A DNA stretch of 64,000 bases. It comes from Bradyrhizobium guangxiense (GTDB taxonomy: Bacteria > Pseudomonadota > Alphaproteobacteria > Rhizobiales > Xanthobacteraceae). This document shows, piece after piece, positions 1 to 64,000 of this stretch; the stretch's first letter is position 1, and each line of letters begins with the position of its first letter. The translations under genes were made by a program, and so were the position numbers. The notes under the pieces were generated by a model, which saw only the letters and a program-made list of their open reading frames with translations, was not told the DNA's origin and did no database searches. The stretch lies in NCBI RefSeq assembly GCF_004114915.1, contig NZ_CP022219.1, forward strand, positions 2,076,501 to 2,140,500, written 5' to 3'.

Positions 1-1
1 T

Positions 2-370
2 TTTGCCGAGCTCCTGGCCCGGGTCGAGGTGCTGTCGCGCCGCCGCGGCGGACCTGCCGAGGACACGCTCTACCGTGTCGGCGATCTCGAGCTCGACCGG
101 CTCTCCCATCGCGTCGCCCGCGGCAAGGACGAGTTGACGCTGCAGCCGCGCGAATTCCGCCTGCTCGAATACCTGATGAAGCATGCCGGCCAGGTGGTGA
201 CGCGCACCATGCTGCTCGAGAACGTCTGGGATTACCATTTCGATCCGCAGACCAACGTGATCGACGTGCACATCTCGCGGCTGCGCTCCAAGATCGACAA
301 GGGCTTCGAGCGGCCGCTGCTGCACACGATCCGCGGCGCCGGATACATGATCCGTGACGGGATCAGGTAA
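2..370 (+). CDS. OmpR-family response regulator, C-terminal part (5' end outside window)
   Basis: The reading frame is open to the left edge and begins with the end of a receiver domain (FAELLARVEVLSRRR), followed by a complete winged-helix DNA-binding domain of OmpR/PhoB type (motifs LTLQPREFRLLEYLM, DVHISRLRSKID, TIRGAGYMIRDG). It would bind promoter DNA when phosphorylated by a partner kinase. The natural partner is probably the kinase at 21,792, because a copy of the last codons of a response regulator lies right at that kinase start. The 3' end of this gene therefore looks like the left junction of an inserted segment; the protein end GYMIRDGIR is preserved. A strong terminator follows. 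The family is certain; the target genes are unknown. Confidence 0.93.
   Translation, partial: FAELLARVEVLSRRRGGPAEDTLYRVGDLELDRLSHRVARGKDELTLQPREFRLLEYLMKHAGQVVTRTMLLENVWDYHFDPQTNVIDVHISRLRSKIDKGFERPLLHTIRGAGYMIRDGIR
341..360. repeat. Left copy of 20-bp direct repeat (putative attL)
   Basis: GGATACATGATCCGTGACGG lies inside the last codons of the response regulator gene and recurs without mismatch at 21,779-21,798. The next ten bases match at seven of ten positions, and both versions encode the same peptide end (GYMIRDGIR, stop). The differences are synonymous, as expected when an integrating element brings its own copy of a gene end and restores the reading frame. Confidence 0.7.
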
Positions 371-456
371 GAAACGGAATCTATTGGGATTTTTCAGGTG
401 CTTTGATTCTTGATTGCCAGATTCTCACCGCTTCGTTGGGCCGCGCGTTCAAAATA

Positions 457-481
457 AAAGCCCCGCCCTAAGCGGGGCTTT
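457..481 (+). terminator. Rho-independent terminator after the response regulator
   Basis: A perfect 10-bp stem, AAAGCCCCGC (457-466) and GCGGGGCTTT (472-481), with a 5-base loop. It lies about 90 bases after the regulator stop. With A-rich and T-rich flanks it could act in both directions, stopping also the short minus-strand gene at 620-742. Confidence 0.8.
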
Positions 482-619
482 CTGCAGTCGGCTTCCGGGC
501 CTCAGGTAACGCTTCAAGCCACGCTCTCAAATCCTGCGGCTGCTTGGCCGTTCACGGTCGAGCTGGGATCATCTCACCGCGATCTCCGGACCTTACGCCT
601 CGCGAGCGACTTGGCCGCC

Positions 620-742
620 TCAGAGACGTACGCCGGTCGTGGCAAACGCATGAGCGACAGGCTCCTGGACCCGATTCAAGAGCGTCATTCCCGCAGCTGC
701 GATCACCAGGGACGCGACGCAGCCAAGAAGAAATGCCTTCAT
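620..742 (-). CDS. Small secreted or membrane protein, 40 residues
   Basis: A 40-codon frame begins with ATG at 742, eight bases after a strong Shine-Dalgarno sequence (GGGAGG). The product begins MKAFLLGCVASLVIAAAG, a hydrophobic stretch that could be an uncleaved signal anchor, followed by a short polar tail ending GVRL. I do not recognise a family; short proteins of this build are common in Bradyrhizobium. It reads toward the terminator at 457-481. The start is supported by the ribosome binding site and the membrane-like composition, the function is unknown. Confidence 0.5.
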   Translation of the reverse strand: MKAFLLGCVASLVIAAAGMTLLNRVQEPVAHAFATTGVRL

Positions 743-980
743 CCGCAGCCTCCCGTACAAGATATCCAATGTTTATACGATACGGCCAGCGGCGAGCAAC
801 TCGTTGGTTGCGTCAGAGCACGAGCGATCTCAAGGGCTCTTGAAGATCGGGTCAGCAGAGAACGCGTTGCCCATCAGGCCAAGAGACTTGAGCGCGACAC
901 GTAAGGTCAGTCTGTCGCGGCTCACCTGCCGGAACCCAAGCGGAGGCAACTCGTTTGGTCCGTGAACCGGAGGAACGAAC

Positions 981-1241
981 GTGAAATTGCTGACGACGAG
1001 TTTGTGCCTTGCAGCACTCTGCCTCTTTGAGAACGCCTCCGCCCAGCCCGCGCAATCCAACTCATCTGCCACGCAAACTGCTCCGGAGGAGAAGGGCCAG
1101 CCCCAACCGCAAGGCTGGACCGGTCCGATCAATACCGGTTCGGGTGGCGCGCCCGCCGAAAGTCCCCAGGGGCAGAGTCCGCCGGGAATGCAGCCCGCGC
1201 CTGAAGGATCATCCAAGGTCACGACGGCACCAGCGAAGTAG
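981..1241 (+). CDS. Small secreted proline/glutamine-rich protein
   Basis: An 86-residue protein from a GTG start seven bases after GGAGG. Residues 1-21 form a signal peptide (MKLLTTSLCLAALCLFENASA, cleaved before QPAQ). The mature part is low-complexity, rich in Pro, Gln, Gly and Ser, with no cysteine or catalytic pattern. It precedes the WD40-cytochrome gene by about 70 bases in the same direction and may be co-transcribed. No family is recognised; it is probably a periplasmic or cell-envelope protein. Confidence 0.6.
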   Translation: MKLLTTSLCLAALCLFENASAQPAQSNSSATQTAPEEKGQPQPQGWTGPINTGSGGAPAESPQGQSPPGMQPAPEGSSKVTTAPAK

Positions 1242-1313
1242 ATCGGATATTCATCTCCGCCGGCCGTTCTGGCAATCTCCAGGGCGTGAACGCGACCAGG
1301 GCGGTGACGGGCA

Positions 1314-2606
1314 ATGAGGTTACCTTTCTGCGCAGTTGGCGCCGCAGTCCTGTGGGTCATGTCCCCAGTATCGGTATCGACAGTGCACGCTGACATGGCG
1401 GGACACGGCGGACCCGTTCGGGCGCTCGCTGTTTCTCCCGATGGGAACGGCCTGTTGTCCGGCAGCTTCGATACGGCAGCCATTCGCTGGTCGCTGGAGA
1501 CGGACACGGCGGAGCAAGTGCTGCGGTACCATGCGGATGCCGTCAACGCGGTCGCCTTTCTCAAGGACGGCCGCATCGTCACGGCCGGGGCCGATGCACG
1601 GATTGCTGTTTGGATGACGGGCCGGCCGCAGCCGGAGCGAGTGTTCGAGGGACATGTCGGCCCAATTGTCGCGCTCGCGGTCTCTCCCGACGGCGCATGT
1701 CTCGCATCGGCGTCATGGGATCGGACAGTGCGGTTGTGGTCGCTGTCGGACGGGACCTCGCGCGTGCTGGAAGGGCATTCACAGAACGTCAACGGCGTCG
1801 CATTCTCGCCGGACGGCAAGTCACTCGTGAGCGTCGGCTATGATCTGACCTTGCGCATCTGGCACTTGCCTGACAGCAAGCCCGATATCATCACCTTGCC
1901 GGCGCCGCTCAACGCTGTGGCCGTGGCGCCGGACGGCGAAATCGTCACGGGTGCTGTCGATGGCATGCTGCGCATGCTGACTGCGGACGGCAAGATCAGC
2001 GGCGAGGTTGCGGCCGTCACGACACCGGTGGTAGCCGTGACGATCTCGGCGGACGGTACGTTGATTGCTGCGGCCGGCATCGGCGGCACCGTCGCGATCG
2101 TCGACCGCAAGTCGCGCAGCCTGCTGCGTACGTTGATCGGGCCGGGGCTGCCGGTCTGGTCGGTAGCTTTCCTTTCATATCGCGAGACGCTGATCACGGG
2201 TGGTGCGGACGGCAAGATCCGGCGCTGGAATGCGCGCACGGGCGAGCCGAACACTGTCCCGTCCGGCAAATCCGCCGATCCGCTCGCGGCCTATGCTGGC
2301 GACCACGGGGCGGAGGTGTTTCGCGCGTGCGTTGCCTGTCACACGCTGTCTGACAAGGAGGGCCAGCGTGCGGGACCGACGCTTGCGGGACTGTATGGCC
2401 GCAGGATCGCATCGCTTCCGGATTATCGCTTTTCCGACGCGCTGAAGACGATGGACATCGTCTGGACGCCGGAGACGGTCGCAAAGCTGTTCGAAGTCGG
2501 ACCGAACAGCTATACGCCCGGGACGAAGATGCCGGAGCAGCGCATCGGTTCAGCCGAGGACCGCCGTGCATTGACCGACTTCATTGGCCGCGCAACGTCG
2601 CGATAG
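1314..2606 (+). CDS. Periplasmic WD40-repeat protein fused to a cytochrome c domain
   Basis: A 430-residue exported protein. Residues 1-26 are a signal peptide. About residues 28-320 hold WD40 repeats with recurring blade motifs (AVSPDG, IRWS, VRLWS, LRIWHL, IRRWNA), enough for one beta-propeller. The C-terminus is a single-haem cytochrome c domain with CVACH at residues 339-343 and a likely distal Met at 406 (GTKMPEQ). The propeller would provide a docking surface and the haem would pass electrons. Its place beside the formate dehydrogenase genes suggests a periplasmic electron-transfer role, which is inference. The fusion is unusual but known among proteobacteria. The start ATG precedes the only plausible signal peptide. 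Confidence 0.85.
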   Translation: MRLPFCAVGAAVLWVMSPVSVSTVHADMAGHGGPVRALAVSPDGNGLLSGSFDTAAIRWSLETDTAEQVLRYHADAVNAVAFLKDGRIVTAGADARIAVWMTGRPQPERVFEGHVGPIVALAVSPDGACLASASWDRTVRLWSLSDGTSRVLEGHSQNVNGVAFSPDGKSLVSVGYDLTLRIWHLPDSKPDIITLPAPLNAVAVAPDGEIVTGAVDGMLRMLTADGKISGEVAAVTTPVVAVTISADGTLIAAAGIGGTVAIVDRKSRSLLRTLIGPGLPVWSVAFLSYRETLITGGADGKIRRWNARTGEPNTVPSGKSADPLAAYAGDHGAEVFRACVACHTLSDKEGQRAGPTLAGLYGRRIASLPDYRFSDALKTMDIVWTPETVAKLFEVGPNSYTPGTKMPEQRIGSAEDRRALTDFIGRATSR

Positions 2607-2613
2607 CCGCCTC

Positions 2614-2913
2614 TCAGATCGACTCCCAATTGTCCATCGGAAGATCCCTCATCTCCGGATGCTGCTTGAGGATCTGAATGACGTCGATGGTGGGATGCTC
2701 CTTCAGCGCTTCGGCAACGCAGTGATTGACGTATTTCCGGCGCGACAGCCAGGCGATCTTCTTGCCCTTGGCTTCGGCCTTGCAGGCGATGATCGCCTGC
2801 TTCACGGCGGTCTTCTGCGCCTTGGTGAGGGGAGGAGCGGCGGCTTCGGCCGATCCGCCGGCGAGAGCAACCGAGATCATGCACGTCGAGAGAGCTGCGA
2901 TGAAACGAGACAT
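2614..2913 (-). CDS. Small exported hypothetical protein with two Cys
   Basis: A 99-residue protein with a signal peptide (residues 1-25, ending SAEAAA) and a helical, basic mature part with two cysteines (IIACKAEAK, YVNHCVAEAL) that could form a disulfide, plus the C-terminal tail MRDLPMDNWESI. ATG at 2913 follows an AAGGAAG ribosome binding site. It lies just downstream of the polyferredoxin gene on the same strand (33 bases) and is probably in its operon. It resembles short alphaproteobacterial secreted proteins of unknown role. Confidence 0.65.
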   Translation of the reverse strand: MSRFIAALSTCMISVALAGGSAEAAAPPLTKAQKTAVKQAIIACKAEAKGKKIAWLSRRKYVNHCVAEALKEHPTIDVIQILKQHPEMRDLPMDNWESI

Positions 2914-2946
2914 GGTGATGCTTCCTTGGTTTTCGACCTCGCGAAA

Positions 2947-5037
2947 TTATCCGTTGTTGTCCTTGGCCTCGCGCTGGCGCAGATAGTCGTCCGTGGTGCG
3001 CGGCGGCGTTCGTTCGGGAACGCCCTTGAACGGATCGAATTGCTGCTCGCTCGTGACGATGACACGGCAGTCGGCGCACATCCTGAGCGTCTCGATTCGC
3101 TTGTCGCCGGCGGGATACATCCAGTGGCGGCCCTCGAGCTTGGCCACGATGCGATCGATCGTGCTCTTCACGCCGAAAGCCGTGCCGCACCGGACGCAGA
3201 GTGCGGGCTCCTCTTCCTTGAGGATCACGGCTGACGCGCGGGTCGCGCGGAAATCGATCTGCGGCTTGAGGCTGATGACTTTCTCCGGACAGGTGCTCTG
3301 GCACAGGCCACATTGCACGCAGGCGTCCTCGATGAATTTCAGCACCGGGCGGTCGGGATCGTCGCGAAGCGCGCCGGTCGGACAGGCCGAGACGCAGGAG
3401 AGGCACAGCGTGCAGCCGTCCGTATCGACCGTGATCGCGCCGATCGGCGCTCCCGGCGGCAACGCAATCACGGCGACGGGAGTTGGCGCCAGACGGTGCA
3501 GCTCGCTCAGTCCAAATCGCAAGAGGTCGCGCCGCTTGCCGACTGTCTTGAAGGTCGCGGGCGTTGCGACGGCGCCGAGCCGGCCGATCTCCGTCAGATG
3601 CGCGCTGAGCGCATCGGGATCGTCGGTTTCGATGGTGGCGAGGCGGCGGCCGGCAAATCCGAGGCCGCCGAGGATCGCCTCGGCCATGCCGATCGTCTGC
3701 AACAATCCCGTCACGTCGTGGCGCGGCTTTGCCCGCAGCAGGAACCGCACAGCCGATACGCCATAGGCAAACGCGCCGGTGATCGCCTCCAGTCCGAGCT
3801 GCGTGAGCTCGTTGACGGCAAAGGGAAGCACGTTCGCCGGCAGGCCGTTGCCATGTCGGGCGAGCGCCTCGATCAGGGGGGTACCGTGCGGGCTGTCATG
3901 AAAGAGCAGCACAGCATCCGTTCCGCCAGCCGCATGGTAGGCGAGCAGCATGGCTCGAATCTGATGGAGCTGCGTGTCGGCGGGCGGCAGCGTGTAGGAT
4001 GCCGCGCCGGTCGGGCAGGCGGCGGCGCATTGGCCGCAACCCGCGCAGATGTTGGGATCGATTGCAACATGATTGCCGGCGGGGGTGATCGCCCCGGTGG
4101 GGCAGAGGTCGAGGCAGCGATGGCACCCCGTGCGCTCCGAGCGCGAATGCGCGCAGAGACTGGGCGTGACGTCGATATATTTCGGTCTGTCGAAGCTGCC
4201 GACGAGGTCGCGCGCGCTCAGCACGGCGCGCAGCATCGCCGCGGGATCGTTCGGATCCGCGCGAAGGTAGCCGTCGCGCAGCTCGTGGGCAGGAAAGAGC
4301 GGCGTGCCGGCGGAAAGATCGAGCACGATGTCGCAGCGCGAGGTTACCCCACTCCGCGGCGCGTCCTGCATGAAGCGATCGCGCGAGGAGGGGCGAGGAC
4401 GCGCATAATCGTCGATTGCAAGCTCGAAGGCGCCGAAATGCCCCTTCGCGGAGCGGATCGTGCCCTTCACGATCGGGAAGACCGTAGCAGCGGGCGGCAT
4501 CATCTCGCCAATCTGCTTCAGCATCACCGTGACGTCGAGGTGATCGGCAAGCAGGCGGCCGGCCTCGATCGCGGCCTCGTCGCGCCCGTAGATCAGGATC
4601 ACGCCTTTGCTCGACAAGGTGACGAGGGGATAGTCCGGCACCGGGATTGCCGCCGATGCGAGCAGGGCAGCCATCTTTGCACCGGCGCGGGCGCCGTCCC
4701 CGGACCATCCCGCCGTTTCGCGGATGTTGACGAAGCTGATCGGATTAGGCCGTTCGCCGGCCTCCTCCGAGAACTGCGTCGCCTGTTGCGTGCAGGCGAC
4801 CGTCAGCGCGCGCTCGGTCGCGGCGATCTTGCGGAAGTGATCGAGCTCGGCACCGCAGAGATGGCGGAAGCTCCTGATGTCGCTGTTGGAACATCCGCGC
4901 TTGATCGCGGCCATGTCGAGCTGCATCGTGTCTTCGCACGAGCAGATCAGGACGGTCTTCGATGGCTGCTCCAGGTTGATCCCTCCGCCATTCGGACGAC
5001 GGCGGACTCGCGCCGGCCCTTCGCCTCGTATAGACAT
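2947..5037 (-). CDS. Polyferredoxin-type 4Fe-4S protein of the formate dehydrogenase cluster
   Basis: A 696-residue cytoplasmic iron-sulfur protein. Four ferredoxin-type cysteine clusters are visible: CHRCLDLCPTGA, CAGCGQCAAACPTGA, CTLCLSCVSACPTGA and CVQCGLCQSTCPE, each suited to a [4Fe-4S] cluster. Near the C-terminus there is a zinc-ribbon-like pair (CVRCGTAFG and CADCR). The N-terminus (TVLICSCEDTM) and first third resemble heterodisulfide-reductase-like proteins. Proteins of this build accompany membrane formate dehydrogenases in alpha- and betaproteobacteria; a role in electron transfer or in maturing the enzyme is plausible but unproven. The start is uncertain: ATG at 5037 has no Shine-Dalgarno sequence, whereas a CTG codon at 4974 lies six bases after GGAGGG and close to the conserved region. 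Confidence 0.85.
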   Translation of the reverse strand: MSIRGEGPARVRRRPNGGGINLEQPSKTVLICSCEDTMQLDMAAIKRGCSNSDIRSFRHLCGAELDHFRKIAATERALTVACTQQATQFSEEAGERPNPISFVNIRETAGWSGDGARAGAKMAALLASAAIPVPDYPLVTLSSKGVILIYGRDEAAIEAGRLLADHLDVTVMLKQIGEMMPPAATVFPIVKGTIRSAKGHFGAFELAIDDYARPRPSSRDRFMQDAPRSGVTSRCDIVLDLSAGTPLFPAHELRDGYLRADPNDPAAMLRAVLSARDLVGSFDRPKYIDVTPSLCAHSRSERTGCHRCLDLCPTGAITPAGNHVAIDPNICAGCGQCAAACPTGAASYTLPPADTQLHQIRAMLLAYHAAGGTDAVLLFHDSPHGTPLIEALARHGNGLPANVLPFAVNELTQLGLEAITGAFAYGVSAVRFLLRAKPRHDVTGLLQTIGMAEAILGGLGFAGRRLATIETDDPDALSAHLTEIGRLGAVATPATFKTVGKRRDLLRFGLSELHRLAPTPVAVIALPPGAPIGAITVDTDGCTLCLSCVSACPTGALRDDPDRPVLKFIEDACVQCGLCQSTCPEKVISLKPQIDFRATRASAVILKEEEPALCVRCGTAFGVKSTIDRIVAKLEGRHWMYPAGDKRIETLRMCADCRVIVTSEQQFDPFKGVPERTPPRTTDDYLRQREAKDNNG

Positions 5038-5102
5038 TATCGATCGGGAAGAAAAGGAAAGCGGAGGACGACCTGCCGTCGACCCCCATCAGCGAACTGT
5101 CC

Positions 5103-5825
5103 GTGGCGGAACCGATCCACCTGCCGCCGCCGTTCACATTGGTGCGGCTCCGCGAGAGTGGTGACGCTTTTGCCCATGCATGCCGCATTGCACAGAAGAG
5201 TGGCGCCGGGACGCTTGTCTATGTCGGCCGCTTTGACCTCGCTGAGTTCGCGGTGGTGCTCGAGCCGGCCGAGCCGTTACGCAGCGCACGGCGCGCGTTC
5301 TACGCCGGCATGGTCGCGCTCACCGATGCCCTACGCGCCTACGCGCCGCCCAGCAAGCCCATCATGATCGGGTGGCCGGACGCGGTCAGGATCGACGGAG
5401 GCCTGATTGGCGGCGGTCGCTTGGGATGGCCTCTCGCGGCCCCTGAGGAGGAGGTGCCGCCATGGGTGGTGTTCGGCGCGATGATCCGGACGGTGGCGAT
5501 GAACGACGAGCCGGGTGTCCACCCGCTTGCCTCGGCGCTCGACCAGGAGGGCTTTGGCGAGACCGGCGCGGCGCAGATCACCGAGAGCTTTGCCCGGCAC
5601 CTGATGCTGGCATTCGACGGCTGGCGCGCGGACGGCTTTGACGGCGTTGCGCGCGAATATCTCTCCCGGATGCCGCGCGAACGGCAGACCGTCCAGCGCA
5701 TCGACGATCGCGGCGATCTCCTCGCGCGCCGGATTGGGGCGGGCGCGGTCGCACGTCGCGACCTCGTGCGGGCGCTCGCGACCCCATCCTGGCTCGATCC
5801 GGCACTTGGAGGGCCGCGGCTGTGA
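5103..5825 (+). CDS. Biotin/lipoate protein ligase-like protein (formate dehydrogenase accessory)
   Basis: A 240-residue protein starting with GTG. It matches the BPL/LplA/LipB-type family seen in formate dehydrogenase clusters (PPPFTLVRL at the N-terminus; PIMIGWPDAVRIDGGLIGGGRLGW in the middle, read here as PIMIGWPD and IGGGRLGWPL, where ligases keep the nucleotide-binding and catalytic region). The canonical substrates (biotin or lipoyl domains) are not encoded nearby, so the true acceptor may be something else. It opens a run of five genes whose starts overlap the preceding stops, which points to translational coupling. It is divergent from the polyferredoxin gene with only 65 bases between them, so they share a promoter region. 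Confidence 0.72.
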   Translation: MAEPIHLPPPFTLVRLRESGDAFAHACRIAQKSGAGTLVYVGRFDLAEFAVVLEPAEPLRSARRAFYAGMVALTDALRAYAPPSKPIMIGWPDAVRIDGGLIGGGRLGWPLAAPEEEVPPWVVFGAMIRTVAMNDEPGVHPLASALDQEGFGETGAAQITESFARHLMLAFDGWRADGFDGVAREYLSRMPRERQTVQRIDDRGDLLARRIGAGAVARRDLVRALATPSWLDPALGGPRL

Positions 5826-6361
5826 AGCTCCTGCGTACCATCGCGCTCGATCCGTCCGACACGTTCGTGTTTGACGTGGCGGCAGAACCAGGCGAATGGG
5901 CCGTTTCCGGAGCCTTCCGCTTCTGGGATTGCGATGCTGCGTCGCTCGAGGGCAAGGTCCGTGCGGCGTTTCGTGGCGGTTTCCTCGGGGTGCAATCCTG
6001 GGGCTGGTCGACGCTGGCGCAGATCGTTCCAGCGACCGAGGATGATTACCGCAGCCTGGTCGATCTCCTGGCCAGGCAACTCGTCGATCGCTTCGGTGCG
6101 CCGGAGGTGACGACCGCGAGAGCGGCGGCCGAAGACGAGGGGGCGTTCGCGCAATCGCTTTGCAGCCATCCAATCGGCTCGCTCGTTGCCGTGCACCGGG
6201 TCGCGAACGAGGGCGAGGTCCGCGAGTGTTTCCGCCGGCTGCAGCTTCGCGAGGGGCAGCGGCACGGGAAGGCGTTCTCGTTCATGGAAATGGAGGATGA
6301 GGTGGAGCCTGACGGCAGTCTCAGGCTTGCGGATCTCGGCCGGGGACCAGCCGTCAGATGA
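5822..6361 (+). CDS. DUF6505 family protein
   Basis: A 179-residue cytoplasmic protein whose GTGA start overlaps the stop of the ligase-like gene by four bases. The N-terminus (KLLRTIALDPSDTFVFD) and the middle (FRGGFLGVQSWGWSTLAQIV) fit the DUF6505 family, which occurs with formate dehydrogenase genes. No catalytic motif or metal site is evident. Position within the coupled operon suggests a part in assembling or supplying cofactor to the dehydrogenase; this is inference from context. Confidence 0.7.
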   Translation: MKLLRTIALDPSDTFVFDVAAEPGEWAVSGAFRFWDCDAASLEGKVRAAFRGGFLGVQSWGWSTLAQIVPATEDDYRSLVDLLARQLVDRFGAPEVTTARAAAEDEGAFAQSLCSHPIGSLVAVHRVANEGEVRECFRRLQLREGQRHGKAFSFMEMEDEVEPDGSLRLADLGRGPAVR

Positions 6362-7365
6362 ACGATTTCTGGTTCGCCTGCGGCCATCATCTGCTCGATC
6401 TCGACGAGAGCGGCGGGCTGCGCGTCACCGACGAGTTCCTCAAGGCCTATTTCGCCCGTCCCGAGCTGATGCCGCCGGAGGATGCGTGCCCGGTCGAACG
6501 CCGCCTGCACCGCGGACTGCTCGCCAATCCGCGTCAGTCGGTCGGCGCGAACGAAATTGCGGGGATTGCCGATCCCGACGCGCGGGAGAACTGGCAGTTC
6601 ATGCTGGCGTTTCGCGACCTGCTGTTGCGGCATCCAACGCTCGAAGCCGCTTATCTTGCGTCCGTGCGATCCGGCGCGAGTGACCTGCCGCCGCTGTTCG
6701 TCAACCAGCTCGTTCACGTCATCCTGCGCAATGCACTCGACGGCTGTGACGATTCGCTCGTGCTGCGCGCGGCCGAGCTGTTCTTCCGGATCCAGCGGGT
6801 CCTGCCGCATGAACAAGCCGTGCTGCTCGGCGACGAGGAAATCGTCGGCGGCCGGAATCCGACCCCCGTTCTCTCCCTGATGTCGATGCTGGGAGCCACC
6901 ACCGATGCGGTGGTCGACGTGTTGAGCGAAGAGAATGCCGGGGCATATTGGCAGCGCAGCGACCAGTTCGATATGGCCCTCGATCTCTCGGCTGGCGGAC
7001 GCGGACCGGCCGCGCTGGCGCAGGGAATGACGCGCTGGATCGCCCACCTGCTCGGCATCGACGTCATGATCGAGCCGTTGCGCGCCTTGCAGGGCGAAAG
7101 GCTTACTTGGTACGTCGGGCTCGATGCCGACTCCACCCGGCTCGGCGACTGCCTCTGGCACGGCGAGGAGCTCGACCAGCGCAGTGCCGATCGGGTGCTC
7201 GCCCTGTTCCGGCTGACCTTTGCGGATTCAAGCCGCGCGCTTGACGATGTCAGGGACGAGCCCGTCTACCTGATCTTGTCGATGACGGCGGACCAGAAGC
7301 TCCGGTTGAAGCCGCAGAACTTGCTGACCGGGCTGCCGGTGAAGGGGCTGGAGATGGTGACATGA
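6358..7365 (+). CDS. DUF6352 family protein
   Basis: A 335-residue protein, ATG overlapping the previous stop by four bases. The opening MNDFWFACGHHLLDLDESG and the segment YFARPELMPPEDACPVE match the DUF6352 family, found next to formate dehydrogenases. It is mostly helical, without signal peptide or membrane segment. A conserved N-terminal Cys-Gly-His-His could bind metal, but that is a guess. As the central gene of the coupled operon it probably acts with its neighbours in enzyme maturation. Confidence 0.72.
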   Translation: MNDFWFACGHHLLDLDESGGLRVTDEFLKAYFARPELMPPEDACPVERRLHRGLLANPRQSVGANEIAGIADPDARENWQFMLAFRDLLLRHPTLEAAYLASVRSGASDLPPLFVNQLVHVILRNALDGCDDSLVLRAAELFFRIQRVLPHEQAVLLGDEEIVGGRNPTPVLSLMSMLGATTDAVVDVLSEENAGAYWQRSDQFDMALDLSAGGRGPAALAQGMTRWIAHLLGIDVMIEPLRALQGERLTWYVGLDADSTRLGDCLWHGEELDQRSADRVLALFRLTFADSSRALDDVRDEPVYLILSMTADQKLRLKPQNLLTGLPVKGLEMVT

Positions 7366-7877
7366 GCCCTGCGGCACGCCCCTTGTTGTCGATTGCGGTT
7401 GGTGTCGTGGTCGAGCGGCGCAAGGCGGATTCGCCCTGGGTGGATTTCGTCTGGCGTGGGATCGCCGTCCTGCCGGACGAGCCGGCCACACACCCTTGGA
7501 CCGTGCTTCGCGAGCAGGACGGCTCGACCCTGTTCTACGCCGGACGTGCGACCGTGGATCTCTATCCATCCGAGACGGCGCGCTATCGGGAGAATCTCGC
7601 CTCCGGCAATCCGAGCATATGGACCGTGCTGTCGCCGTCGGAAGGCGCCTGGCCCTATAGCGTTGCCGCGGTGACCGCCGATCCCGCGGAGGGCGAGAGC
7701 TTTACCGAAGCTGCCGACAATCTTGTCGAGGCCGTGCCGATGCCGGAGGTGCTGCGCGCGGCAATTGAAAGCTTCGTGGCCGAGCACCATGTCGAGCGGG
7801 AATTCGTCAAGCGCAAGCGGCGCCGTGCCGACCCGGAGGCGCTGGCGCGACGTGAACACGAGGGCGGACAGGAATGA
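7362..7877 (+). CDS. DUF3305 domain protein
   Basis: A 171-residue protein with ATGA overlap to the previous gene. The motifs VGVVVERRKADSPWVDFVWR, here visible as VVVERRK and PWVDFVWRG, and later LYPSETARYRENL fit DUF3305, a family nearly always paired with DUF3306 and formate dehydrogenase. The C-terminus is very basic (VKRKRRRADPEALARREHEG), suggesting binding to an acidic partner or nucleic acid. Its biochemical role is unknown. Confidence 0.82.
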   Translation: MSPAARPLLSIAVGVVVERRKADSPWVDFVWRGIAVLPDEPATHPWTVLREQDGSTLFYAGRATVDLYPSETARYRENLASGNPSIWTVLSPSEGAWPYSVAAVTADPAEGESFTEAADNLVEAVPMPEVLRAAIESFVAEHHVEREFVKRKRRRADPEALARREHEGGQE

Positions 7878-8485
7878 GTGAGGAGGATTTCCTTGCCCGT
7901 TGGCCCCGCCGCAAGCGCGAGTCGCGAGCGGAGCCGGCGAACCCTGCTGCAGCGCAGTCCGCGCCGCCGCCCGAGGTCAAGGACGACGAAAATGAGCTCG
8001 ATCTGTCGAGCCTGCCGTCGATCGACGAAATCGATGCCGCGACCGACATCACCACGTTCCTGCGCAAGGGTATTCCACAGGACTTGAGCCGTGCGGCTCT
8101 TCGCCGCGCTTGGGCGGCTGATCCGGCCATCCGCGACTTCGTCGGTCTTGCGGAGAATGCCTGGGACTTCAACGATCCGACCGCGATGACGGGGTTTGGG
8201 TCGTTGGATTGCACCTCTGAGGAACTGGCCGCACTGGTCGAGCGCATCGTCGGCGGCGTGCGTGAGGCAGTGCAGTCTTCCTCCGAAGCGTCGATTGAAA
8301 CAGCGGATTCTTCCGCGGAATTTCATCAAGCCGGGGCTTCAGAGCCATCCGGTGTCACGGAGCCGCCGGCTCAGACGGAATGGCCGAAAATCCCTGTTGC
8401 AGTGAAACCGGCGGTGGCGGAGGAGTTTGTGGATCTTGTCGAACCTGTCAGACCGCACACGCATGGTGGTGCACTGCCGCGCTGA
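7874..8485 (+). CDS. DUF3306 domain protein
   Basis: A 203-residue protein with ATGA overlap. The first residues (MSEEDFLARWPRRKRE) and the core (LPSIDEIDAATDITTFLRKG, then LRRAWAADPAIRDFVGLAENAWDFN) are diagnostic of DUF3306. The C-terminal 60 residues are acidic and of low complexity. In other bacteria DUF3305 and DUF3306 genes lie together in formate dehydrogenase loci, and the pair is taken to be an accessory module of unknown mechanism. It is the last gene of the five-gene coupled set; a 134-base gap with inverted repeats separates it from the chaperone gene. Confidence 0.85.
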   Translation: MSEEDFLARWPRRKRESRAEPANPAAAQSAPPPEVKDDENELDLSSLPSIDEIDAATDITTFLRKGIPQDLSRAALRRAWAADPAIRDFVGLAENAWDFNDPTAMTGFGSLDCTSEELAALVERIVGGVREAVQSSSEASIETADSSAEFHQAGASEPSGVTEPPAQTEWPKIPVAVKPAVAEEFVDLVEPVRPHTHGGALPR

Positions 8486-8489
8486 ACAA

Positions 8490-8562
8490 TAGACCAAAAG
8501 GCTATAGGCTCCGGCTATGGGCGCGATTGACGGTCCGTGGAACCAAGACTACCCTTGGTCTA
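8490..8562. promoter_or_regulatory. Inverted repeats upstream of the torD-fdh genes (putative operator)
   Basis: ACCAAG at 8542-8547 and CTTGGT at 8554-8559 form a symmetric site with a 6-base spacer. A second, wider pair, TAGACCAA at 8490-8497 and TTGGTCTA at 8555-8562, shares its right arm. The region sits between DUF3306 and the chaperone gene and about 60 bases before the latter, so it may be the operator of a promoter for the structural formate dehydrogenase genes. The bound regulator is unknown. Confidence 0.4.
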
Positions 8563-8619
8563 GTGCTTTGTAAGAACTGACAATAATCAGCAGACGGGAC
8601 TCTTGGATGGGAGGTCCAC

Positions 8620-9396
8620 GTGCGTGATGATGGGCTTGAGCGCGCGATCGATGCCGCAGGCGGCATCGCTCAGCTTGCGCGCAAAATAGGCATCAGTCAG
8701 CCTTCCGTCTCGACATGGACCCGTGTGCCTGCACAACGGGTGATTGCAGTCGAAAGCGCTACCGGAGTTCCTCGCAACGACCTGCGGCCCGATCTCTACG
8801 AACAGGCCGTGCCCGCACGGCCCATCGACCCCGTCGATGCAGCGCGCGGGCAGGAATATGCGTTGCTGGCGACGTTGCTGTGTGCGCCGCCGTCGAAACG
8901 GTTGATCGAGCAGCTTGCGGCATTGACTGGTGACGCAACGCCGCTCGGACACGCGCATGCCGCGCTGGCCGACGCCGCCGCGATCGCGGTTCCAAGTCAG
9001 GTGGAGCGGGAATATTTCGATCTGTTTGTGGGGCTCGGCCGCGGCGAATTGCTTCCCTACGCGTCCTACTATCTCACCGGGTTTCTCAACGAACGGCCGC
9101 TGTCGCGCCTGCGCACAGACATGGCTGCGCTCGGCATCGAGCGGATTGCCAATAATTCCGAGCCCGAGGATCACGCTGCGATCCTGTGCGAGATCATGTC
9201 TGGCCTTGCCGATGGTTGCCTGGATGCCTCGCCCGAGGCTCAGCGTGCCTTCTTCGACAAGCACGTGTCGCCCTGGATGGGGCGGCTCTTCGCCGACATG
9301 GAGAGCGCAGATCATGCGCGTTTTTATCGGGCGGTTGGTGCGCTCGGCCGCACCTTCATCGAGATCGAGACGGAAGCGTTCACATTCGCCAATTGA
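8620..9396 (+). CDS. TorD-family molybdoenzyme chaperone with N-terminal HTH domain
   Basis: A 258-residue protein from GTG after GGGAGG. Residues 1-65 form a helix-turn-helix of YdaS/Cro type (IDAAGGIAQLARKIGISQPSVSTW, with IAQLARKIGI-SQPSVSTW as the turn and recognition helices, then RVIAVESATGVPRNDLRPDLY). Residues 85-258 are a TorD/DmsD-type all-helical chaperone (YFDLFVGLGRGELLPYASYYLTG is the family core; also ADGCLDASPEAQRAFFDKHVSPW). TorD proteins hold the Tat-exported molybdoenzyme until cofactor is inserted. The HTH suggests that the chaperone may also sense enzyme load and control transcription, which is inference. It stands directly before the Tat peptide gene and the alpha subunit. 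Confidence 0.88.
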   Translation: MRDDGLERAIDAAGGIAQLARKIGISQPSVSTWTRVPAQRVIAVESATGVPRNDLRPDLYEQAVPARPIDPVDAARGQEYALLATLLCAPPSKRLIEQLAALTGDATPLGHAHAALADAAAIAVPSQVEREYFDLFVGLGRGELLPYASYYLTGFLNERPLSRLRTDMAALGIERIANNSEPEDHAAILCEIMSGLADGCLDASPEAQRAFFDKHVSPWMGRLFADMESADHARFYRAVGALGRTFIEIETEAFTFAN

Positions 9397-9425
9397 TCGA
9401 CGGACGTCGGTCCGGGAGAGACGCG

Positions 9426-9635
9426 ATGAGTGAAGAGACGAAAGCAAAGGTCAGGCGCCGCGACTTCCTTCGCCAGGTCGGTATCGGCACCGTCGGTGCA
9501 GGCGCGACGCTTGCGACGCCGTTGGTCGGCTCCGCGCAGGCGGACAGTGAGAACAACGATGAGAAGCGCAAGGCGCGCTACAAGGAATCCGATCACGTGA
9601 AGGCATACTACCGCGTCAACCGTTATCCGGCCTGA
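9426..9635 (+). CDS. Formate dehydrogenase region Tat-signal protein
   Basis: A 69-residue protein with a twin-arginine signal (VRRRDFLRQVGIGTVGAG) and a short mature part ending YKESDHVKAYYRVNRYPA. It fits the small Tat-target family that precedes formate dehydrogenase alpha genes. ATG at 9426 is preceded by a GGGAGAG-like site; the open frame extends upstream but the Tat motif fixes the start. It has no cofactor motif and may serve as an assembly or anchoring factor in the periplasm. It is 14 bases before the alpha-subunit start. Confidence 0.82.
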   Translation: MSEETKAKVRRRDFLRQVGIGTVGAGATLATPLVGSAQADSENNDEKRKARYKESDHVKAYYRVNRYPA

Positions 9636-9649
9636 GAGGGAGGCTGCCC

Positions 9650-12592
9650 GTGCTTATCAAGCGAACACACCAGCGTTCCGATCACCGCGGTTCCGTCGCC
9701 GAATCCCTTGCGGCGCAGGGCGGGGGACTTGATCGTCGCACCTTCCTGCGGAGGTCGGGCCTGGCCGGCGGCGCTCTCGCCGCGCTGGGGACCATGCCGA
9801 TCGGCAGTGTACGCAAGGCTGAAGCGGCCGTTGCCGGCCCGCTTGCCGCCGGTGCCGTTGTCAAGAAGAGCATCTGCACGCATTGTGCGGTGGGCTGCAC
9901 GGTCACCGCGGAAGTCCTCCGCGGAGTCTGGATCGGGCAGGAGCCGAGCTGGGATTCCCCGATCAACCGCGGCTCGCATTGCGCCAAGGGCGCTTCGGTC
10001 CGCGAGCTCGTGCACAGCGATCGCCGTCTGCGCTATCCGATGAAACTCGTGAACGGGCAATGGACGCGCGTGTCGTGGGACACGGCGGTGAACGAGATCG
10101 GCGACAAGCTGCTCCAGGTTCGCGAGAAGTCGGGCAGCGATTCGGTCTATTGGCTCGGCTCGGCCAAGATGACCAACGAGGGCTCCTACCTGTTCCGCAA
10201 GCTCGGCGCCTTCTGGGGGACCAACAACACCGACCATCAGGCCCGCATCTGCCACTCCACCACCGTCACCGGCGTCGCCAACACCTGGGGCTATGGGGCG
10301 ATGACGAACAGCATCAACGATATGCGCAACTCCAAGACGATGCTGTTCATCGGCAGCAACGCAGCGGAAGCGCATCCCGTCAGCATGCAGCACCTGCTCG
10401 AATCCAAGGAACTCAACAAGGCGAACTTCATCGTCTTCGATCCGCGCCTGACCCGTACCGCGGCCCATGCCACCGACTATGTCCGCATCCGCCCGGGCAC
10501 GGACATTCCCGTGCTCTACGGAATGATGTGGCACATCCTGAAGAATGGCTGGGAAGACAAGGAGTTCATCGCGCAGCGCGTCTATGGCTTCGACGATTTG
10601 CGCAAGGAAGTCGAGAAATGGAATCCGCAGGAGGTCGAACGCGTAACCGGCGTGCCCGCAGCTCAGCTCGAACGCGTTGCCAAGATGTTTGCCACGCAAA
10701 AGCCGGCGACCATCATCTGGTGCATGGGCCAGACCCAGCACACGGTCGGCACCGCCAATGTGCGGGCGAGCTGCATCGCCCTGCTGATGACCGGCAACAT
10801 CGGAAAGTCCGGCGCTGGCGCCAACATCTTGCGCGGCCATGACAACGTGCAGGGCGCGACCGATGTCGGTCTCGATATCGTGACTCTGCCGTTCTACTAC
10901 GGCCTCGCGGAGGGCGCCTGGAAGCACTGGTCGCGAGTTTGGGAGGTGGATTACGACTATCTGGTCTCCCGCTTCGACGAGAAGAAGCAGATGGAGACGC
11001 CAGGCATCCCGCTGACGCGCTGGTTCGATGCCGCGCTGTTGCCGAAGGCGGATGTCGCACAGAAGGACAACGTCAAGGCCGTTTTCGTCCAAGGCCACGC
11101 CAGCAACAGCATCACCCGCATTCCGGAATCGATGAAGGGTCTGAAAGCGCTGGATTTGCTGGTGATCGCGGATCCGCACCCGACGACCTGGGCGGCTCTG
11201 GCAGTGGAGGCGGGACGAAAAGACGGCGTCTACATCCTGCCCGTAGCAACGCAGTTCGAGTGCACGGGGTCGCGCGTCGCCTCCAATCGTTCGATGCAGT
11301 GGGGCGAGCAGATCGTCAAGCCGATCTTCGAATCCAAGGACGATCTCGAGATCATCTATCTGATGGCGAAGAAGTTCGGCTTCGCCGACAAGATGTTCAA
11401 GAACATCAAGGTCGAGAACAATCTTCCCGTCGCCGAGGACGTGCTTCGCGAGATCAACCGTGGAAGCTGGTCGACCGGTTATTGCGGGCAGTCGCCCGAG
11501 CGGATCAAGGCGCACATGAAGAACCAGAACAAGTTCGATCTGGTGACGATGCGCGCGCCCAAGGACGATCCGGAAGTCGGCGGCGACTATTACGGTCTGC
11601 CGTGGCCGTGCTGGGGCTCGCCGGAGGTGAAGCATCCGGGATCCCCGTTGCTCTACAACAACAATCTGCATGTGATGGACGGCGGCGGCGCGTTCCGGCC
11701 CCGGTTCGGCATCGAACGCGAGGAAAAGCTGCCGGACGGCACGACCCGGAAAGTCAGCCTGCTTGCCGACAAGTCCTTTTCCAAGGGCTCGGAGATCGAG
11801 GACGGCTACCCCGAGTTCACGCTGGCGAGCCTGAAGAAGCTCGGTTGGGACAAGGATCTCACCGAGGCCGAAATGGCAACCATCCAGAGGGTCAATCCGG
11901 CCAATCCGGATGCAGTCTCCTGGGCGACGGATCTCTCGGGCGGCATCCAGCGAGTCGCGCTGAAGCACGGCTGCGTGCCCTTCGGCAACGGCAAGGCGCG
12001 CATGAATGCGTTCGGTCTGCCCGATCCAATTCCGGTGCACCGCGAACCGATCTATACGCCGCGCGTCGACCTCGTCGAAAAATATCCGACCCTGCCGGAC
12101 GCCAGGCAGTTCCGTCTGCCCAATATCGGCTTCTCGGTGCAGAAGGCCGCGGTCGAGAAGGGGATCGCGAAGCAGTTTCCGCTCATTCTCTCCTCGGGCC
12201 GGCTGGTGGAGTATGAGGGCGGAGGCGAGGAGACGCGCACCAACCCGTGGCTTGCCGAATTGCAGCAGGACATGTTCATCGAGATCAGTCCGGCCGACGC
12301 CGCCGATCGCGGCATCAAGGATGGCGGCTGGGTCTGGGTGAGCGGCGCCGAGAACAACTCGCGGGCCAGGATGAAGGCGCTCGTGACCGAACGGGTCGGC
12401 AAGGGCATTGCCTGGATGCCGTTCCATTTCGGTGGCTGGCTCGGCGGCGCCGATCTGCGCAAGAACTATCCGGCCGGCACCGATCCGATCGTGCTGGGCG
12501 AGAGCGCCAACACGATCACGAGCTACGGCTACGATCCCGCAACGGGCATGCAGGAGCCGAAGGTCACGCTTTGTCAGATCGTCGCGGCTTGA
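9650..12592 (+). CDS. fdhA: Membrane-associated formate dehydrogenase, molybdenum-containing alpha subunit
   Basis: A 980-residue molybdopterin oxidoreductase that oxidises formate to CO2. A Tat signal (DRRTFLRRSGLAGGALAAL) shows export to the periplasm in folded form. An N-terminal [4Fe-4S] motif follows (CTHCAVGCTV and a fourth Cys in SHCAKG). The metal-ligand position is Cys201 in ARICHSTTV, where enzymes such as E. coli FdnG have selenocysteine; His202 is the conserved neighbour. The C-terminal molybdopterin-dinucleotide-binding domain is present (LILSSGRLVEYEGGGEETRTN region, then VWVSG). GTG at 9650 follows GGGAGG. With the beta and gamma subunits it should pass electrons to quinone. 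Length and order fit the family. Confidence 0.95.
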   Translation: MLIKRTHQRSDHRGSVAESLAAQGGGLDRRTFLRRSGLAGGALAALGTMPIGSVRKAEAAVAGPLAAGAVVKKSICTHCAVGCTVTAEVLRGVWIGQEPSWDSPINRGSHCAKGASVRELVHSDRRLRYPMKLVNGQWTRVSWDTAVNEIGDKLLQVREKSGSDSVYWLGSAKMTNEGSYLFRKLGAFWGTNNTDHQARICHSTTVTGVANTWGYGAMTNSINDMRNSKTMLFIGSNAAEAHPVSMQHLLESKELNKANFIVFDPRLTRTAAHATDYVRIRPGTDIPVLYGMMWHILKNGWEDKEFIAQRVYGFDDLRKEVEKWNPQEVERVTGVPAAQLERVAKMFATQKPATIIWCMGQTQHTVGTANVRASCIALLMTGNIGKSGAGANILRGHDNVQGATDVGLDIVTLPFYYGLAEGAWKHWSRVWEVDYDYLVSRFDEKKQMETPGIPLTRWFDAALLPKADVAQKDNVKAVFVQGHASNSITRIPESMKGLKALDLLVIADPHPTTWAALAVEAGRKDGVYILPVATQFECTGSRVASNRSMQWGEQIVKPIFESKDDLEIIYLMAKKFGFADKMFKNIKVENNLPVAEDVLREINRGSWSTGYCGQSPERIKAHMKNQNKFDLVTMRAPKDDPEVGGDYYGLPWPCWGSPEVKHPGSPLLYNNNLHVMDGGGAFRPRFGIEREEKLPDGTTRKVSLLADKSFSKGSEIEDGYPEFTLASLKKLGWDKDLTEAEMATIQRVNPANPDAVSWATDLSGGIQRVALKHGCVPFGNGKARMNAFGLPDPIPVHREPIYTPRVDLVEKYPTLPDARQFRLPNIGFSVQKAAVEKGIAKQFPLILSSGRLVEYEGGGEETRTNPWLAELQQDMFIEISPADAADRGIKDGGWVWVSGAENNSRARMKALVTERVGKGIAWMPFHFGGWLGGADLRKNYPAGTDPIVLGESANTITSYGYDPATGMQEPKVTLCQIVAA

Positions 12593-12605
12593 GGGAGCAA
12601 CGAAC

Positions 12606-13202
12606 ATGGCTCGGATGAAATTTCTCTGCGACGCTGACCGCTGCATCGAATGCAACGCTTGCGTCACCGCTTGCAAGAACGAGCACGAGGTACCCTGGGG
12701 CATCAATCGTCGCCGCGTCGTCACCATCAACGACGGCAAGCCGGGCGAGCGCTCGATCTCGATGGCCTGCATGCATTGCACCGACGCGCCTTGCGCGGCG
12801 GTGTGCCCGGTGAACTGCTTCTATACCACTGCGGATGCCGTGGTGCTGCACTCCAAGGACCTGTGCATCGGTTGCGGCTATTGCTTCTACGCCTGTCCGT
12901 TCGGCGCGCCGCAATACCCGAAGGTCGGCAATTTCGGCTCGCGCGGCAAGATGGACAAATGCACCTATTGCGCCGGTGGTCCCGAAGCTGACGGCAGCAA
13001 GGAGGAGTACGAGAAATACGGCGCGAATCGGTTGGCCGAAGGCAAGCTGCCGCTCTGCGCGGAAATGTGCTCGACCAAGTCGTTGCTTGCGGGCGACGGC
13101 GAGATCATCGCTCAGATCTACAAGGAGCGTGTCATGAAGCGCGGCTACGGCTCGGGCGCATGGGGCTGGAAGACCGCCTATCGCGAGACGATCGAGTCCT
13201 GA
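12606..13202 (+). CDS. fdhB: Formate dehydrogenase beta subunit, four [4Fe-4S] clusters
   Basis: A 198-residue electron-transfer subunit. Cysteine groups are CIECNACVTACKN, CMHCTDAPCAAVCPV, CIGCGYCFYACPFGAP and CTYC with LCAEMC, the pattern for four [4Fe-4S] clusters in the FdnH/HybA-like family. It lacks the C-terminal transmembrane anchor of E. coli FdnH (about 290 residues) and has no signal peptide, so it probably crosses the membrane bound to the Tat-exported alpha subunit. ATG at 12606 follows GAGGGAGC; the gap to the alpha gene is 13 bases. Confidence 0.94.
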   Translation: MARMKFLCDADRCIECNACVTACKNEHEVPWGINRRRVVTINDGKPGERSISMACMHCTDAPCAAVCPVNCFYTTADAVVLHSKDLCIGCGYCFYACPFGAPQYPKVGNFGSRGKMDKCTYCAGGPEADGSKEEYEKYGANRLAEGKLPLCAEMCSTKSLLAGDGEIIAQIYKERVMKRGYGSGAWGWKTAYRETIES

Positions 13203-13241
13203 CGCGGCAACAGAAGGGCGCGCAATACCGGGGAGGACGTG

Positions 13242-14243
13242 ATGGCGTCATTAGGAAGGTTCATTCGCCTGGCTGTCGGCTTTTGCACGCTGCTTCTCGT
13301 GGTGATGGCGGCGCCCGCGACTGCCCAGCAGGTCAATCCGACGGCAAGCTCGGTGAGGGAGCAGCAGCTTCTCCAGGAGCTGAACCGGATCCAGGGGCGC
13401 GTCAGCATCCCGGATCAGCGGTCCGGCGTGCTCGAGCAGCCACAGGGGCGGGAATGGCGGGAATTCCGCAATGTGACGCTGCGTTGGATCGGCGGCATTG
13501 CCATCCTCGGCATGGTCGCCCTGATCATGATCTTCTATCTGACCCGCGGCATGGTTCGGCTCGAAAGCGGCCGATCGGGCCGCACCATCGTTCGCTTCAA
13601 CGGTTTCGAGCGCTTTGTGCACTGGATGACGGCAACCTGCTTCGTCATCCTGGCGATCTCCGGCCTCAACATCACCTTCGGCCGGCCGCTGCTTTTGCCG
13701 CTGATCGGCTTCGAGGCCTTCTCCGAATGGTCGCAATGGGCGAAATACGCCCATAATTATCTGAGCTTCCCGTTCACGCTTGGGGTCGTCCTGATCTTCC
13801 TGATGTGGATCGGCGGTAACATTCCCAGCAAGGTGGATATCGAATGGGCGAAGCGCGGCGGCGGCCTGATTGGACATGACCATCCGCCGGCCTACCGCTT
13901 CAATGGCGGCCAGAAAATGATCTACTGGATCGTCGTGATCGGCGGTGGGCTCGTCGCGACGAGCGGTTATGCGCTGATGTTCCCATTCTACGGCACGGGA
14001 ATCGAAGGCATGCAAATGGCGCAGATCGTCCACTCCATCGTCGCGGTTTTGTTCATCGCGGCGATGATCGCGCACATCTATATCGGCACGATCGGAATGG
14101 AAGGTGCATTCGAGGCCATGGGCTCGGGCGAGGTCGACGTGAACTGGGCCCGCGAGCACCATAGCCTCTGGCTCGACAAGCAGAAGGCACGAACCGGTCC
14201 AAACGATGGACAGTCTCAACCTGCGACCGCGGCGGCCGAGTAA
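13242..14243 (+). CDS. fdhI: Formate dehydrogenase gamma subunit, cytochrome b556 type
   Basis: A 333-residue integral membrane diheme cytochrome of the FdnI/FdoI family that passes electrons from the beta subunit to quinone. An N-terminal signal-like segment (residues 5-27) is followed by a periplasmic linker (about 30-75) and then by four or five membrane helices. Probable haem ligands are His in ERFVHWMTA, KYAHNYLSF, QIVHSIVAV and MIAHIYIGT. It is longer than E. coli FdnI (about 217 residues) because of the extra N-terminal helix and linker. ATG at 13242 has better spacing from GGGGAGG than the GTG just before it. It closes the fdh operon. Confidence 0.92.
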   Translation: MASLGRFIRLAVGFCTLLLVVMAAPATAQQVNPTASSVREQQLLQELNRIQGRVSIPDQRSGVLEQPQGREWREFRNVTLRWIGGIAILGMVALIMIFYLTRGMVRLESGRSGRTIVRFNGFERFVHWMTATCFVILAISGLNITFGRPLLLPLIGFEAFSEWSQWAKYAHNYLSFPFTLGVVLIFLMWIGGNIPSKVDIEWAKRGGGLIGHDHPPAYRFNGGQKMIYWIVVIGGGLVATSGYALMFPFYGTGIEGMQMAQIVHSIVAVLFIAAMIAHIYIGTIGMEGAFEAMGSGEVDVNWAREHHSLWLDKQKARTGPNDGQSQPATAAAE

Positions 14244-14273
14244 CGCGAAGAGCCCGAAAGAGGACGGTCCGCT

Positions 14274-14477
14274 CTATGGTGCCGCTTCTTTCGTAAACAA
14301 GACCGAGCGATCCTGCATCTGTTGTTCAGGAAGCTTGTTGGCCTGACCTGTCTGCAGTTCCTGGATGGACGGCATGCCGCTTCGACCGTCATGGAACAGT
14401 CCATGCGATCTGAGCACGCCGGTGGCTGCACCAGCGAGAAGCAAGGTTGCAATGAGCGAGAGCATGAGGCGTTTCAT
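14274..14477 (-). CDS. Small exported protein opposite the fdh operon
   Basis: A 67-residue product beginning MKRLMLSLIATLLLAGAATG, a signal peptide or anchor, and followed by a polar part (SMPSIQELQTG-like segment GMPSIQELQTGQANKLPEQQ). ATG at 14477 is preceded by GGAG. The longer upstream frame lacks a ribosome binding site. It converges on the gamma-subunit gene with 30 bases between stops. No family is recognised; similar small exported proteins occur in rhizobia. Confidence 0.6.
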   Translation of the reverse strand: MKRLMLSLIATLLLAGAATGVLRSHGLFHDGRSGMPSIQELQTGQANKLPEQQMQDRSVLFTKEAAP

Positions 14478-14594
14478 GCGTATCTCCGTCTGCCATGCCC
14501 ATCCGACACCATGGATACAACCAGATTGCCTCACGCGATGTGTGCCACCTCACAGTCGACGGTTCCGAGGTCGTCTAAAGCATGATCCGGAAAG

Positions 14595-15962
14595 GTGCGA
14601 AGCATTAAGGTGATTGGGAAACGCGCCGACAGTCCTGGCGCGGAGCCCGCCTCATCCGATGGCAAGAATATCCGATGTGTGGTAGGGGGATCTCACCTGG
14701 ATGAATCCGTCCACGATGAGGAAGGGTGTTCAAGCTTGCAAGTCGCCGCCTTCCCGTCCGACCGAGCTGAAGAGATCCTCGTGTCGGCTTCCAGGCTCTT
14801 TGCCCGCCATAGCTATGCGAATGTGACGATGGAACAGGTGGCAGCGTCGGTTCGATCGGTGCCGGGAGCGCTGTACCACTACTTCCGCGACAAGGAAGAC
14901 CTGATCTTTCACTGCTACCTGCGCGGCCTTGCCATCTACAGGCATGAAATCGAGACCGCGGCCGAGCCCGGGATCGACGGGCTCGAAATCGTCAGGCGCT
15001 TCGTACGAGCCCGGCTGCGGCCTGAAGGCCAGCGCATGATCCTATTCTCCGACATCGATGCACTGGCTGCGTCCTACAGCAACGACGTGCACGCCAGGCG
15101 CTGGCAGAATGCCGCTCTGCTCGCCGACATTCTGAAGCGCGGCGTTGCCGACGGCTCGATAGCCTGCGAGGAGCCGCTGCTTACGGCCGTCGCCCTCATT
15201 TCCATCCTGGATTGGGTTCCGTTCTGGTTCTCCGACCGCGACTACTATTCGCGCCAGCAGGCGATTGATGCCATCGATGACATCATCACGCATGGAGTCT
15301 ATCGGCGTGAAATTGCCTTGCCGGACATGCCCGAAGCGCCGAGCCTGGCGCCGTTTCTCCAGTCCCGCTCGAAATTGAACAAGCGCGCCGCGAAGCTGGA
15401 CAGGATGCTCTCGATTGCCTCTGACAGTTTCAACCGAAGGGGCGCGTCCGGCACGTCGCTCGAGAGCATCGCGGGGGAGGCAGGCATGACGCGGGCCGGC
15501 ATCTACTATCATTTCCGCGAGAAGGAACGCCTCTTGCTGGCCTGCTTGCGAAGAGGTCTGGCCGGTGAGATCGGCATTCGAGAGTATTTGCAGGACTTCG
15601 GCCTCGGCGCGTTCGACTACATCGTTCAGAGAGTGCGGCTGCTATTGATGCTGCACGATACTCCTTGCGGCCCCAAGGCGACCTACCACAACATCAATTA
15701 TCTCAACGACGTCGACCGCAAGCACTATGTCGGACAGGTGCTTGCAACGATCCGGCAGGACCAGAGAAATCATCAGCGCTGGATCGACGCGGGATACTTC
15801 CGCAGCGTCGACACTTACTTCGCGGAACGCGTTCTGACTGGAATGGGACACTGGTACCCGATCTGGTTCAGGGGCGAGCGGAGCTGGTCTCCGATGCAGA
15901 TTGCCGATCATTTTTCGCGGCTATTCCTCGCGGGGCTCAAGCCCCGTCGCTGGGTGGTATAA
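14595..15962 (+). CDS. Tandem TetR/AcrR-family regulator (two TetR units in one protein)
   Basis: A 455-residue protein with two complete TetR-type DNA-binding domains: residues 55-105 (EEILVSASRLFARHSYANVTMEQVAASV, core VTMEQVAASVRSVPGALYHYF) and about 260-320 (TSLESIAGEAGMTRAGIYYHF), each followed by an all-helical ligand domain. The two halves look like an internal duplication; each half is of normal TetR length. Such a monomer could act as a built-in dimer. It precedes the ABC importer operon and is its likely regulator. The start is uncertain: GTG at 14595 gives a 50-residue leader; later GTG or TTG codons near 14,676 and 14,735 are alternatives. Confidence 0.8.
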   Translation: MRSIKVIGKRADSPGAEPASSDGKNIRCVVGGSHLDESVHDEEGCSSLQVAAFPSDRAEEILVSASRLFARHSYANVTMEQVAASVRSVPGALYHYFRDKEDLIFHCYLRGLAIYRHEIETAAEPGIDGLEIVRRFVRARLRPEGQRMILFSDIDALAASYSNDVHARRWQNAALLADILKRGVADGSIACEEPLLTAVALISILDWVPFWFSDRDYYSRQQAIDAIDDIITHGVYRREIALPDMPEAPSLAPFLQSRSKLNKRAAKLDRMLSIASDSFNRRGASGTSLESIAGEAGMTRAGIYYHFREKERLLLACLRRGLAGEIGIREYLQDFGLGAFDYIVQRVRLLLMLHDTPCGPKATYHNINYLNDVDRKHYVGQVLATIRQDQRNHQRWIDAGYFRSVDTYFAERVLTGMGHWYPIWFRGERSWSPMQIADHFSRLFLAGLKPRRWVV

Positions 15963-16124
15963 AGCAACCAATCCGAGGGCCCTGGTCGCGATCTTCATCC
16001 TTCTCCTGTTTGGGCCTCATGTCTGCCGCAGATCGAGCGCGGCTCTTGGTCTCAAAAAGTTGCCTGTGAATTCAATATTCCGGGCGGCGCGCGGCAATCT
16101 TCATGCTTATGTTGCAATTATTTC

Positions 16125-16153
16125 TTGCACCAAAACTTTACACAGTATTCAAT
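16125..16153 (+). promoter_or_regulatory. Possible promoter of the ABC importer operon
   Basis: The 279-base AT-rich gap between the TetR gene and the binding-protein gene has no gene. TTGCAC at 16125-16130 and TTCAAT at 16148-16153, 17 bases apart, resemble -35 and -10 elements. The match is modest and is given only as a candidate. Confidence 0.25.
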
Positions 16154-16241
16154 GTTGGAGTAGCGAAAGGTGACGCGATCGACGTTGTGAGTCAGCTTCG
16201 ATCGCCAAGGAACAAGAACATACAAACGGGAGAAGCCAGGG

Positions 16242-17474
16242 ATGCATAGGCTCGTAATTGCTGCGGCGGCAGCGCTGACGATTGTCGGAGGAGCAGCATT
16301 CGCGCAGGAAACCATCAAGTTCGGTTACATCGATCCGCTGTCCGGCGGTGGCGCCAGTGTCGGTGAAGGCGGTCTGAAGACGTTCCAGTATCTCGCCGAC
16401 GAGATCAACGCCAAGGGCGGCATCCTGGGCCGCAAGATCGAGATCCTGCCGCTCGACAACAAAACCAACCCGCAGGAAAGCCTGGTGCAGGCGCAGAAGG
16501 CGATCGACGCCGGCGCCCGCTTCATCACGCAAGGCAACGGCTCGTCGGTCGCCGCAGCGCTGTCCGACTTCGTGACCAAGAACAACACGCGCAATCCCGG
16601 CAAGGAAGTGCTCTACTTCAACTACGCCGCCGTCGATCCGAGCCTGACCAACGAAAAGTGCAGCTACTGGCATTTCCGCTGGGACGCCAGCTCCGACATC
16701 AAGATGGAGGCGCTCACCAGCTATATGAAGGATATTGCCGCGATCAAGAAGGTGTACCTGATCAACCAGGATTACTCCTTCGGCCAGTCGGTGCGCGCCG
16801 ACGCGCGCAAGATGCTGGGCGCCAAGCGTCCCGACATCCAAATCGTCGGTGACGAATTGCATCCGCTGCTGAAAATCACAGACTTCTCGCCTTACGTCGC
16901 CAAGATCAAGGCTTCCGGCGCCGATAGCGTCGTGACCGGCAACTGGGGCCAGGACATCGCACTGCTGCTCAAAGCTGCTGCGGATGCCGGCCTGAAGGTC
17001 AATTGGTACACCTACTATGCCGGCGGCGCTGGCGGTCCGACCGCGATCAAGCAGACCGGTCTCGACCATCAGGTGTTCCAGATCACCGAGGGCTTTGCCA
17101 ATTCTGGCCATCAGCCGGCGATGGACTTCGAAAAGGCTTTCCGCGCCAAGGTCAACATGTCGCTTTGGTATCCGCGTGCGGTCAACGAGATGCGCATGTT
17201 CAAGGCCGCGGCCGAGAAGGCCAACTCGCTCGACCCCGTGAAGGTCGCAGCGGCCCTAGAGGACCTCAAGTTCGAGGTGCTGGATGGTGGAGAGGGCGTC
17301 ATGCGCAAGGACGATCACCAGTTCTTCCAGCCGATCTATATCTCCTCCTTCGGCAAGCTTGCTGCAAACGAGCCGTTCGACGAGGAAGGCACCGGCTGGG
17401 GATGGCACCTGGTTTCCAAGGTCGACACCTCCAAGACGATGGTTCCCACAACCTGTAAGATGACCCGGCCGTAA
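16242..17474 (+). CDS. ABC transporter substrate-binding protein, branched-chain amino acid/amide type
   Basis: A 410-residue periplasmic binding protein of the Peripla_BP_6 (LivK) family. Residues 1-22 are a signal peptide (ending GGAAFAQE). Family motifs include IKFGYIDPLSGGGASVGEGG, here seen as FGYIDPLSG and KGGILGRKIEI, and the two-lobe fold pattern with the hinge after SADSVVTGNWG-like sequence ASGADSVVTGNWG. The ligand cannot be told from sequence; LivK relatives bind amino acids, amides, urea or aromatic acids. It is followed by stem-loops and then by two permease and two ATPase genes, a complete importer. Confidence 0.92.
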   Translation: MHRLVIAAAAALTIVGGAAFAQETIKFGYIDPLSGGGASVGEGGLKTFQYLADEINAKGGILGRKIEILPLDNKTNPQESLVQAQKAIDAGARFITQGNGSSVAAALSDFVTKNNTRNPGKEVLYFNYAAVDPSLTNEKCSYWHFRWDASSDIKMEALTSYMKDIAAIKKVYLINQDYSFGQSVRADARKMLGAKRPDIQIVGDELHPLLKITDFSPYVAKIKASGADSVVTGNWGQDIALLLKAAADAGLKVNWYTYYAGGAGGPTAIKQTGLDHQVFQITEGFANSGHQPAMDFEKAFRAKVNMSLWYPRAVNEMRMFKAAAEKANSLDPVKVAAALEDLKFEVLDGGEGVMRKDDHQFFQPIYISSFGKLAANEPFDEEGTGWGWHLVSKVDTSKTMVPTTCKMTRP

Positions 17475-17521
17475 GCTGGACCAGCTTTGCCTTCCCGCGG
17501 CCGGCAGCGGCTCGCGGGAAG
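17472..17521 (+). promoter_or_regulatory. Stem-loops between the binding-protein and permease genes
   Basis: Two hairpins lie just after the stop codon: AAGCTGG/CCAGCTT (about 17,473-17,487) and CTTCCCGCG (17,491-17,499) with CGCGGGAAG (17,513-17,521). There is no T-run. Such structures often protect the upstream message or stop part of the transcripts, giving more binding protein than permease. Confidence 0.45.
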
Positions 17522-17577
17522 GTCGCTGTTGCGGGTGGACCGACGAGCGTGCCGGCTTTTCTGTCCCGGCCATAGGT

Positions 17578-18534
17578 GTGAATACTGTGCTTGAACTGAT
17601 CGTTATATCGACGCTGAACGGTCTGCTGTTCGGCATGCTGCTGTTCCTGCTGTCGAGCGGCCTGACCGTCATCTTCAGCATGATGGGCGTGCTCAACTTC
17701 GCCCATGCCAGCTTCTACATGCTCGGCGCCTTCTTCGGCTATCAGCTCACGAAATGGATTGGCTTCTGGCCGGCGCTGCTGCTGGCACCGCTGCTGGTCG
17801 GCGCGATCGGCATGGCGGTCGAGCGCTACGGCCTGCGCAATACGCATAAACACGGCCACGTGGCGGAGCTGCTCCTGACATTCGGTCTTGCATTCGCGAT
17901 CGAAGAAATCGTGGCGATGATGTGGGGCAGGAGCCCCGTCGACTATCGCGTGCCGGCGCTGCTCGACTTTCCGGCCTTCACGATCTTCTCGACGAACTAT
18001 CCCGCCTACAAGATCTTCATGCTGGCCGTGTCGATCCTGATCTTCGTCGTGCTGCTGATGGTGCTCAAGCGCACGCGGGTCGGCCTGATCGTTCAAGCCG
18101 CGCTGACGCATCCCCACATGGTGGGGCATCTCGGTCACAATGTCGGACGCATATTCATGCTGGTGTTCGGCGTCGGCAGCGCGCTGGCGGGAATCGCCGG
18201 CGTGATCGCCGGTCCGGCGCTGGTGACGCAGTCCGATATGGCCGCGGCGCTGGGACCGATCCTGTTCGTGGTCATCGTGTTCGGCGGCCTGGGCTCCTTG
18301 CCCGGCGCCTTCATCGCCTCGCTGGTCATCGGCCTGATACAGACCTTTGCGGTGGCGCTGAACGGTTCGCTCGCAAGCGCCTTCGGTCCGCTCGATCCGT
18401 CGGCAGGGCCCTCTGTGCTCACCGACATCTGGAACGTGACCATCGCCCAGGTGGCGCCGATCGTGCCCTACCTGCTGCTGGTGATCATCCTGATCGTACG
18501 CCCCATGGGCCTGATGGGGACGCGCGAGACATGA
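17578..18534 (+). CDS. Branched-chain-type ABC permease, LivH family
   Basis: A 318-residue inner-membrane permease with about eight hydrophobic segments. It shows LivH signatures (LNGLLFGMLLFLLSSGLTVIF and NFAHASFYMLGAFF near the N-terminus; VVIVFGGLGSLPGAFIASLVIG near the C-terminus), the last carrying the EAA-like loop that contacts the ATPases. The GTG start is at 17578. The following permease gene overlaps its stop by four bases. Confidence 0.93.
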   Translation: MNTVLELIVISTLNGLLFGMLLFLLSSGLTVIFSMMGVLNFAHASFYMLGAFFGYQLTKWIGFWPALLLAPLLVGAIGMAVERYGLRNTHKHGHVAELLLTFGLAFAIEEIVAMMWGRSPVDYRVPALLDFPAFTIFSTNYPAYKIFMLAVSILIFVVLLMVLKRTRVGLIVQAALTHPHMVGHLGHNVGRIFMLVFGVGSALAGIAGVIAGPALVTQSDMAAALGPILFVVIVFGGLGSLPGAFIASLVIGLIQTFAVALNGSLASAFGPLDPSAGPSVLTDIWNVTIAQVAPIVPYLLLVIILIVRPMGLMGTRET

Positions 18535-19841
18535 ACGCCAAGACGACATCGACGGCGACATCGACATCGACGATCGCAGAGAAGCCGACGGGCGATGGCC
18601 TGCGTTTCTACGGCATATGGCTTGCCGGCATTGCCGTGCTGATCCTGCTGCCGCTGATCTTCTCCTCCGGCGGCTCGCTGACGTCCTTCAGCCTGATCGG
18701 CATCGCGATCGTGTTCGCGCTGTCCTACAACATCCTGCTCGGCCAGACCGGCCTCTTGTCGTTCGGCCATGCGGTCCATTACGGCCTCGGCGGCTTCGCC
18801 GCGTGCCACATGATGAATGCGGTGGTCTCGCACGGCTGGCCGATCCCGCTGCCGTTCATACCACTGTTCGGTGGGCTCGGCGGCCTGGTCTTCGCGATCA
18901 TCATCGGCTGGCTGATGACCAAGCGGGCCGGCACAGTGTTCTCGATGATCTCGCTCGGCATTGCCGAGCTGGTGGCGTCCTCCTCGCTCATCCTGCGATC
19001 GGTGTTTGGCGGCGAATCCGGGATTTCGACCGACCGCACCGCTCTGCCGAAGCTTCTCGGGTTGAGTTTCGGCCCACAGCTTCAGGTCTATTATCTGATC
19101 GCGTTCTGGCTGGTGATCTCGGCCATCGCGATGTATGCGCTGACGCGGACCCCGCTGGGGCGGATCAGCAATGCGGTGCGGGACAACCCCGAGCGCGTCC
19201 AGTTCATCGGCTATGACCCGCACGTGGTCCGCTATATCGCCTTCTGTTTTGCCGGGTTCTTCGCCGGTGTGGCAGGGGGATTGGCTGCGATCAACTTCGA
19301 GATCGCCAACGCCGCCTATCTCGGCGCGATCCAATCCGGCCTCGTGCTGTTCTCGACCTTCATTGGTGGCGTCGCCTTTTTCTTCGGACCCATCCTGGGT
19401 GCAATCCTCGTGACCTATCTTCAGCTCGGGCTGACCAGCGTCACTGGTGTGTGGCAACTCTATTTCGGCATTATCTTCATCGGCATCGTGATGCTGTCCC
19501 CCGGCGGCATCGCGGGGCTGGTGATGATGCACCGGCCGCTGGTTCGCGCCGGAACTCTGCCGACCGTGGTCCCTTCCTATCTGCTCGCAGCGGTGCCAAC
19601 CATGGCACTGGCTTGCGGCGTGATTCTGGCGATCGAATCGATCGCGCGCACGCATAGCGGTCAGGGCAACCCGATCAACCTGTTCGGCATTGCGTTCAAT
19701 CCGGCGTCGCCGATGACGTGGGCGAGTGCGGCGGTCCTCGTCGCCGGCGGCTTCGTCGTCGCGCGCCTGAGCTGGCGGCGGGTCGGCGATGCTTGGGACC
19801 GCGCGGCGACGGTCGCACGCGACCGGGGGGATTTGGCATGA
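18531..19841 (+). CDS. Branched-chain-type ABC permease, LivM family
   Basis: A 436-residue inner-membrane permease of the LivM family. It starts with a Thr/Ser-rich cytoplasmic segment and then has about ten membrane helices. Signatures are LSYNILLGQTGLLSFGHAVHYG, seen as LLGQTGLLSFGHA, and GRISNAVRDNPERVQFIGYD. The C-terminus is longer than usual by about 100 residues and adds one more membrane segment. ATG at 18531 overlaps the LivH stop; its own stop overlaps the next ATG by four bases. Confidence 0.93.
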   Translation: MNAKTTSTATSTSTIAEKPTGDGLRFYGIWLAGIAVLILLPLIFSSGGSLTSFSLIGIAIVFALSYNILLGQTGLLSFGHAVHYGLGGFAACHMMNAVVSHGWPIPLPFIPLFGGLGGLVFAIIIGWLMTKRAGTVFSMISLGIAELVASSSLILRSVFGGESGISTDRTALPKLLGLSFGPQLQVYYLIAFWLVISAIAMYALTRTPLGRISNAVRDNPERVQFIGYDPHVVRYIAFCFAGFFAGVAGGLAAINFEIANAAYLGAIQSGLVLFSTFIGGVAFFFGPILGAILVTYLQLGLTSVTGVWQLYFGIIFIGIVMLSPGGIAGLVMMHRPLVRAGTLPTVVPSYLLAAVPTMALACGVILAIESIARTHSGQGNPINLFGIAFNPASPMTWASAAVLVAGGFVVARLSWRRVGDAWDRAATVARDRGDLA

Positions 19842-20587
19842 CGGCAGCGATCGAAGTCCGCGCTGTCGAAAAGCGCTTTGGCAATGTCGGCATCATCCGC
19901 GATCTCAATCTCAGTGTCGCGCAAGGTGAGCGTCACGCCATCATCGGTCCGAACGGTGCCGGCAAGTCGACGACGTTCAATCTCATCAGCGGTCATATCA
20001 AGCCCACCTCGGGCGAGGTGAGGCTGAACGGCGATGTGATCTCCGGCATGAGGCCGTTCGAGATCAACCGGCGTGGCCTGTCGCGGTCGTTCCAGGTCAC
20101 CAACGTGTTCGCGCGCATGTCGGTCTGGGAGAACGTCCGTTGTGCGGTGCTGTGGGCGACGGGTCACCGTTACGCCTTCTGGAAGAACGTCGATAGCCTG
20201 CCGGAAGTGCGCGAGCGGACCGCGCAGATCCTCGACGACATCCATCTGACCCATCGTCGCGATGTTCCGGCCGGCTTGTTGACCTACGCCGAGCAGCGCG
20301 AGCTCGAGATCGGCATCACCATCGCCAGCGGTGCGACCGTCGTGATGCTGGACGAACCCACGGCGGGCATGAGTCACGCCGAGACCGACCGCGCGGTGTC
20401 CCTGATCCGGCGCCTGACCGAGGGCAAGACCCTGGTCATCGTCGAGCACGACATGAGTGTCGTGTTCGGCCTGGCCGACCGCATTTCGGTGCTGGTCTAC
20501 GGCCACATCATCGCTTCCGGCACACCGGAAGAGATCAGGCGCGACCCGAAAGTCAAGGAAGCCTATCTCGGCGAGGAGGCGCACTGA
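19838..20587 (+). CDS. ABC transporter ATP-binding protein, LivG family
   Basis: A 249-residue ATPase. Walker A is GPNGAGKST at residues 41-49, the family Q-loop is SRSFQVTNVF, the signature region is LLTYAEQRELEIG (a degenerate form of LSGGQ, common in LivG proteins), Walker B is VVMLDEPTAGM and the switch His is in IVEHDM. It works as a heterodimer with the next gene product to drive import. The start overlaps the permease stop (ATGA). Confidence 0.94.
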   Translation: MTAAIEVRAVEKRFGNVGIIRDLNLSVAQGERHAIIGPNGAGKSTTFNLISGHIKPTSGEVRLNGDVISGMRPFEINRRGLSRSFQVTNVFARMSVWENVRCAVLWATGHRYAFWKNVDSLPEVRERTAQILDDIHLTHRRDVPAGLLTYAEQRELEIGITIASGATVVMLDEPTAGMSHAETDRAVSLIRRLTEGKTLVIVEHDMSVVFGLADRISVLVYGHIIASGTPEEIRRDPKVKEAYLGEEAH

Positions 20588-21282
20588 TGCTCGAGGTCAG
20601 GGACCTGCACGCCTATTATGGCAAGAGCCACATTCTCCAGGGTGTCGATCTCGACGTTGCTGCGGGCGAGGTCGTCAGCCTGCTCGGTCGCAACGGCGTC
20701 GGACGTTCGACCACGGTCAAGGCGATCATGGGCGAGGTTGCTCCGCAAGGCACGATCCGCTTCAAAGGCAAGGACATTGCCGGGCTGCCGAGCTACAGGA
20801 TCGCGCGCCTCGGTCTCGGCTATGTGCCGGAGCATCGGGACATCTTTCCGAGTCTGACGGTCCGCCAGAATCTGCTCCTCGGCATCAAGGATACGCGACG
20901 TCCCGGCAAATGGCAGCTTCAGGACATGCTCGACATGTTTCCGAATCTTGCCGCGCGGGCCGATACGCCTGCAGGGGTGCTGTCGGGCGGCGAGAAGCAA
21001 ATGCTCACGACTTGCCGGACCTTGATGGGCGATCCCGATCTCATCATGATCGACGAGCCCACCGAAGGTCTTGCCCCGTTGATCGTACAGCAGGTCGGCG
21101 ATCTCATCGCCCGCATTGCGCAGGCCGGCGTCGCGATTCTGCTCGTCGAGCAGAAGCTGTCGATTGCGATGAAGATCTCCAACCGCGTTTACGTCATGGG
21201 GCACGGTCGTGTCGTCTTCGAAGGTACGCCCGAGCAATTGAGGTCAAACAGCAGCGTTCGCGCGCAATGGCTGGAAGTGTGA
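20587..21282 (+). CDS. ABC transporter ATP-binding protein, LivF family, with Arg in Walker A
   Basis: A 231-residue ATPase paired with LivG. The P-loop reads GRNGVGRST, with Arg where the catalytic Lys normally stands. Other motifs are intact: signature LSGGEKQM, Walker B LIMIDEPTEGL, and the switch region ILLVEQKL, where Gln follows Glu as is usual for LivF. The start shares a TGATG overlap with the LivG stop. The variant P-loop, which I recall in other bradyrhizobial LivF-like proteins, suggests an asymmetric transporter in which the LivG site does most of the hydrolysis. Confidence 0.93.
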   Translation: MLEVRDLHAYYGKSHILQGVDLDVAAGEVVSLLGRNGVGRSTTVKAIMGEVAPQGTIRFKGKDIAGLPSYRIARLGLGYVPEHRDIFPSLTVRQNLLLGIKDTRRPGKWQLQDMLDMFPNLAARADTPAGVLSGGEKQMLTTCRTLMGDPDLIMIDEPTEGLAPLIVQQVGDLIARIAQAGVAILLVEQKLSIAMKISNRVYVMGHGRVVFEGTPEQLRSNSSVRAQWLEV

Positions 21283-21778
21283 GGGCGCGCCCCGGTATCG
21301 CGCATCCCATGTAGGACGCAGATCCAGGTATCCGAGACCAGGACCAACGTCCCGGTGAAGGCCGGCATTGGAGCTGGGCAGCTTCCCGGCCGGACGAAAT
21401 CTCATCAGCGGCCTGCCGAGGTGTTTTAAACCGGCGGATTCGACGGCATTGCGCTCGTTGCCGCCGACAAGGGCTTCCGCCTGAAGCGGCTGATGTTCCT
21501 CAGCGTGGTCGGGAGGAAAGGCCCACAGCCGATCACGGCTCCCGCAGGCTTCCCCCGTCTCCATGGACCCAGCTTGCGGGGAATTAACTTGGTTCCGATC
21601 GGGTGCCCCTTTAACGTTCCTCGTCCGCTTATCACCCGTCGTCACGGATGCTTTGCACGTTCCTCGTTCCACAAGCGACCTGCGCGCAGGTGTGACAATT
21701 TACGAGGCTATGTTATTGTAAACAAAGCGAAATACGTTGAGTTACCATGCACGTGATGGCAGGCGCGTTGTTGAAATT
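21283..21778. other. Non-coding right end of the putative island
   Basis: About 500 bases with no convincing gene. Short open frames here lack ribosome binding sites and family resemblance; a stretch near 21,430-21,560 has coding-like composition in more than one frame and may be the remnant of a lost gene. The last 140 bases (from about 21,640) are clearly richer in A and T than the surroundings and end at the direct repeat. Confidence 0.4.
21692..21719 (+). promoter_or_regulatory. Candidate promoter for the sensor kinase and glnE
   Basis: GTGACA (21,692-21,697) and TATTGT (21,714-21,719) with a 16-base spacer match five and four positions of the standard -35 and -10 elements. It lies in the AT-rich end of the insert, 73 bases before the kinase start. 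It is the best candidate I see for reading the kinase and glnE after separation from the original promoter. Confidence 0.25.
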
Positions 21779-21798
21779 GGATACATGATCCGTGACGG
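21779..21798. repeat. Right copy of 20-bp direct repeat (putative attR)
   Basis: This is identical to 341-360. It encodes, with the next ten bases, the response-regulator ending GYMIRDGIR followed by TAA at 21,806-21,808, although no regulator gene precedes it here. The sensor kinase GTG start at 21,792 is inside the repeat. This is the expected scar of an insertion into an overlapping regulator-kinase pair. Confidence 0.7.
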
Positions 21799-23246
21799 CA
21801 TTCGGTAAACTCGTCCGCACCACGGCGTTCCGGCTGACGCTGGTCTATCTGCTGCTGTTCGCGATGTTCGCGGCTTCGCTGCTGGCCTATTTCGCCTGGA
21901 ATACGCGGCGGCTGATCACCGAGGAGATCACGCAGACGGTGAATGCCGAGACCTCCGAGATCAGTGAGATCTACGGCCGCCGCGGTCTGCGCAGCCTCGT
22001 GCTCGCGATCGAGTATCGGGCGCTGCGCCCGGGTGCCAACCTCTATCTCGTGACCACGCCGACCGGGCAGGCGATTGCCGGCAATGTCGGCTCGCTGGCG
22101 CCCGGCGTGATGGCGACGCGCGGCTGGTCGGAGACCGCCTACCGGCGCATCGAGGACGCCGACGACCGCGACCATCGTGCGTTGGTGCGCGTCACCGAGC
22201 TCGAGAATGGCTTCCGCCTGCTGATCGGCCGCGACCTTGCCGAGCGGCGGCGGCTGTTCGGCATCGTCGCCAAGGCGGCGCAATGGTCGGTCCTGATCGT
22301 CGTCGTGCTCGGCCTCGGTGGTGGCGTCTTCGTCGCGCGCCGTGTGCTCCGACGCATCGACGCCATGACGGGCACCGCACAGCGGATCATGACCGGCGAT
22401 CTCAGCGAGCGCCTGCCGGTCGGGCGCAGCGGCGACGAGCTCGATCGCCTCGCCGAGAACCTCAACGCCATGCTGGAGCGGATCGAGGCGCTGATGGCGG
22501 GGCTGAAGGAGGTCTCCGACAACATCGCCCATGATCTCAAGACGCCGCTGACGCGCCTGCGCAACCGCGCCGAGGAGGCGTTGGCGAAATCGGGCTGCGA
22601 GGCCGATTACCGGGCGGCGCTGGAGCGTACCATCGAGGAATCCGACGGTCTCATCCGCACCTTCAACGCGCTGCTGATGATTGCGCGCGCCGAATCGGGA
22701 CAAGCGCGCGGCAACATGGATGATTTCGACGCGGCCGACGTAGCCAACGGCATCCACGAGCTCTATGAGCCGCTCGCCGAAGAGGACGGCATGACCCTGA
22801 AGGTGAAGGCCGACCCGACACCGATTCACGCCAACCGCGAATTGATCAGTCAGGCGCTCGCCAATCTGGTCGAGAATGCGATCAAATATGGCAAGCCGGT
22901 CGCGCAGACCGGCGGAACCGTGATCAGCATGGACTCCCGGCAAATCACGATCGAGGCCAGGCGCGAGGGCGAGCATGTGCTGCTCAGCGTCACCGACCGC
23001 GGTCCTGGTATCCCCGAGGCCGATCGCGCGCACGCCGTGGAACGATTCGTGCGGCTGGAAGCGAGCCGCACGCTGCCGGGCTCCGGGCTCGGTCTCAGCC
23101 TCGCCTCGGCGGTTGCGACATTGCATGGTGGTGAATTGAGACTGGCCGACGCCCAGCCCGGTCTTGTCGCCACGCTGGTGCTCCCCGTGCGCGCCGGCGA
23201 CAGGGTTGCTCCGCCAATACCGGATGTGCCACAGAAGGTGGCATGA
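21792..23246 (+). CDS. Sensor histidine kinase (partner of the split-off response regulator)
   Basis: A 484-residue membrane kinase. Membrane segments are at about residues 12-34 and 162-185, with a periplasmic sensor part of about 125 residues between them. A HAMP domain follows, then the H-box around His247 (SDNIAHDLKTPLTRLR), the N-box (LVENAIKYG), and the G-boxes (DRGPGIPE and GSGLGLSL). The GTG start overlaps the remains of a response-regulator gene, so its partner is most likely the regulator at the left edge of the window, now 21 kb away. Its stop overlaps the glnE start (ATGA), so the two are translationally coupled. Confidence 0.93.
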   Translation: MTAFGKLVRTTAFRLTLVYLLLFAMFAASLLAYFAWNTRRLITEEITQTVNAETSEISEIYGRRGLRSLVLAIEYRALRPGANLYLVTTPTGQAIAGNVGSLAPGVMATRGWSETAYRRIEDADDRDHRALVRVTELENGFRLLIGRDLAERRRLFGIVAKAAQWSVLIVVVLGLGGGVFVARRVLRRIDAMTGTAQRIMTGDLSERLPVGRSGDELDRLAENLNAMLERIEALMAGLKEVSDNIAHDLKTPLTRLRNRAEEALAKSGCEADYRAALERTIEESDGLIRTFNALLMIARAESGQARGNMDDFDAADVANGIHELYEPLAEEDGMTLKVKADPTPIHANRELISQALANLVENAIKYGKPVAQTGGTVISMDSRQITIEARREGEHVLLSVTDRGPGIPEADRAHAVERFVRLEASRTLPGSGLGLSLASAVATLHGGELRLADAQPGLVATLVLPVRAGDRVAPPIPDVPQKVA

Positions 23247-26212
23247 ACCATCCCGCGCCGGGAAACGCGGACAAGCATGGTGAGAGACTCGCCGCGCGCT
23301 TTGCGGAAGCTCCCCATATTGCCGCTTCCACAACCGACGAACGACGTTTCGAGAGCTGGCTGACCGAGCTCGAGCCGGCCCAGTCGGCCCGTATCGAAGC
23401 GCTGCTGGCTCATCCTTTCGCGCGGGATATCCTGGCCGGGATTGCGGAATTCTCGCCCTATCTGTTCGATCTCGTGCGCGCCGACGCCTTGCGCTTGATC
23501 CGGCTGCTCGAATGCGATCCGGATGTGCATCTGGCGTCGCTGATCGCGGAGGCGAGGGGGGCGGTGCTCGCCGCGCCTGACGAGGCCGAGGTGATGCGGC
23601 TGCTTCGCCGCATGAAAGCGGAAACCGCGCTCCTGACCGCCCTGTGCGACATCGGTGGCGTCTGGCCGGTGATGCGGGTGACGGCTGCGCTGACCGATGT
23701 TGCAGTGTCCTCGGTGCAGGCGGCGCTCCAATACCTGCTGCGGCAGGAAGCCGCACGTGGCAAGATCTCGCCGCCCAACCCCGAGGCGCCCGAAGAGGGC
23801 TGCGGGCTGATCGTGCTCGCCATGGGCAAGATGGGTGCGGGCGAGCTGAACTATTCCAGCGACATCGATCTCATCGTGTTCTTCGATCCCGACGCGACGA
23901 CGCTGGCGGCGGACATCGAGCCGCAGCCGTTCTTCGTCCGGGTCACGCAGGGAATGGCGCGCATCCTCCAGCAGCGCACCTATGACGGTTACGTTTTCCG
24001 CGTCGATCTGCGCCTGCGGCCCGATCCGTCCTCGACGCAAGTGGCGATCTCGCGGGACGCCGCGCTGAACTATTATGAGCGGGAAGGGCGCACCTGGGAG
24101 CGCGCCGCGATGATCAAGGCACGTGCCTGTGCCGGCGATTTCAGGGCGGGCGAGGCATTGCTCGCCGAGATCGCACCTTTCGTCTGGCGCAAGCATCTCG
24201 ACTTCGCCGCGCTCGCCGATGTCCACGACATGAAGCGGCAGATGCAGACCTATCGCGGCCAGAGCGAGGTCGCCGTGGAGGGGCACAACGTCAAGGTCGG
24301 TCGCGGCGGCATCCGCGAGATCGAGTTTTTTGCCCAGACCCAGCAATTGATCGCCGGCGGCCGTCATCCGGAGTTGCGGGTGCGGCCGACGCTGAGGGCG
24401 CTCGACATTCTCGCCTCCAGCAACTGGATCACCCCAGCTGCGCGCGACGAGCTGACCACGGCGTACGAATTCCTGCGCAGGGTCGAGCATCGCCTCCAGA
24501 TGATCGCCGACGAGCAGACCCACGCACTGCCCGAGGACAAGGACGCGGTCGAGCGTTTTGCCCGCTTCTTCGGCTATCCCGATCGCGAAGCCTTTGCGAG
24601 CGACCTGCTGCGGCAGCTCGAGATCGTGCAGGGGCACTACGAGAAATTGTTCGAGGGCGACGACCCAACCGGCACGGCCAAGCTGCCGGCGCTCGACTAC
24701 AGCGCCGGTCCCGACGATCCGCGCCTGCTGCAGCATTTGGCGAGCCTCGGCTTCAAGAAGCCTGCCGCCGTCGCGCAGACTGTGCGCGACTGGGTCACCG
24801 GCGACTATCGCGTGTTCCGCAACGAGGCGACGCGGAACGCCTTCGTCGAATTCGTGCCGGCCCTGATCGACGGCCTAGCCCATGCCGAAGAGCCGGATCG
24901 CGCGGTCGTGGCATTCGATCATTTCCTGGGCGCGCTGCAGCGCGGCGGCCGGCTGATCACGCTGCTCGGCCAGAACCGCGAGCTGGTCGCGCTGGTGGCC
25001 CTGGTGCTGGGCGCCGCGCCGCGGCTCGGCGAGATGCTGGCGCGACAGCCGCAGCTCATGGATGGCCTGATCGACCCGCGCTTCTTCGGCGCCATGCCGG
25101 ACAGGCAGGAATTGTCGGGACGGTTGGCTGCGACGGTCCAGGACGCCGGCTCCTACGAGGAGTTCCTCGATCGCCTGCGCCTGTTCGGCCAGGAGAGCCT
25201 GTTCCTGATCGGCACGCGCATCCTGTCCGGCACCGTCTCGGCGCAGCAGGCGAGCACGGCCTTTGCCGACGTTGCCGAAGGCATCGTCCATACCGTGCAT
25301 GGCCTGGTCGCCGACCGCTTCGCCGCCCAGCACGGCCGGATCAAGGGGCAGGAGACCGCGATCATCGCGATGGGCCGGCTCGGCAGCCGTGAGATGACGG
25401 CCTCGTCCGATCTCGACCTGATCCTGCTCTACGATTTCGACAGCGACAATCCTGACTCCGACGGGCCGAAATCGCTGCAAGGCGCGCATTATTTCGCCCG
25501 CCTGACCCAGCGCCTGATCAGCGCGTTCACGACGCGCACCAATTACGGCGTGCTCTACGAAATCGACATGCGGCTGCGTCCCTCGGGGCGCGCCGGTCCC
25601 GTGGCCTCGAGCCTGGTCTCGTTCGCGGATTACCAGGCCAATGAGGCCTGGACCTGGGAGCACATGGCGCTGACGCGCGCCCGCGTGGTGTCGGCTTCGC
25701 CCGAATTCCGGATGCGGATCGAACGCGTCATCCGCGACGTCTTGCCCCGCCGCCGCGACCCCGCCATCACGGCCAACGACGTCGCCGACATGCGGCGCGC
25801 GATCGCGCAGGAGAAGGGCGAGGCCGATTGCTGGGATCTCAAGCATGCCGCCGGCGGCATGGTCGACATCGACTTCATCGCGCAATATCTCCAGCTCGTG
25901 CACGCGCACGACAAGCCCGAGATCCTCGACGTCAACACGATGCAGGTGCTGGAAAACGCATGCAGGATCGGTGTGCTCGGACAATCGGAGACCGAGATCT
26001 TGCGTGCGGCCGCGCGGCTCTATCACGACCTGACGCAGATCCTGCGACTCTGCGTCAGCGACCGCTTCAAGCCCGAAACGGCCGGCAACGATCTGCAGCG
26101 CGTGATGGCACGCGCCGGCGATGCGCCGGATTTCTCCTCGCTCGAGGCGCGGGTGAAGGAGACGCAGAGCGAGGTGCGGCGCGTGTTCAGGGCGCTGCTG
26201 GAAGGGGCATAG
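23243..26212 (+). CDS. glnE: Bifunctional glutamine synthetase adenylyltransferase/adenylyl-removing enzyme
   Basis: A 989-residue cytoplasmic enzyme that adds or removes AMP on glutamine synthetase in response to PII proteins. It has the two nucleotidyltransferase domains of GlnE: the N-terminal removing domain with MGAGELNYSSDIDLIVFFD (core LNYSSDIDLIVF) and the C-terminal adding domain with GRLGSREMTASSDLDLILLYD (core MTASSDLDLILLY). Length fits the family. ATG overlaps the kinase stop. The last 26 bases overlap the convergent fdsD gene. Confidence 0.97.
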   Translation: MNHPAPGNADKHGERLAARFAEAPHIAASTTDERRFESWLTELEPAQSARIEALLAHPFARDILAGIAEFSPYLFDLVRADALRLIRLLECDPDVHLASLIAEARGAVLAAPDEAEVMRLLRRMKAETALLTALCDIGGVWPVMRVTAALTDVAVSSVQAALQYLLRQEAARGKISPPNPEAPEEGCGLIVLAMGKMGAGELNYSSDIDLIVFFDPDATTLAADIEPQPFFVRVTQGMARILQQRTYDGYVFRVDLRLRPDPSSTQVAISRDAALNYYEREGRTWERAAMIKARACAGDFRAGEALLAEIAPFVWRKHLDFAALADVHDMKRQMQTYRGQSEVAVEGHNVKVGRGGIREIEFFAQTQQLIAGGRHPELRVRPTLRALDILASSNWITPAARDELTTAYEFLRRVEHRLQMIADEQTHALPEDKDAVERFARFFGYPDREAFASDLLRQLEIVQGHYEKLFEGDDPTGTAKLPALDYSAGPDDPRLLQHLASLGFKKPAAVAQTVRDWVTGDYRVFRNEATRNAFVEFVPALIDGLAHAEEPDRAVVAFDHFLGALQRGGRLITLLGQNRELVALVALVLGAAPRLGEMLARQPQLMDGLIDPRFFGAMPDRQELSGRLAATVQDAGSYEEFLDRLRLFGQESLFLIGTRILSGTVSAQQASTAFADVAEGIVHTVHGLVADRFAAQHGRIKGQETAIIAMGRLGSREMTASSDLDLILLYDFDSDNPDSDGPKSLQGAHYFARLTQRLISAFTTRTNYGVLYEIDMRLRPSGRAGPVASSLVSFADYQANEAWTWEHMALTRARVVSASPEFRMRIERVIRDVLPRRRDPAITANDVADMRRAIAQEKGEADCWDLKHAAGGMVDIDFIAQYLQLVHAHDKPEILDVNTMQVLENACRIGVLGQSETEILRAAARLYHDLTQILRLCVSDRFKPETAGNDLQRVMARAGDAPDFSSLEARVKETQSEVRRVFRALLEGA

Positions 26213-26420
26213 CCTGCTTCAGCGAGGTGAGGGCCTCCCGCACGTTGGGCTCCAGGCCCGCGCCGCCGGCATCGAGATGAGCGAAAATCGCGCGCTTCAT
26301 CCGGGGATCCCAGAACTTCTTGATGTGCTCGGCAATCCCCGTTACGGCCTTGTCTTGGCCCTGGCTCTGGAAGAACTTGCCGATCTGGTTGGCCATGTAG
26401 ATCAGGCGGTCAGGCGACAT
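26187..26420 (-). CDS. fdsD: NAD-dependent formate dehydrogenase delta subunit
   Basis: A 77-residue protein matching FdsD (MSPDRLIYMANQIGKFFQSQ, then HIKKFWDPRMKRAIFAHLDAGG). FdsD is a small subunit needed for assembly or stability of the cytoplasmic formate dehydrogenase. A longer open frame exists upstream, but ATG at 26420 fits the family and overlaps the fdhD stop by 11 bases. It is the last gene of the fds operon. Confidence 0.93.
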   Translation of the reverse strand: MSPDRLIYMANQIGKFFQSQGQDKAVTGIAEHIKKFWDPRMKRAIFAHLDAGGAGLEPNVREALTSLKQAMPLPAAP

Positions 26421-27237
26421 CGGCAACCTCCGTGGCATGGCGGGCGACAACCCGGTCACCATGCGAGAACACTTCGAACCCGTCCTGGCGGGCAATGGCG
26501 ATCAGCGTGATGCCGGCGGCTTCCGCCGTACGCACCGCGAGCGCGGTCGGCGCGGACACTGCGATCATCACCGGCGCACCGATCGCGGCAGTCTTCTGCA
26601 CCATCTCGACCGAAACACGGCTTGTCAGCAGCACCATGCCGCCGCGCGGGTCCGTGCGGCTGCGCGCGAGCGCTCCTGCGAGCTTGTCGAGCGCATTGTG
26701 GCGGCCGACGTCCTCGCGCAGCGCAACGATGTTGCCGGCAGGGGACCAGAACGCCGCAGCATGAACGGCGCGGGTTTGCAAATTGATAGATTGCAGCGGC
26801 GCGATGGCCTGCATCGCCGCCATGATCTCCTCCGGCGTGAAGGCCTGGCCGTGCGGTACGACCGCGGCGGGGCGCACGGCTTCGGCAATGGACTCGATGC
26901 CGCAGATGCCACACCCGGTCGGCCCTGCTATGTGGCGGCGACGCTCGCTGATGAGTGCGGCATCTTCCGCCCCCAGCCACATCCTGAGCTCGATGCCGTC
27001 GTCGAGGCGAACCACCTCGAGCGACTTGATGTCGTCGACCGATTTGATGATGCCTTCGTCCAGGCTGAAGCCGACGGCAAAATCCTCCAGGTTCTGCGGC
27101 GTTCCCATCATGACGGCATAGGTGCCGCCATTATAGGTCAGCGCCAGTGGTGTCTCCTCCGGGATCAGCCGCGTGCCTTCGAACGCGACGCCGTCGCGCC
27201 AGATTTGTCGGTCGATGGCCTGGACCGGCACGTGCAT
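26410..27237 (-). CDS. fdhD: Formate dehydrogenase sulfurtransferase/accessory protein
   Basis: A 275-residue protein of the FdhD family, which delivers sulfur from a cysteine desulfurase to the molybdenum cofactor of formate dehydrogenases. The essential Cys pair is in GCGICGIES. Also visible are NLEDFAVGFSLDEGII and LREDVGRHNALDKLAGAL, family hallmarks. ATG at 27237 lies four bases after the fdsA stop; a longer frame upstream would overlap fdsA and is less likely. It may serve both formate dehydrogenases in this window. Confidence 0.95.
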   Translation of the reverse strand: MHVPVQAIDRQIWRDGVAFEGTRLIPEETPLALTYNGGTYAVMMGTPQNLEDFAVGFSLDEGIIKSVDDIKSLEVVRLDDGIELRMWLGAEDAALISERRRHIAGPTGCGICGIESIAEAVRPAAVVPHGQAFTPEEIMAAMQAIAPLQSINLQTRAVHAAAFWSPAGNIVALREDVGRHNALDKLAGALARSRTDPRGGMVLLTSRVSVEMVQKTAAIGAPVMIAVSAPTALAVRTAEAAGITLIAIARQDGFEVFSHGDRVVARHATEVADVA

Positions 27238-27241
27238 GCCG

Positions 27242-30115
27242 TTACTCCGCGGCTTCGGCCGGCGCGATGCGGCGGGGATGCCGCGCCTGCGCGTCATAGG
27301 CCTTCTGCCAGTCGGACGGGCCGTTCGAGGGCGAGACCTGCACCGCGGTGACCTTGTATTCGGGGCAGTTGGTCGCCCAGTCGGAATAGTCGGTCGTGAT
27401 GACGTTGGCCTGCGTGTCCGGGTGGTGGAAGGTGGTGTAGACGACGCCCGGCGCCACGCGATCGGTGATCTCCGCGCGCAGCGTGGTCTCGCCGGCGCGG
27501 CTCTTCAGCCGTACCCAGTCGCCGTCGCGCACGCCACGCTGTTCGGCGTCGTGCGGATGGATCTCGAGGCGGTCTTCGGAATGCCAGACCACGTTCTCGG
27601 TGCGCCTTGTCTGCGCGCCGACATTGTACTGGCTGAGGATGCGGCCCGTCGTGAGCAGCAGCGGATAGCGCGGGCCGGTGCGCTCGTCGGTCGCGACATA
27701 TTCTGTGACGACGAACTTGCCCTTGCCGCGGACGAAGCCGTCGATATGCATCACCGGCGTGCCCTCCGGCGCCTTGTCGTTGCAGGGCCACTGCACCGAG
27801 CCGAGCTCATCCAGCTTGGCGTAGGAGACGCCGGCGAAGGTCGGGGTCAGCGCCGCGATCTCGTCCATGATCTCGGAGGGGTGACTGTACTTCATCTCGA
27901 AGCCCATCGCCTTGGCAAGGCCGATGGTGACCTCCCAATCGGCCATGCCGTTCTTCGGCGTCATCACCTTGCGGACGCGCTGGATGCGGCGCTCGGCGTT
28001 GGTGAAAGTGCCGTCCTTCTCGAGGAAGCTCGAGCCGGGCAGGAAGACGTGGGCGTAGTTCGCGGTCTCGTTGAGGAAGAGGTCGTGGACGATGACGCAT
28101 TCCATCGCTGACAGCGCCGCGACCACGTGGCTGGTGTTGGGATCGGACTGGAGGATGTCCTCGCCCTGCACGTAGATCCCCATGAACGTGCCTTCGACCG
28201 CGGCGTCGAACATGTTGGGAATGCGCAGGCCCGGCTCCGGGTTGAGCTTGACGTTCCACAGCGCCTCGAACTGGTCGCGCACGGCATCGCCGGAGATGTG
28301 GCGGTAGCCGGGCAGCTCGTGCGGGAACGAGCCCATGTCGCAGGAGCCCTGTACGTTGTTCTGGCCGCGCAGCGGGTTCACGCCGACGCCGGGACGGCCG
28401 ATATTGCCCGTCGCCATCGCAAGGTTCGCGATCGCGATCACGGTGGTGGAACCCTGGCTGTGCTCGGTGACGCCGAGGCCGTAATAGATCGCGCCGTTGC
28501 CTCCGGTGGCGTAGGTGCGGGCGGCTTCGCGCAGGTCTTTCGGATTGACGCCGGTGAGAATGGCGGTGGCTTCCGGGCTGTTATTCGGCTGGGCCACGAA
28601 CGCCGCCCATTCCTCGAACTCGCTCCAGTCGCAGCGCTCGCGCACGAAGGCTTCGTTGACGAGGCCCTCGGTGACGATGACATGCGCCAGCGCGGTCATG
28701 ACCGCGACATTGGTGCCGGGCATCAGGGGCAGATGCAGCGCCTTCACATGCGGCGATTCCACCATCTCGGTGCGGCGCGGGTCGATCACGATCAGCTTGG
28801 CGCCCTGGCGCAGCCGCTTCTTCAGGCGGGACGCGAACACCGGGTGGGCGGAGGCCGGATTGGCGCCGATCACGACGACGACGTCGGTGTCCTCGACCGA
28901 GTCGAAATCCTGCGTGCCGGCGGAGGTGCCGAAGGTGGTGGCGAGGCCATAGCCGGTCGGCGAATGGCAGACGCGGGCGCAGGTGTCGACATTGTTGTTG
29001 CCGAAGCCGGCGCGGATCAGCTTCTGCACCAGATAGGTCTCTTCGTTGGTGCAGCGGGACGAGGTAATGCCGCCGATGGCGTCGCGCCCGTATTTCTTCT
29101 GGATGCCGCGCATCTTGGCGGCGGCGAAGGAGAACGCCTCATCCCAGGAGACTTCGCGCCAGGGATCCTCGATCCGCTCGCGGATCATGGGCTTGAGGAT
29201 GCGTTCCTTGTGATTGGTGTAGCCCCAGGCGAAGCGGCCCTTGACGCAAGAATGGCCGCGATTGGCCTTGCCGTCCTTGTACGGCACCATGCGCACCACT
29301 TCCTCGCCGCGCATCTCGGCCTTGAAGGCGCAGCCGACGCCGCAATAGGCGCAGGTGGTCACGACGGAATGCTCGGGTTGGCCGATCTCGATCACCGACT
29401 TCTCCGTCAGCGTCGCAGTCGGGCAGGCCTGGACGCAGGCGCCGCAGGAGACGCATTCGGAGCCGAGGAAGCTCTCGCTCATACCGGGCGAGACGCGGCT
29501 GTCGAAGCCGCGGCCGGAAATGGTCAGCGCGAAGGTGCCTTGCACCTCCTCGCAGGCGCGGACGCAGCGCGAGCAGACGATGCACTTGGAAGGATCGTAG
29601 GTGAAGTACGGGTTGGACTCGTCCTTGGGCATCCAATGGTCGTTGTCGCAGCCGTGGCTCTTGGCGAAGACGTGATTCTCACCCTCATAGCCGTAGCGTA
29701 CGTCGCGCAGGCCGACGGCGCCCGCCATGTCCTGCAGCTCGCAGTCCCCGTTGGCGCCGCAGGTGAGGCAGTCGAGCGGATGGTCGGAGATGTAGAGCTC
29801 CATCACGCCCTTGCGCAGCTTCTTCAGCCGCTCGGTCTGGGTGTGGACGACGAGGCCGTTCATCACGGGCGTGGTGCAGGAGGCCGGCGTGCCGGCGCGG
29901 CCCTCGATCTCGACGAGGCAGAGCCGGCAGGAGCCGTATGCGTCGACCATGTCGGTCGCGCAGAGTTTCGGGATCTGGTGGCCGGCGTCCATCGCGGCGC
30001 GCATGATGGAGGTGCCCTCGGGCACCGTGACCTGATTGCCGTCGATGGTCAGCGTGACCATCGTTTCCGATTTCGAGCGTGGCGTGCCGTAGTCGATTTC
30101 TTCGATCAGAGACAT
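27242..30115 (-). CDS. fdsA: NAD-dependent formate dehydrogenase alpha subunit (molybdenum)
   Basis: A 957-residue cytoplasmic subunit. The N-terminus is a NuoG-like [2Fe-2S] domain (YGSCRLCLVEIEG), followed by a His-Cys3 cluster region and ferredoxin clusters (CIVCSRCVRACEE, CVSCGACVQACPT), then the [4Fe-4S] motif CAYCGVGCAF and the molybdopterin domains. The metal ligand is Cys383 in ARVCHSPTG, matching Cys386 of the Rhodobacter capsulatus enzyme. It has no Tat signal, so it stays in the cytoplasm. It oxidises formate and sends electrons through FdsB to NAD. ATG at 30115 follows GGAGAG. Confidence 0.97.
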   Translation of the reverse strand: MSLIEEIDYGTPRSKSETMVTLTIDGNQVTVPEGTSIMRAAMDAGHQIPKLCATDMVDAYGSCRLCLVEIEGRAGTPASCTTPVMNGLVVHTQTERLKKLRKGVMELYISDHPLDCLTCGANGDCELQDMAGAVGLRDVRYGYEGENHVFAKSHGCDNDHWMPKDESNPYFTYDPSKCIVCSRCVRACEEVQGTFALTISGRGFDSRVSPGMSESFLGSECVSCGACVQACPTATLTEKSVIEIGQPEHSVVTTCAYCGVGCAFKAEMRGEEVVRMVPYKDGKANRGHSCVKGRFAWGYTNHKERILKPMIRERIEDPWREVSWDEAFSFAAAKMRGIQKKYGRDAIGGITSSRCTNEETYLVQKLIRAGFGNNNVDTCARVCHSPTGYGLATTFGTSAGTQDFDSVEDTDVVVVIGANPASAHPVFASRLKKRLRQGAKLIVIDPRRTEMVESPHVKALHLPLMPGTNVAVMTALAHVIVTEGLVNEAFVRERCDWSEFEEWAAFVAQPNNSPEATAILTGVNPKDLREAARTYATGGNGAIYYGLGVTEHSQGSTTVIAIANLAMATGNIGRPGVGVNPLRGQNNVQGSCDMGSFPHELPGYRHISGDAVRDQFEALWNVKLNPEPGLRIPNMFDAAVEGTFMGIYVQGEDILQSDPNTSHVVAALSAMECVIVHDLFLNETANYAHVFLPGSSFLEKDGTFTNAERRIQRVRKVMTPKNGMADWEVTIGLAKAMGFEMKYSHPSEIMDEIAALTPTFAGVSYAKLDELGSVQWPCNDKAPEGTPVMHIDGFVRGKGKFVVTEYVATDERTGPRYPLLLTTGRILSQYNVGAQTRRTENVVWHSEDRLEIHPHDAEQRGVRDGDWVRLKSRAGETTLRAEITDRVAPGVVYTTFHHPDTQANVITTDYSDWATNCPEYKVTAVQVSPSNGPSDWQKAYDAQARHPRRIAPAEAAE

Positions 30116-30125
30116 CGGTGCTCTC

Positions 30126-31682
30126 CTATTCCGCGGCCTGAAGCGTTGTCGGGATGGGTGCGAAATCCTCCCGGAAATGCTTCAATGCACTGAGCACGGG
30201 GTAGGGCGTGAAGCCGCCGAGTGCGCAGAGCGAGCCGAATTTCATGGTGTTGCAGAGGTCCTCGACCAGCGCGAGGTTTTCGTGGACGCGCTCGCCGTTG
30301 ATGATCTTCTCGATGGTCTCGACGCCGCGGGTCGAGCCGATCCTGCACGGCGTGCACTTGCCGCAGGATTCGATCGCGCAGAACTCCATGGCGAAGCGCG
30401 CCTGCTTGCGCATGTCGACGCTGTCGTCGAACACGACGATGCCGCCATGGCCGATCAGGCCGTCGCGCGCGGCGAACGCCTCGTAGTCGAACGGCGTGTC
30501 GAACAGGGCGCGCGGGAAGTAGGCGCCGAGCGGCCCGCCGACCTGCACCGCACGCACGGGGCGGCCGGTGAAGGTGCCGCCGCCGATGTCGTCAACCAGC
30601 TCGCCGAGCGTCACGCCGAAGGCGGTCTCGAACAGGCCGCCGTAACGGATGTTGCCGGCGAGCTGGATCGGCATCGTCCCGCGGGAGCGGCCCATGCCGA
30701 AATCCGCATAGGCCTTGGCGCCCTCGGCGAGGATGAAGGGAACGGCCGCGAACGACAGCACGTTGTTGATGACGGTCGGCTTGCCAAACAAACCATGGTG
30801 TGCCGGCAGCGGCGGCTTGGCCCGCACGATGCCGCGGCGGCCTTCGAGGCTCTCCAGCAGCGAGGTCTCCTCGCCGCAGACATAGGCGCCGGCGCCGACG
30901 CGGACCTCGAGGTCGAAGCTGGTGGTGGAGCCGCCGATCCTGTCGCCGAGATAGCCGCCGCGCTTCGCAGCCGCGATCGCCGCGTTCATCGCCTCGACCG
31001 CGCGTGGATATTCGCTGCGGATGTAGATGTAGCCCTTGGTCGCGCCGACAGTGATGCCGGCGATGGTCATGCCTTCGATCACCAGGAAGGGATCACCTTC
31101 CATGATCATGCGGTCGGCGAAGGTGCCGCTGTCGCCTTCGTCAGCGTTGCAGACGATGAACTTGCGGTCGGCCTTGGCCTGCGCGACCGTCTTCCACTTG
31201 ATGCCGGTCGGAAAGCCCGCACCGCCGCGGCCGCGCAAGCCCGACGCCGCGACTTCGTTCAGGATCGCATCAGGTCCGAGCGAGAGCGCGCGCTCAAAAC
31301 CTTTGTAGCCGCCATGGGCGCGGTAATCGTCGAGCGAGCGCGGGTCGATCACCCCGCAGCGTGCGAAGGTGAGGCGGGTCTGGCGCTTCAGCCAGGGGAT
31401 CTCGTCGGTCGCGCCGAGCCGCAACAGATGCGGCGCGTTGCTGGCGAGCGCGTCGAGCAGAGAGGGCACATCGGCCTCGGTCACCGGGCCAAAGGCGATG
31501 CGGCCCTGCGGGGTCGCGACCTCGACCAGCGGCTCCAGCCAGTACATCCCGCGCGAGCCGGTCCTGACGATCTCGACGGTGACGCCCCGCTTGGCCGCGG
31601 CCAGCTCCAGCGCCAGCGCCACCTCGTCGGCGCCGACGGCGACCGCGCCCGCATCGCGTGAGACGAATAGACGCATGCTCAT
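30126..31682 (-). CDS. fdsB: NAD-dependent formate dehydrogenase beta subunit (FMN, NADH-binding)
   Basis: A 518-residue diaphorase subunit. The first 125 residues resemble a thioredoxin-like ferredoxin domain; the rest is NuoF-like with the FMN/NADH glycine-rich region (GLRGRGGAGFPTGIKWK) and the C-terminal [4Fe-4S] motif ESCGKCTPCRIG. It transfers electrons from the iron-sulfur chain to NAD. The start overlaps the fdsG stop by four bases; 10 bases separate its stop from fdsA. Confidence 0.96.
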   Translation of the reverse strand: MSMRLFVSRDAGAVAVGADEVALALELAAAKRGVTVEIVRTGSRGMYWLEPLVEVATPQGRIAFGPVTEADVPSLLDALASNAPHLLRLGATDEIPWLKRQTRLTFARCGVIDPRSLDDYRAHGGYKGFERALSLGPDAILNEVAASGLRGRGGAGFPTGIKWKTVAQAKADRKFIVCNADEGDSGTFADRMIMEGDPFLVIEGMTIAGITVGATKGYIYIRSEYPRAVEAMNAAIAAAKRGGYLGDRIGGSTTSFDLEVRVGAGAYVCGEETSLLESLEGRRGIVRAKPPLPAHHGLFGKPTVINNVLSFAAVPFILAEGAKAYADFGMGRSRGTMPIQLAGNIRYGGLFETAFGVTLGELVDDIGGGTFTGRPVRAVQVGGPLGAYFPRALFDTPFDYEAFAARDGLIGHGGIVVFDDSVDMRKQARFAMEFCAIESCGKCTPCRIGSTRGVETIEKIINGERVHENLALVEDLCNTMKFGSLCALGGFTPYPVLSALKHFREDFAPIPTTLQAAE

Positions 31683-32167
31683 CGCTGGGCCTCCGCAACC
31701 AGCGCATCCAGGCGCTTCTGGTCAAGCCGGCCGATCAGTCGGCCGTCGAGCATTGCGGATGGCGCGGTCGCGCACAGGCCGAGGCAGTAGATCGGCTCCA
31801 GCGTGACGCGTTCGTCGGGCGTGGTGTTGCCGAGCGACACGCCGAGCTTGGCTTCGGCGCGCGCCGCCAACGCATCACCGCCGGCAGCCTGGCAGGCTTC
31901 GGCGCGGCACAGCTTCAGCACACGCCGGCCGGCCGGCTTGTGCCTGAAATCATGATAGAACGTGAAAACGCCGTGCACTTCGGCGCGGGAGAGGTTCAGC
32001 GCCTGCGCCACCATGGGAATGGCGGCCTCCGGCACGTAGCCGAACGCGTCCTGAAGCGCATGCAGGATGACGAGCGTCGCGCCTTCCTGCTCGGCATGTT
32101 CGGCGATGATCTCGGCGCCGCGCGTTTCGTCCCAAGGCTCGTAACGAGACTCGTAAGTGGCTGTCAT
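31679..32167 (-). CDS. fdsG: NAD-dependent formate dehydrogenase gamma subunit ([2Fe-2S])
   Basis: A 162-residue NuoE-like protein with the four Cys of a thioredoxin-fold [2Fe-2S] cluster (CRAEACQAAGG and YCLGLCATAPS). It is the first gene of the fds operon and lies 224 bases from the divergent LysR gene, so the operon promoter is in that gap. Confidence 0.95.
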   Translation of the reverse strand: MTATYESRYEPWDETRGAEIIAEHAEQEGATLVILHALQDAFGYVPEAAIPMVAQALNLSRAEVHGVFTFYHDFRHKPAGRRVLKLCRAEACQAAGGDALAARAEAKLGVSLGNTTPDERVTLEPIYCLGLCATAPSAMLDGRLIGRLDQKRLDALVAEAQR

Positions 32168-32345
32168 TCTTGGTTCTCAACCTGAGCGTTCCTTCACCGC
32201 AAACTATTTGGAATCATTCGAAGATCAATAAAGCTGTCTCATGCTGCGATCGCGAATTCAGATCGATTTGCAACCGCGATCGATCGATACGAATTGCCAA
32301 TGAAAGTTGTATCGGTTGCGGGTTTTTGCGTGTTGGTGCAGGCCC

Positions 32346-32365
32346 GGCATGCTAGCTTGCATGCC
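32346..32365. promoter_or_regulatory. Inverted repeat in the fdsG-lysR divergent promoter region
   Basis: GGCATGC (32,346-32,352) and GCATGCC (32,359-32,365) form a perfect 7-bp inverted repeat with a 6-base spacer, 27 bases before the LysR start codon. The place suits an autoregulatory site. The 224-base gap also has AT-rich parts near 32,200-32,300 where fds promoter elements are expected. Confidence 0.4.
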
Positions 32366-32391
32366 ACGACAGAATCCGAGGGGACGACCGG

Positions 32392-33285
32392 TTGATCGAC
32401 AAGCTTGAACTGCTGCTGGCGCTGGCAAAGGAGCGGCATTTTGGCCGCGCGGCGGAAGCCTGTGGCGTGACGCAACCGACGATGTCGACCGGGCTCAAGC
32501 AGCTCGAGGAGATTCTCGGCGTCATGCTGGTCCAGCGGGGCTCGCGCTTTCAGGGGTTTACGCCCGAAGGCGAGCGGGCGCTTGACTGGGCGCGGCGGAT
32601 CGTCGGCGACGCCCGCGCGATGCGCGACGAGATCAACGGGCTGAAGCATCAGCTGTCCGGTGAGATTCGCATCGCGGCGATCCCGACCGTGCTCGGCATG
32701 GTCGCCGCGCTGACGACGCCGTTCCGCGCCAGGCATCCGGAGGTGCGCTTCCGCATCCAGTCCACCACCTCGTCCGAGGTGCTGGGACTCTTGGAAAATC
32801 TCGAGGTCGATGCGGGGCTGACCTATATCGAGAACGAGCCGATCGGCAAGGTGCGCACCATTCCGCTCTACAACGAGAGCTATCGCCTCTTGACGGCGCC
32901 GGATGCCATGTTCGGTGACCGCGAGACGGTGACCTGGAAGGAGGTCGGGCAGGTGCCGCTATGCCTGCTGACGCCCGACATGCAGAACCGCCGCATCATC
33001 GACCGCGCGCTGCGCTCGGTCGGCGCGGAGGCGACGCCGACACTGACCTCGAACTCGCTCTTGGTGCTGTTCACGCATGTGAAGACGGGGCGCTGGGCGA
33101 GCGTTATGCCGGCCAAGCTCGCCGAGACGCTCGGCCTCTCCGACACCGTGCGCTCGATCCCGATCGTCGAGCCCGACGTCAATTACAGCATCGGCATGGT
33201 GATCCCGCAGCGCGACCCGATGACGCCGCTGATCGCGGCGCTGGTCAATGTGGCGCGTGAGGTCGCGCCAACGCTGCAATTGTAG
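32392..33285 (+). CDS. LysR-family regulator of the fds operon
   Basis: A 297-residue LysR-type regulator. The N-terminal helix-turn-helix (LALAKERHFGRAAEACGVTQPTMSTGLKQLEE, core FGRAAEACGVTQPTMS) is typical; the rest is the two-lobed inducer-binding domain. The divergent arrangement with fdsG is common for formate dehydrogenase loci and suggests formate-linked activation, as inference. The TTG start at 32392 follows GAGGGG by eight bases and no better start codon fits the domain. Confidence 0.9.
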   Translation: MIDKLELLLALAKERHFGRAAEACGVTQPTMSTGLKQLEEILGVMLVQRGSRFQGFTPEGERALDWARRIVGDARAMRDEINGLKHQLSGEIRIAAIPTVLGMVAALTTPFRARHPEVRFRIQSTTSSEVLGLLENLEVDAGLTYIENEPIGKVRTIPLYNESYRLLTAPDAMFGDRETVTWKEVGQVPLCLLTPDMQNRRIIDRALRSVGAEATPTLTSNSLLVLFTHVKTGRWASVMPAKLAETLGLSDTVRSIPIVEPDVNYSIGMVIPQRDPMTPLIAALVNVAREVAPTLQL

Positions 33286-33299
33286 ATCCTGCTGGCATA

Positions 33300-33340
33300 G
33301 GACGAGCAAGCGCCTCGTCCTTCGTCCGCCGCAGGCGGAC
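33300..33340. terminator. Stem-loops between convergent LysR and sensor kinase genes
   Basis: GGACGAG (33,300-33,306) pairs with CTCGTCC (33,314-33,320), and GTCCGCC (33,324-33,330) with GGCGGAC (33,334-33,340). No T-run follows, so termination strength is uncertain, but the convergent position fits. Confidence 0.4.
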
Positions 33341-33379
33341 GTCTCGAAGCATGGCCGCAGGCACGCAGCTCGCGCGGCC

Positions 33380-35707
<2,328 letters not shown>

Positions 35708-35823
35708 GCCTTCGGCCCCCTGAAAACCAGCTTGCAACTGAAGTCCGGAAGCAGCCCCACGTCGCTTCCGAATCACACTGATTTGAATCCAGTTTTCGCG
35801 GGCTGTCGAGAGTCAACGAATCG

Positions 35824-35838
35824 TTAACGCGAAATTAT
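35824..35838. promoter_or_regulatory. CtrA-like half-matching box upstream of the kinase
   Basis: TTAA-N7-TTAT occurs 117 bases upstream of the kinase start, one base away from the CtrA consensus TTAA-N7-TTAA. It is mentioned because the kinase belongs to a family linked to CtrA control; a chance match is quite possible. Confidence 0.2.
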
Positions 35839-35942
35839 TCTTATCCAACGCGCAGTTTGTGCATCGCGCGTCCGCAAACTCACGGACGCGCGGAGTCCGA
35901 AACGGGAACGTGTGACTCCTCGCGCGTTCTTCGTCTCTTTCG

Positions 35943-37316
35943 TCACGCGCGCGGCGGCTCGGCGTGGCTGATCACGCGCTTCACGCTCGGAAACGCGCGC
36001 CGCAGCGCGCGCTCGATCGCGTCGACATGCTCGTGCACCTTGATCACGCTCATCGATGGCGTCGCGCGGCAGTGGAAGTTGACGATCTCGCCGGCATCGG
36101 TGTTGCGGACACGGACATTGTGGATGTCGTGGATCTCGCTGCCGGCGGCATATTCCGCCAGCGCGGCGGCGATGGTCCGCACCCGGTCCGGCGTGGCATC
36201 GATCCCGAAAGGAAGCCCCGGTTCCAACGGCTCGATATGGACGTCGACCTCGACGTCCTCGCCGAACTCCTCCTGGATATTGCGCTCCAGCGTGTTGGCG
36301 ATCTCGTGCGCGGCGTCGAGCTGCATCCCGCCATCGACCTCGAGGTCGATGCCGACGATCAGCTTGGCGCCGAGATCGTGCACCGTGACATGATGGATGG
36401 CGAGGCCCGAATTGCGCGCGATCACCATGATGCGGTCGCGCACCGTCTCGTTGTCGCGCGCGACCGGGACGGGAGTGAAGGAGAGGTCGGCATCCCCGAA
36501 CGCCTGGTCGACGGCGGCATGCGCCCTGCGCTTGATCTCCTCGACCCGGTCGATCGGATAGGTTCGCGGCACCTTTGCGATGGTGTCGATGAAGGTGGTC
36601 GCCCCGACCATGCGCACGCGCAAGCGTTCGACGTCGATCACGCCGGGCACGCTGCGGATCGCGGCCGTGGCCTTCTCCTGCGCGCCCTCGGGGGCGCGAT
36701 CGACCAGCGTCTGCACGGTCGCGCCGGCCATGCGCAGGCCGAGGGCTGCGATCATCACCGCGACCGCGGCCGCGGCCGCCGCATCGCCCCACCAGAAGCC
36801 GAGGCCGGCGAGGATCAGGCCCACGATCACGGCCAGCGAGCCCATCACGTCGGAGGCGAAATGCAGCGCGTCGGCCGCCAGCGCCTGACTTCGCGTCTCG
36901 CGCGCGGCGCGGTGCAGGGCGCGGGCGCGCCAGAGATTGACGACGATGTCGATCACCAGCACGACGAAGGGCACGGCCGAAATGGTCGGCGGCGGGGTTC
37001 CCTCGCTCAGCCGGCTATAGGACTCGACCAAAATGCCGCCGGCGAGCACGTAGAGCAGGGCGGTGACGCCGAGCGCGGAGACGCTCTCCAGCTTGCCGTG
37101 CCCGTAATGGTGCTCCTCGTCCGCCGGCTTGTCCGACACCCGCACCACCGCCCAGGTGATGATGGTCGCAATCAGGTCGATTGAGGAGTGCAGGGCCTCG
37201 GAGATCAGCGCCAGCGAGCCGATCGCGATGCCGACCACGAACTTGGCCGCCGCCATGCCGCCGCTGGCGAAGATCGAGATCGCGGCGACCGAGGTTTTGT
37301 CGTGCTGGGAGGTCAT
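35943..37316 (-). CDS. Cation diffusion facilitator family transporter
   Basis: A 457-residue inner-membrane metal/proton antiporter. The membrane part (residues 10-205) has six helices with the two HxxxD metal sites of the family (EALHSSIDLIA and DALHFASDVMG). A long cytoplasmic C-terminal part of about 250 residues, rich in charged residues and His, contains one or two ferredoxin-like metal-sensing domains, longer than in ZitB or FieF. Zinc, iron, cobalt or manganese are possible substrates. It is monocistronic. Confidence 0.9.
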   Translation of the reverse strand: MTSQHDKTSVAAISIFASGGMAAAKFVVGIAIGSLALISEALHSSIDLIATIITWAVVRVSDKPADEEHHYGHGKLESVSALGVTALLYVLAGGILVESYSRLSEGTPPPTISAVPFVVLVIDIVVNLWRARALHRAARETRSQALAADALHFASDVMGSLAVIVGLILAGLGFWWGDAAAAAAVAVMIAALGLRMAGATVQTLVDRAPEGAQEKATAAIRSVPGVIDVERLRVRMVGATTFIDTIAKVPRTYPIDRVEEIKRRAHAAVDQAFGDADLSFTPVPVARDNETVRDRIMVIARNSGLAIHHVTVHDLGAKLIVGIDLEVDGGMQLDAAHEIANTLERNIQEEFGEDVEVDVHIEPLEPGLPFGIDATPDRVRTIAAALAEYAAGSEIHDIHNVRVRNTDAGEIVNFHCRATPSMSVIKVHEHVDAIERALRRAFPSVKRVISHAEPPRA

Positions 37317-37400
37317 GGCGGGGATTTAGCAGCCCAGTGCAGGACATCAAGCGATGATCCACAGCCCGTAGTCGCGAGTGACTTGCAGGAGCACTCAACA

Positions 37401-37478
37401 CGTCATTCCGGGGCGCCGAAGGCGAACCTGGAATCTCGAGATTCCGGGTTCGTTCCTGCGGACCGCCCCGGAATGACG
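37401..37478. repeat. Palindromic intergenic repeat of bradyrhizobial type
   Basis: The 15-base ends CGTCATTCCGGGGCG (37,401-37,415) and CGCCCCGGAATGACG (37,464-37,478) are perfect inverted copies, and an inner palindrome (GAACC.GGAATCTCGAGATTCC.GGTTC) lies at about 37,424-37,451. The whole element can fold into a long hairpin. Repeats with CGTCATTCCGGGGCG ends are frequent between genes of Bradyrhizobium and relatives. It lies just after the oxidoreductase stop and could also act as its terminator. Confidence 0.8.
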
Positions 37479-37485
37479 GTGGCCC

Positions 37486-38454
37486 CTATAGCGTCACCAC
37501 GATCTTCCCGAGATGCTTGTTCGCCTCCATGTGCGCGAACGCTCCGTCGATGTCGTCGAACGCGAACACCTTGTCGATCGGCAGCTGCAGCTTGCGCGAC
37601 TCGACCGCGCCCCAGATGTCCTTCCTGACCTCCTCGAAGATCTCGCGAACCTCCTCGATGGTGCGGGTCCGGAAGGTGACGCCGACATAGTCGATGCGGC
37701 GCGCCGCATGCAGGTCGAAGTTGAAATCGGCATGAGTGCCGCCGAGCCGGCCGACATTGACGATGCGGCCCTTGACCCTGGTCGCGGCGAGGTTCTGGTT
37801 GGCGACCTTGCCGGAGACCTGGTCGACGATGAGGTCGACGCCGTCCCCGTTCGTCGCCGCCAGCACCTCGTCGACCCATTTGGGATCGGAGGAATCAACG
37901 GCGAGGTCGGCGCCGAACTCCTTGAGCCGGCCGCGGCGATAGACGTCGGTGGAGGAGCCGATCACGAGCTTGGCGCCCTTGAGCCTTGCGATCTGCATCG
38001 CCATCAGGCCGACGCCGGAACTGGCGCCCTGGATCAGCACGCTCTGGCCGGGCTGCACGCCGCCCACGGTGACCACGGCGTTGTGCATGGTCGCGAGCGC
38101 GACGGGGAGGGTGGCTGCCTCCTCGAAGTTCATGTTCGAGGGCGCATGGAACAGCCGGCCGTGGTCGGCCAGCGTGTATTCGGCGAAGGCCGCGCCGCCC
38201 GAGCCCATGATGCGATCGCCGATCTTCACGCCCTTGGCATCCGGTCCGAGCTCTGCGACCTCGCCGGCCCATTCCATCCCGAGCACGGTGCCGACGCCGC
38301 CCGCGGCGCCATGGGCGTGGCCCTTGCGCATGCCGGTGTCGGCGCGATTGAGGCCGCAGGCGCGGACGCGAACCAGCACCTGCGTGCCCTTCGGTCTTGG
38401 TTGAGCGACCTCGGAAATCTGAGCCCCATCAGGACCATAGACGTAGGCCTTCAT
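37486..38454 (-). CDS. Zinc-free quinone oxidoreductase-like medium-chain dehydrogenase
   Basis: A 322-residue NADPH-dependent oxidoreductase of the QOR group. The N-terminus (MKAYVYGPDGAQISEVAQP) and the catalytic domain are followed by the Rossmann fold with ASSGVGLMAMQIARLKGA. Structural-zinc cysteines of alcohol dehydrogenases are missing. Substrates may be quinones or enones. It lies 88 bases from the nitronate monooxygenase gene (upstream stop region) and both are read from the minus strand. Confidence 0.88.
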   Translation of the reverse strand: MKAYVYGPDGAQISEVAQPRPKGTQVLVRVRACGLNRADTGMRKGHAHGAAGGVGTVLGMEWAGEVAELGPDAKGVKIGDRIMGSGGAAFAEYTLADHGRLFHAPSNMNFEEAATLPVALATMHNAVVTVGGVQPGQSVLIQGASSGVGLMAMQIARLKGAKLVIGSSTDVYRRGRLKEFGADLAVDSSDPKWVDEVLAATNGDGVDLIVDQVSGKVANQNLAATRVKGRIVNVGRLGGTHADFNFDLHAARRIDYVGVTFRTRTIEEVREIFEEVRKDIWGAVESRKLQLPIDKVFAFDDIDGAFAHMEANKHLGKIVVTL

Positions 38455-38499
38455 GCGTTACCTCGAACTCACCTGAGATTGTAGATGAAGAGCGATGCC

Positions 38500-38540
38500 G
38501 TTCTTCCTCTCTCCCCGCTTGCGTGGAGAGGGGAAAGAAC
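38500..38540. repeat. Imperfect palindrome between QOR and NMO genes
   Basis: GTTCTTCCTCTCTCC and GGAGAGGGGAAAGAAC face each other around CCGCTTGCGT with one gap and one mismatch. It directly follows the nitronate monooxygenase stop and can act as its terminator; similar CTCTCCCC/GGGGAGAG hairpins are common in rhizobial intergenic DNA. Confidence 0.45.
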
Positions 38541-38542
38541 GA

Positions 38543-39619
<1,077 letters not shown>

Positions 39620-39741
39620 CTATTGCGGGGGTGTGCGATGGAGGCGGGGCGTCATGCGGGCGGCGGGGGTGATTCCGCGGGGCGGATAATTGAGGCGCGC
39701 CGCTGCCTGATGAGAGGGCAAGCCCTTTCCTCAAACTCCGC

Positions 39742-39843
39742 CGTCATACCCGCGCAGGCAGGGTATCCAGTACGCCGCGGCCTCTCGGCTCTAGCCTCGC
39801 TGTCTCTGGAATACTGGATTGCCCGCCTACGCGGGCAATGACA
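39742..39843. repeat. Second palindromic intergenic repeat
   Basis: The outer arms CGTCATACCCGCGCAGGC and its inverted copy GCCTACGCGGGCAATGACAG, followed inward by ATCCAGTA and TACTGGAT, enclose a GC-rich centre. It differs from the element at 37,401 but shares the CGTCAT ends. It fills the gap between nitronate monooxygenase and the next minus-strand gene; the rest of that 317-base gap (39,539-39,741) shows no gene. Confidence 0.75.
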
Positions 39844-39855
39844 GTGAGAGCGGAG

Positions 39856-40506
39856 CTACTCCGCCGACAGCCGCACCATCTGGCGGCCGCCGTTCATTTC
39901 CTTGAGGCGGTTGACGAAGTTCTCCGGACGCTGCCAGCGGTTGGGGACCTCGAGGCCCATGAACTCGGCGATGTCGCCGATGAAGCCGGTGCAGTTGGCG
40001 GTCTCGGCGTTCCACACCGGCGAGTTCGCCTGCAGCTTCTTGATGTAGGCGAACACGCGCTTGGCGTCGGCCTCGTTCAGATAGACGCGATAGCTCGCGG
40101 TCAGATATTCGGGATCGAGATCGCCGTAGCTGGCGCCGGTCTCCGACGGCACAAAGGTGATGTGGCCGAGCACGTAAGCGAGCGTGTCGCCGGCCGGCGT
40201 AAGCCCTGCCACCTCGACCGCCTTCTCGCTGGTCTTGCCATACCAGACGAAGGCATGGCCCCAGCTCGCGGCCGTGCGGGCGCGGAAATCGACGTAGTAG
40301 GGACCTTTCTCCGCGCGCGCGACCAAGCGCCGCGTCGATTGCGGTGTCGGACGTGACGCGGAGTCGGTGGTGGCAAGCGCGCCGGCGTCGGCAGCGCGCT
40401 TGTTGGCTTCATGCGCCGAAGCCGAGGGCATCAGGCAGGCGATCATCGCCGCGAGGGCGAGTCCGGCAAGGATGCAGGATCCCGATCGATCAGGTCTGTT
40501 CGTCAC
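39856..40506 (-). CDS. Exported protein with possible Cys/His peptidase-like domain
   Basis: A 216-residue protein from GTG at 40506, preceded by GAGGGG. Residues 10-32 form a signal peptide (ending PSASA). The mature part has a conserved-looking pair: His in TAASWGHAFVWYG and Cys in ETANCTGFIGDIAEFMG. This spacing resembles DUF4105/NlpC-like periplasmic proteins, but I cannot prove the family. A longer frame upstream has no ribosome binding site. Confidence 0.65.
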   Translation of the reverse strand: MTNRPDRSGSCILAGLALAAMIACLMPSASAHEANKRAADAGALATTDSASRPTPQSTRRLVARAEKGPYYVDFRARTAASWGHAFVWYGKTSEKAVEVAGLTPAGDTLAYVLGHITFVPSETGASYGDLDPEYLTASYRVYLNEADAKRVFAYIKKLQANSPVWNAETANCTGFIGDIAEFMGLEVPNRWQRPENFVNRLKEMNGGRQMVRLSAE

Positions 40507-40555
40507 GCTGTGCCCCTCGACTGTCGGCCGCTTACGCTGGTTTTGCGCGAGCGCG

Positions 40556-40753
40556 TCAGTAGCGCGCCGCGACCGGGCCCGGCGCCTTGCCGATCGGGGC
40601 CTTTCCGACCGGGCTCTTGCCAATCGGCATCTTGCCGATCGGGGCCTGCTCCGCCGGATAGACCGGCACCGGCTGGCGGCGCGGCAGATCCGCAGCGTTC
40701 GCGGCCGTCACCAGAACAAGCGTGGCACCCAGAGCAAATACAATCTTCTTCAC
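40556..40753 (-). CDS. Small exported protein with PIGK-type repeats
   Basis: A 65-residue product from GTG at 40753 after AGGGG. A signal peptide (residues 1-21, ending ANAA) leads to a mature part of about 44 residues with four or five imperfect copies of a pentapeptide: APIGK, MPIGK, SPVGK, APIGK, APG. It lies 49 bases upstream of the previous gene on the same strand, so the two may be co-transcribed. Function unknown; a short basic periplasmic peptide is predicted. Confidence 0.65.
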   Translation of the reverse strand: MKKIVFALGATLVLVTAANAADLPRRQPVPVYPAEQAPIGKMPIGKSPVGKAPIGKAPGPVAARY

Positions 40754-40955
40754 AGCGATACCCCTAGAAGGTTTGGTCCAAACACGGCCATGCCGTGCCC
40801 CCAGACACGCCTCCCAAAAGGGCGACCGAATGCGTCCAAGTTGCGGCGCGTGTGGGACATGTTGGCGGCATTGATCGGGCGCGCGCAGATGTGATGTGTC
40901 TGGATACGTCGCGGATGTCGCTCCACTCGTCCGGGCTACGGCATCGTGCGCGCGA

Positions 40956-41072
40956 TCACTTCCCGAGGAAATTCGAGCGCATCTTGTCGGCGAACCAGAC
41001 CACGAAGATCGCACCGAACGCGAGAGCAAAGTACAGAGCCGTCCATAAAAGTGCGTTACCTGCATTTGTCAT
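40956..41072 (-). CDS. Single-span membrane microprotein, 38 residues
   Basis: The frame MTNAGNALLWTALYFALAFG continues into a hydrophobic span (to about residue 27) and a basic tail (DKMRSNFLGK). ATG at 41072 follows GGGAGG with good spacing. It is too short to classify; membrane microproteins of this form often stabilise larger complexes. Confidence 0.55.
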   Translation of the reverse strand: MTNAGNALLWTALYFALAFGAIFVVWFADKMRSNFLGK

Positions 41073-41267
41073 GGCATCCTCCCTGGCGTCAGAAATTGAT
41101 TGTCGGGAAGGATAAGACAGCCGTGCCGACGCGATTTGCGCCGGATCAATTTTGCCGCGCTGCGGCGAGAATAAGTAAGCGGCCCGCGCGAGCGGAGCGA
41201 CATGAGGCACCACCCGCAGAGCGTCCCGGATATCACTTTATCCAGGCTTGCGGCACTGCACTCTCAG

Positions 41268-42053
41268 CTACAGCCGAAACTCGTTGGTGAGCTCGCCGAT
41301 GCCGTCGATCGCGACGGTCACCGTGTTCAGGGGCTCCTTCATCACGCCGACGCCGACCGAGGTGCCCACCGCAATGAGATCGCCGGGCAGCAGGGTCATG
41401 TCGTGGGAGATCTTGCTGACCAGCTCCTGCGCGCTGAAGATCATGTCGGAGATCGGGTAGTTCTGCCGCTCCGTGCCGTTCAGGATGGTGCGGACGGTGA
41501 GTTTTGCGGGATCGAGGCCGGTTGCGATCACGGGGCCGAACGGACCGTAATCGTCGATGCCCTTGGCGCGGGCCCATTGCGGGAAGGTGGGGTCGCTGGT
41601 CAGGATGTCGTTGGCGGTGATGTCGTTGACGCAGGTGTAGCCGAAGATGAAGCTGTCGGCCTCATCTAGCGAGACGCGGGCGCAGGTCTTGCCGACGACG
41701 ATGCCGAGCTCGCCTTCGTAGGTGGTCTTGCCGTCGTAATAAGAGGGCCGGCGGATCACGGCGCCCGGCGTCGTGACGGTGGTGGTGGCCTTGAGCAGAT
41801 AGAGCGGCTCCGGCGGCTCGGGCTGGTTGAGCTTGGCCGCGAGCGCGTGAAAATTATTCCAGAGCGCAACGATCTTGCTGGGCGCGCAAGGCGCGAGCAG
41901 CTCGACGTCCGACAGGGCCAGCGTCTTGCCGGTGGGCGCATGGCGGCCGAACATCTCGCCCTCGTGCACGCTGATGCCCGACGAGGTCAGCGTGCCGAAA
42001 CCGGTCGCGCCCTTGCACCGGAAGCGCAGCCACTTCTTCACCGCGGTCGTCAT
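41268..42053 (-). CDS. Fumarylacetoacetate hydrolase family protein
   Basis: A 261-residue enzyme of the FAH superfamily, which cleaves or decarboxylates beta-dicarbonyl compounds using a divalent metal. The metal-ligand motif is TTYEGELGIVVGK, followed by GYTCVNDITANDI and GDLIAVGTSVGVG. ATG at 42053 shares a TGATG overlap with the stop of the upstream gene; GTG at 42056 is an alternative. Substrate is unknown; it is coupled to a ketopantoate-reductase-like gene. Confidence 0.9.
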   Translation of the reverse strand: MTTAVKKWLRFRCKGATGFGTLTSSGISVHEGEMFGRHAPTGKTLALSDVELLAPCAPSKIVALWNNFHALAAKLNQPEPPEPLYLLKATTTVTTPGAVIRRPSYYDGKTTYEGELGIVVGKTCARVSLDEADSFIFGYTCVNDITANDILTSDPTFPQWARAKGIDDYGPFGPVIATGLDPAKLTVRTILNGTERQNYPISDMIFSAQELVSKISHDMTLLPGDLIAVGTSVGVGVMKEPLNTVTVAIDGIGELTNEFRL

Positions 42054-43072
42054 CACGCCACCGCCAGTGCACGGGGATCGGCCGGCGTCGAGACGCCGTC
42101 ATAGAGGCCGGCGATGCGGGCGCGCTGGGTCACCATCGCCAGCACCGAGTCGAGCGCCGGCGTCGGGATGCCGGTGAGGCGGCCCATCTCCTGTACGACG
42201 GTGACCAGCGGGTCGATCTCCATCGGGCGGCCGCGCTCGAGATCCTGCAGCATCGAGGTCTTGTGGGCACCGACCTTGCGCGCACCCTCGATGCGGCGCT
42301 CGACGTCGACGCGGAATTTGACCCCGAACGTCTCGGCAATCGCCTGTGTCTCCACCATGATCGCGCGCGACAGCGCCCGCGTCGCCGGATCGGTGCAGAT
42401 CACGTCGAGCGTTGCGTGCGTGAGCGCGCTGATCGGGTTGAAGCAGACATTGCCCCACAGCTTCAGCCAGATCTCGTCGCGGATGCGGTCGAGCACCGGG
42501 GCCTTCAGCCCGGCTGCGACGAACAGGTCGGCGAGGCGCTGCACGTCCGGCGTGATCTCGCCGGAGGGCTCGCCGAGCGGGAAATTGTTGCCGTAGACGT
42601 GGCGGATCACGCCGGGCGCCTCGATCTCGGTCGCGGGATAGACAATGCAGCCGATGGCGCGTTCGGCCCCAAGCTCGCGCCACTGTCGCCCGCCTGGATC
42701 GATGCTCTCCAGCGTCGCGTTCTCGTATTGGTTGCCGTGCTTGTAGAAGTACCAATAGGGAATGCCGTTGACGGCGGTGACGATACGGGTGTGGGGCCCG
42801 AGCAGCGGCTGCATCCTCTCGATCACGCCGGTGATCGAATGCGCCTTCAAGGTGATGATGATGAAGTCCTGCACGCCGAGCTCGGCGGGGTCGTCGGTGC
42901 AGCGCGGATGCACGGTGTGCGTCTCCCCGCCCGCGAGCAGCGTCAGGCCGCGCTCGCGCATCGCGGCAAGGTGCGCGCCGCGCGCGATGAGACTGACGTC
43001 GGCGCCTGCGCGCGCGAGCTGAACCCCGAGATATCCGCCGATCGCGCCGGCGCCGTAGATGCAGATCTTCAT
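42053..43072 (-). CDS. 2-dehydropantoate 2-reductase family protein
   Basis: A 339-residue NADPH-dependent reductase of the PanE/ApbA family. The N-terminal dinucleotide motif is IYGAGAIGGYLGVQLA; the C-terminal helical domain carries the catalytic Lys in IWLKLWGNVCFNPISAL. It could make pantoate for coenzyme A or reduce another 2-oxo acid; the coupling with an FAH-family gene favours a catabolic role. ATG follows GAGGA. Confidence 0.88.
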   Translation of the reverse strand: MKICIYGAGAIGGYLGVQLARAGADVSLIARGAHLAAMRERGLTLLAGGETHTVHPRCTDDPAELGVQDFIIITLKAHSITGVIERMQPLLGPHTRIVTAVNGIPYWYFYKHGNQYENATLESIDPGGRQWRELGAERAIGCIVYPATEIEAPGVIRHVYGNNFPLGEPSGEITPDVQRLADLFVAAGLKAPVLDRIRDEIWLKLWGNVCFNPISALTHATLDVICTDPATRALSRAIMVETQAIAETFGVKFRVDVERRIEGARKVGAHKTSMLQDLERGRPMEIDPLVTVVQEMGRLTGIPTPALDSVLAMVTQRARIAGLYDGVSTPADPRALAVA

Positions 43073-43177
43073 GAAATCCTCGCGAAGGGAGCCGAAGCCG
43101 GAATTTGGGACGAAAGATCCGGTCCGGCTCGGAAGGATCCGAGCCGGGGCCGGCAGTCGCAGGGGAAGTGTGTCGCT

Positions 43178-43603
43178 TTAGGCGGCTTGCGGCGTCGAGT
43201 TGGTCGCTTCGTCAACGGCCGCGGCGATGTCGCGCATGCTGATGACGGAGACGAGGCTGTAATCGTCGATGACAGGCAGATGGCGGATGTGATGCCGGTT
43301 CATCAGATGCCGGACGTGCTCGATCGTGTCGCTCGAGGTGCAGGACACCAGCTGCTGCACCGAGACGAGCTGCGAGACCTTGATGTTGACGGCGTTGGCG
43401 CCGTGCTCGGCGACGGCGCGCACCACGTCGCGCTCGGTGAACATGCCGACCGCGGTGTTGCCCTCGGAGCGGACCACGTCCTTGACCACCAGCGCGCTGA
43501 TGTTGTTGGCGCGCATCAGCTTGGCGGCAATACCCACCGTTTCGTTCATTCGCACCGTGACAACGCGCGGCGTCTTCTTGCGCAGAATGTCTCCGACCAG
43601 CAT
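43178..43603 (-). CDS. CBS-domain protein
   Basis: A 141-residue protein with two CBS domains (VTVRMNETVGIAAKLMRANNISALVV and SCTSSDTIEHVRHLMNRHHIRHLPV), separated by VGMFTERDVVRAV. A CBS pair binds adenine nucleotides and acts as an energy sensor. ATG at 43603 follows GGGAGG; the longer frame upstream is not supported. The gene has the same type of upstream inverted repeat as the neighbouring antiporter genes, linking it to oxalate/formate metabolism. Confidence 0.9.
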   Translation of the reverse strand: MLVGDILRKKTPRVVTVRMNETVGIAAKLMRANNISALVVKDVVRSEGNTAVGMFTERDVVRAVAEHGANAVNIKVSQLVSVQQLVSCTSSDTIEHVRHLMNRHHIRHLPVIDDYSLVSVISMRDIAAAVDEATNSTPQAA

Positions 43604-43636
43604 TGCAACCTCCCTGGGTGAACGATGAGGGAAGTG

Positions 43637-43653
43637 TGGTATACATAATGCCA
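43637..43653. promoter_or_regulatory. Operator-like inverted repeat 1 (before the CBS gene)
   Basis: TGGTAT-N5-ATGCCA is a near-perfect inverted repeat 34 bases before the start codon. It contains a GTATAC core, typical of GntR-family operators. Matching sites lie at 45,204, 46,698 and 47,086. Confidence 0.55.
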
Positions 43654-43729
43654 ATCGTCAAGAGCTGGTTTTGGCTGATCCGAAAAATCTTGCGACAGCG
43701 ATACTGACGTTTGTCGACGGGACAAAAAG

Positions 43730-43755
43730 AAAGGGGCGCACGGCTGCGCCCCTTT
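43730..43755 (-). terminator. Terminator after the first OFA antiporter gene
   Basis: AAAGGGGCGCA (43,730-43,740) and TGCGCCCCTTT (43,745-43,755) form a perfect 11-bp stem with a 4-base loop. On the minus strand the stem is followed by T-rich sequence. Confidence 0.82.
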
Positions 43756-43780
43756 CGCTTGGTGCGGATGCGCTTGGTGG

Positions 43781-45103
43781 CTACGCCGTCTCGGTCTTGG
43801 CTGTGCCGGTCGTCGCCTCAGCGCTCTCGGCCTCCTTGCCGAGGATGAAGGAGCGTCGCATCGGCTTGATCACGAACAGCGCCATCAGTGCCGCCGTTGC
43901 GTTCAACGCCACCGCGACCACGAACACGGCCTTCCAGCCGTACGCTGCAGAGATCACGCTTGCGAGCGGGACGAGCAGGGAGGCGGTGCCCTTCGCGGTG
44001 TAGAGCATGCCGTTGTTGGTGGTTGCGAACTTCGAGCCGAAGGTGTCGCCGCAGGTTGCGGGGAACAGCGAGTAGATCTCGCCGAACACGCCGAAGTAAA
44101 GCGCGGTCGCCAGCACGAACACGATGGGGATGTGCCCATAGGCCGACAGCGTCAACAGCATCAGCGCGGCCGTGCCGAAAGCGATGAACATGGTGTGCTC
44201 GCGGCCGATCGTGTCGGAGACGAAGCCGAAGAAGGGCCGGCCGAAGCCATCGAAGATGCGGTCGAGCGAGATCGCGAAGGTCAGCGCCGCCATCTGGAAG
44301 CCGGCGAGCGTGACGGGCGTGTTGGCGATCTTGAAGTCGTGCGCGATCGGGGCGATCTGCGCCGCGGTCATCAGGCCGCCGGATGCGACCATCACGAAAA
44401 CGAGGTACATGACCCAGAAAATAGGGCTGCGCAGCACCTGCGGCGGGGGGAAGTCGATCTTGGTCTGCGGCAGATTGAGCTGCTTCTTCTTCGGCGGGAT
44501 CGAGAGCCGCGGCGGCTGGATGAAGAAGGCGAGCACGAACACGATCAGACCCTGGCCGATGCCGAAGGTGAAGAAGGCGTGCTGGTAGCCGCTTTCGGCG
44601 ATCATCTGCGCGATCGGCACGATCGTGAGCGCTGCGCCCGCGCCGAAGCCCGCGGCGGTTGCGCCGGCGGCGAGGCCGCGGCGGTCGGGAAACCATTTCA
44701 GCGCGTTGCCGACGCAGGTGCCATACACCGCACCCGCGCCCATGCCGCCGATGATCGCCGCGGTGTAGAGCAGGGTCAGACTGTCGGCGTAAGAGTTGAG
44801 GATCCAGGACAGCGCGATCATCACGCCGCCGAACATGATGACGACACGTGGGCCGTATTTGTCGACGAACCAGGCCTCGACCGGCACCAGCCAGGTCTCG
44901 GTGACGACGAAGATGGTGAAAGCGAGCTGGATCGCGGCGCGTCCCCAATGGTGGGCCGCATCGATCGGATCGACGAACAGCGTCCAGCCATATTGCAGAT
45001 TGGCGATCATCGCCATGCAGACGATGCCCATCGCGAGTTGGAGCCAACGGAAGCCGGTGCGAAGTGGCGCGGCCGTGACGGCGCCATCCGTGCTGGAAAT
45101 CAT
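43781..45103 (-). CDS. Oxalate/formate antiporter family transporter (OFA, MFS), copy 1
   Basis: A 440-residue, 12-helix major facilitator protein. OFA/OxlT features are NLQYGWTLFV in helix 1, ETWLVPVEAWFVDKYGPR in the loop 2-3 region, GAVYGTCVGNALKWFPDRRG, and GEIYSLFPATCGDTFG in helix 9-10. OxlT-type proteins exchange oxalate for formate across the inner membrane. ATG at 45103 follows GGGAGG; the longer frame upstream has no family support. It has its own operator-like site and terminator. Confidence 0.88.
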   Translation of the reverse strand: MISSTDGAVTAAPLRTGFRWLQLAMGIVCMAMIANLQYGWTLFVDPIDAAHHWGRAAIQLAFTIFVVTETWLVPVEAWFVDKYGPRVVIMFGGVMIALSWILNSYADSLTLLYTAAIIGGMGAGAVYGTCVGNALKWFPDRRGLAAGATAAGFGAGAALTIVPIAQMIAESGYQHAFFTFGIGQGLIVFVLAFFIQPPRLSIPPKKKQLNLPQTKIDFPPPQVLRSPIFWVMYLVFVMVASGGLMTAAQIAPIAHDFKIANTPVTLAGFQMAALTFAISLDRIFDGFGRPFFGFVSDTIGREHTMFIAFGTAALMLLTLSAYGHIPIVFVLATALYFGVFGEIYSLFPATCGDTFGSKFATTNNGMLYTAKGTASLLVPLASVISAAYGWKAVFVVAVALNATAALMALFVIKPMRRSFILGKEAESAEATTGTAKTETA

Positions 45104-45203
45104 AAGAACCTCCCAACGCGCCTGATTGAGTGCGACTCTGGCTTGCAAGATGACCCAGTGTCGCAAATGTTGTGGCTTATCGTCGCAAGCGCGGCGTGCA
45201 GAT

Positions 45204-45220
45204 TGGTATACCATATTCCA
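45204..45220. promoter_or_regulatory. Operator-like inverted repeat 2 (before OFA antiporter 1)
   Basis: TGGTAT-N5-ATTCCA, one base away from site 1, lies 101 bases before the start codon. It includes the perfect palindrome TGGTATACCA. Confidence 0.55.
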
Positions 45221-45303
45221 GATGGCAAGCCCTAACTGCGGGGGTTGTCACAAAATCTGCGGTTCCCTTTCAGTCGGGGGCGCCTGGACCTCGCCAAAAC
45301 GAA

Positions 45304-45327
45304 ACGCCCGGCCGCGAGGCCGGGCGT
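45304..45327 (-). terminator. Terminator after the second OFA antiporter gene
   Basis: ACGCCCGGCC (45,304-45,313) and GGCCGGGCGT (45,318-45,327) form a perfect 10-bp stem with loop GCGA. The minus strand then reads TTTCGTTTTGG, a usable T-run. Confidence 0.82.
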
Positions 45328-45359
45328 CGGTGTTTGGAAACCGCTGTTGGTGAGGCGGG

Positions 45360-46646
45360 TCAGATCGTCGATTTCGCGACCACGACCTTGCGCCAGGGCT
45401 TGAGCAGCGCGATCGCCAGCAGCGACGCCAGGATGTTGGCGCCCGCCGCGATGATGAACACGCTGTCCCACGTGCCCGAGGATTGCTGCATGTAGTTGGC
45501 GATCGGCACCAGCAGCGCGGCGGTGCCCTTCGCGGTGTAGAGCAGGCCGGCATTGGTGGTCGCGAACTTGGCGCCGAAGGTGTCGGTGCAGGTCGAGGGG
45601 AACAGCGAGTAGATCTCACCCCAGGCGAAGAACACGAAGCCCGAGAGCAGCACGAACCAGACCGGATCGTGGCCCCACAGATAGAGCATCCAGATGCCGA
45701 GGCCTTCCATGCCGAAGGCGATGAACATCGTGTTCTCGCGGCCGATCATGTCGGAGATCCAGCCGAAGAATGGACGCGTCAGGCCATTGAGCACGCGGTC
45801 GATCGTGGCCGCGAACGTCACTGCGGTCATCGTCACCGCCATCAGCGTCACCGGCACGTTGTCGACCTTCCAGTCGGCCGCGATCGGCTTCAGGTTGGCC
45901 GTCACCATCAAGCCGCCGGCGCCGACGATCACGAACATGAAGTACATCAGCCAGAAGATCGGCTGACGCAGAACTTCGGTTGGCTGGTAGTTGCGGCGGG
46001 GCTGCAGCAGGTTGGCGTTCGCCACCACGTTCGGCACCTGGCCCGCCTTCGGCGCCAGCAGGAAGAAGGCGAGGATGCAGATGATGATGCCTTGGCCGAG
46101 GCCGAAATAGAGGAAGGTGGTCTGAAAGCCACTGTCCTTGATCATGGCCTGAATCGGCGCGACGGTCAGCGCGGAGCCTGCACCGAAGCCTGCGGCCGTG
46201 ATGCCCGCGGCCAGACCGCGCTTGTCCGGAAACCATTTCAACGCGTTGCCGACGCAGGTGCCGTAGACGCCGCCCGCGCCGATACCCGCGATGATCATGC
46301 CGAGATAATAGCCGTTGAGCGTGGTGGCCTGCGCGTTGATCGCCCAGCCAATGGCGCAGAGCACGCCGCCGACCAGCACCACGATGCGCGGGCCGTATTT
46401 GTCGACGAACCATCCCTCGACCGGCACCAGCCAGGTCTCGAACAGGACGAAGAGGGTGAAGGCCCATTGGATCGACGCGCGATCCCAGCCGAACTTCTTC
46501 TGGATGTCAGGGACGAAGAACGTCCAGCCGTATTGATAGTTGGCGATCATCACCATCGCGCCTACACCGATCGCCAATTGCGCCCAGCGATACGTGTCGC
46601 TAACGCGCGCGGTTGTAGGGGCGGTTGCCTGCACCATGTCCGTCAT
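45360..46646 (-). CDS. Oxalate/formate antiporter family transporter (OFA, MFS), copy 2
   Basis: A 428-residue, 12-helix transporter closely related to the preceding gene (shared blocks ETWLVPVEGWFVDKYGPR, GVYGTCVGNALKWFPDKRG and GEIYSLFPSTCTDTFGAKF). Oxalate uptake with formate release is the expected activity, supported by frc and oxc 16 kb away. ATG at 46646 follows GGGAGG. The two copies probably arose by tandem duplication and then diverged; they may differ in substrate or expression. Confidence 0.9.
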   Translation of the reverse strand: MTDMVQATAPTTARVSDTYRWAQLAIGVGAMVMIANYQYGWTFFVPDIQKKFGWDRASIQWAFTLFVLFETWLVPVEGWFVDKYGPRIVVLVGGVLCAIGWAINAQATTLNGYYLGMIIAGIGAGGVYGTCVGNALKWFPDKRGLAAGITAAGFGAGSALTVAPIQAMIKDSGFQTTFLYFGLGQGIIICILAFFLLAPKAGQVPNVVANANLLQPRRNYQPTEVLRQPIFWLMYFMFVIVGAGGLMVTANLKPIAADWKVDNVPVTLMAVTMTAVTFAATIDRVLNGLTRPFFGWISDMIGRENTMFIAFGMEGLGIWMLYLWGHDPVWFVLLSGFVFFAWGEIYSLFPSTCTDTFGAKFATTNAGLLYTAKGTAALLVPIANYMQQSSGTWDSVFIIAAGANILASLLAIALLKPWRKVVVAKSTI

Positions 46647-46697
46647 AAAGCCTCCCGTGGCGCCTCTAATTTTTATGCGAGCGCTGGAGTGGCATTC

Positions 46698-46714
46698 TTG
46701 TATGCATTATGCCA
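46698..46714. promoter_or_regulatory. Operator-like inverted repeat 3 (before OFA antiporter 2)
   Basis: TTGTAT-N5-ATGCCA, 52 bases before the start codon. The core GTATGCAT differs from GTATACAT by one base. Confidence 0.5.
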
Positions 46715-46799
46715 AGCTTCAAGCGCTGGTCCGGCCACCGTGCGCAAATGTCGCAGGCCTTGCCGGCTGCGGCTGTGACTCGGGACAGTGCAAGTAGAA

Positions 46800-46822
46800 A
46801 TGGCCCCGCGTTGCGGGGCCAT
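46800..46822 (-). terminator. Terminator after the 45-residue protein gene
   Basis: ATGGCCCCGC (46,800-46,809) and GCGGGGCCAT (46,813-46,822), perfect 10-bp stem, loop GTT. On the minus strand TTTCTAC follows. Confidence 0.75.
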
Positions 46823-46891
46823 TCATCAAAAGTAGCATGTGGATCGTTCTGAAACCGCCGCGCTCTGCGGCAGCGCGGGAAAGTGCCGGGG

Positions 46892-47029
46892 TTACAGGCC
46901 GAAACGCGGCAGGTCGCCGTTGTGATTCGAAATCTCGGCGCTCGCCATCAGGAAACGGTCCACCGCGGCCAGAAAGCGGGCGAACAGCGAGGAAGGGGGG
47001 GCGAAGGCGACGGAAGCGGTCTTGGACAT
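46892..47029 (-). CDS. Small protein of 45 residues in the oxalate/formate block
   Basis: The product begins MSKTASVAFAPPSSLFARFL and ends NGDLPRFGL. A helical, amphipathic middle and no signal peptide are seen. ATG at 47029 has AAGGGA upstream. It carries its own operator-like site (site 4) and its own terminator, both shared in style with the antiporter genes, so it is a real transcription unit. Short proteins with this DLPRFGL tail occur in Bradyrhizobium; the function is unknown. Confidence 0.65.
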   Translation of the reverse strand: MSKTASVAFAPPSSLFARFLAAVDRFLMASAEISNHNGDLPRFGL

Positions 47030-47085
47030 CGGAATTCCCTTTCTTGAGACGGACAGGCTTGGCGTCTCGTTTCGGGGGACAATTT

Positions 47086-47102
47086 ATGTATACCAGATGC
47101 CA
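47086..47102. promoter_or_regulatory. Operator-like inverted repeat 4 (before the 45-residue protein gene)
   Basis: ATGTAT-N5-ATGCCA with the core GTATACCA, 57 bases before the start codon. It sits in the 347-base gap before the Hsp70-like gene; the rest of that gap (to 47,376) shows no gene. Confidence 0.55.
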
Positions 47103-47376
47103 GCGTCTACGTATTTGTTTGCATAGCAGCATGCGGCGCGCCGCATTGCAACATTATAGCGGGTTAATGTGACCGATTCGGGCCTAAATCGCTCGGAAAG
47201 TCAGGTCGTGGTCCGCTCGGACGCGCAACGATGCGGAATCAAGGGCAAACGACGCGCCCTGAGGCGGGAACCGGGACAGAACAAGGCCTAAGGGCTTGGC
47301 AGGTTCAAGGCTTGGCAGGGTCATGCAAAGCGGCTAGTGGTCCGCCCCCTTATCCAATCAACTGTCAGAGTGGTTC

Positions 47377-48702
47377 ATGTCGAGCGCCTCGCCCGCCGTC
47401 TCGATCGGCATCGATTTTGGGACCAGCAATACGGTCGTCGCCCTTGCGGCCGACGACCGCCGGGTCGAGGCCATCCGCTTCGACCACGGCGGACAGCGCC
47501 ACAGCGTCTACGTGTCGGCGCTGTGCTTCTGGGAGGACCGGCCGGGCGCCGGCGCCCAGGCCGAGGGCGGCCCCTGGGCGATCGAGCAGTTCCTCGAAGG
47601 GCGTCACGTCTACCGTTTCCTGCAGTCGTTCAAGACTTTCGCCGCGAGCAGCAGCTTCAACACCACGCAAGTCTTCCGGCAGCGTTTCAAGTTCGAGGAC
47701 ATCCTGGCCGCGTTCCTGCGGACATTGGCGCGCCATGGCGGCGAGAAGTTCGGCTTCGAGACCTCGACCATCACGGTCGGCCGCCCCGTCCGCTTTGCCG
47801 GCGGCAATCCCGACGAGGCGCTGGCGATGCAGCGCTACCACGCCGCCTTCGAGCGCCTCGGGGCCGGCCACGCGCGCTATGTCTACGAGCCCGTAGGCGC
47901 GGCGTTCTCCTTTGCCCGAAGGCTGGAGCGCGATGCCACCGTGCTGGTGGCGGATTTCGGCGGCGGCACCAGCGATTTCTCCGTGATGCGCTTCTCGCGC
48001 AAGGGAGGCAGCCTGCGCGCCGAGCCGCTGGGACACGCCGGCATCGGCATCGCTGGCGATACGTTCGACTACCGCATCGTCGACCACATCGTCTCGCCGC
48101 GGCTCGGCAAGGGCTCCAGCTTCCGCTCCTTCGACAAGGTGCTGCCGATTCCCAGCGGGCATTACACCAATCTGGCGCGCTGGCATCAGCTGGCGATGAT
48201 GAAGAGCAACGGCGATTTGCGCGAGCTCCGGGAGCTCGCGCGCACCGCGCTGAAGCCCGACCTGCTCGAGGATTTCATCACCATCGTCGATCTCGACCTC
48301 GGCTTTGCGCTGTACCGCGCAGTGTCCGATGCCAAGGTCGCGCTCTCGGCGCGGGACGAGGTGGATTTCCGCTTCAAGGGCGGCGGCGTCGACATCGGCG
48401 CGGCCGTCACGCGGAAGAATTTCGAAGCCTGGATTGCCGACGACATCGCCCGGCTCGGGGCCACCGTCGACAAGGTGCTGGCCGAAGCCGGTATCACTGC
48501 GCGCGAGGTCGAGAAGGTGTTCCTGACCGGCGGCACCTCTTTCGTGCCCGCCGTTCGAAAGCTGTTCGCCGAACGGTTCGGCAACGAGCGGCTGATGTCG
48601 GGCGACCAGTTCGAGTCGATCGCCTATGGGCTTGCGCTGATCGGACACAGTCCGGACCCGGACCGCTGGACGGCAAGCGGCGGGCTCGCCGCGAAGGCGT
48701 AG
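47377..48702 (+). CDS. Hsp70-family ATPase without substrate-binding domain (YegD-like)
   Basis: A 441-residue actin/Hsp70-fold protein. The phosphate-binding motifs are SIGIDFGTSNTVVALA, VLVADFGGGTSDFSVM and VFLTGGTSFVPAVRKLF. The length covers only the nucleotide-binding domain plus insertions, as in E. coli YegD, so peptide binding of DnaK type is not expected. ATG at 47377 directly precedes the first motif. A terminator hairpin follows. Confidence 0.88.
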   Translation: MSSASPAVSIGIDFGTSNTVVALAADDRRVEAIRFDHGGQRHSVYVSALCFWEDRPGAGAQAEGGPWAIEQFLEGRHVYRFLQSFKTFAASSSFNTTQVFRQRFKFEDILAAFLRTLARHGGEKFGFETSTITVGRPVRFAGGNPDEALAMQRYHAAFERLGAGHARYVYEPVGAAFSFARRLERDATVLVADFGGGTSDFSVMRFSRKGGSLRAEPLGHAGIGIAGDTFDYRIVDHIVSPRLGKGSSFRSFDKVLPIPSGHYTNLARWHQLAMMKSNGDLRELRELARTALKPDLLEDFITIVDLDLGFALYRAVSDAKVALSARDEVDFRFKGGGVDIGAAVTRKNFEAWIADDIARLGATVDKVLAEAGITAREVEKVFLTGGTSFVPAVRKLFAERFGNERLMSGDQFESIAYGLALIGHSPDPDRWTASGGLAAKA

Positions 48703-48737
48703 AGCGCGATGAGACTTAGATGAATCGTCATCGCGCT
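48703..48737 (+). terminator. Terminator after the Hsp70-like gene
   Basis: AGCGCGATGA (48,703-48,712) and TCATCGCGCT (48,728-48,737) form a perfect 10-bp stem with a 15-base loop, then TTAGG. The T-run is short, so efficiency is uncertain. Confidence 0.55.
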
Positions 48738-48756
48738 TTAGGAGGCTGTTCAGTCG

Positions 48757-49203
48757 CTATTTCTGCTGAATTCGGTTCAGGTAGTCGATCACGGCGAGAA
48801 TGCGGGTCCGCACGACGACCTCCGGGTTTTGCTGCGGCCCGGCCTTCTGCCAATAATAGGAATCGACGGCGTGAGGCAGGTTGACGATGGGGTTGAACCG
48901 CTCGCCCCAGATCGGCATTTCACGGGTGCCGTGAGCTGGGACTGATTTCGACCCGTATATGGTTTCGTAAACGGCGTTGGTGGGAAACACGCCGTTGTTG
49001 TTCTTGGTCAACACGGTCAAGTCGGAAGGCGCCGTCTTGAGCTGTCCGCTGACCGGTCCGTTGCCCTTGGCATCGAGACCGTGACAACTCGCGCACGAAG
49101 ACTGAAATTCCGCCCTGCCGATATCAACTTCCTCGGCCCCGGCGGCAGTGGCCAAACCGGCGGCAAGCCCGGCAATGATCAACCATTCGACAGCAGATCT
49201 CAT
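48757..49203 (-). CDS. Small periplasmic cytochrome c
   Basis: A 148-residue exported protein. Residues 1-23 are a signal peptide; the haem motif is CASCH in FQSSCASCHGLDAKGNGP, typical of class I cytochromes. A likely Met ligand is in TREMPIWGERF. Two adjacent ATGs (49,206 and 49,203) follow GGAGG; the second has the better spacing. A FixK/FNR-type box lies 65 bases upstream, so it is probably induced at low oxygen. It may carry electrons to a terminal oxidase. Confidence 0.88.
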   Translation of the reverse strand: MRSAVEWLIIAGLAAGLATAAGAEEVDIGRAEFQSSCASCHGLDAKGNGPVSGQLKTAPSDLTVLTKNNNGVFPTNAVYETIYGSKSVPAHGTREMPIWGERFNPIVNLPHAVDSYYWQKAGPQQNPEVVVRTRILAVIDYLNRIQQK

Positions 49204-49267
49204 CATCTCGCCTCCGACGCCTGCAGGGAAGACTTCTGTCTCGTAGCCGCATTGTCCTTCTGACAGT

Positions 49268-49281
49268 TTGACGCACATCAA
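49268..49281. promoter_or_regulatory. FixK/FNR-type box before the cytochrome c gene
   Basis: TTGACGCACATCAA matches TTGA-N6-TCAA, the core of the FixK2/FNR binding site in rhizobia. It lies about 70 bases before the cytochrome start codon, suitable for an activator bound near -40, and is divergent from the binding-protein gene at 49,464. Confidence 0.6.
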
Positions 49282-49463
49282 GACCGCAGACACAGTGTGG
49301 CCGCGGAAGAACGAACAGCGTCGCTACCATGCAGCCTCGTGGGTCGCCGGCTCAGCCGCCGGCCTTGCCAGGGCTGATGGCGACGTGGTTACCTGTCCGC
49401 ATTACATTCTGGATTGTCATGACGATTGGGAATTTGAGGGATCGCGATGCAAGACGGGGCGTC

Positions 49464-50444
49464 ATGAGGCGCCGCGATTTCATCGGGATCGCAGCCGCTA
49501 TGGCCGCGGGTTTGCCGTTGTCGGTCAGAGCGGTTTCCCCGCGCAACGCGCGTGTTGGCTTTCTGACGCTCGGCGCCGATCGGTCTCCGCTGGTCGACGG
49601 CCGGGTCGCGTCATTTCGCGAAGGGGTCATCGGCCGCGGCCAGGACGCTATCAATATCGAGGTGCTTGAGCGCAGGGCCAATGGCCAGATCGACAGGCTG
49701 GCCCCGATGGCCGCAGATCTCGTCGGGCAGGGAGTCCAGGCCATCTGCGCCATTTCCCCGCCCGCGGTTCGTGCGGCACGGCAGGCGACCGCGGCGATCC
49801 CGATCGTCGCGCTCGATTTGGAGAGCGATCCGGTTGCGAGCGCTTGGGCTGCCAGCCTCGCGCATCCCGGTGGTAACGTCACCGGCATCTTCCTCGACAT
49901 TCCCGGCTTCAACGCGAAGACTCTGCAATTGCTTAGCGAGATCGTGCCGGGCATCCGAAGCGTTGCCGTGCTGTGGCACCGCCCAAGCGGATCCCTTCAG
50001 CTCGGCGCCTTGCGGGGTGCGGCAGCCAGTCTTGGCGTCACGCTCGATATTTTCGAGGTCGACAGCGTCGGCGATCTGGGGGGTGCCATCGCTGCGATGG
50101 CAAAATCGGACGTCAAGGGCGTCATCATGCTGTCGTCTTCGCTCTTCGCTGGCAATCTGGGCCTGTTGGCCGACCTGACGCTGCGTCATCGTCTTCCGGC
50201 CATCAATACCTTTCCCGAGTTCGCTGCGAGCGGCGGGCTGCTCGGTTACGGGCCCGATCTGCCCAGCCTGTTCACGCAAGCGGGCTTCATGACGCGCAAG
50301 GTGTTGCAGGGCAGCTCGGTTGCCGAGCTGCCGATCGAACGCCCGACGCGCTTTCAGCTGATCGCCAATACCAAGACTGCGACCGCACTGAACCTCACCC
50401 TCCCGGCATCCATTCTCGTCAGTGCGGACAGCGTGATCGAGTGA
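49464..50444 (+). CDS. Orphan ABC transporter substrate-binding protein with Tat-like signal
   Basis: A 326-residue protein of the ABC_sub_bind family (VGFLTLGADRSPLVDG, AISPPAVRAARQAT, AHPGGNVTGIFLD). The N-terminus MRRRDFIGIAAAMAAGLPLS is a twin-arginine signal. No permease or ATPase is adjacent, as is common for this family in Bradyrhizobium. The ligand is unknown. The start at 49464 is set by the signal; the longer frame upstream is not supported. Confidence 0.85.
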   Translation: MRRRDFIGIAAAMAAGLPLSVRAVSPRNARVGFLTLGADRSPLVDGRVASFREGVIGRGQDAINIEVLERRANGQIDRLAPMAADLVGQGVQAICAISPPAVRAARQATAAIPIVALDLESDPVASAWAASLAHPGGNVTGIFLDIPGFNAKTLQLLSEIVPGIRSVAVLWHRPSGSLQLGALRGAAASLGVTLDIFEVDSVGDLGGAIAAMAKSDVKGVIMLSSSLFAGNLGLLADLTLRHRLPAINTFPEFAASGGLLGYGPDLPSLFTQAGFMTRKVLQGSSVAELPIERPTRFQLIANTKTATALNLTLPASILVSADSVIE

Positions 50445-50497
50445 AGTCTCGAGGTGCCTCCACCGGGCATCCGCTCGTCGTTGGCGCCGAATGCGCC

Positions 50498-50941
50498 CTA
50501 TTGGTTGATCTCCGGCTCGACGAGCTTCGCCAGATTGCGCAGCGATTCCTGCCAGCCGAGATAGCAGGCCTCCAGCGGAATGACGTCGGGGATGCCGGCC
50601 TGGGTGATGTCGATCTCGGTGCCGACCGAGACTTTCTTCAGGATCACGGTCACCTGGATTTCGCCCGGCAGATTGGGGTCGTCGAACCTGTCGGTGTAGC
50701 GGAGCCGTTCGCCCGGCACGAGCTCGAGATATTCGCCGCCGAACGAATGGCTGTGGCCCGTCGTGAAGTTCCGGAACGACATCTTGAACGTGCCGCCGAC
50801 CTTGGGCTCGAAATGATGCACGGTGCAGGTAAAGCCGTTCGGCGGAAGCCATTTCGCCATCGCGTCCGCCTCGAGGAAGGCGCGGTAGACCTTCTGCGGG
50901 CTGGTGGCGAGAACGCGGTGTAGGCGGACAGTGCTGGGCAT
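50498..50941 (-). CDS. SRPBCC (START-like, AHSA1-type) family protein
   Basis: A 147-residue protein with the AHSA1/SRPBCC fold: HRVLATSPQKVYRAFLEADAMAKWLPPNGF at the N-terminus, GGTFKMSFRNF in the middle and the ending WQESLRNLAKLVEPEI. Members bind small hydrophobic ligands or act as stress proteins. ATG at 50941 fits the family. The 185 bases upstream hold no gene. Confidence 0.88.
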   Translation of the reverse strand: MPSTVRLHRVLATSPQKVYRAFLEADAMAKWLPPNGFTCTVHHFEPKVGGTFKMSFRNFTTGHSHSFGGEYLELVPGERLRYTDRFDDPNLPGEIQVTVILKKVSVGTEIDITQAGIPDVIPLEACYLGWQESLRNLAKLVEPEINQ

Positions 50942-51126
50942 GGTTGTTATCCTCGGTGATTGATGGGCCCGAGTTTGGCGTCTATGGCCCATTCATGTCA
51001 CGAGGACGACGGGCAAGCCGCCGATCCGACACAGCCTTGCAGATTTTTTGCCGGGGACGCCGGCGGCAGATGGTCTGACGCGAGCCGCGAAACGGCCCCC
51101 ACCCCACGGGGCATCGTGAACGCCCG

Positions 51127-52179
51127 TCACTTCGTGATGATGTGTTTCGTCGGCGTCACTGCGGGCGGCGGTGCCACCGGCGAAATCACGAACGTCACCC
51201 ACGCGTTCCAGCCCTCCGGCCGGTGTTCGGCGGCAAATTCCTTATAGGCCTTGAAGTTGAGGTAGCCCTGTTTGTCGCCGACCGGGAAGATGAATCCGAT
51301 CTGCGGGCCGATCCCGCCCACCCGCGAGCGGAAGCAGCCGACGCGATCGCCGGATCCGCTGTCGCAGCCGAGTTGCTGGTAGAAATAGCCGACGAGACCA
51401 ACCTGCACCTGCTTGCTCAGGAACTGGGACGCACCCCAGTCGAAGTGCATGTCTACGCCACTTTGATATTGCGTATCGGTGTTCTTGAAATTGTAGGTGA
51501 AGCCGAGCACGCCGGACAGCTCATGTCCGGTCTGCGGATTGAAATAGGTATAGCCGCCGCCCGCGTCGATCGCGCCGTGTCCGATCCCGATATTGGCGAG
51601 CCGGGTCGACTGGTAAGCCCCGACCGGAATGTCACCCGTGATGTAGGTCATGTAGTTGTTGACACCGGCATTCCAGCGCAGCGCGAATTGCGGGATCACA
51701 TCGCCGAAGGCGGTCACGGAATCGCTGATCGAATCGAATCGCGAGAAGGGAATCGAGCCCAGCGGCGTCGCCAGCGTCCCCGTCACCGACCCGTTGAGCG
51801 AAGTGGTGTTGGCACCGTAGATTCCGATCAGGCTGGCCGAGGCCTGACCGCCGAGCACGGGTGTCGCGAAGACGTAGGTCGCGTTCAACAGCCCGAGATC
51901 CACGTTTGCATTGACGTTCGCGCTCAACGTGGCTGTCAGGTTCGCCGGAATTCGCCCGATTTGAATCTCGCGCGCACGCGCCACGTCACCACCGGCCGAG
52001 ACCGAAGTGTGATAGTAGATCGCAGCGGCCGTCCAGCCCGGTTGCTGAGGTGTGGCAGCGAGACTGCCGAACATGCCCGGGATCCAGAAGCTGATGCCGC
52101 TCTCGTCGGCCAGGCTCTTGGTCGGTATTGATGCCAGCGCCGCAAATGCAATAGCGGCAAACGCTTTCGCCAATCGCAT
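51127..52179 (-). CDS. SphA/phenol-meta-pathway-type outer-membrane protein
   Basis: A 350-residue protein with a signal peptide (residues 1-24) and a beta-strand-rich mature part (TPQQPGWTAAAIYYHTS, GLLNATYVFATPVLGGQASASLIG, LGFTYNFKNTDTQYQSGVDMHFDWGAS) typical of the family of putative transport porins linked to aromatic degradation. It ends with a short hydrophobic tail. ATG at 52179 follows GGAGGAG. It is divergent from the arylsulfatase, so the two may work together on sulfated aromatics. Confidence 0.82.
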   Translation of the reverse strand: MRLAKAFAAIAFAALASIPTKSLADESGISFWIPGMFGSLAATPQQPGWTAAAIYYHTSVSAGGDVARAREIQIGRIPANLTATLSANVNANVDLGLLNATYVFATPVLGGQASASLIGIYGANTTSLNGSVTGTLATPLGSIPFSRFDSISDSVTAFGDVIPQFALRWNAGVNNYMTYITGDIPVGAYQSTRLANIGIGHGAIDAGGGYTYFNPQTGHELSGVLGFTYNFKNTDTQYQSGVDMHFDWGASQFLSKQVQVGLVGYFYQQLGCDSGSGDRVGCFRSRVGGIGPQIGFIFPVGDKQGYLNFKAYKEFAAEHRPEGWNAWVTFVISPVAPPPAVTPTKHIITK

Positions 52180-52427
52180 GAAAACTCCTCCCGAACCACG
52201 AGCTTCGCTCAGTGGGAGCGCCTGATATGTTGCTGATCATATGACCCAGCCGACCGGGCTTGCCATAGTTGTCGATGAATCGGGAATTTTTGGCAGTCAG
52301 GTGTAGCGCGAGAACAACACTACCGCGCCATGATACCAGCTGATGGAAATGAAGCTCCGGGAATTTACGGAAAAGGGGCGCTCCTCCGTCTCCAGCATGT
52401 CCGCTACCGATCCGTAATCCCGATCTG

Positions 52428-52441
52428 TTGATCCATATCAA
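52428..52441. promoter_or_regulatory. Perfect FixK/FNR-type box before the arylsulfatase
   Basis: TTGATCCATATCAA is a perfect match to TTGAT-N4-ATCAA. Its centre lies 63 bases before the ATG; binding at -41.5 would place transcription start about 22 bases upstream of the ATG. It lies in the 318-base divergent gap (52,180-52,497), which shows no gene. Confidence 0.7.
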
Positions 52442-52497
52442 TCCCTTTTTCGGGCCGCCGCAAAATGATGGCGGCTCATTTGACGGGAGGAATTGCA

Positions 52498-55191
52498 ATG
52501 AGCACTGCCCGGTCCTTTCATCGTGTCGCGTTTTCACTGACCCTTGCATTTTCGGCGCCAGCATTCGCACAGCAAGTACAACAAGCCGCCCCGCCTCCGG
52601 GCTCGCCCGCCGCGACCATCACCATCCCCGGCAATCAGCTGCCGCCGCCGCCGCAGAAGTTCGGTGGCAAGATCGAGCGCGATGCGCGCAATTCGACGCC
52701 TTTCTGGCCCGCGCGCGTGGTGCCGCCCAAGGGCGCACCGAACGTGCTGCTCATCATCACCGATGATGCCGGCTACGGCGTGCCGAGCACGTTCGGCGGC
52801 GTCATTCCAACGCCGGCGCTCGACCGCATTGCGCAGAGCGGATTGCGCTACACCAATTTCCATTCGACTGCGCTGTGCTCGCCGACGCGCGCGGCCCTTA
52901 TCACGGGCCGCAATCATCACTCGGCCGGCTACGGCGTGGTCGCCGAGCAGGCCACCGGCTATCCCGGCTACGACAGCATTATCACCAAGGACAAGGCCAC
53001 GATCGGCCGCATCCTGACTGACAACGGCTATCACACCGCCTGGTTCGGCAAGAACCACAACACGCCGGAATATCAGTCGAGTCAGGCCGGTCCGTTCGAC
53101 CAGTGGCCGACCGGCATGGGCTTTGAGTATTTCTACGGCTTTATGGGGGGCGATACTAATCAGTGGGAGCCGGGCAATCTCGTTCGCAACACCACGGCAA
53201 TCTATCCCTACCAGGGAAATCCCGGCTGGAATCTGGTGACGGCGATGGCGGACGATGCCATCGACTATGTCAATCGCATGAACGCGCTCTCGCCCGATAC
53301 GCCGTTCTTCATCAAGTTCGCGCCCGGCGCGACGCATGCACCGCATCATCCGACCAAGGAGTGGGTGAAGAAGATCAGCGATATGCACCTGTTCGATCAG
53401 GGCTGGAACAAACTGCGCGAGACCATCTTCGCGAACCAGAAGAAGCTCGGTGTCATTCCGCAGAATGCCAAGCTGACGCCGTGGCCAAAGGACCTGATCA
53501 AGGAATGGGATCAGCTGACAGCTGACGAGAGGAAGCTGTTCATCCGTCAGGCCGATGTGTTCGGAGCCTTCGTGGCCTATGCCGACGATGAAATCGGCCG
53601 GGTGATCCAGGCGATCGACGACATGGGCAAGCTCGACAACACCTTGATCATCTATATCGAGGGCGATAACGGGACGAGCGCGGAAGGTCAGCCGAACGGC
53701 ACGCCCAACGAAGTGGCGATGTTCAACCAGATCAACCCGTCGGTGGAGGATCAGCTCAAATATTTCTACGACGTCTGGGGTACCGATCGGACCTACAACC
53801 ACATGTCGATTGGCTGGGCCTGGGCCTTTGACACGCCGTTCTCCTGGACCAAGCAGATCGTCTCGCATTTCGGCGGGACGCGCCAGGGCATGGCGATCTC
53901 CTGGCCGGCCGTGATCAAGGACAAGGGCGGCGTCCGCACTCAGTTCCACCACGTCATCGACGTCGTGCCGACCATCCTCGAGGCCGCGCACATCAAGGCG
54001 CCTGACCTTGTCGACGGCATCAAGCAGAAGCCGATCGAGGGCGTCAGCATGATGTACACGTTCGACGCGAAGAATGCGAAGGCAGCCTCGACCCACAAGA
54101 CGCAGTATTTCGAGATGTTCGCGGATCGCGCGATCTACAATGACGGTTGGATCGCAAGCACCAAGGTGCTGCGGCCGCCGTGGGTGACGGGAGGCGTCAA
54201 ATTGCCGAACCCGGCCGATTATCCGTGGGAGCTCTATGACCTGAAGAACGACTGGACGCAGGCGGATGACGTCGCGACCAAATATCCGGACAAGCTGAAG
54301 GAGCTGCAGGCGCTGTTCTGGAAGGAGGCGGAAAAATATCAGGTGCTGCCGCTCGATGGCTCCGTGGCGACCCGGCTTCTCACGCCGCGTCCGAGCCTCA
54401 GCGCCGGCCGGACAAGCTTCGCCTGGACGCGGCCGATATCCGGCACGCCGAACGGCGACGCGCCGAGCCTGCTCAACTCGTCCTATGTCTTCAAGGCGGA
54501 CGTCGAGATTCCTCGGGGTGGCGCCGAAGGCATGCTGGTAACGCAGGGCGGCCGTTTCGGCGGCTATGGGTTCTATGTGCTCAAGAACAAGCCCGTCTTT
54601 ACCTGGAATCTCGTTGACCTCAAACGCGTGCGCTGGGAGGGGCCGGAGCTCACACCCGGCAAGCACGTGATTGAGTTTGCCTTCAAATATGACGGCCTCG
54701 GCGCGGCGACGATGCTGTTCGGTAACTATAGCGGCATCGGACAAGGTGGCACGGGGACGCTGAAGATCGACGGTAAATTGGTGGCTTCGGAGAAGATGGA
54801 GCAGACCCTTCCCTTGATCCTGCAATGGGATGAGGCGATGGACATCGGGTCCGACACCGGCACGCCGGTCGATGACAGCGACTATCAGACGCCGTTCGCC
54901 TTCACCGGCAAGATCAACAGGATCACTCTCGACATCGATCGGCCCAAGCTGAGCCCGGAGGACATCAAGCGGTTGCAGGAAGCCGCGCGTGCGGCGGGCG
55001 ATGGTCCCACAGCCGATGCCGGGAAGGTGGCTTCGGCGGAGCCGCAGGTCTCCAGCAACATTGGCCTGGGCCTCGTCGACAAGATCCAGTTGCGGATCGA
55101 CAAGCGCGAAGGCTGCCGCAAGCAGGCCGAGGCAAAGGACCTCGGTGTCGTGGACCGGGTCAAGTTCGTTGAGGAATGTGTCCGGCAATAG
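52498..55191 (+). CDS. Exported arylsulfatase with C-terminal extra domain
   Basis: An 897-residue sulfatase. A signal peptide (residues 1-21, ending SAPAFAQ) directs export. The metal site NVLLIITDDAGYG is followed by the formylglycine motif CSPTRAALITGR with the modified Cys at residue 127. Further sulfatase blocks are GYHTAWFGKNHNTPE and TLIIYIEGDNGTSAEG. The domain of about 560 residues is followed by a 270-residue tail including a beta-sandwich-like region (FVFKADVEIPRGGAEGM-like: SYVFKADVEIPRGG) and a C-terminal Cys pair. ATG at 52498 follows GGGAGG. Predicted to release sulfate from aromatic esters in the periplasm. Confidence 0.92.
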   Translation: MSTARSFHRVAFSLTLAFSAPAFAQQVQQAAPPPGSPAATITIPGNQLPPPPQKFGGKIERDARNSTPFWPARVVPPKGAPNVLLIITDDAGYGVPSTFGGVIPTPALDRIAQSGLRYTNFHSTALCSPTRAALITGRNHHSAGYGVVAEQATGYPGYDSIITKDKATIGRILTDNGYHTAWFGKNHNTPEYQSSQAGPFDQWPTGMGFEYFYGFMGGDTNQWEPGNLVRNTTAIYPYQGNPGWNLVTAMADDAIDYVNRMNALSPDTPFFIKFAPGATHAPHHPTKEWVKKISDMHLFDQGWNKLRETIFANQKKLGVIPQNAKLTPWPKDLIKEWDQLTADERKLFIRQADVFGAFVAYADDEIGRVIQAIDDMGKLDNTLIIYIEGDNGTSAEGQPNGTPNEVAMFNQINPSVEDQLKYFYDVWGTDRTYNHMSIGWAWAFDTPFSWTKQIVSHFGGTRQGMAISWPAVIKDKGGVRTQFHHVIDVVPTILEAAHIKAPDLVDGIKQKPIEGVSMMYTFDAKNAKAASTHKTQYFEMFADRAIYNDGWIASTKVLRPPWVTGGVKLPNPADYPWELYDLKNDWTQADDVATKYPDKLKELQALFWKEAEKYQVLPLDGSVATRLLTPRPSLSAGRTSFAWTRPISGTPNGDAPSLLNSSYVFKADVEIPRGGAEGMLVTQGGRFGGYGFYVLKNKPVFTWNLVDLKRVRWEGPELTPGKHVIEFAFKYDGLGAATMLFGNYSGIGQGGTGTLKIDGKLVASEKMEQTLPLILQWDEAMDIGSDTGTPVDDSDYQTPFAFTGKINRITLDIDRPKLSPEDIKRLQEAARAAGDGPTADAGKVASAEPQVSSNIGLGLVDKIQLRIDKREGCRKQAEAKDLGVVDRVKFVEECVRQ

Positions 55192-55267
55192 TGCGGCGCG
55201 GGATCGCCGGGAAGCCAATCGGCTTTCCGGCGGCCGGATGCACTGATGCGCAATCGGAGAAGCTCTC

Positions 55268-55546
55268 ATGAAGAACGGTCCTTGGATATTCCTTTCGGCG
55301 CTCGCACTGATCGACGTCTCGTCTGCCAGCCGCGCCGCGGCGCAGGGTGCGGCAGAGACAGTGCAGGGCATGCTCGCCGCCCAGATCCGTTCGCAGGGTT
55401 TTACGTGTGACAAGGCGCTCGGCGCGACGAAGGACACCGCGCGCTCGAGGGCCGATCATGCGGTCTGGGTACTCAGATGCAGCAATGCGAGCTATCGGGT
55501 GAGCCGCGCACCGGACATGGCCGCCAAGGTCGAACCGCTCCGGTGA
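55268..55546 (+). CDS. Small exported protein with two cysteines
   Basis: A 92-residue product from ATG after GGAGAAG. A signal peptide (residues 1-25, ending RAAAQG) leads to a mature part with two Cys (GFTCDKALG and WVLRCSNASYRV) likely forming a disulfide. It follows the sulfatase by 76 bases on the same strand and may be in its operon. No named family is recognised. Confidence 0.65.
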   Translation: MKNGPWIFLSALALIDVSSASRAAAQGAAETVQGMLAAQIRSQGFTCDKALGATKDTARSRADHAVWVLRCSNASYRVSRAPDMAAKVEPLR

Positions 55547-55580
55547 CGACGCGCGCGCCCCGGCATCGAACGGCTGTAAC

Positions 55581-56033
55581 ATGCAAAGCGTGACCGATCT
55601 GATCCCAATCACACCTTCGATCGACGAACTTGGCCGCATCATCGCCAACGTCGCCGCTCCGGCCTTTCTGCTCGGCGCGGTTGCTGCTTTCATCTCGGTC
55701 GTGATCTCGCGGATCAACCGGGTGATCGACCGCTCGCAGTTCATTCAAGGCATTCCTGCAGCCGATTCTGCGAGAGTCTTCCTGAAAGCCGATTTGCCGC
55801 GGCTGCGGCGGAGGGCGAGGCTTCTGAACCGGTCGCTGTTCTGTTCCATCGTCGCGGCGATCCTGACGGCTCTCATCATCTTCGTTGCATTCGTCAGCGC
55901 GCTCCTGCGAATCGCGCACGAATATGGGGTGGCGATCCTGTTCATGGCGGCGATGCTGATGTTCAGCGCCGCCCTCGTCGATCTCGCGCGCGAAACCAGA
56001 ATTGCGCTTCACGACAATGACCTTCGCGTATAG
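55581..56033 (+). CDS. DUF2721 membrane protein
   Basis: A 150-residue protein with two or three membrane segments (IIANVAAPAFLLGAVAAFISVVI; FCSIVAAILTALIIFVAFVSALL; ILFMAAMLMFSAALV) joined by a basic loop (SRINRVIDRSQFI), which fits DUF2721. Function is unknown. The ribosome binding site is weak. Confidence 0.75.
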   Translation: MQSVTDLIPITPSIDELGRIIANVAAPAFLLGAVAAFISVVISRINRVIDRSQFIQGIPAADSARVFLKADLPRLRRRARLLNRSLFCSIVAAILTALIIFVAFVSALLRIAHEYGVAILFMAAMLMFSAALVDLARETRIALHDNDLRV

Positions 56034-56060
56034 GCGGGACGTTGGGGGCGGTAAGCAGAC

Positions 56061-58466
56061 GTGGCACGAGGCTCGCGAAACAAGCGCAATGACGGCAAGC
56101 TCCGCAAGGCGCCGTCGCCCAAACCGGTGCAATCAGTGCCGCATCCGCCGCGGGTCTCTCACCGTGCCACGCGGCGCTGGATCGCCGGCGCGAGCGCAGT
56201 CGTTGCCGCAATCGCCGTCGGGCTGCTCTGGTTCGAACCCTCGAAGGCTCCGGTCCAGACGTCGGCCCCTGCCGAATTGGCTTTCGTCGGCAGCGAGTCC
56301 TGCGCCGGTTGTCACGAAACGGAAGCAAGACTCTGGCGGACCTCGCAGCATCGCCGCGCCATGGATCACGCGACGGCGCAGTCCGTGCGCGCCGATTTCA
56401 ACGACGCGACGTTCGACTACGCCGGCACCCGTTCGCGCTTCTTCCGCAAGGACGACAAGTTTCTGGTCGAGACCGATGGACCTGACGGCCGACTCGCGAC
56501 CTTCGAGGTGAAATACACCTTCGGCATCGAGCCGCTGCAGCAATATCTGATCCAATTCCCGGATGGGCGCATCCAGGCTCTGTCCATCGCCTGGGACACG
56601 CGGCCGAAACAGCAGGGCGGTCAACGCTGGTTTCATCTCTATCCGGACAGCGCCATCACCAGCAGCGATTCCCTGCACTGGACCAAGCTGAACCAGAATT
56701 GGAATTTCATGTGTGCGGAGTGCCATTCGACGAATGTGCACAAGGGCTACGAAGCCGAGCAGGACAGGTTCGCGACGACATTTTCCGAGATCAGCGTCGG
56801 CTGCGAGGCGTGCCACGGCGCCGGCTCACGCCACGTCACTTGGGCCGGTATCAACCCGGCGGCGCGCGGCGACGATAACGGCCTGCTGGTCCGCTTCGAC
56901 GAGCGCACCGGCATCACCTGGTCCGCCTCTGCCGGCACATTGACGCCGGTACGCAGCGCGCCGCCACCCGGCTTGCGCAAGGAAGTCGAGACCTGCGGGC
57001 GGTGCCACGCGCGCCGCGGGCAGCTTTCGGAAGACTGGATACCGGGCCGACCGCTCTCTGACACGCACCGCGTATCGCTGCTCCACCGCGAGCGCTTTCA
57101 TGCTGACGGCCAGATGCGCGACGATGAGGAAACCTACAACTATGCGCCGTTCAGGCAGAGCAGGATGTTCGCCAAGGGCGTGACCTGCAGCGACTGCCAC
57201 GACCCGCACAGTGCAGCGTTGAAGGCGCCCGGAGACGGCGTTTGTTCGCAGTGCCATGCGCCCGCCAAATATGAATCGGTGGCGCACCGACATCATGCCG
57301 ATGTGTCGCCGCAACCAGGCTGTGCGTCCTGCCACATGCCAGAGCGCCGCTACATGGTGGTCGACCGCCGCCACGACCACGGCTTTCGCGTTCCGCGTCC
57401 CGATCTGTCGCTGCAGGCGGGCGCACCGAATGCGTGCAACGATTGCCATCGCGACAAGTCGGCGGCCTGGGCAGCGTATCAGATCGACGGCTGGTTCGGG
57501 CCGGAGCGGCGCGGCCACCAGACCTATGCGCGTGCGTTTCATGCTGCCTGGAGCGAGGCTGCCGACGCGCAAGCGCAACTCGCCGCGATTGCTGCATCGG
57601 CTGACGTTCCCGGTATCGTCCGCGCCAGTGCGCTGGCGGAGCTTCCGGCACCGATTCCCGATCTGATCCGGCATGGGCTTTCCGATTCCGATCCGCTCGT
57701 GAGGCTCGGCGCGCTCGATCGGCTCGAAGGAGCGCCGGCCGATCAACTCTGGCCGCTCGCCTCGCCGCAGCTGGACGATCCCGTGCGTGGTGTGCGCATT
57801 CGTGCCGCCGAGCTTCTGGCCGCCGTGCCTTCCGCGCGCCAGCCCGCGGCCGATCGCGACAAGTTCACGCGGGCGGCTGCCGAATTCGTCGCTGCGCACA
57901 AGCTGAATGCGGATCGACCGGATTCGCGAACGGCGCTCGGCAACTTCTTTCTGCGCCAGGTTAATCCCGGCGCGGCGGAGGCCGAATACCGCGCTGCCCT
58001 CAGGCTCGATCCCTCGTTTGCGGCAGCCGCCATCAACCTCTCCGACTTGTACCGGCAGCTCGGACGCGACAGTGACGGGGAAAGAGTCCTGCGTGAAGCG
58101 CTCTCCGCGTCGGCGCAGGACGCATCTCTCCACCACGCGCTCGGGCTGACACTCGTGCGCCTGAAGCGGAGCGAGGAGGCGCTCGACGAGCTGCGTCGGG
58201 CTGCCTCTCTCGACCCCGGCCAGATGCGGTACGCCTACGTCTATGCCGTCGGACTGAATGGAATGGGCCGGCGTGACGATGCACTTTCCGCGCTGAACCA
58301 GAGCCTGCGGGAGCATCCGAACAATCTGGAGCTGCTTTCAGCCGCCTTGAACGTCAGCAGGGAGAAGGGAGACATGGCTGCCGCGCTGGGTTATGCCGAG
58401 CGACTGGCGTTGCTCCGGCCTGACGATCCACGATTGGCGAACCTCATCAGGGAGCTCAAGCGATAG
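56061..58466 (+). CDS. Octaheme cytochrome c with HEAT-like and TPR domains
   Basis: An 801-residue membrane-anchored protein. A basic N-terminus is followed by a hydrophobic anchor at about residues 41-58 (WIAGASAVVAAIAVGLLWF). Eight CXXCH haem motifs lie at residues 81 (CAGCH), 218 (CAECH), 248 (CEACH), 312 (CGRCH), 376 (CSDCH), 395 (CSQCH), 421 (CASCH) and 459 (CNDCH), as in the cytochrome c554/doubled-CXXCH class. After that come a HEAT-like stretch (about 510-600) and TPRs (about 620-800, e.g. ALRLDPSFAAAAINLSDLYR). It is probably a periplasmic electron carrier or nitrogen/sulfur oxidoreductase docked to a partner through its repeats. The start is GTG at 56061. Confidence 0.9.
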   Translation: MARGSRNKRNDGKLRKAPSPKPVQSVPHPPRVSHRATRRWIAGASAVVAAIAVGLLWFEPSKAPVQTSAPAELAFVGSESCAGCHETEARLWRTSQHRRAMDHATAQSVRADFNDATFDYAGTRSRFFRKDDKFLVETDGPDGRLATFEVKYTFGIEPLQQYLIQFPDGRIQALSIAWDTRPKQQGGQRWFHLYPDSAITSSDSLHWTKLNQNWNFMCAECHSTNVHKGYEAEQDRFATTFSEISVGCEACHGAGSRHVTWAGINPAARGDDNGLLVRFDERTGITWSASAGTLTPVRSAPPPGLRKEVETCGRCHARRGQLSEDWIPGRPLSDTHRVSLLHRERFHADGQMRDDEETYNYAPFRQSRMFAKGVTCSDCHDPHSAALKAPGDGVCSQCHAPAKYESVAHRHHADVSPQPGCASCHMPERRYMVVDRRHDHGFRVPRPDLSLQAGAPNACNDCHRDKSAAWAAYQIDGWFGPERRGHQTYARAFHAAWSEAADAQAQLAAIAASADVPGIVRASALAELPAPIPDLIRHGLSDSDPLVRLGALDRLEGAPADQLWPLASPQLDDPVRGVRIRAAELLAAVPSARQPAADRDKFTRAAAEFVAAHKLNADRPDSRTALGNFFLRQVNPGAAEAEYRAALRLDPSFAAAAINLSDLYRQLGRDSDGERVLREALSASAQDASLHHALGLTLVRLKRSEEALDELRRAASLDPGQMRYAYVYAVGLNGMGRRDDALSALNQSLREHPNNLELLSAALNVSREKGDMAAALGYAERLALLRPDDPRLANLIRELKR

Positions 58467-58527
58467 ATGAGCCGGGAAGAGAGCCGCCCGTGGCCTCTAG
58501 TCAGATGGCGGCTGATCTTGCTCGATG

Positions 58528-59217
58528 TCAAATCGCCGCCACGTCCTGTGGCGTCATCGTGAACGCCAGCCGGTAGCGGCCGACCGTCGGGTGATCTTGA
58601 GCCCCCGCCGCATGCAGCACCGATGGCGCCAACTGTGCGATTACCGCACTCTCGACGGCGTCGGCATCGTAACCCGACAGCAGCACGATCCAGTCGGCAG
58701 CGCCGTCCTTGCCGCGGATCTGCTGTTCGGTGGTGGGCGCATTCGTCCGGGGCGTGTCGGTGAGGAGGAGGTGGGCACCGGTCAGCCCCGGCTGCTGCGC
58801 CAGCGCGCCGAGCATTTCCGAAAGGCGCGCCTGCAGCGCCGCTTCCCGTCCGGCCTCCGGTGACAGCCTGATGGTGGCGAGCGAAGTGGCCACACCCCCG
58901 CCAAAGCTGGCAACGATCCGGCACTGGCTACGGATCATGCCGAGATGATGCGGCATCATCTTCATCGACCATGGCGTCGGTGCGTTGAGCCGGTCGAGAT
59001 AGCCTTTCGATGTGAGGACGTCGTAATGCTCGAGCTCGTAGAGCACGAAAAAACCTTCGGCGTCGGTCGTGCTGGTCCATCGCGACCCGCGCCGAAAGCC
59101 CGGAATGCTCATCCGCTCCGGAAAGTGCTCATGCGAATGCCAGTCGCCGAACGCGGCGCGCTGCGCGGGGCGAACGCTCCACCACATTGCGACGGCGGCC
59201 TTGCCGAGCAGTGACAT
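58528..59217 (-). CDS. Hypothetical protein of dimeric alpha/beta-barrel type
   Basis: A 229-residue cytoplasmic protein. Two repeats of a ferredoxin-like pattern are suggested: WWSVRPAQRAAFGDWHSHEHFPERM with ELEHYDVLTSKGYLDRLN, and the second half (ATIRLSPEAGREAALQARLSEML, WIVLLSGYDADAV). This resembles EthD/DUF4286-like dimeric barrels, but the family is not certain. A GGGAGG ribosome binding site precedes ATG at 59217. Confidence 0.72.
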   Translation of the reverse strand: MSLLGKAAVAMWWSVRPAQRAAFGDWHSHEHFPERMSIPGFRRGSRWTSTTDAEGFFVLYELEHYDVLTSKGYLDRLNAPTPWSMKMMPHHLGMIRSQCRIVASFGGGVATSLATIRLSPEAGREAALQARLSEMLGALAQQPGLTGAHLLLTDTPRTNAPTTEQQIRGKDGAADWIVLLSGYDADAVESAVIAQLAPSVLHAAGAQDHPTVGRYRLAFTMTPQDVAAI

Positions 59218-59331
59218 GCTGACCTCCCTCTCGTCGTCCCGCAGATTGCTTCAGGATGCGCTCCTGATCAATCAGCCACAATTCCGCTATCGTTCCCCGC
59301 TCAGCTCCAGCGCGAAATCGGGGGACTTTCG

Positions 59332-60306
59332 TTGCGCTGCACGCTTTGGGCTGTTGCCGTCATCCTCTGCTGTCTCGGCTCGTCTGTGCAGGCTGCAGGC
59401 ATTCAGCTTCTCCAGTCCGATCCGGCCCTGTCGGGTGCAATCTGGTATCCGTGCGCGAGCGAGCCGACGCGGGTGGCGCTGGGCAGTTTGTCGGTTGGCG
59501 CCGATTTCGGCCTGAAGGGCGCGAAGGATTGTCCTGTCGCGGGTGCGAAGCTGCCGCTGGTCATCTACTCGCACGGCCGGGGCGGATTTTTCGGCCAGCA
59601 GCATGACACAGCGGAGGCGCTGGCCGATGCCGGCTTCATCGTCGCCGCCATCAATCATCCCGGCGATACGTTCAGCGACTCCTCAAGGCGCGATACCCTG
59701 TCGGTCTGGGGATCGCGCCCGGCGGACATCGTGCGCCTGCTTGATTTTCTGTTGAACGACTGGAAGGACCGGGCGGCGATCGATTCCGCCGGGGTCGGGT
59801 TTTTCGGCTTCTCGCTCGGAGGGGCGACTGGTCTCGTACTGATGGGGACCACGCCGGATTTCGCCAGGGTCGCCAGCCTCTGCAAGGAGACGACCGGCGT
59901 GTGCGCACAACTTCACAACGGCGAGACGCCGCCTGAGCCGATACGGGATGCACGTATCCGCGCTGCCGTCATCGTTGATCCTGTGCCGGCCGTCCTGACG
60001 CGGGAGAACCTCGCCCTGGTCAAAGTCCCTTTCCAGTTCTGGCGATCGCAGTTCGGCGGACCCGGCGTCGGCGATGGCTCGGGCAACGCGCGCGTCGCGG
60101 AGGGCCTGCCCGGCAAGCCCGACATTCACGTCGTGCCGGCCGGCCACTATGCGTTCCTCGCGCCGTGCTCGGCCGATCTCGCCGCGGCTGCTCCGCGCAT
60201 CTGCACCGATGTGCCGGTAGGCTTCGACCGTGCAGGCTTTCATCGCGAGTTCAACGCGGCGGTGCTGCAGTTCTTTCGCGAGCAACTTGGCGGTGGAGGC
60301 CGCTGA
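59332..60306 (+). CDS. Exported alpha/beta hydrolase
   Basis: A 324-residue protein with a signal peptide (residues 1-21, ending QAAG). The alpha/beta-hydrolase nucleophile elbow is GFSLGG around Ser170, with the oxyanion region SHGRGG and a likely His in [11 protein letters not shown]. It resembles dienelactone-hydrolase or PAF-acetylhydrolase-like esterases. The start is TTG at 59332, eight bases after GGGGG; no ATG fits better. Substrate unknown. Confidence 0.85.
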
Positions 60307-60533
60307 CTGCCGCGGCGAATCCCTTGGCCTGCGAAGGTTCCAAAGAAGCCGCGCGATTAAATCCGCAGGAAGCCTTGCTAAGGTCGATGGCGAGGTATAC
60401 GCTCGTTCTTGTTCGTTCACCGCTGTGCTTGTTGAATGCGCCTGCGGGCTCCTTTTCCAGAGACATCGACGAATTGAATTGGGTCTGCGTGATCGTCACG
60501 CGGAACGCGCGTCTGTGCGCTTTGGAGAAGAGA

Positions 60534-60743
60534 ATGACGACAGGTACTGTGAAGTGGTTCAACGGCCAGAAGGGCTTTGGATTCATTCAACCCGACGACG
60601 GCGGCAATGACGTGTTCGTTCACGTCAGCGCGGTCGAGCGGGCTGGTCTTGCAGGTCTCGCCGAGGGCCAGAAGGTCAACTTCGAGACCAAGACCGATAA
60701 GATGCGGGGCAAGGTCAGCGCAGAGAATCTCTCGCTGGCTTGA
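60534..60743 (+). CDS. Cold-shock protein (CspA family)
   Basis: A 69-residue single-stranded nucleic-acid-binding protein. RNP1 (KGFGFIQ) and RNP2 (VFVHVSA) are intact ([22 protein letters not shown]). ATG at 60534 is preceded by GGAGAAGAG. About 227 bases without a gene precede it, consistent with the long leader often found before cold-shock genes. It probably acts as an RNA chaperone. Confidence 0.95.
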
Positions 60744-60785
60744 GCTCTGTACGGCCGTTTCACGGATGTACTGGAACGGCTATGC

Positions 60786-60817
60786 AACCCGCTCGATCGT
60801 AAGGGATTGAGCGGGTT
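60786..60817 (+). terminator. Terminator after the cold-shock gene
   Basis: AACCCGCTC (60,786-60,794) and GAGCGGGTT (60,809-60,817) form a perfect 9-bp stem with a 14-base loop, followed by CTCTCC. The T-run is weak. Confidence 0.5.
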
Positions 60818-60856
60818 CTCTCCGTTGCCGGGTAGGCGAAAGGCGAGCGCGACGAG

Positions 60857-61123
60857 ATGAGCGGCAAGAAATCGGCCGAACGGTCGCCCGAGTCCATCGC
60901 TCGGTCCGAGCGCCAACGCTTGGCCGCCGAAGAGGGAGCGCGCGCGATCGCCGATGTCGAAAGGCACGCTGTCGACGTCCGCAAGAACATGGCGCGGCTT
61001 CGCGAGCTGCGTGAGGCCAGGGAAGCCGCCGAGGAAGCAGCCGAGCAAGCGGCCGATGCCAGTCTTCCCGCATCGTCGCCGGCGCCTGCAGCGAAGAAGC
61101 GCCGGAGGAAATTGCCGAGATAG
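60857..61123 (+). CDS. Small helical, charged protein
   Basis: An 88-residue soluble protein, mostly charged helix (ARSERQRLAAEEGARAIADVE and MARLRELREAREAAEEAAE) that could form a coiled coil, ending with a basic tail (KKRRRKLPR). No enzyme motif is seen. Similar short proteins occur in Bradyrhizobium, function unknown. Confidence 0.65.
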   Translation: MSGKKSAERSPESIARSERQRLAAEEGARAIADVERHAVDVRKNMARLRELREAREAAEEAAEQAADASLPASSPAPAAKKRRRKLPR

Positions 61124-61177
61124 CCGCATTCGATCGTGCAGGCGACAATCTGATAAGGGCCGTTCACATGCGAAAGA

Positions 61178-61402
61178 GTGCAGGTCGTGCCTAGGATCAA
61201 ACCGGATGGTGGCGGCACAATCACCTTCTTCCTTGCGCTCGGCGCAGGCAGACAGCTATGCCGTCTTGCGACGACCTTTCGGACGCAGAAGCAGGCCTTC
61301 AGCTATCTTCAGAAGTATCGGACGGAGTTCGAGCGCATCGCGCGGGCACAGCTCGCCTCCGGAGAGCTCGAGGACGGCGTCATCGTCCTCTCGATGCTCT
61401 GA
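61178..61402 (+). CDS. Small hypothetical protein
   Basis: A 74-residue protein with the core TTFRTQKQAFSYLQKYRTEFERIARAQ, read as a helix, ending LEDGVIVLSML. The start is uncertain (GTG at 61178 or 61187; both with weak ribosome binding sites). The composition is like genuine coding sequence; no family is recognised. Confidence 0.55.
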   Translation: MQVVPRIKPDGGGTITFFLALGAGRQLCRLATTFRTQKQAFSYLQKYRTEFERIARAQLASGELEDGVIVLSML

Positions 61403-61413
61403 AGCCTGCGATC

Positions 61414-61656
61414 TCAACCGTTCGACCGTGCGGTCCCGAACAGGAATGCCGCCCGAAAGATCGGTCCATCGTCATCGCGAACCTCGATCGCCAGGCTGCC
61501 GCTGCTGGCGGACGGCACGAGGTCTTTGGCGGTGTCCGCAAGCGACAGCGCAGCTTCGATCTCGGCAGCCCTCTGGTTCGCCAGGGTCAGTCCCTCTTCG
61601 TCCACAGAGAGTGTCTGGCCGTCCCTGATGTCGAAGTAATAATGCGGCACCGGCAT
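61414..61656 (-). CDS. DUF6894 family protein
   Basis: An 80-residue protein with the pattern MPHYYFDIRDG, here MPVPHYYFDIRDG, then VDEEGLTLANQRAAEIEAA and IEVRDDDGPIFRAAFLF, which is characteristic of the DUF6894 family abundant in Bradyrhizobium. Its role is unknown; it is converging with the previous gene. Confidence 0.8.
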   Translation of the reverse strand: MPVPHYYFDIRDGQTLSVDEEGLTLANQRAAEIEAALSLADTAKDLVPSASSGSLAIEVRDDDGPIFRAAFLFGTARSNG

Positions 61657-61660
61657 TCCT

Positions 61661-61843
61661 TTATGTACGACGATTTCCCTGCTTGGCCTCTCGCGCCAGC
61701 CGTTCCGCTTTCAGGCGCTCGCGATTTTCGTCATGGGATTGTTGTGCCTTTGCATAGTCGGTCATCGGCTTCTTGGTCTCGACCGGCTTGAATGCCTTGT
61801 TGGCCTCCCGCAGAGCCCGGGACGCGGGATGATCTCTCGTCAT
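61661..61843 (-). CDS. Small conserved hypothetical protein, 60 residues
   Basis: The product MTRDHPASRALREANKAFKP, then YAKAQQSHDENRERLKAERLA, is a short charged helix. ATG at 61843 follows GAGG and fits relatives; the open frame extends 58 codons upstream without support. It is four bases upstream of the DUF6894 gene on the same strand, so they are probably one operon. Confidence 0.68.
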   Translation of the reverse strand: MTRDHPASRALREANKAFKPVETKKPMTDYAKAQQSHDENRERLKAERLAREAKQGNRRT

Positions 61844-62017
61844 GTCGACCTCGATGTCGGCGAATGGGCGCGATCTCGAAACGCGCCTGACCGGCGTGTC
61901 CAGCTCGCGGGCCGGTAGCGTCTGACTTGTCGTCGGATGGCCGGCTGCGCTCCAAGCGGGCGCCGGTGCAGGAGATAACGAGCCGGAACCCCGTCCGTTC
62001 CTTTCAGGCGGCTTCAA

Positions 62018-62288
62018 TTCGGCGTTGGCGCTTCCTCAGAGCTCCCGGGGCAACTCGCTTGGCATCAACAAAAGAGCCCGCTGCAGCCGAAGGCTGCGGG
62101 GGTGATGCCGTGGGGAGCAGGACGTTCGGCTTCTCCGACCTTGGCATAGTACCCGTGTTTTGCCCGACGGCGCAAAGGCGATTCGCGAATACGAAATCTC
62201 TTTGCTGCCAGTGCGTTGGCTACTGTGCATGGGGTTGTTTTTCAGTTTTTGAGTTTGGGCCTGCGACAGCATGGCCTTGCCGACGCAA
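62018..62288. repeat. Intergenic element downstream of frc, no gene
   Basis: In the gap 61,844-62,339 I see no gene. The part from about 62,130 to 62,260 (TTTTGCCCGACGGCGCAAAG, then GCATGGGGTTGTTTTTCAGT) resembles a sequence that recurs between genes in Bradyrhizobium genomes. Only one copy is in this window, so the repeat status rests on memory of the genus. A hairpin at about 62,079-62,101 (GCAGCC GAA GGCTGC) may belong to it. Confidence 0.4.
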
Positions 62289-62316
62289 AAAGGGCCGCCC
62301 CTTCGGGCGGCCCTTT
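62289..62316 (-). terminator. Terminator of the oxc-frc operon
   Basis: AAAGGGCCGCCC (62,289-62,300) and GGGCGGCCCTTT (62,305-62,316) form a perfect 12-bp stem with loop CTTC; the minus strand then runs into TTTTTGCG. It is 23 bases after the frc stop. Confidence 0.9.
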
Positions 62317-62339
62317 CGTCTCGTCCAAGGTGATGCCGC

Positions 62340-63620
62340 TTACTCGGCGGCCTGCTTCTGCGGCGGGTCGAGCGCGCCGGACTTGTGGATCTCGGCGACC
62401 TGGTGATCGCTGAAGCCGAGCACCGAGCGCAGGATCTCGTCGGTGTGCTCGCCGAGCAGCGGGGAGCGCTGCACATCGCTCGGGCTATCCGACAGCTTGA
62501 TCGGGTTGCCGACCGAGAGGTACTTGCCGCGGGTGGGGTGGTCGACCTCGACCACGGTGCCGGTCGCGCGCAGCGACTGGTCTTCGGCGAGCTCCTTCAT
62601 CGACAGGATCGGACCGCAGGGGATGTCGTCCTTGTTGAGGATCTCCATCGCCTCGAACTTGGTCTTGGTCATCGTCCACTGCTCGATGCGGGCGAAGATC
62701 TCGTTCAGGCGCGGCAGGCGAGCGGCGGGCTTGGCGTAATTCGGATCGGTCTTCCAGGTGGGCTCGCCGATCACGTCGCAGATCTTCTCCCAGACCGGGG
62801 CCTGGGTGATGAAGTAGATATAGGCGTTGGGATCGGTCTCCCAGCCCTTGCACTTCAGGATGCGGCCGGGCTGGCCGCCGCCGGAATCGTTGCCGGCGCG
62901 CGGCACGGCATCGCCGAACGGAATGCCTTCGCCGAACTGGCTGTATTCCTTCAAGGGGCCGTGGGCGAGGCGCTGCTGGTCACGCAGCTTGACGCGGGAG
63001 AGGTTGAGCACGCCGTCCTGCATCGCAGCCGTGACGCGCTGGCCCTTGCCCGAATGCGTGCGCTGATAGAGCGCGGTGACGATGCCGAGCGCCAAGTGCA
63101 GGCCGGTGCCGGAATCGCCGATCTGCGCGCCGGTCACGAGCGGCAGGCCGTCGCGGAAGCCGGTGGTGGAGGCGGCGCCGCCGGTGCACTGGGCGACGTT
63201 CTCATAGACCTTGCAGTCCTCGTAGGGTCCGGGGCCAAAGCCCTTGATCGAGGCGACGATCATCTTCGGGTTGATCGCCTGGATCTTCTCCCAGGGGAAG
63301 CCCATGCGGTCGAGCACGCCGGGGCCGAAATTCTCCACCAGCACGTCGCACTTCTTGATCAGCTCGGTCAGGACTTCCTTGCCCTTGGGGTTCTTGGTGT
63401 CGAGCGTGATCGAGCGCTTGTTGTGGTTGAGCATGGTGAAATACAGGCTGTCCACGTTCGGGATGTCCTGCAGCTGGCCGCGGGTGATGTCACCCACGCC
63501 CGGGCGTTCCACCTTGATCACGTCGGCGCCGAACCAGGCCAGCAGCTGCGTGCAGGTCGGTCCGGACTGGACGTGGGTGAAGTCGAGAATGCGAACGCCC
63601 GTGAGCGCTTTGGTCATCAT
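62340..63620 (-). CDS. frc: Formyl-CoA:oxalate CoA-transferase
   Basis: A 426-residue class III CoA-transferase that moves CoA from formyl-CoA to oxalate, giving oxalyl-CoA and formate. The N-terminal motif is [28 protein letters not shown]; the catalytic Asp is at residue 169 (168 from the second Met) in [14 protein letters not shown], matching Asp169 of the Oxalobacter enzyme; the Gly-rich loop that closes the site is [17 protein letters not shown]. Two adjacent ATGs (63,620 and 63,617) are possible starts. It is downstream of oxc with 61 bases between, so both are in one operon. Confidence 0.95.
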
Positions 63621-63681
63621 GTTGCTCCGTACACTGTGTCTGCCCCTGCACCCGCAGGGAATAAAGGGTTGAGGGGTGGAC

Positions 63682-64000
63682 TTACTTCTTCTTCTGCAGA
63701 ACGCTCTGCGGATTGAGGTTGCCGATGCGGCCGCTCTCCGAGCCCGCGGCCGGATCGATCACCGCGTTGATGAGTGTCGGTTTGCCGGACTTCATCGCCT
63801 CGTTGACGGCGCGCTTGAGCTCGTCGGGCGAGGTCGCGTTCACGCCGACGCCGCCGAAGGCTTCCATCATCTTGTCGTAGCGCGCGCCCTTGACGAACAC
63901 GGTGGTTGCCGGGTCGGCGTTGGCGCCGTTGACGTCGGTGCCGCGATAGATGCCGTCATTGTTGAAGATGACGACGCAGATCGGAAGGTTGTAGCGGCAG
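63682..64000 (-). CDS. oxc: Oxalyl-CoA decarboxylase, C-terminal part (5' end outside window)
   Basis: The frame is open to the right edge and encodes the C-terminal 105 residues of a thiamine-diphosphate enzyme. The end of the ThDP-binding domain is visible ([18 protein letters not shown]) followed by the specific tail ([20 protein letters not shown], then [16 protein letters not shown]). Oxc decarboxylates oxalyl-CoA to formyl-CoA, which Frc reuses. The operon promoter lies outside the window. Confidence 0.93.

Follow-up and report, generated by a model that had tools for sequence, protein, structure and literature searches.

The regulator–kinase locus

The window, a stretch of 64,000 nucleotides from Bradyrhizobium guangxiense (genome G000; C1 and C2 are contigs of G000, and other G-numbers denote genomes of relatives), opens within a response regulator gene. 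The C-terminal part of this gene lies at 1..370 on the plus strand; the start precedes the window, and the whole gene (C1:2076190-2076870) encodes a complete OmpR-type protein of 226 amino acids with PF00072 and PF00486 domains. Its partner, a sensor histidine kinase with HAMP, HisKA and HATPase_c domains, follows at 21792..23246 on the plus strand. The kinase is followed by glnE (23243..26212, plus strand; NF010706), which forms the native right flank. The regulator and the kinase are thus parted by an insert of 21.4 kb.

A 20-bp core, GGATACATGATCCGTGACGG, bounds this insert. A search of the whole window found two exact copies, both on the plus strand, at 341-360 (attL) and 21779-21798 (attR), as an earlier note on this DNA had described; there are no further copies in the window with up to three mismatches, and 100 dinucleotide shuffles gave none. 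Starting at the penultimate base of the core, the sequence reads GGGATCAGGTAA on the left and GGCATTCGGTAA on the right, and both translate as G-I-R-stop, so that the same regulator ending is indeed encoded twice. The kinase GTG (21792) and the 13 nt preceding it lie inside the right core. Comparison with the empty site of relatives, which together with the repeat search defines attL, identifies the last ten bases of the regulator gene (361..370, plus strand) as island-derived: this tail, GATCAGGTAA, is unlike the native CATTCGGTAA, yet it encodes the same end.

Content of the insert

The insert is real, but it is composite rather than uniform. A left arm (371..540) aligns with the island left ends of G079, G144 and G229, in alignments that extend beyond the regulator to 533-540. 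It is followed by a formate dehydrogenase block (608..14578, plus strand), recognised by profile matches and colinear, at 85-91% nucleotide identity, with blocks found elsewhere in G021, G185, G095, G062 and G056. The enzyme is represented by FdhA (9650-12592), which scores below its cut-offs, the FDH3 beta subunit (12615-13202; NF038355) and the gamma subunit (13299-14243; TIGR01583). Accessory genes encode a WD40 protein, a 4Fe-4S protein (minus strand), a biotin/lipoate ligase-like protein, DUF6505, DUF6352, DUF3305 and DUF3306 proteins, and a TorD-like chaperone. A selenocysteine cassette was considered and dropped, the FdhA frame being open without one. FdhA relatives at E ≤ 1e-200 occur in 174 of 257 genus genomes.

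The right part (14655..21285, plus strand) carries a TetR-type regulator and an ABC transporter of the branched-chain amino-acid type (livKHMGF-like). This TetR–liv block is colinear with the islands of 7.1 kb that occupy this site in G095, G062 and G135 (92.7-93.4% nucleotide identity). A tRNA-Ser called at 17747-17841 we take to be spurious; it lies inside the transporter permease gene (17587-18534) and matches no Rfam family at the gathering score. Pfam and NCBIfam searches of the insert give metabolic and transport genes and no phage structural genes. PF03135 (VirB4/TrbE type), the sole conjugation family searched for, has one match in G000, on C2 and outside the island; among 20 genomes searched, only G165 has a match inside a bounded island. 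On these searches the insert is classed neither as a prophage nor as an integrative and conjugative element (ICE). Four proteins from small islands (G122, G132, G018), searched for defence genes, gave one weak match, which we do not believe.

Empty and occupied sites across the genus

Comparison with other Bradyrhizobium genomes, which the earlier note had proposed, finds the regulator and kinase overlapping directly in 190 of 265 (54-base pattern, at most three mismatches). The match in G197, with three mismatches, looks occupied. The kinase-side junction, searched with half of the pattern, is present in 242 of the 265. None of the 23 genomes without it shows the full pattern, which leaves 52 in which the kinase junction is present but the native left side is missing; these are occupied or diverged. 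A stricter 34-base pattern for the island-type junction is found in 32 genomes, one of which (G045) turned out to be an empty site. Something is carried at the site in about 12% (31/265, strict pattern) to 21% of the sampled species (52/242, a figure that takes diverged sites as occupied). The overlap itself occurs in 64 of 149 family genomes and in 27 of 47 genera, and predates the genus. No spread beyond the genus was found among the matches listed at E ≤ 1e-80 (0 of 296 family genomes, a sample that includes genus members).

Where the two cores share a contig and an orientation, the islands range from 0.9 to about 220 kb; these are core-to-core distances, and the inside was read for some only. 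The smallest is in G203 (0.9 kb), followed by G132 (3.4), G018 (4.1), G122 (4.5), G095, G062 and G135 (7.1 each), G104 (8.5), G229 (18.9), G000 (21.4), G127 (24.2), G088 (43.5), G060 (46.7), G056 (54.9), G107 (57.7), G169 (64.6), G159 (81), G150 (91), G052 (98.8), G253 (100), G206 (118), G007 (172) and G165 (221). Simple pairing of ends fails in G144 and G019, where the two ends are megabases apart and in opposite orientation, and in several drafts, where they fall on different contigs.

Of 39 occupied genomes chosen for reading the left junction, 36 gave a rebuilt regulator end; the other three are G057, G053 and G218. Thirty of the 36 tails were read. They show 17 spellings that encode G-I-R (24), G-L-R (3) or G-M-R (3), in each case followed by a stop. 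This variety of spelling supports selection on the peptide but is no measure of it, because the pattern used to find the tails favours a G-[I/L/M]-R-stop ending. The idea that a site-specific element restores the gene it enters, put forward from this one locus, is supported more widely: inserts of different content occupy exactly this site in other genomes, with the same two kinds of junction.

An integrase group linked to the site

In G104, a 370-amino-acid stretch with PF13356, PF22022 and PF00589 domains adjoins attR. The integrase gene starts 0.2 kb from the core and points away from the kinase. With this protein as the query, 112 of 265 genomes have a match at E ≤ 1e-30. Twenty places have at least 57% identity, and in 15 of these the gene is open over nearly its full length; the others, interrupted by stops or cut, are in G144, G057, G213 and G218, with the second copy of G253. 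An att core lies beside the integrase start in 19 of the 20 places, and the kinase start follows in 17. At the exception, the broken second copy of G253, a search of 4.5 kb that allowed up to six mismatches turned up no core. In G053 and G007 the kinase start does not adjoin, and the kinase junction is found 7.4 and 1.9 kb further on, respectively, an arrangement that fits tandem islands. Eleven more distant integrases (35-39% identity) were examined, and none has the core within about 1.5 kb. A group of tyrosine integrases is thus linked to the regulator–kinase site.

These results bear on whether any site-specific element is involved. The operons could instead have entered by homologous or illegitimate recombination, the repeat being a relic of a duplicated regulator end; in favour of this, the formate dehydrogenase block travels as a unit the size of an operon and lacks visible terminal repeats. 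Against this stand the same junctions, the varied contents and the matching integrase in many genomes; the association of integrase and site already contradicts such an origin, and we give it hardly any credence.

The integrase remnant and the right arm

As regards a functional gene, the statement that the segment has no integrase is correct; a degraded remnant, however, lies at 21451..21609 on the minus strand. It consists of the first ~14 codons and a piece from residue 301 on, with the middle deleted, and the position of the start codon reads GGG. In the minus-strand reading, GAPDRNQVNSPQAG aligns with the integrase start (such as MALNSNQVKS) and WAFPPDHAEEHQPLQAEALVGG with the residues from 301 on (E = 8e-4). 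When 22 right arms are aligned, the integrase-start block takes a single position, less clearly in the most distant arms. At the DNA level, 21518-21682 of the window matches seven of the 15 open-integrase loci (best E = 3e-26); in a control, one of 200 shuffles gave any match at 0.01. The alignments and the DNA matches together indicate that the G000 island formerly had an integrase of this group, of which the start codon and the middle have since been lost. Integrase remnants are found at attR of other islands too.

The right arm also holds an inverted partial copy of the core, CATCCGTGACGA (21639..21650, minus strand). A search of 35 right arms, taken from 29 of 30 strict-pattern loci (the empty site excluded) and six loci of the integrase search, found such a copy (at least 10 of the 12 bases of GATCCGTGACGG) within 300 bp in 30 arms, compared with 1.3% of shuffled arms. 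Twenty-one arms have a copy 178-183 bp before the core, 16 have one 239-246 bp before it, and five, including that of the window, have one at 129-140. As the arms are related by descent, this recurrence is conservation and not 30 independent cases. The inverted copies may be extra sites for the integrase or for a repressor.

The earlier note had also proposed a search for integrases in the same strain; for the site-linked group, G000 has no match at E ≤ 1e-30. With no such enzyme detected, the island is probably now immobile. Mobilisation in trans, by an integrase from the cell or from a co-resident island of the same group, would be compatible with the retention of both core copies and of a right arm with one inverted core copy, and the integrase group is common in the genus. 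Apart from the lack of a group member in G000, however, the inverted copies at −180 and −242 of most related arms are here reduced to one at −140, and we consider an island that is still mobile improbable.

Origin of the composite island

Taken together, the evidence makes it very probable that the G000 segment is a composite genomic island which has decayed, and that it occupies an integration hot spot common to the whole genus. Its direct end repeats match the empty site of relatives, as expected of a genomic island of the tyrosine-integrase type; an integrase beside one end is seen in the relatives (the 19 places noted above), while the window has the remnant only. In the proposed mechanism, a tyrosine integrase would recombine the attP of the island with a chromosomal attB formed by the overlap of the regulator and kinase genes. 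The island would supply its own last codons (G-I-R-stop) and so rebuild the regulator at attL, and the duplicated core at attR would keep the kinase start codon and the 13 nt upstream. Both proteins would stay whole, with the operon split.

At fourfold sites, G000 and G095 are 81-88% identical in the five transporter genes and 69% identical in the TetR gene, compared with 76% for glnE and 72% for the kinase in the flanks. By these values the TetR–liv part is not recent; it could have been inherited, or have arrived somewhat later than the split of the flanks.

The formate dehydrogenase block has a different distribution. By the earlier note, the same formate dehydrogenase genes standing between regulator and kinase throughout the related species would have refuted its reading; in each of five relatives examined, the block lies elsewhere. 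It has one neighbourhood in G062, G095 and G056 (seen on both sides for G062 and G095 and on the right side only for G056) and other flanks in G021 and G185. At the place corresponding to that of G062, G000 has an unbroken frame of 341 amino acids (C1:2312210-2313235); a 69-bp piece of this frame persists in G062 next to the block. The block therefore seems to have landed independently. Excision of the block from a native place in G000, 234 kb downstream, was considered and dropped, the frame there being unbroken. No ends of the block itself are visible, nor does an inner att site survive; at the junction of the two blocks, no third core stands above background (best 14/20). A sequence near 14575, AAAGCATGATCCGGAAAGG, resembles part of the core, and also what we take to be an intergenic repeat of these bacteria.

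One element might have brought both blocks to G000 or its ancestor, the 7.1-kb islands then being shortened forms. The right part, the integrase remnant and the right arm are all common to the islands of G095, G062 and G135, and the G095 island is without most of the left arm. However, G095 and G062 have their formate dehydrogenase block at another chromosomal place, and the three short islands begin at nearly one base of the TetR–liv block (14647-14655). A single element is thus unlikely, although less so than continued mobility. Accretion of two elements at one site, with loss of the inner att, would be the simplest history leading to the G000 island. The tandem cases make it plausible; it is a guess, because the formate dehydrogenase block is without visible ends and no inner att is left.

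Consequences for the regulator and the kinase

The regulator protein is unchanged. So is the kinase frame, and the core preserves the 13 nt ahead of the kinase start. What is lost is the shared promoter and the coupling of the pair through the overlap. A weak promoter-like match faces the kinase at 21692-21719 (one match, with 0.2 expected), and no terminator-like site was found between livF and the kinase.

A tentative extension, which we regard as possible but not probable, is that the islands act as a recurrent kinase switch. The kinase would leave the operon and the translational coupling of its regulator and gain a promoter in the right arm; signalling would differ between occupied and empty sites and would revert on excision. 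Through the inverted core copies, which keep a fixed distance within the stretch from the integrase start to the core, the integrase might control its own gene and possibly the kinase too. A natural series for studying the parting of an intact regulator from an intact kinase is provided by the empty sites, the islands with an open integrase, and the decayed and tandem islands.

Comparison with known systems

The kind of element is known; for the site itself, no report of a regulator–kinase overlap as an integration site was found in the literature (subscription journals lay mostly outside the search). One close parallel is the dusA-specific genomic islands, a tyrosine-integrase family at one conserved spot in a protein-coding gene (PMC4482086). 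Both have imperfect or exact direct repeats of about 20 bp, very varied size and content, and a replacement gene end supplied by the island, the dusA repeats being the imperfect ones. Replacement affects the 5′ end of a single gene in the dusA case, whereas here it affects the 3′ end of the first of two overlapping genes, and the start of the second is preserved in the core. Judged by their site, the regulator–kinase overlap, the present islands fall outside the dusA-specific family.

For a possible effect on the kinase, the nearest precedent is prophage HK022, which lies between torT and torS of E. coli, where a phage promoter drives torS (PMC6814406). The two cases share integration beside a two-component sensor kinase gene with loss of the native upstream region. 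They differ in that promoter drive has been demonstrated for HK022, while here the elements are islands known from their sequence and what the kinase is separated from is its own regulator.

Mesorhizobium ICEs and IMEs use 16 sites, comprising tRNA genes and protein-coding genes such as guaA, with competition for and switching of sites (PMC8627217). The protein-coding targets are a likeness; from what could be consulted of that work, conjugation genes are the rule there and a regulator–kinase site is not among the targets, whereas here one bounded island (G165) of the set searched has a conjugation-type match. Within Bradyrhizobium, the symbiosis islands are reported at tRNA genes and ybgC (PMC9239051, PMC9174649), and the island table for USDA6T, in the portion available, has tRNA-bounded islands only (PMC3927601). 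The symbiosis ICEs and tRNA islands of the genus resemble the present islands in having an integrase beside att, several islands per site and inversions that end in islands. In Bradyrhizobium, whose mobile DNA has been studied closely, the regulator–kinase overlap adds an integration site that would escape catalogues based on tRNA ends.

Gene blocks within the island

In close relatives, the 14-kb formate dehydrogenase block (window 608-14578; relatives' loci L149-L153) occurs at several differing chromosomal positions. Its ends are almost constant between these locations, and no terminal repeats of the block were seen. The TetR-type protein encoded at 14859-15962, which adjoins transporter genes, has two TetR_N and two TetR_C_24 stretches; it is a tandem double regulator. 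ARAGORN also predicts a tRNA-Ser (gct) at 17747-17841, within a transporter permease gene; this prediction is regarded as spurious.

Island ends and their variants

In the right arms of the islands, the stretch from the core to the integrase start holds partial copies of the core in inverted orientation (21639-21650 in the window), each at a set spacing from it; the sequence CCGTGACGG is almost palindromic. Genome G203 has a mini-island (locus L065) of 881 bp from core to core, a short segment of which aligns with the integrase-start region.

An additional kinase-side junction in G154 (C157:11948-11994) and an additional regulator-kinase overlap in G016 (contigs C36 and C688) represent either paralogues or assembly contamination. 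In G144 (C1:3852822 and C1:7040702) and G019 (C1:3573190 and C1:5787534), the two island ends face opposite ways and are separated by megabases, the pattern that a large inversion with one endpoint within the island would leave.
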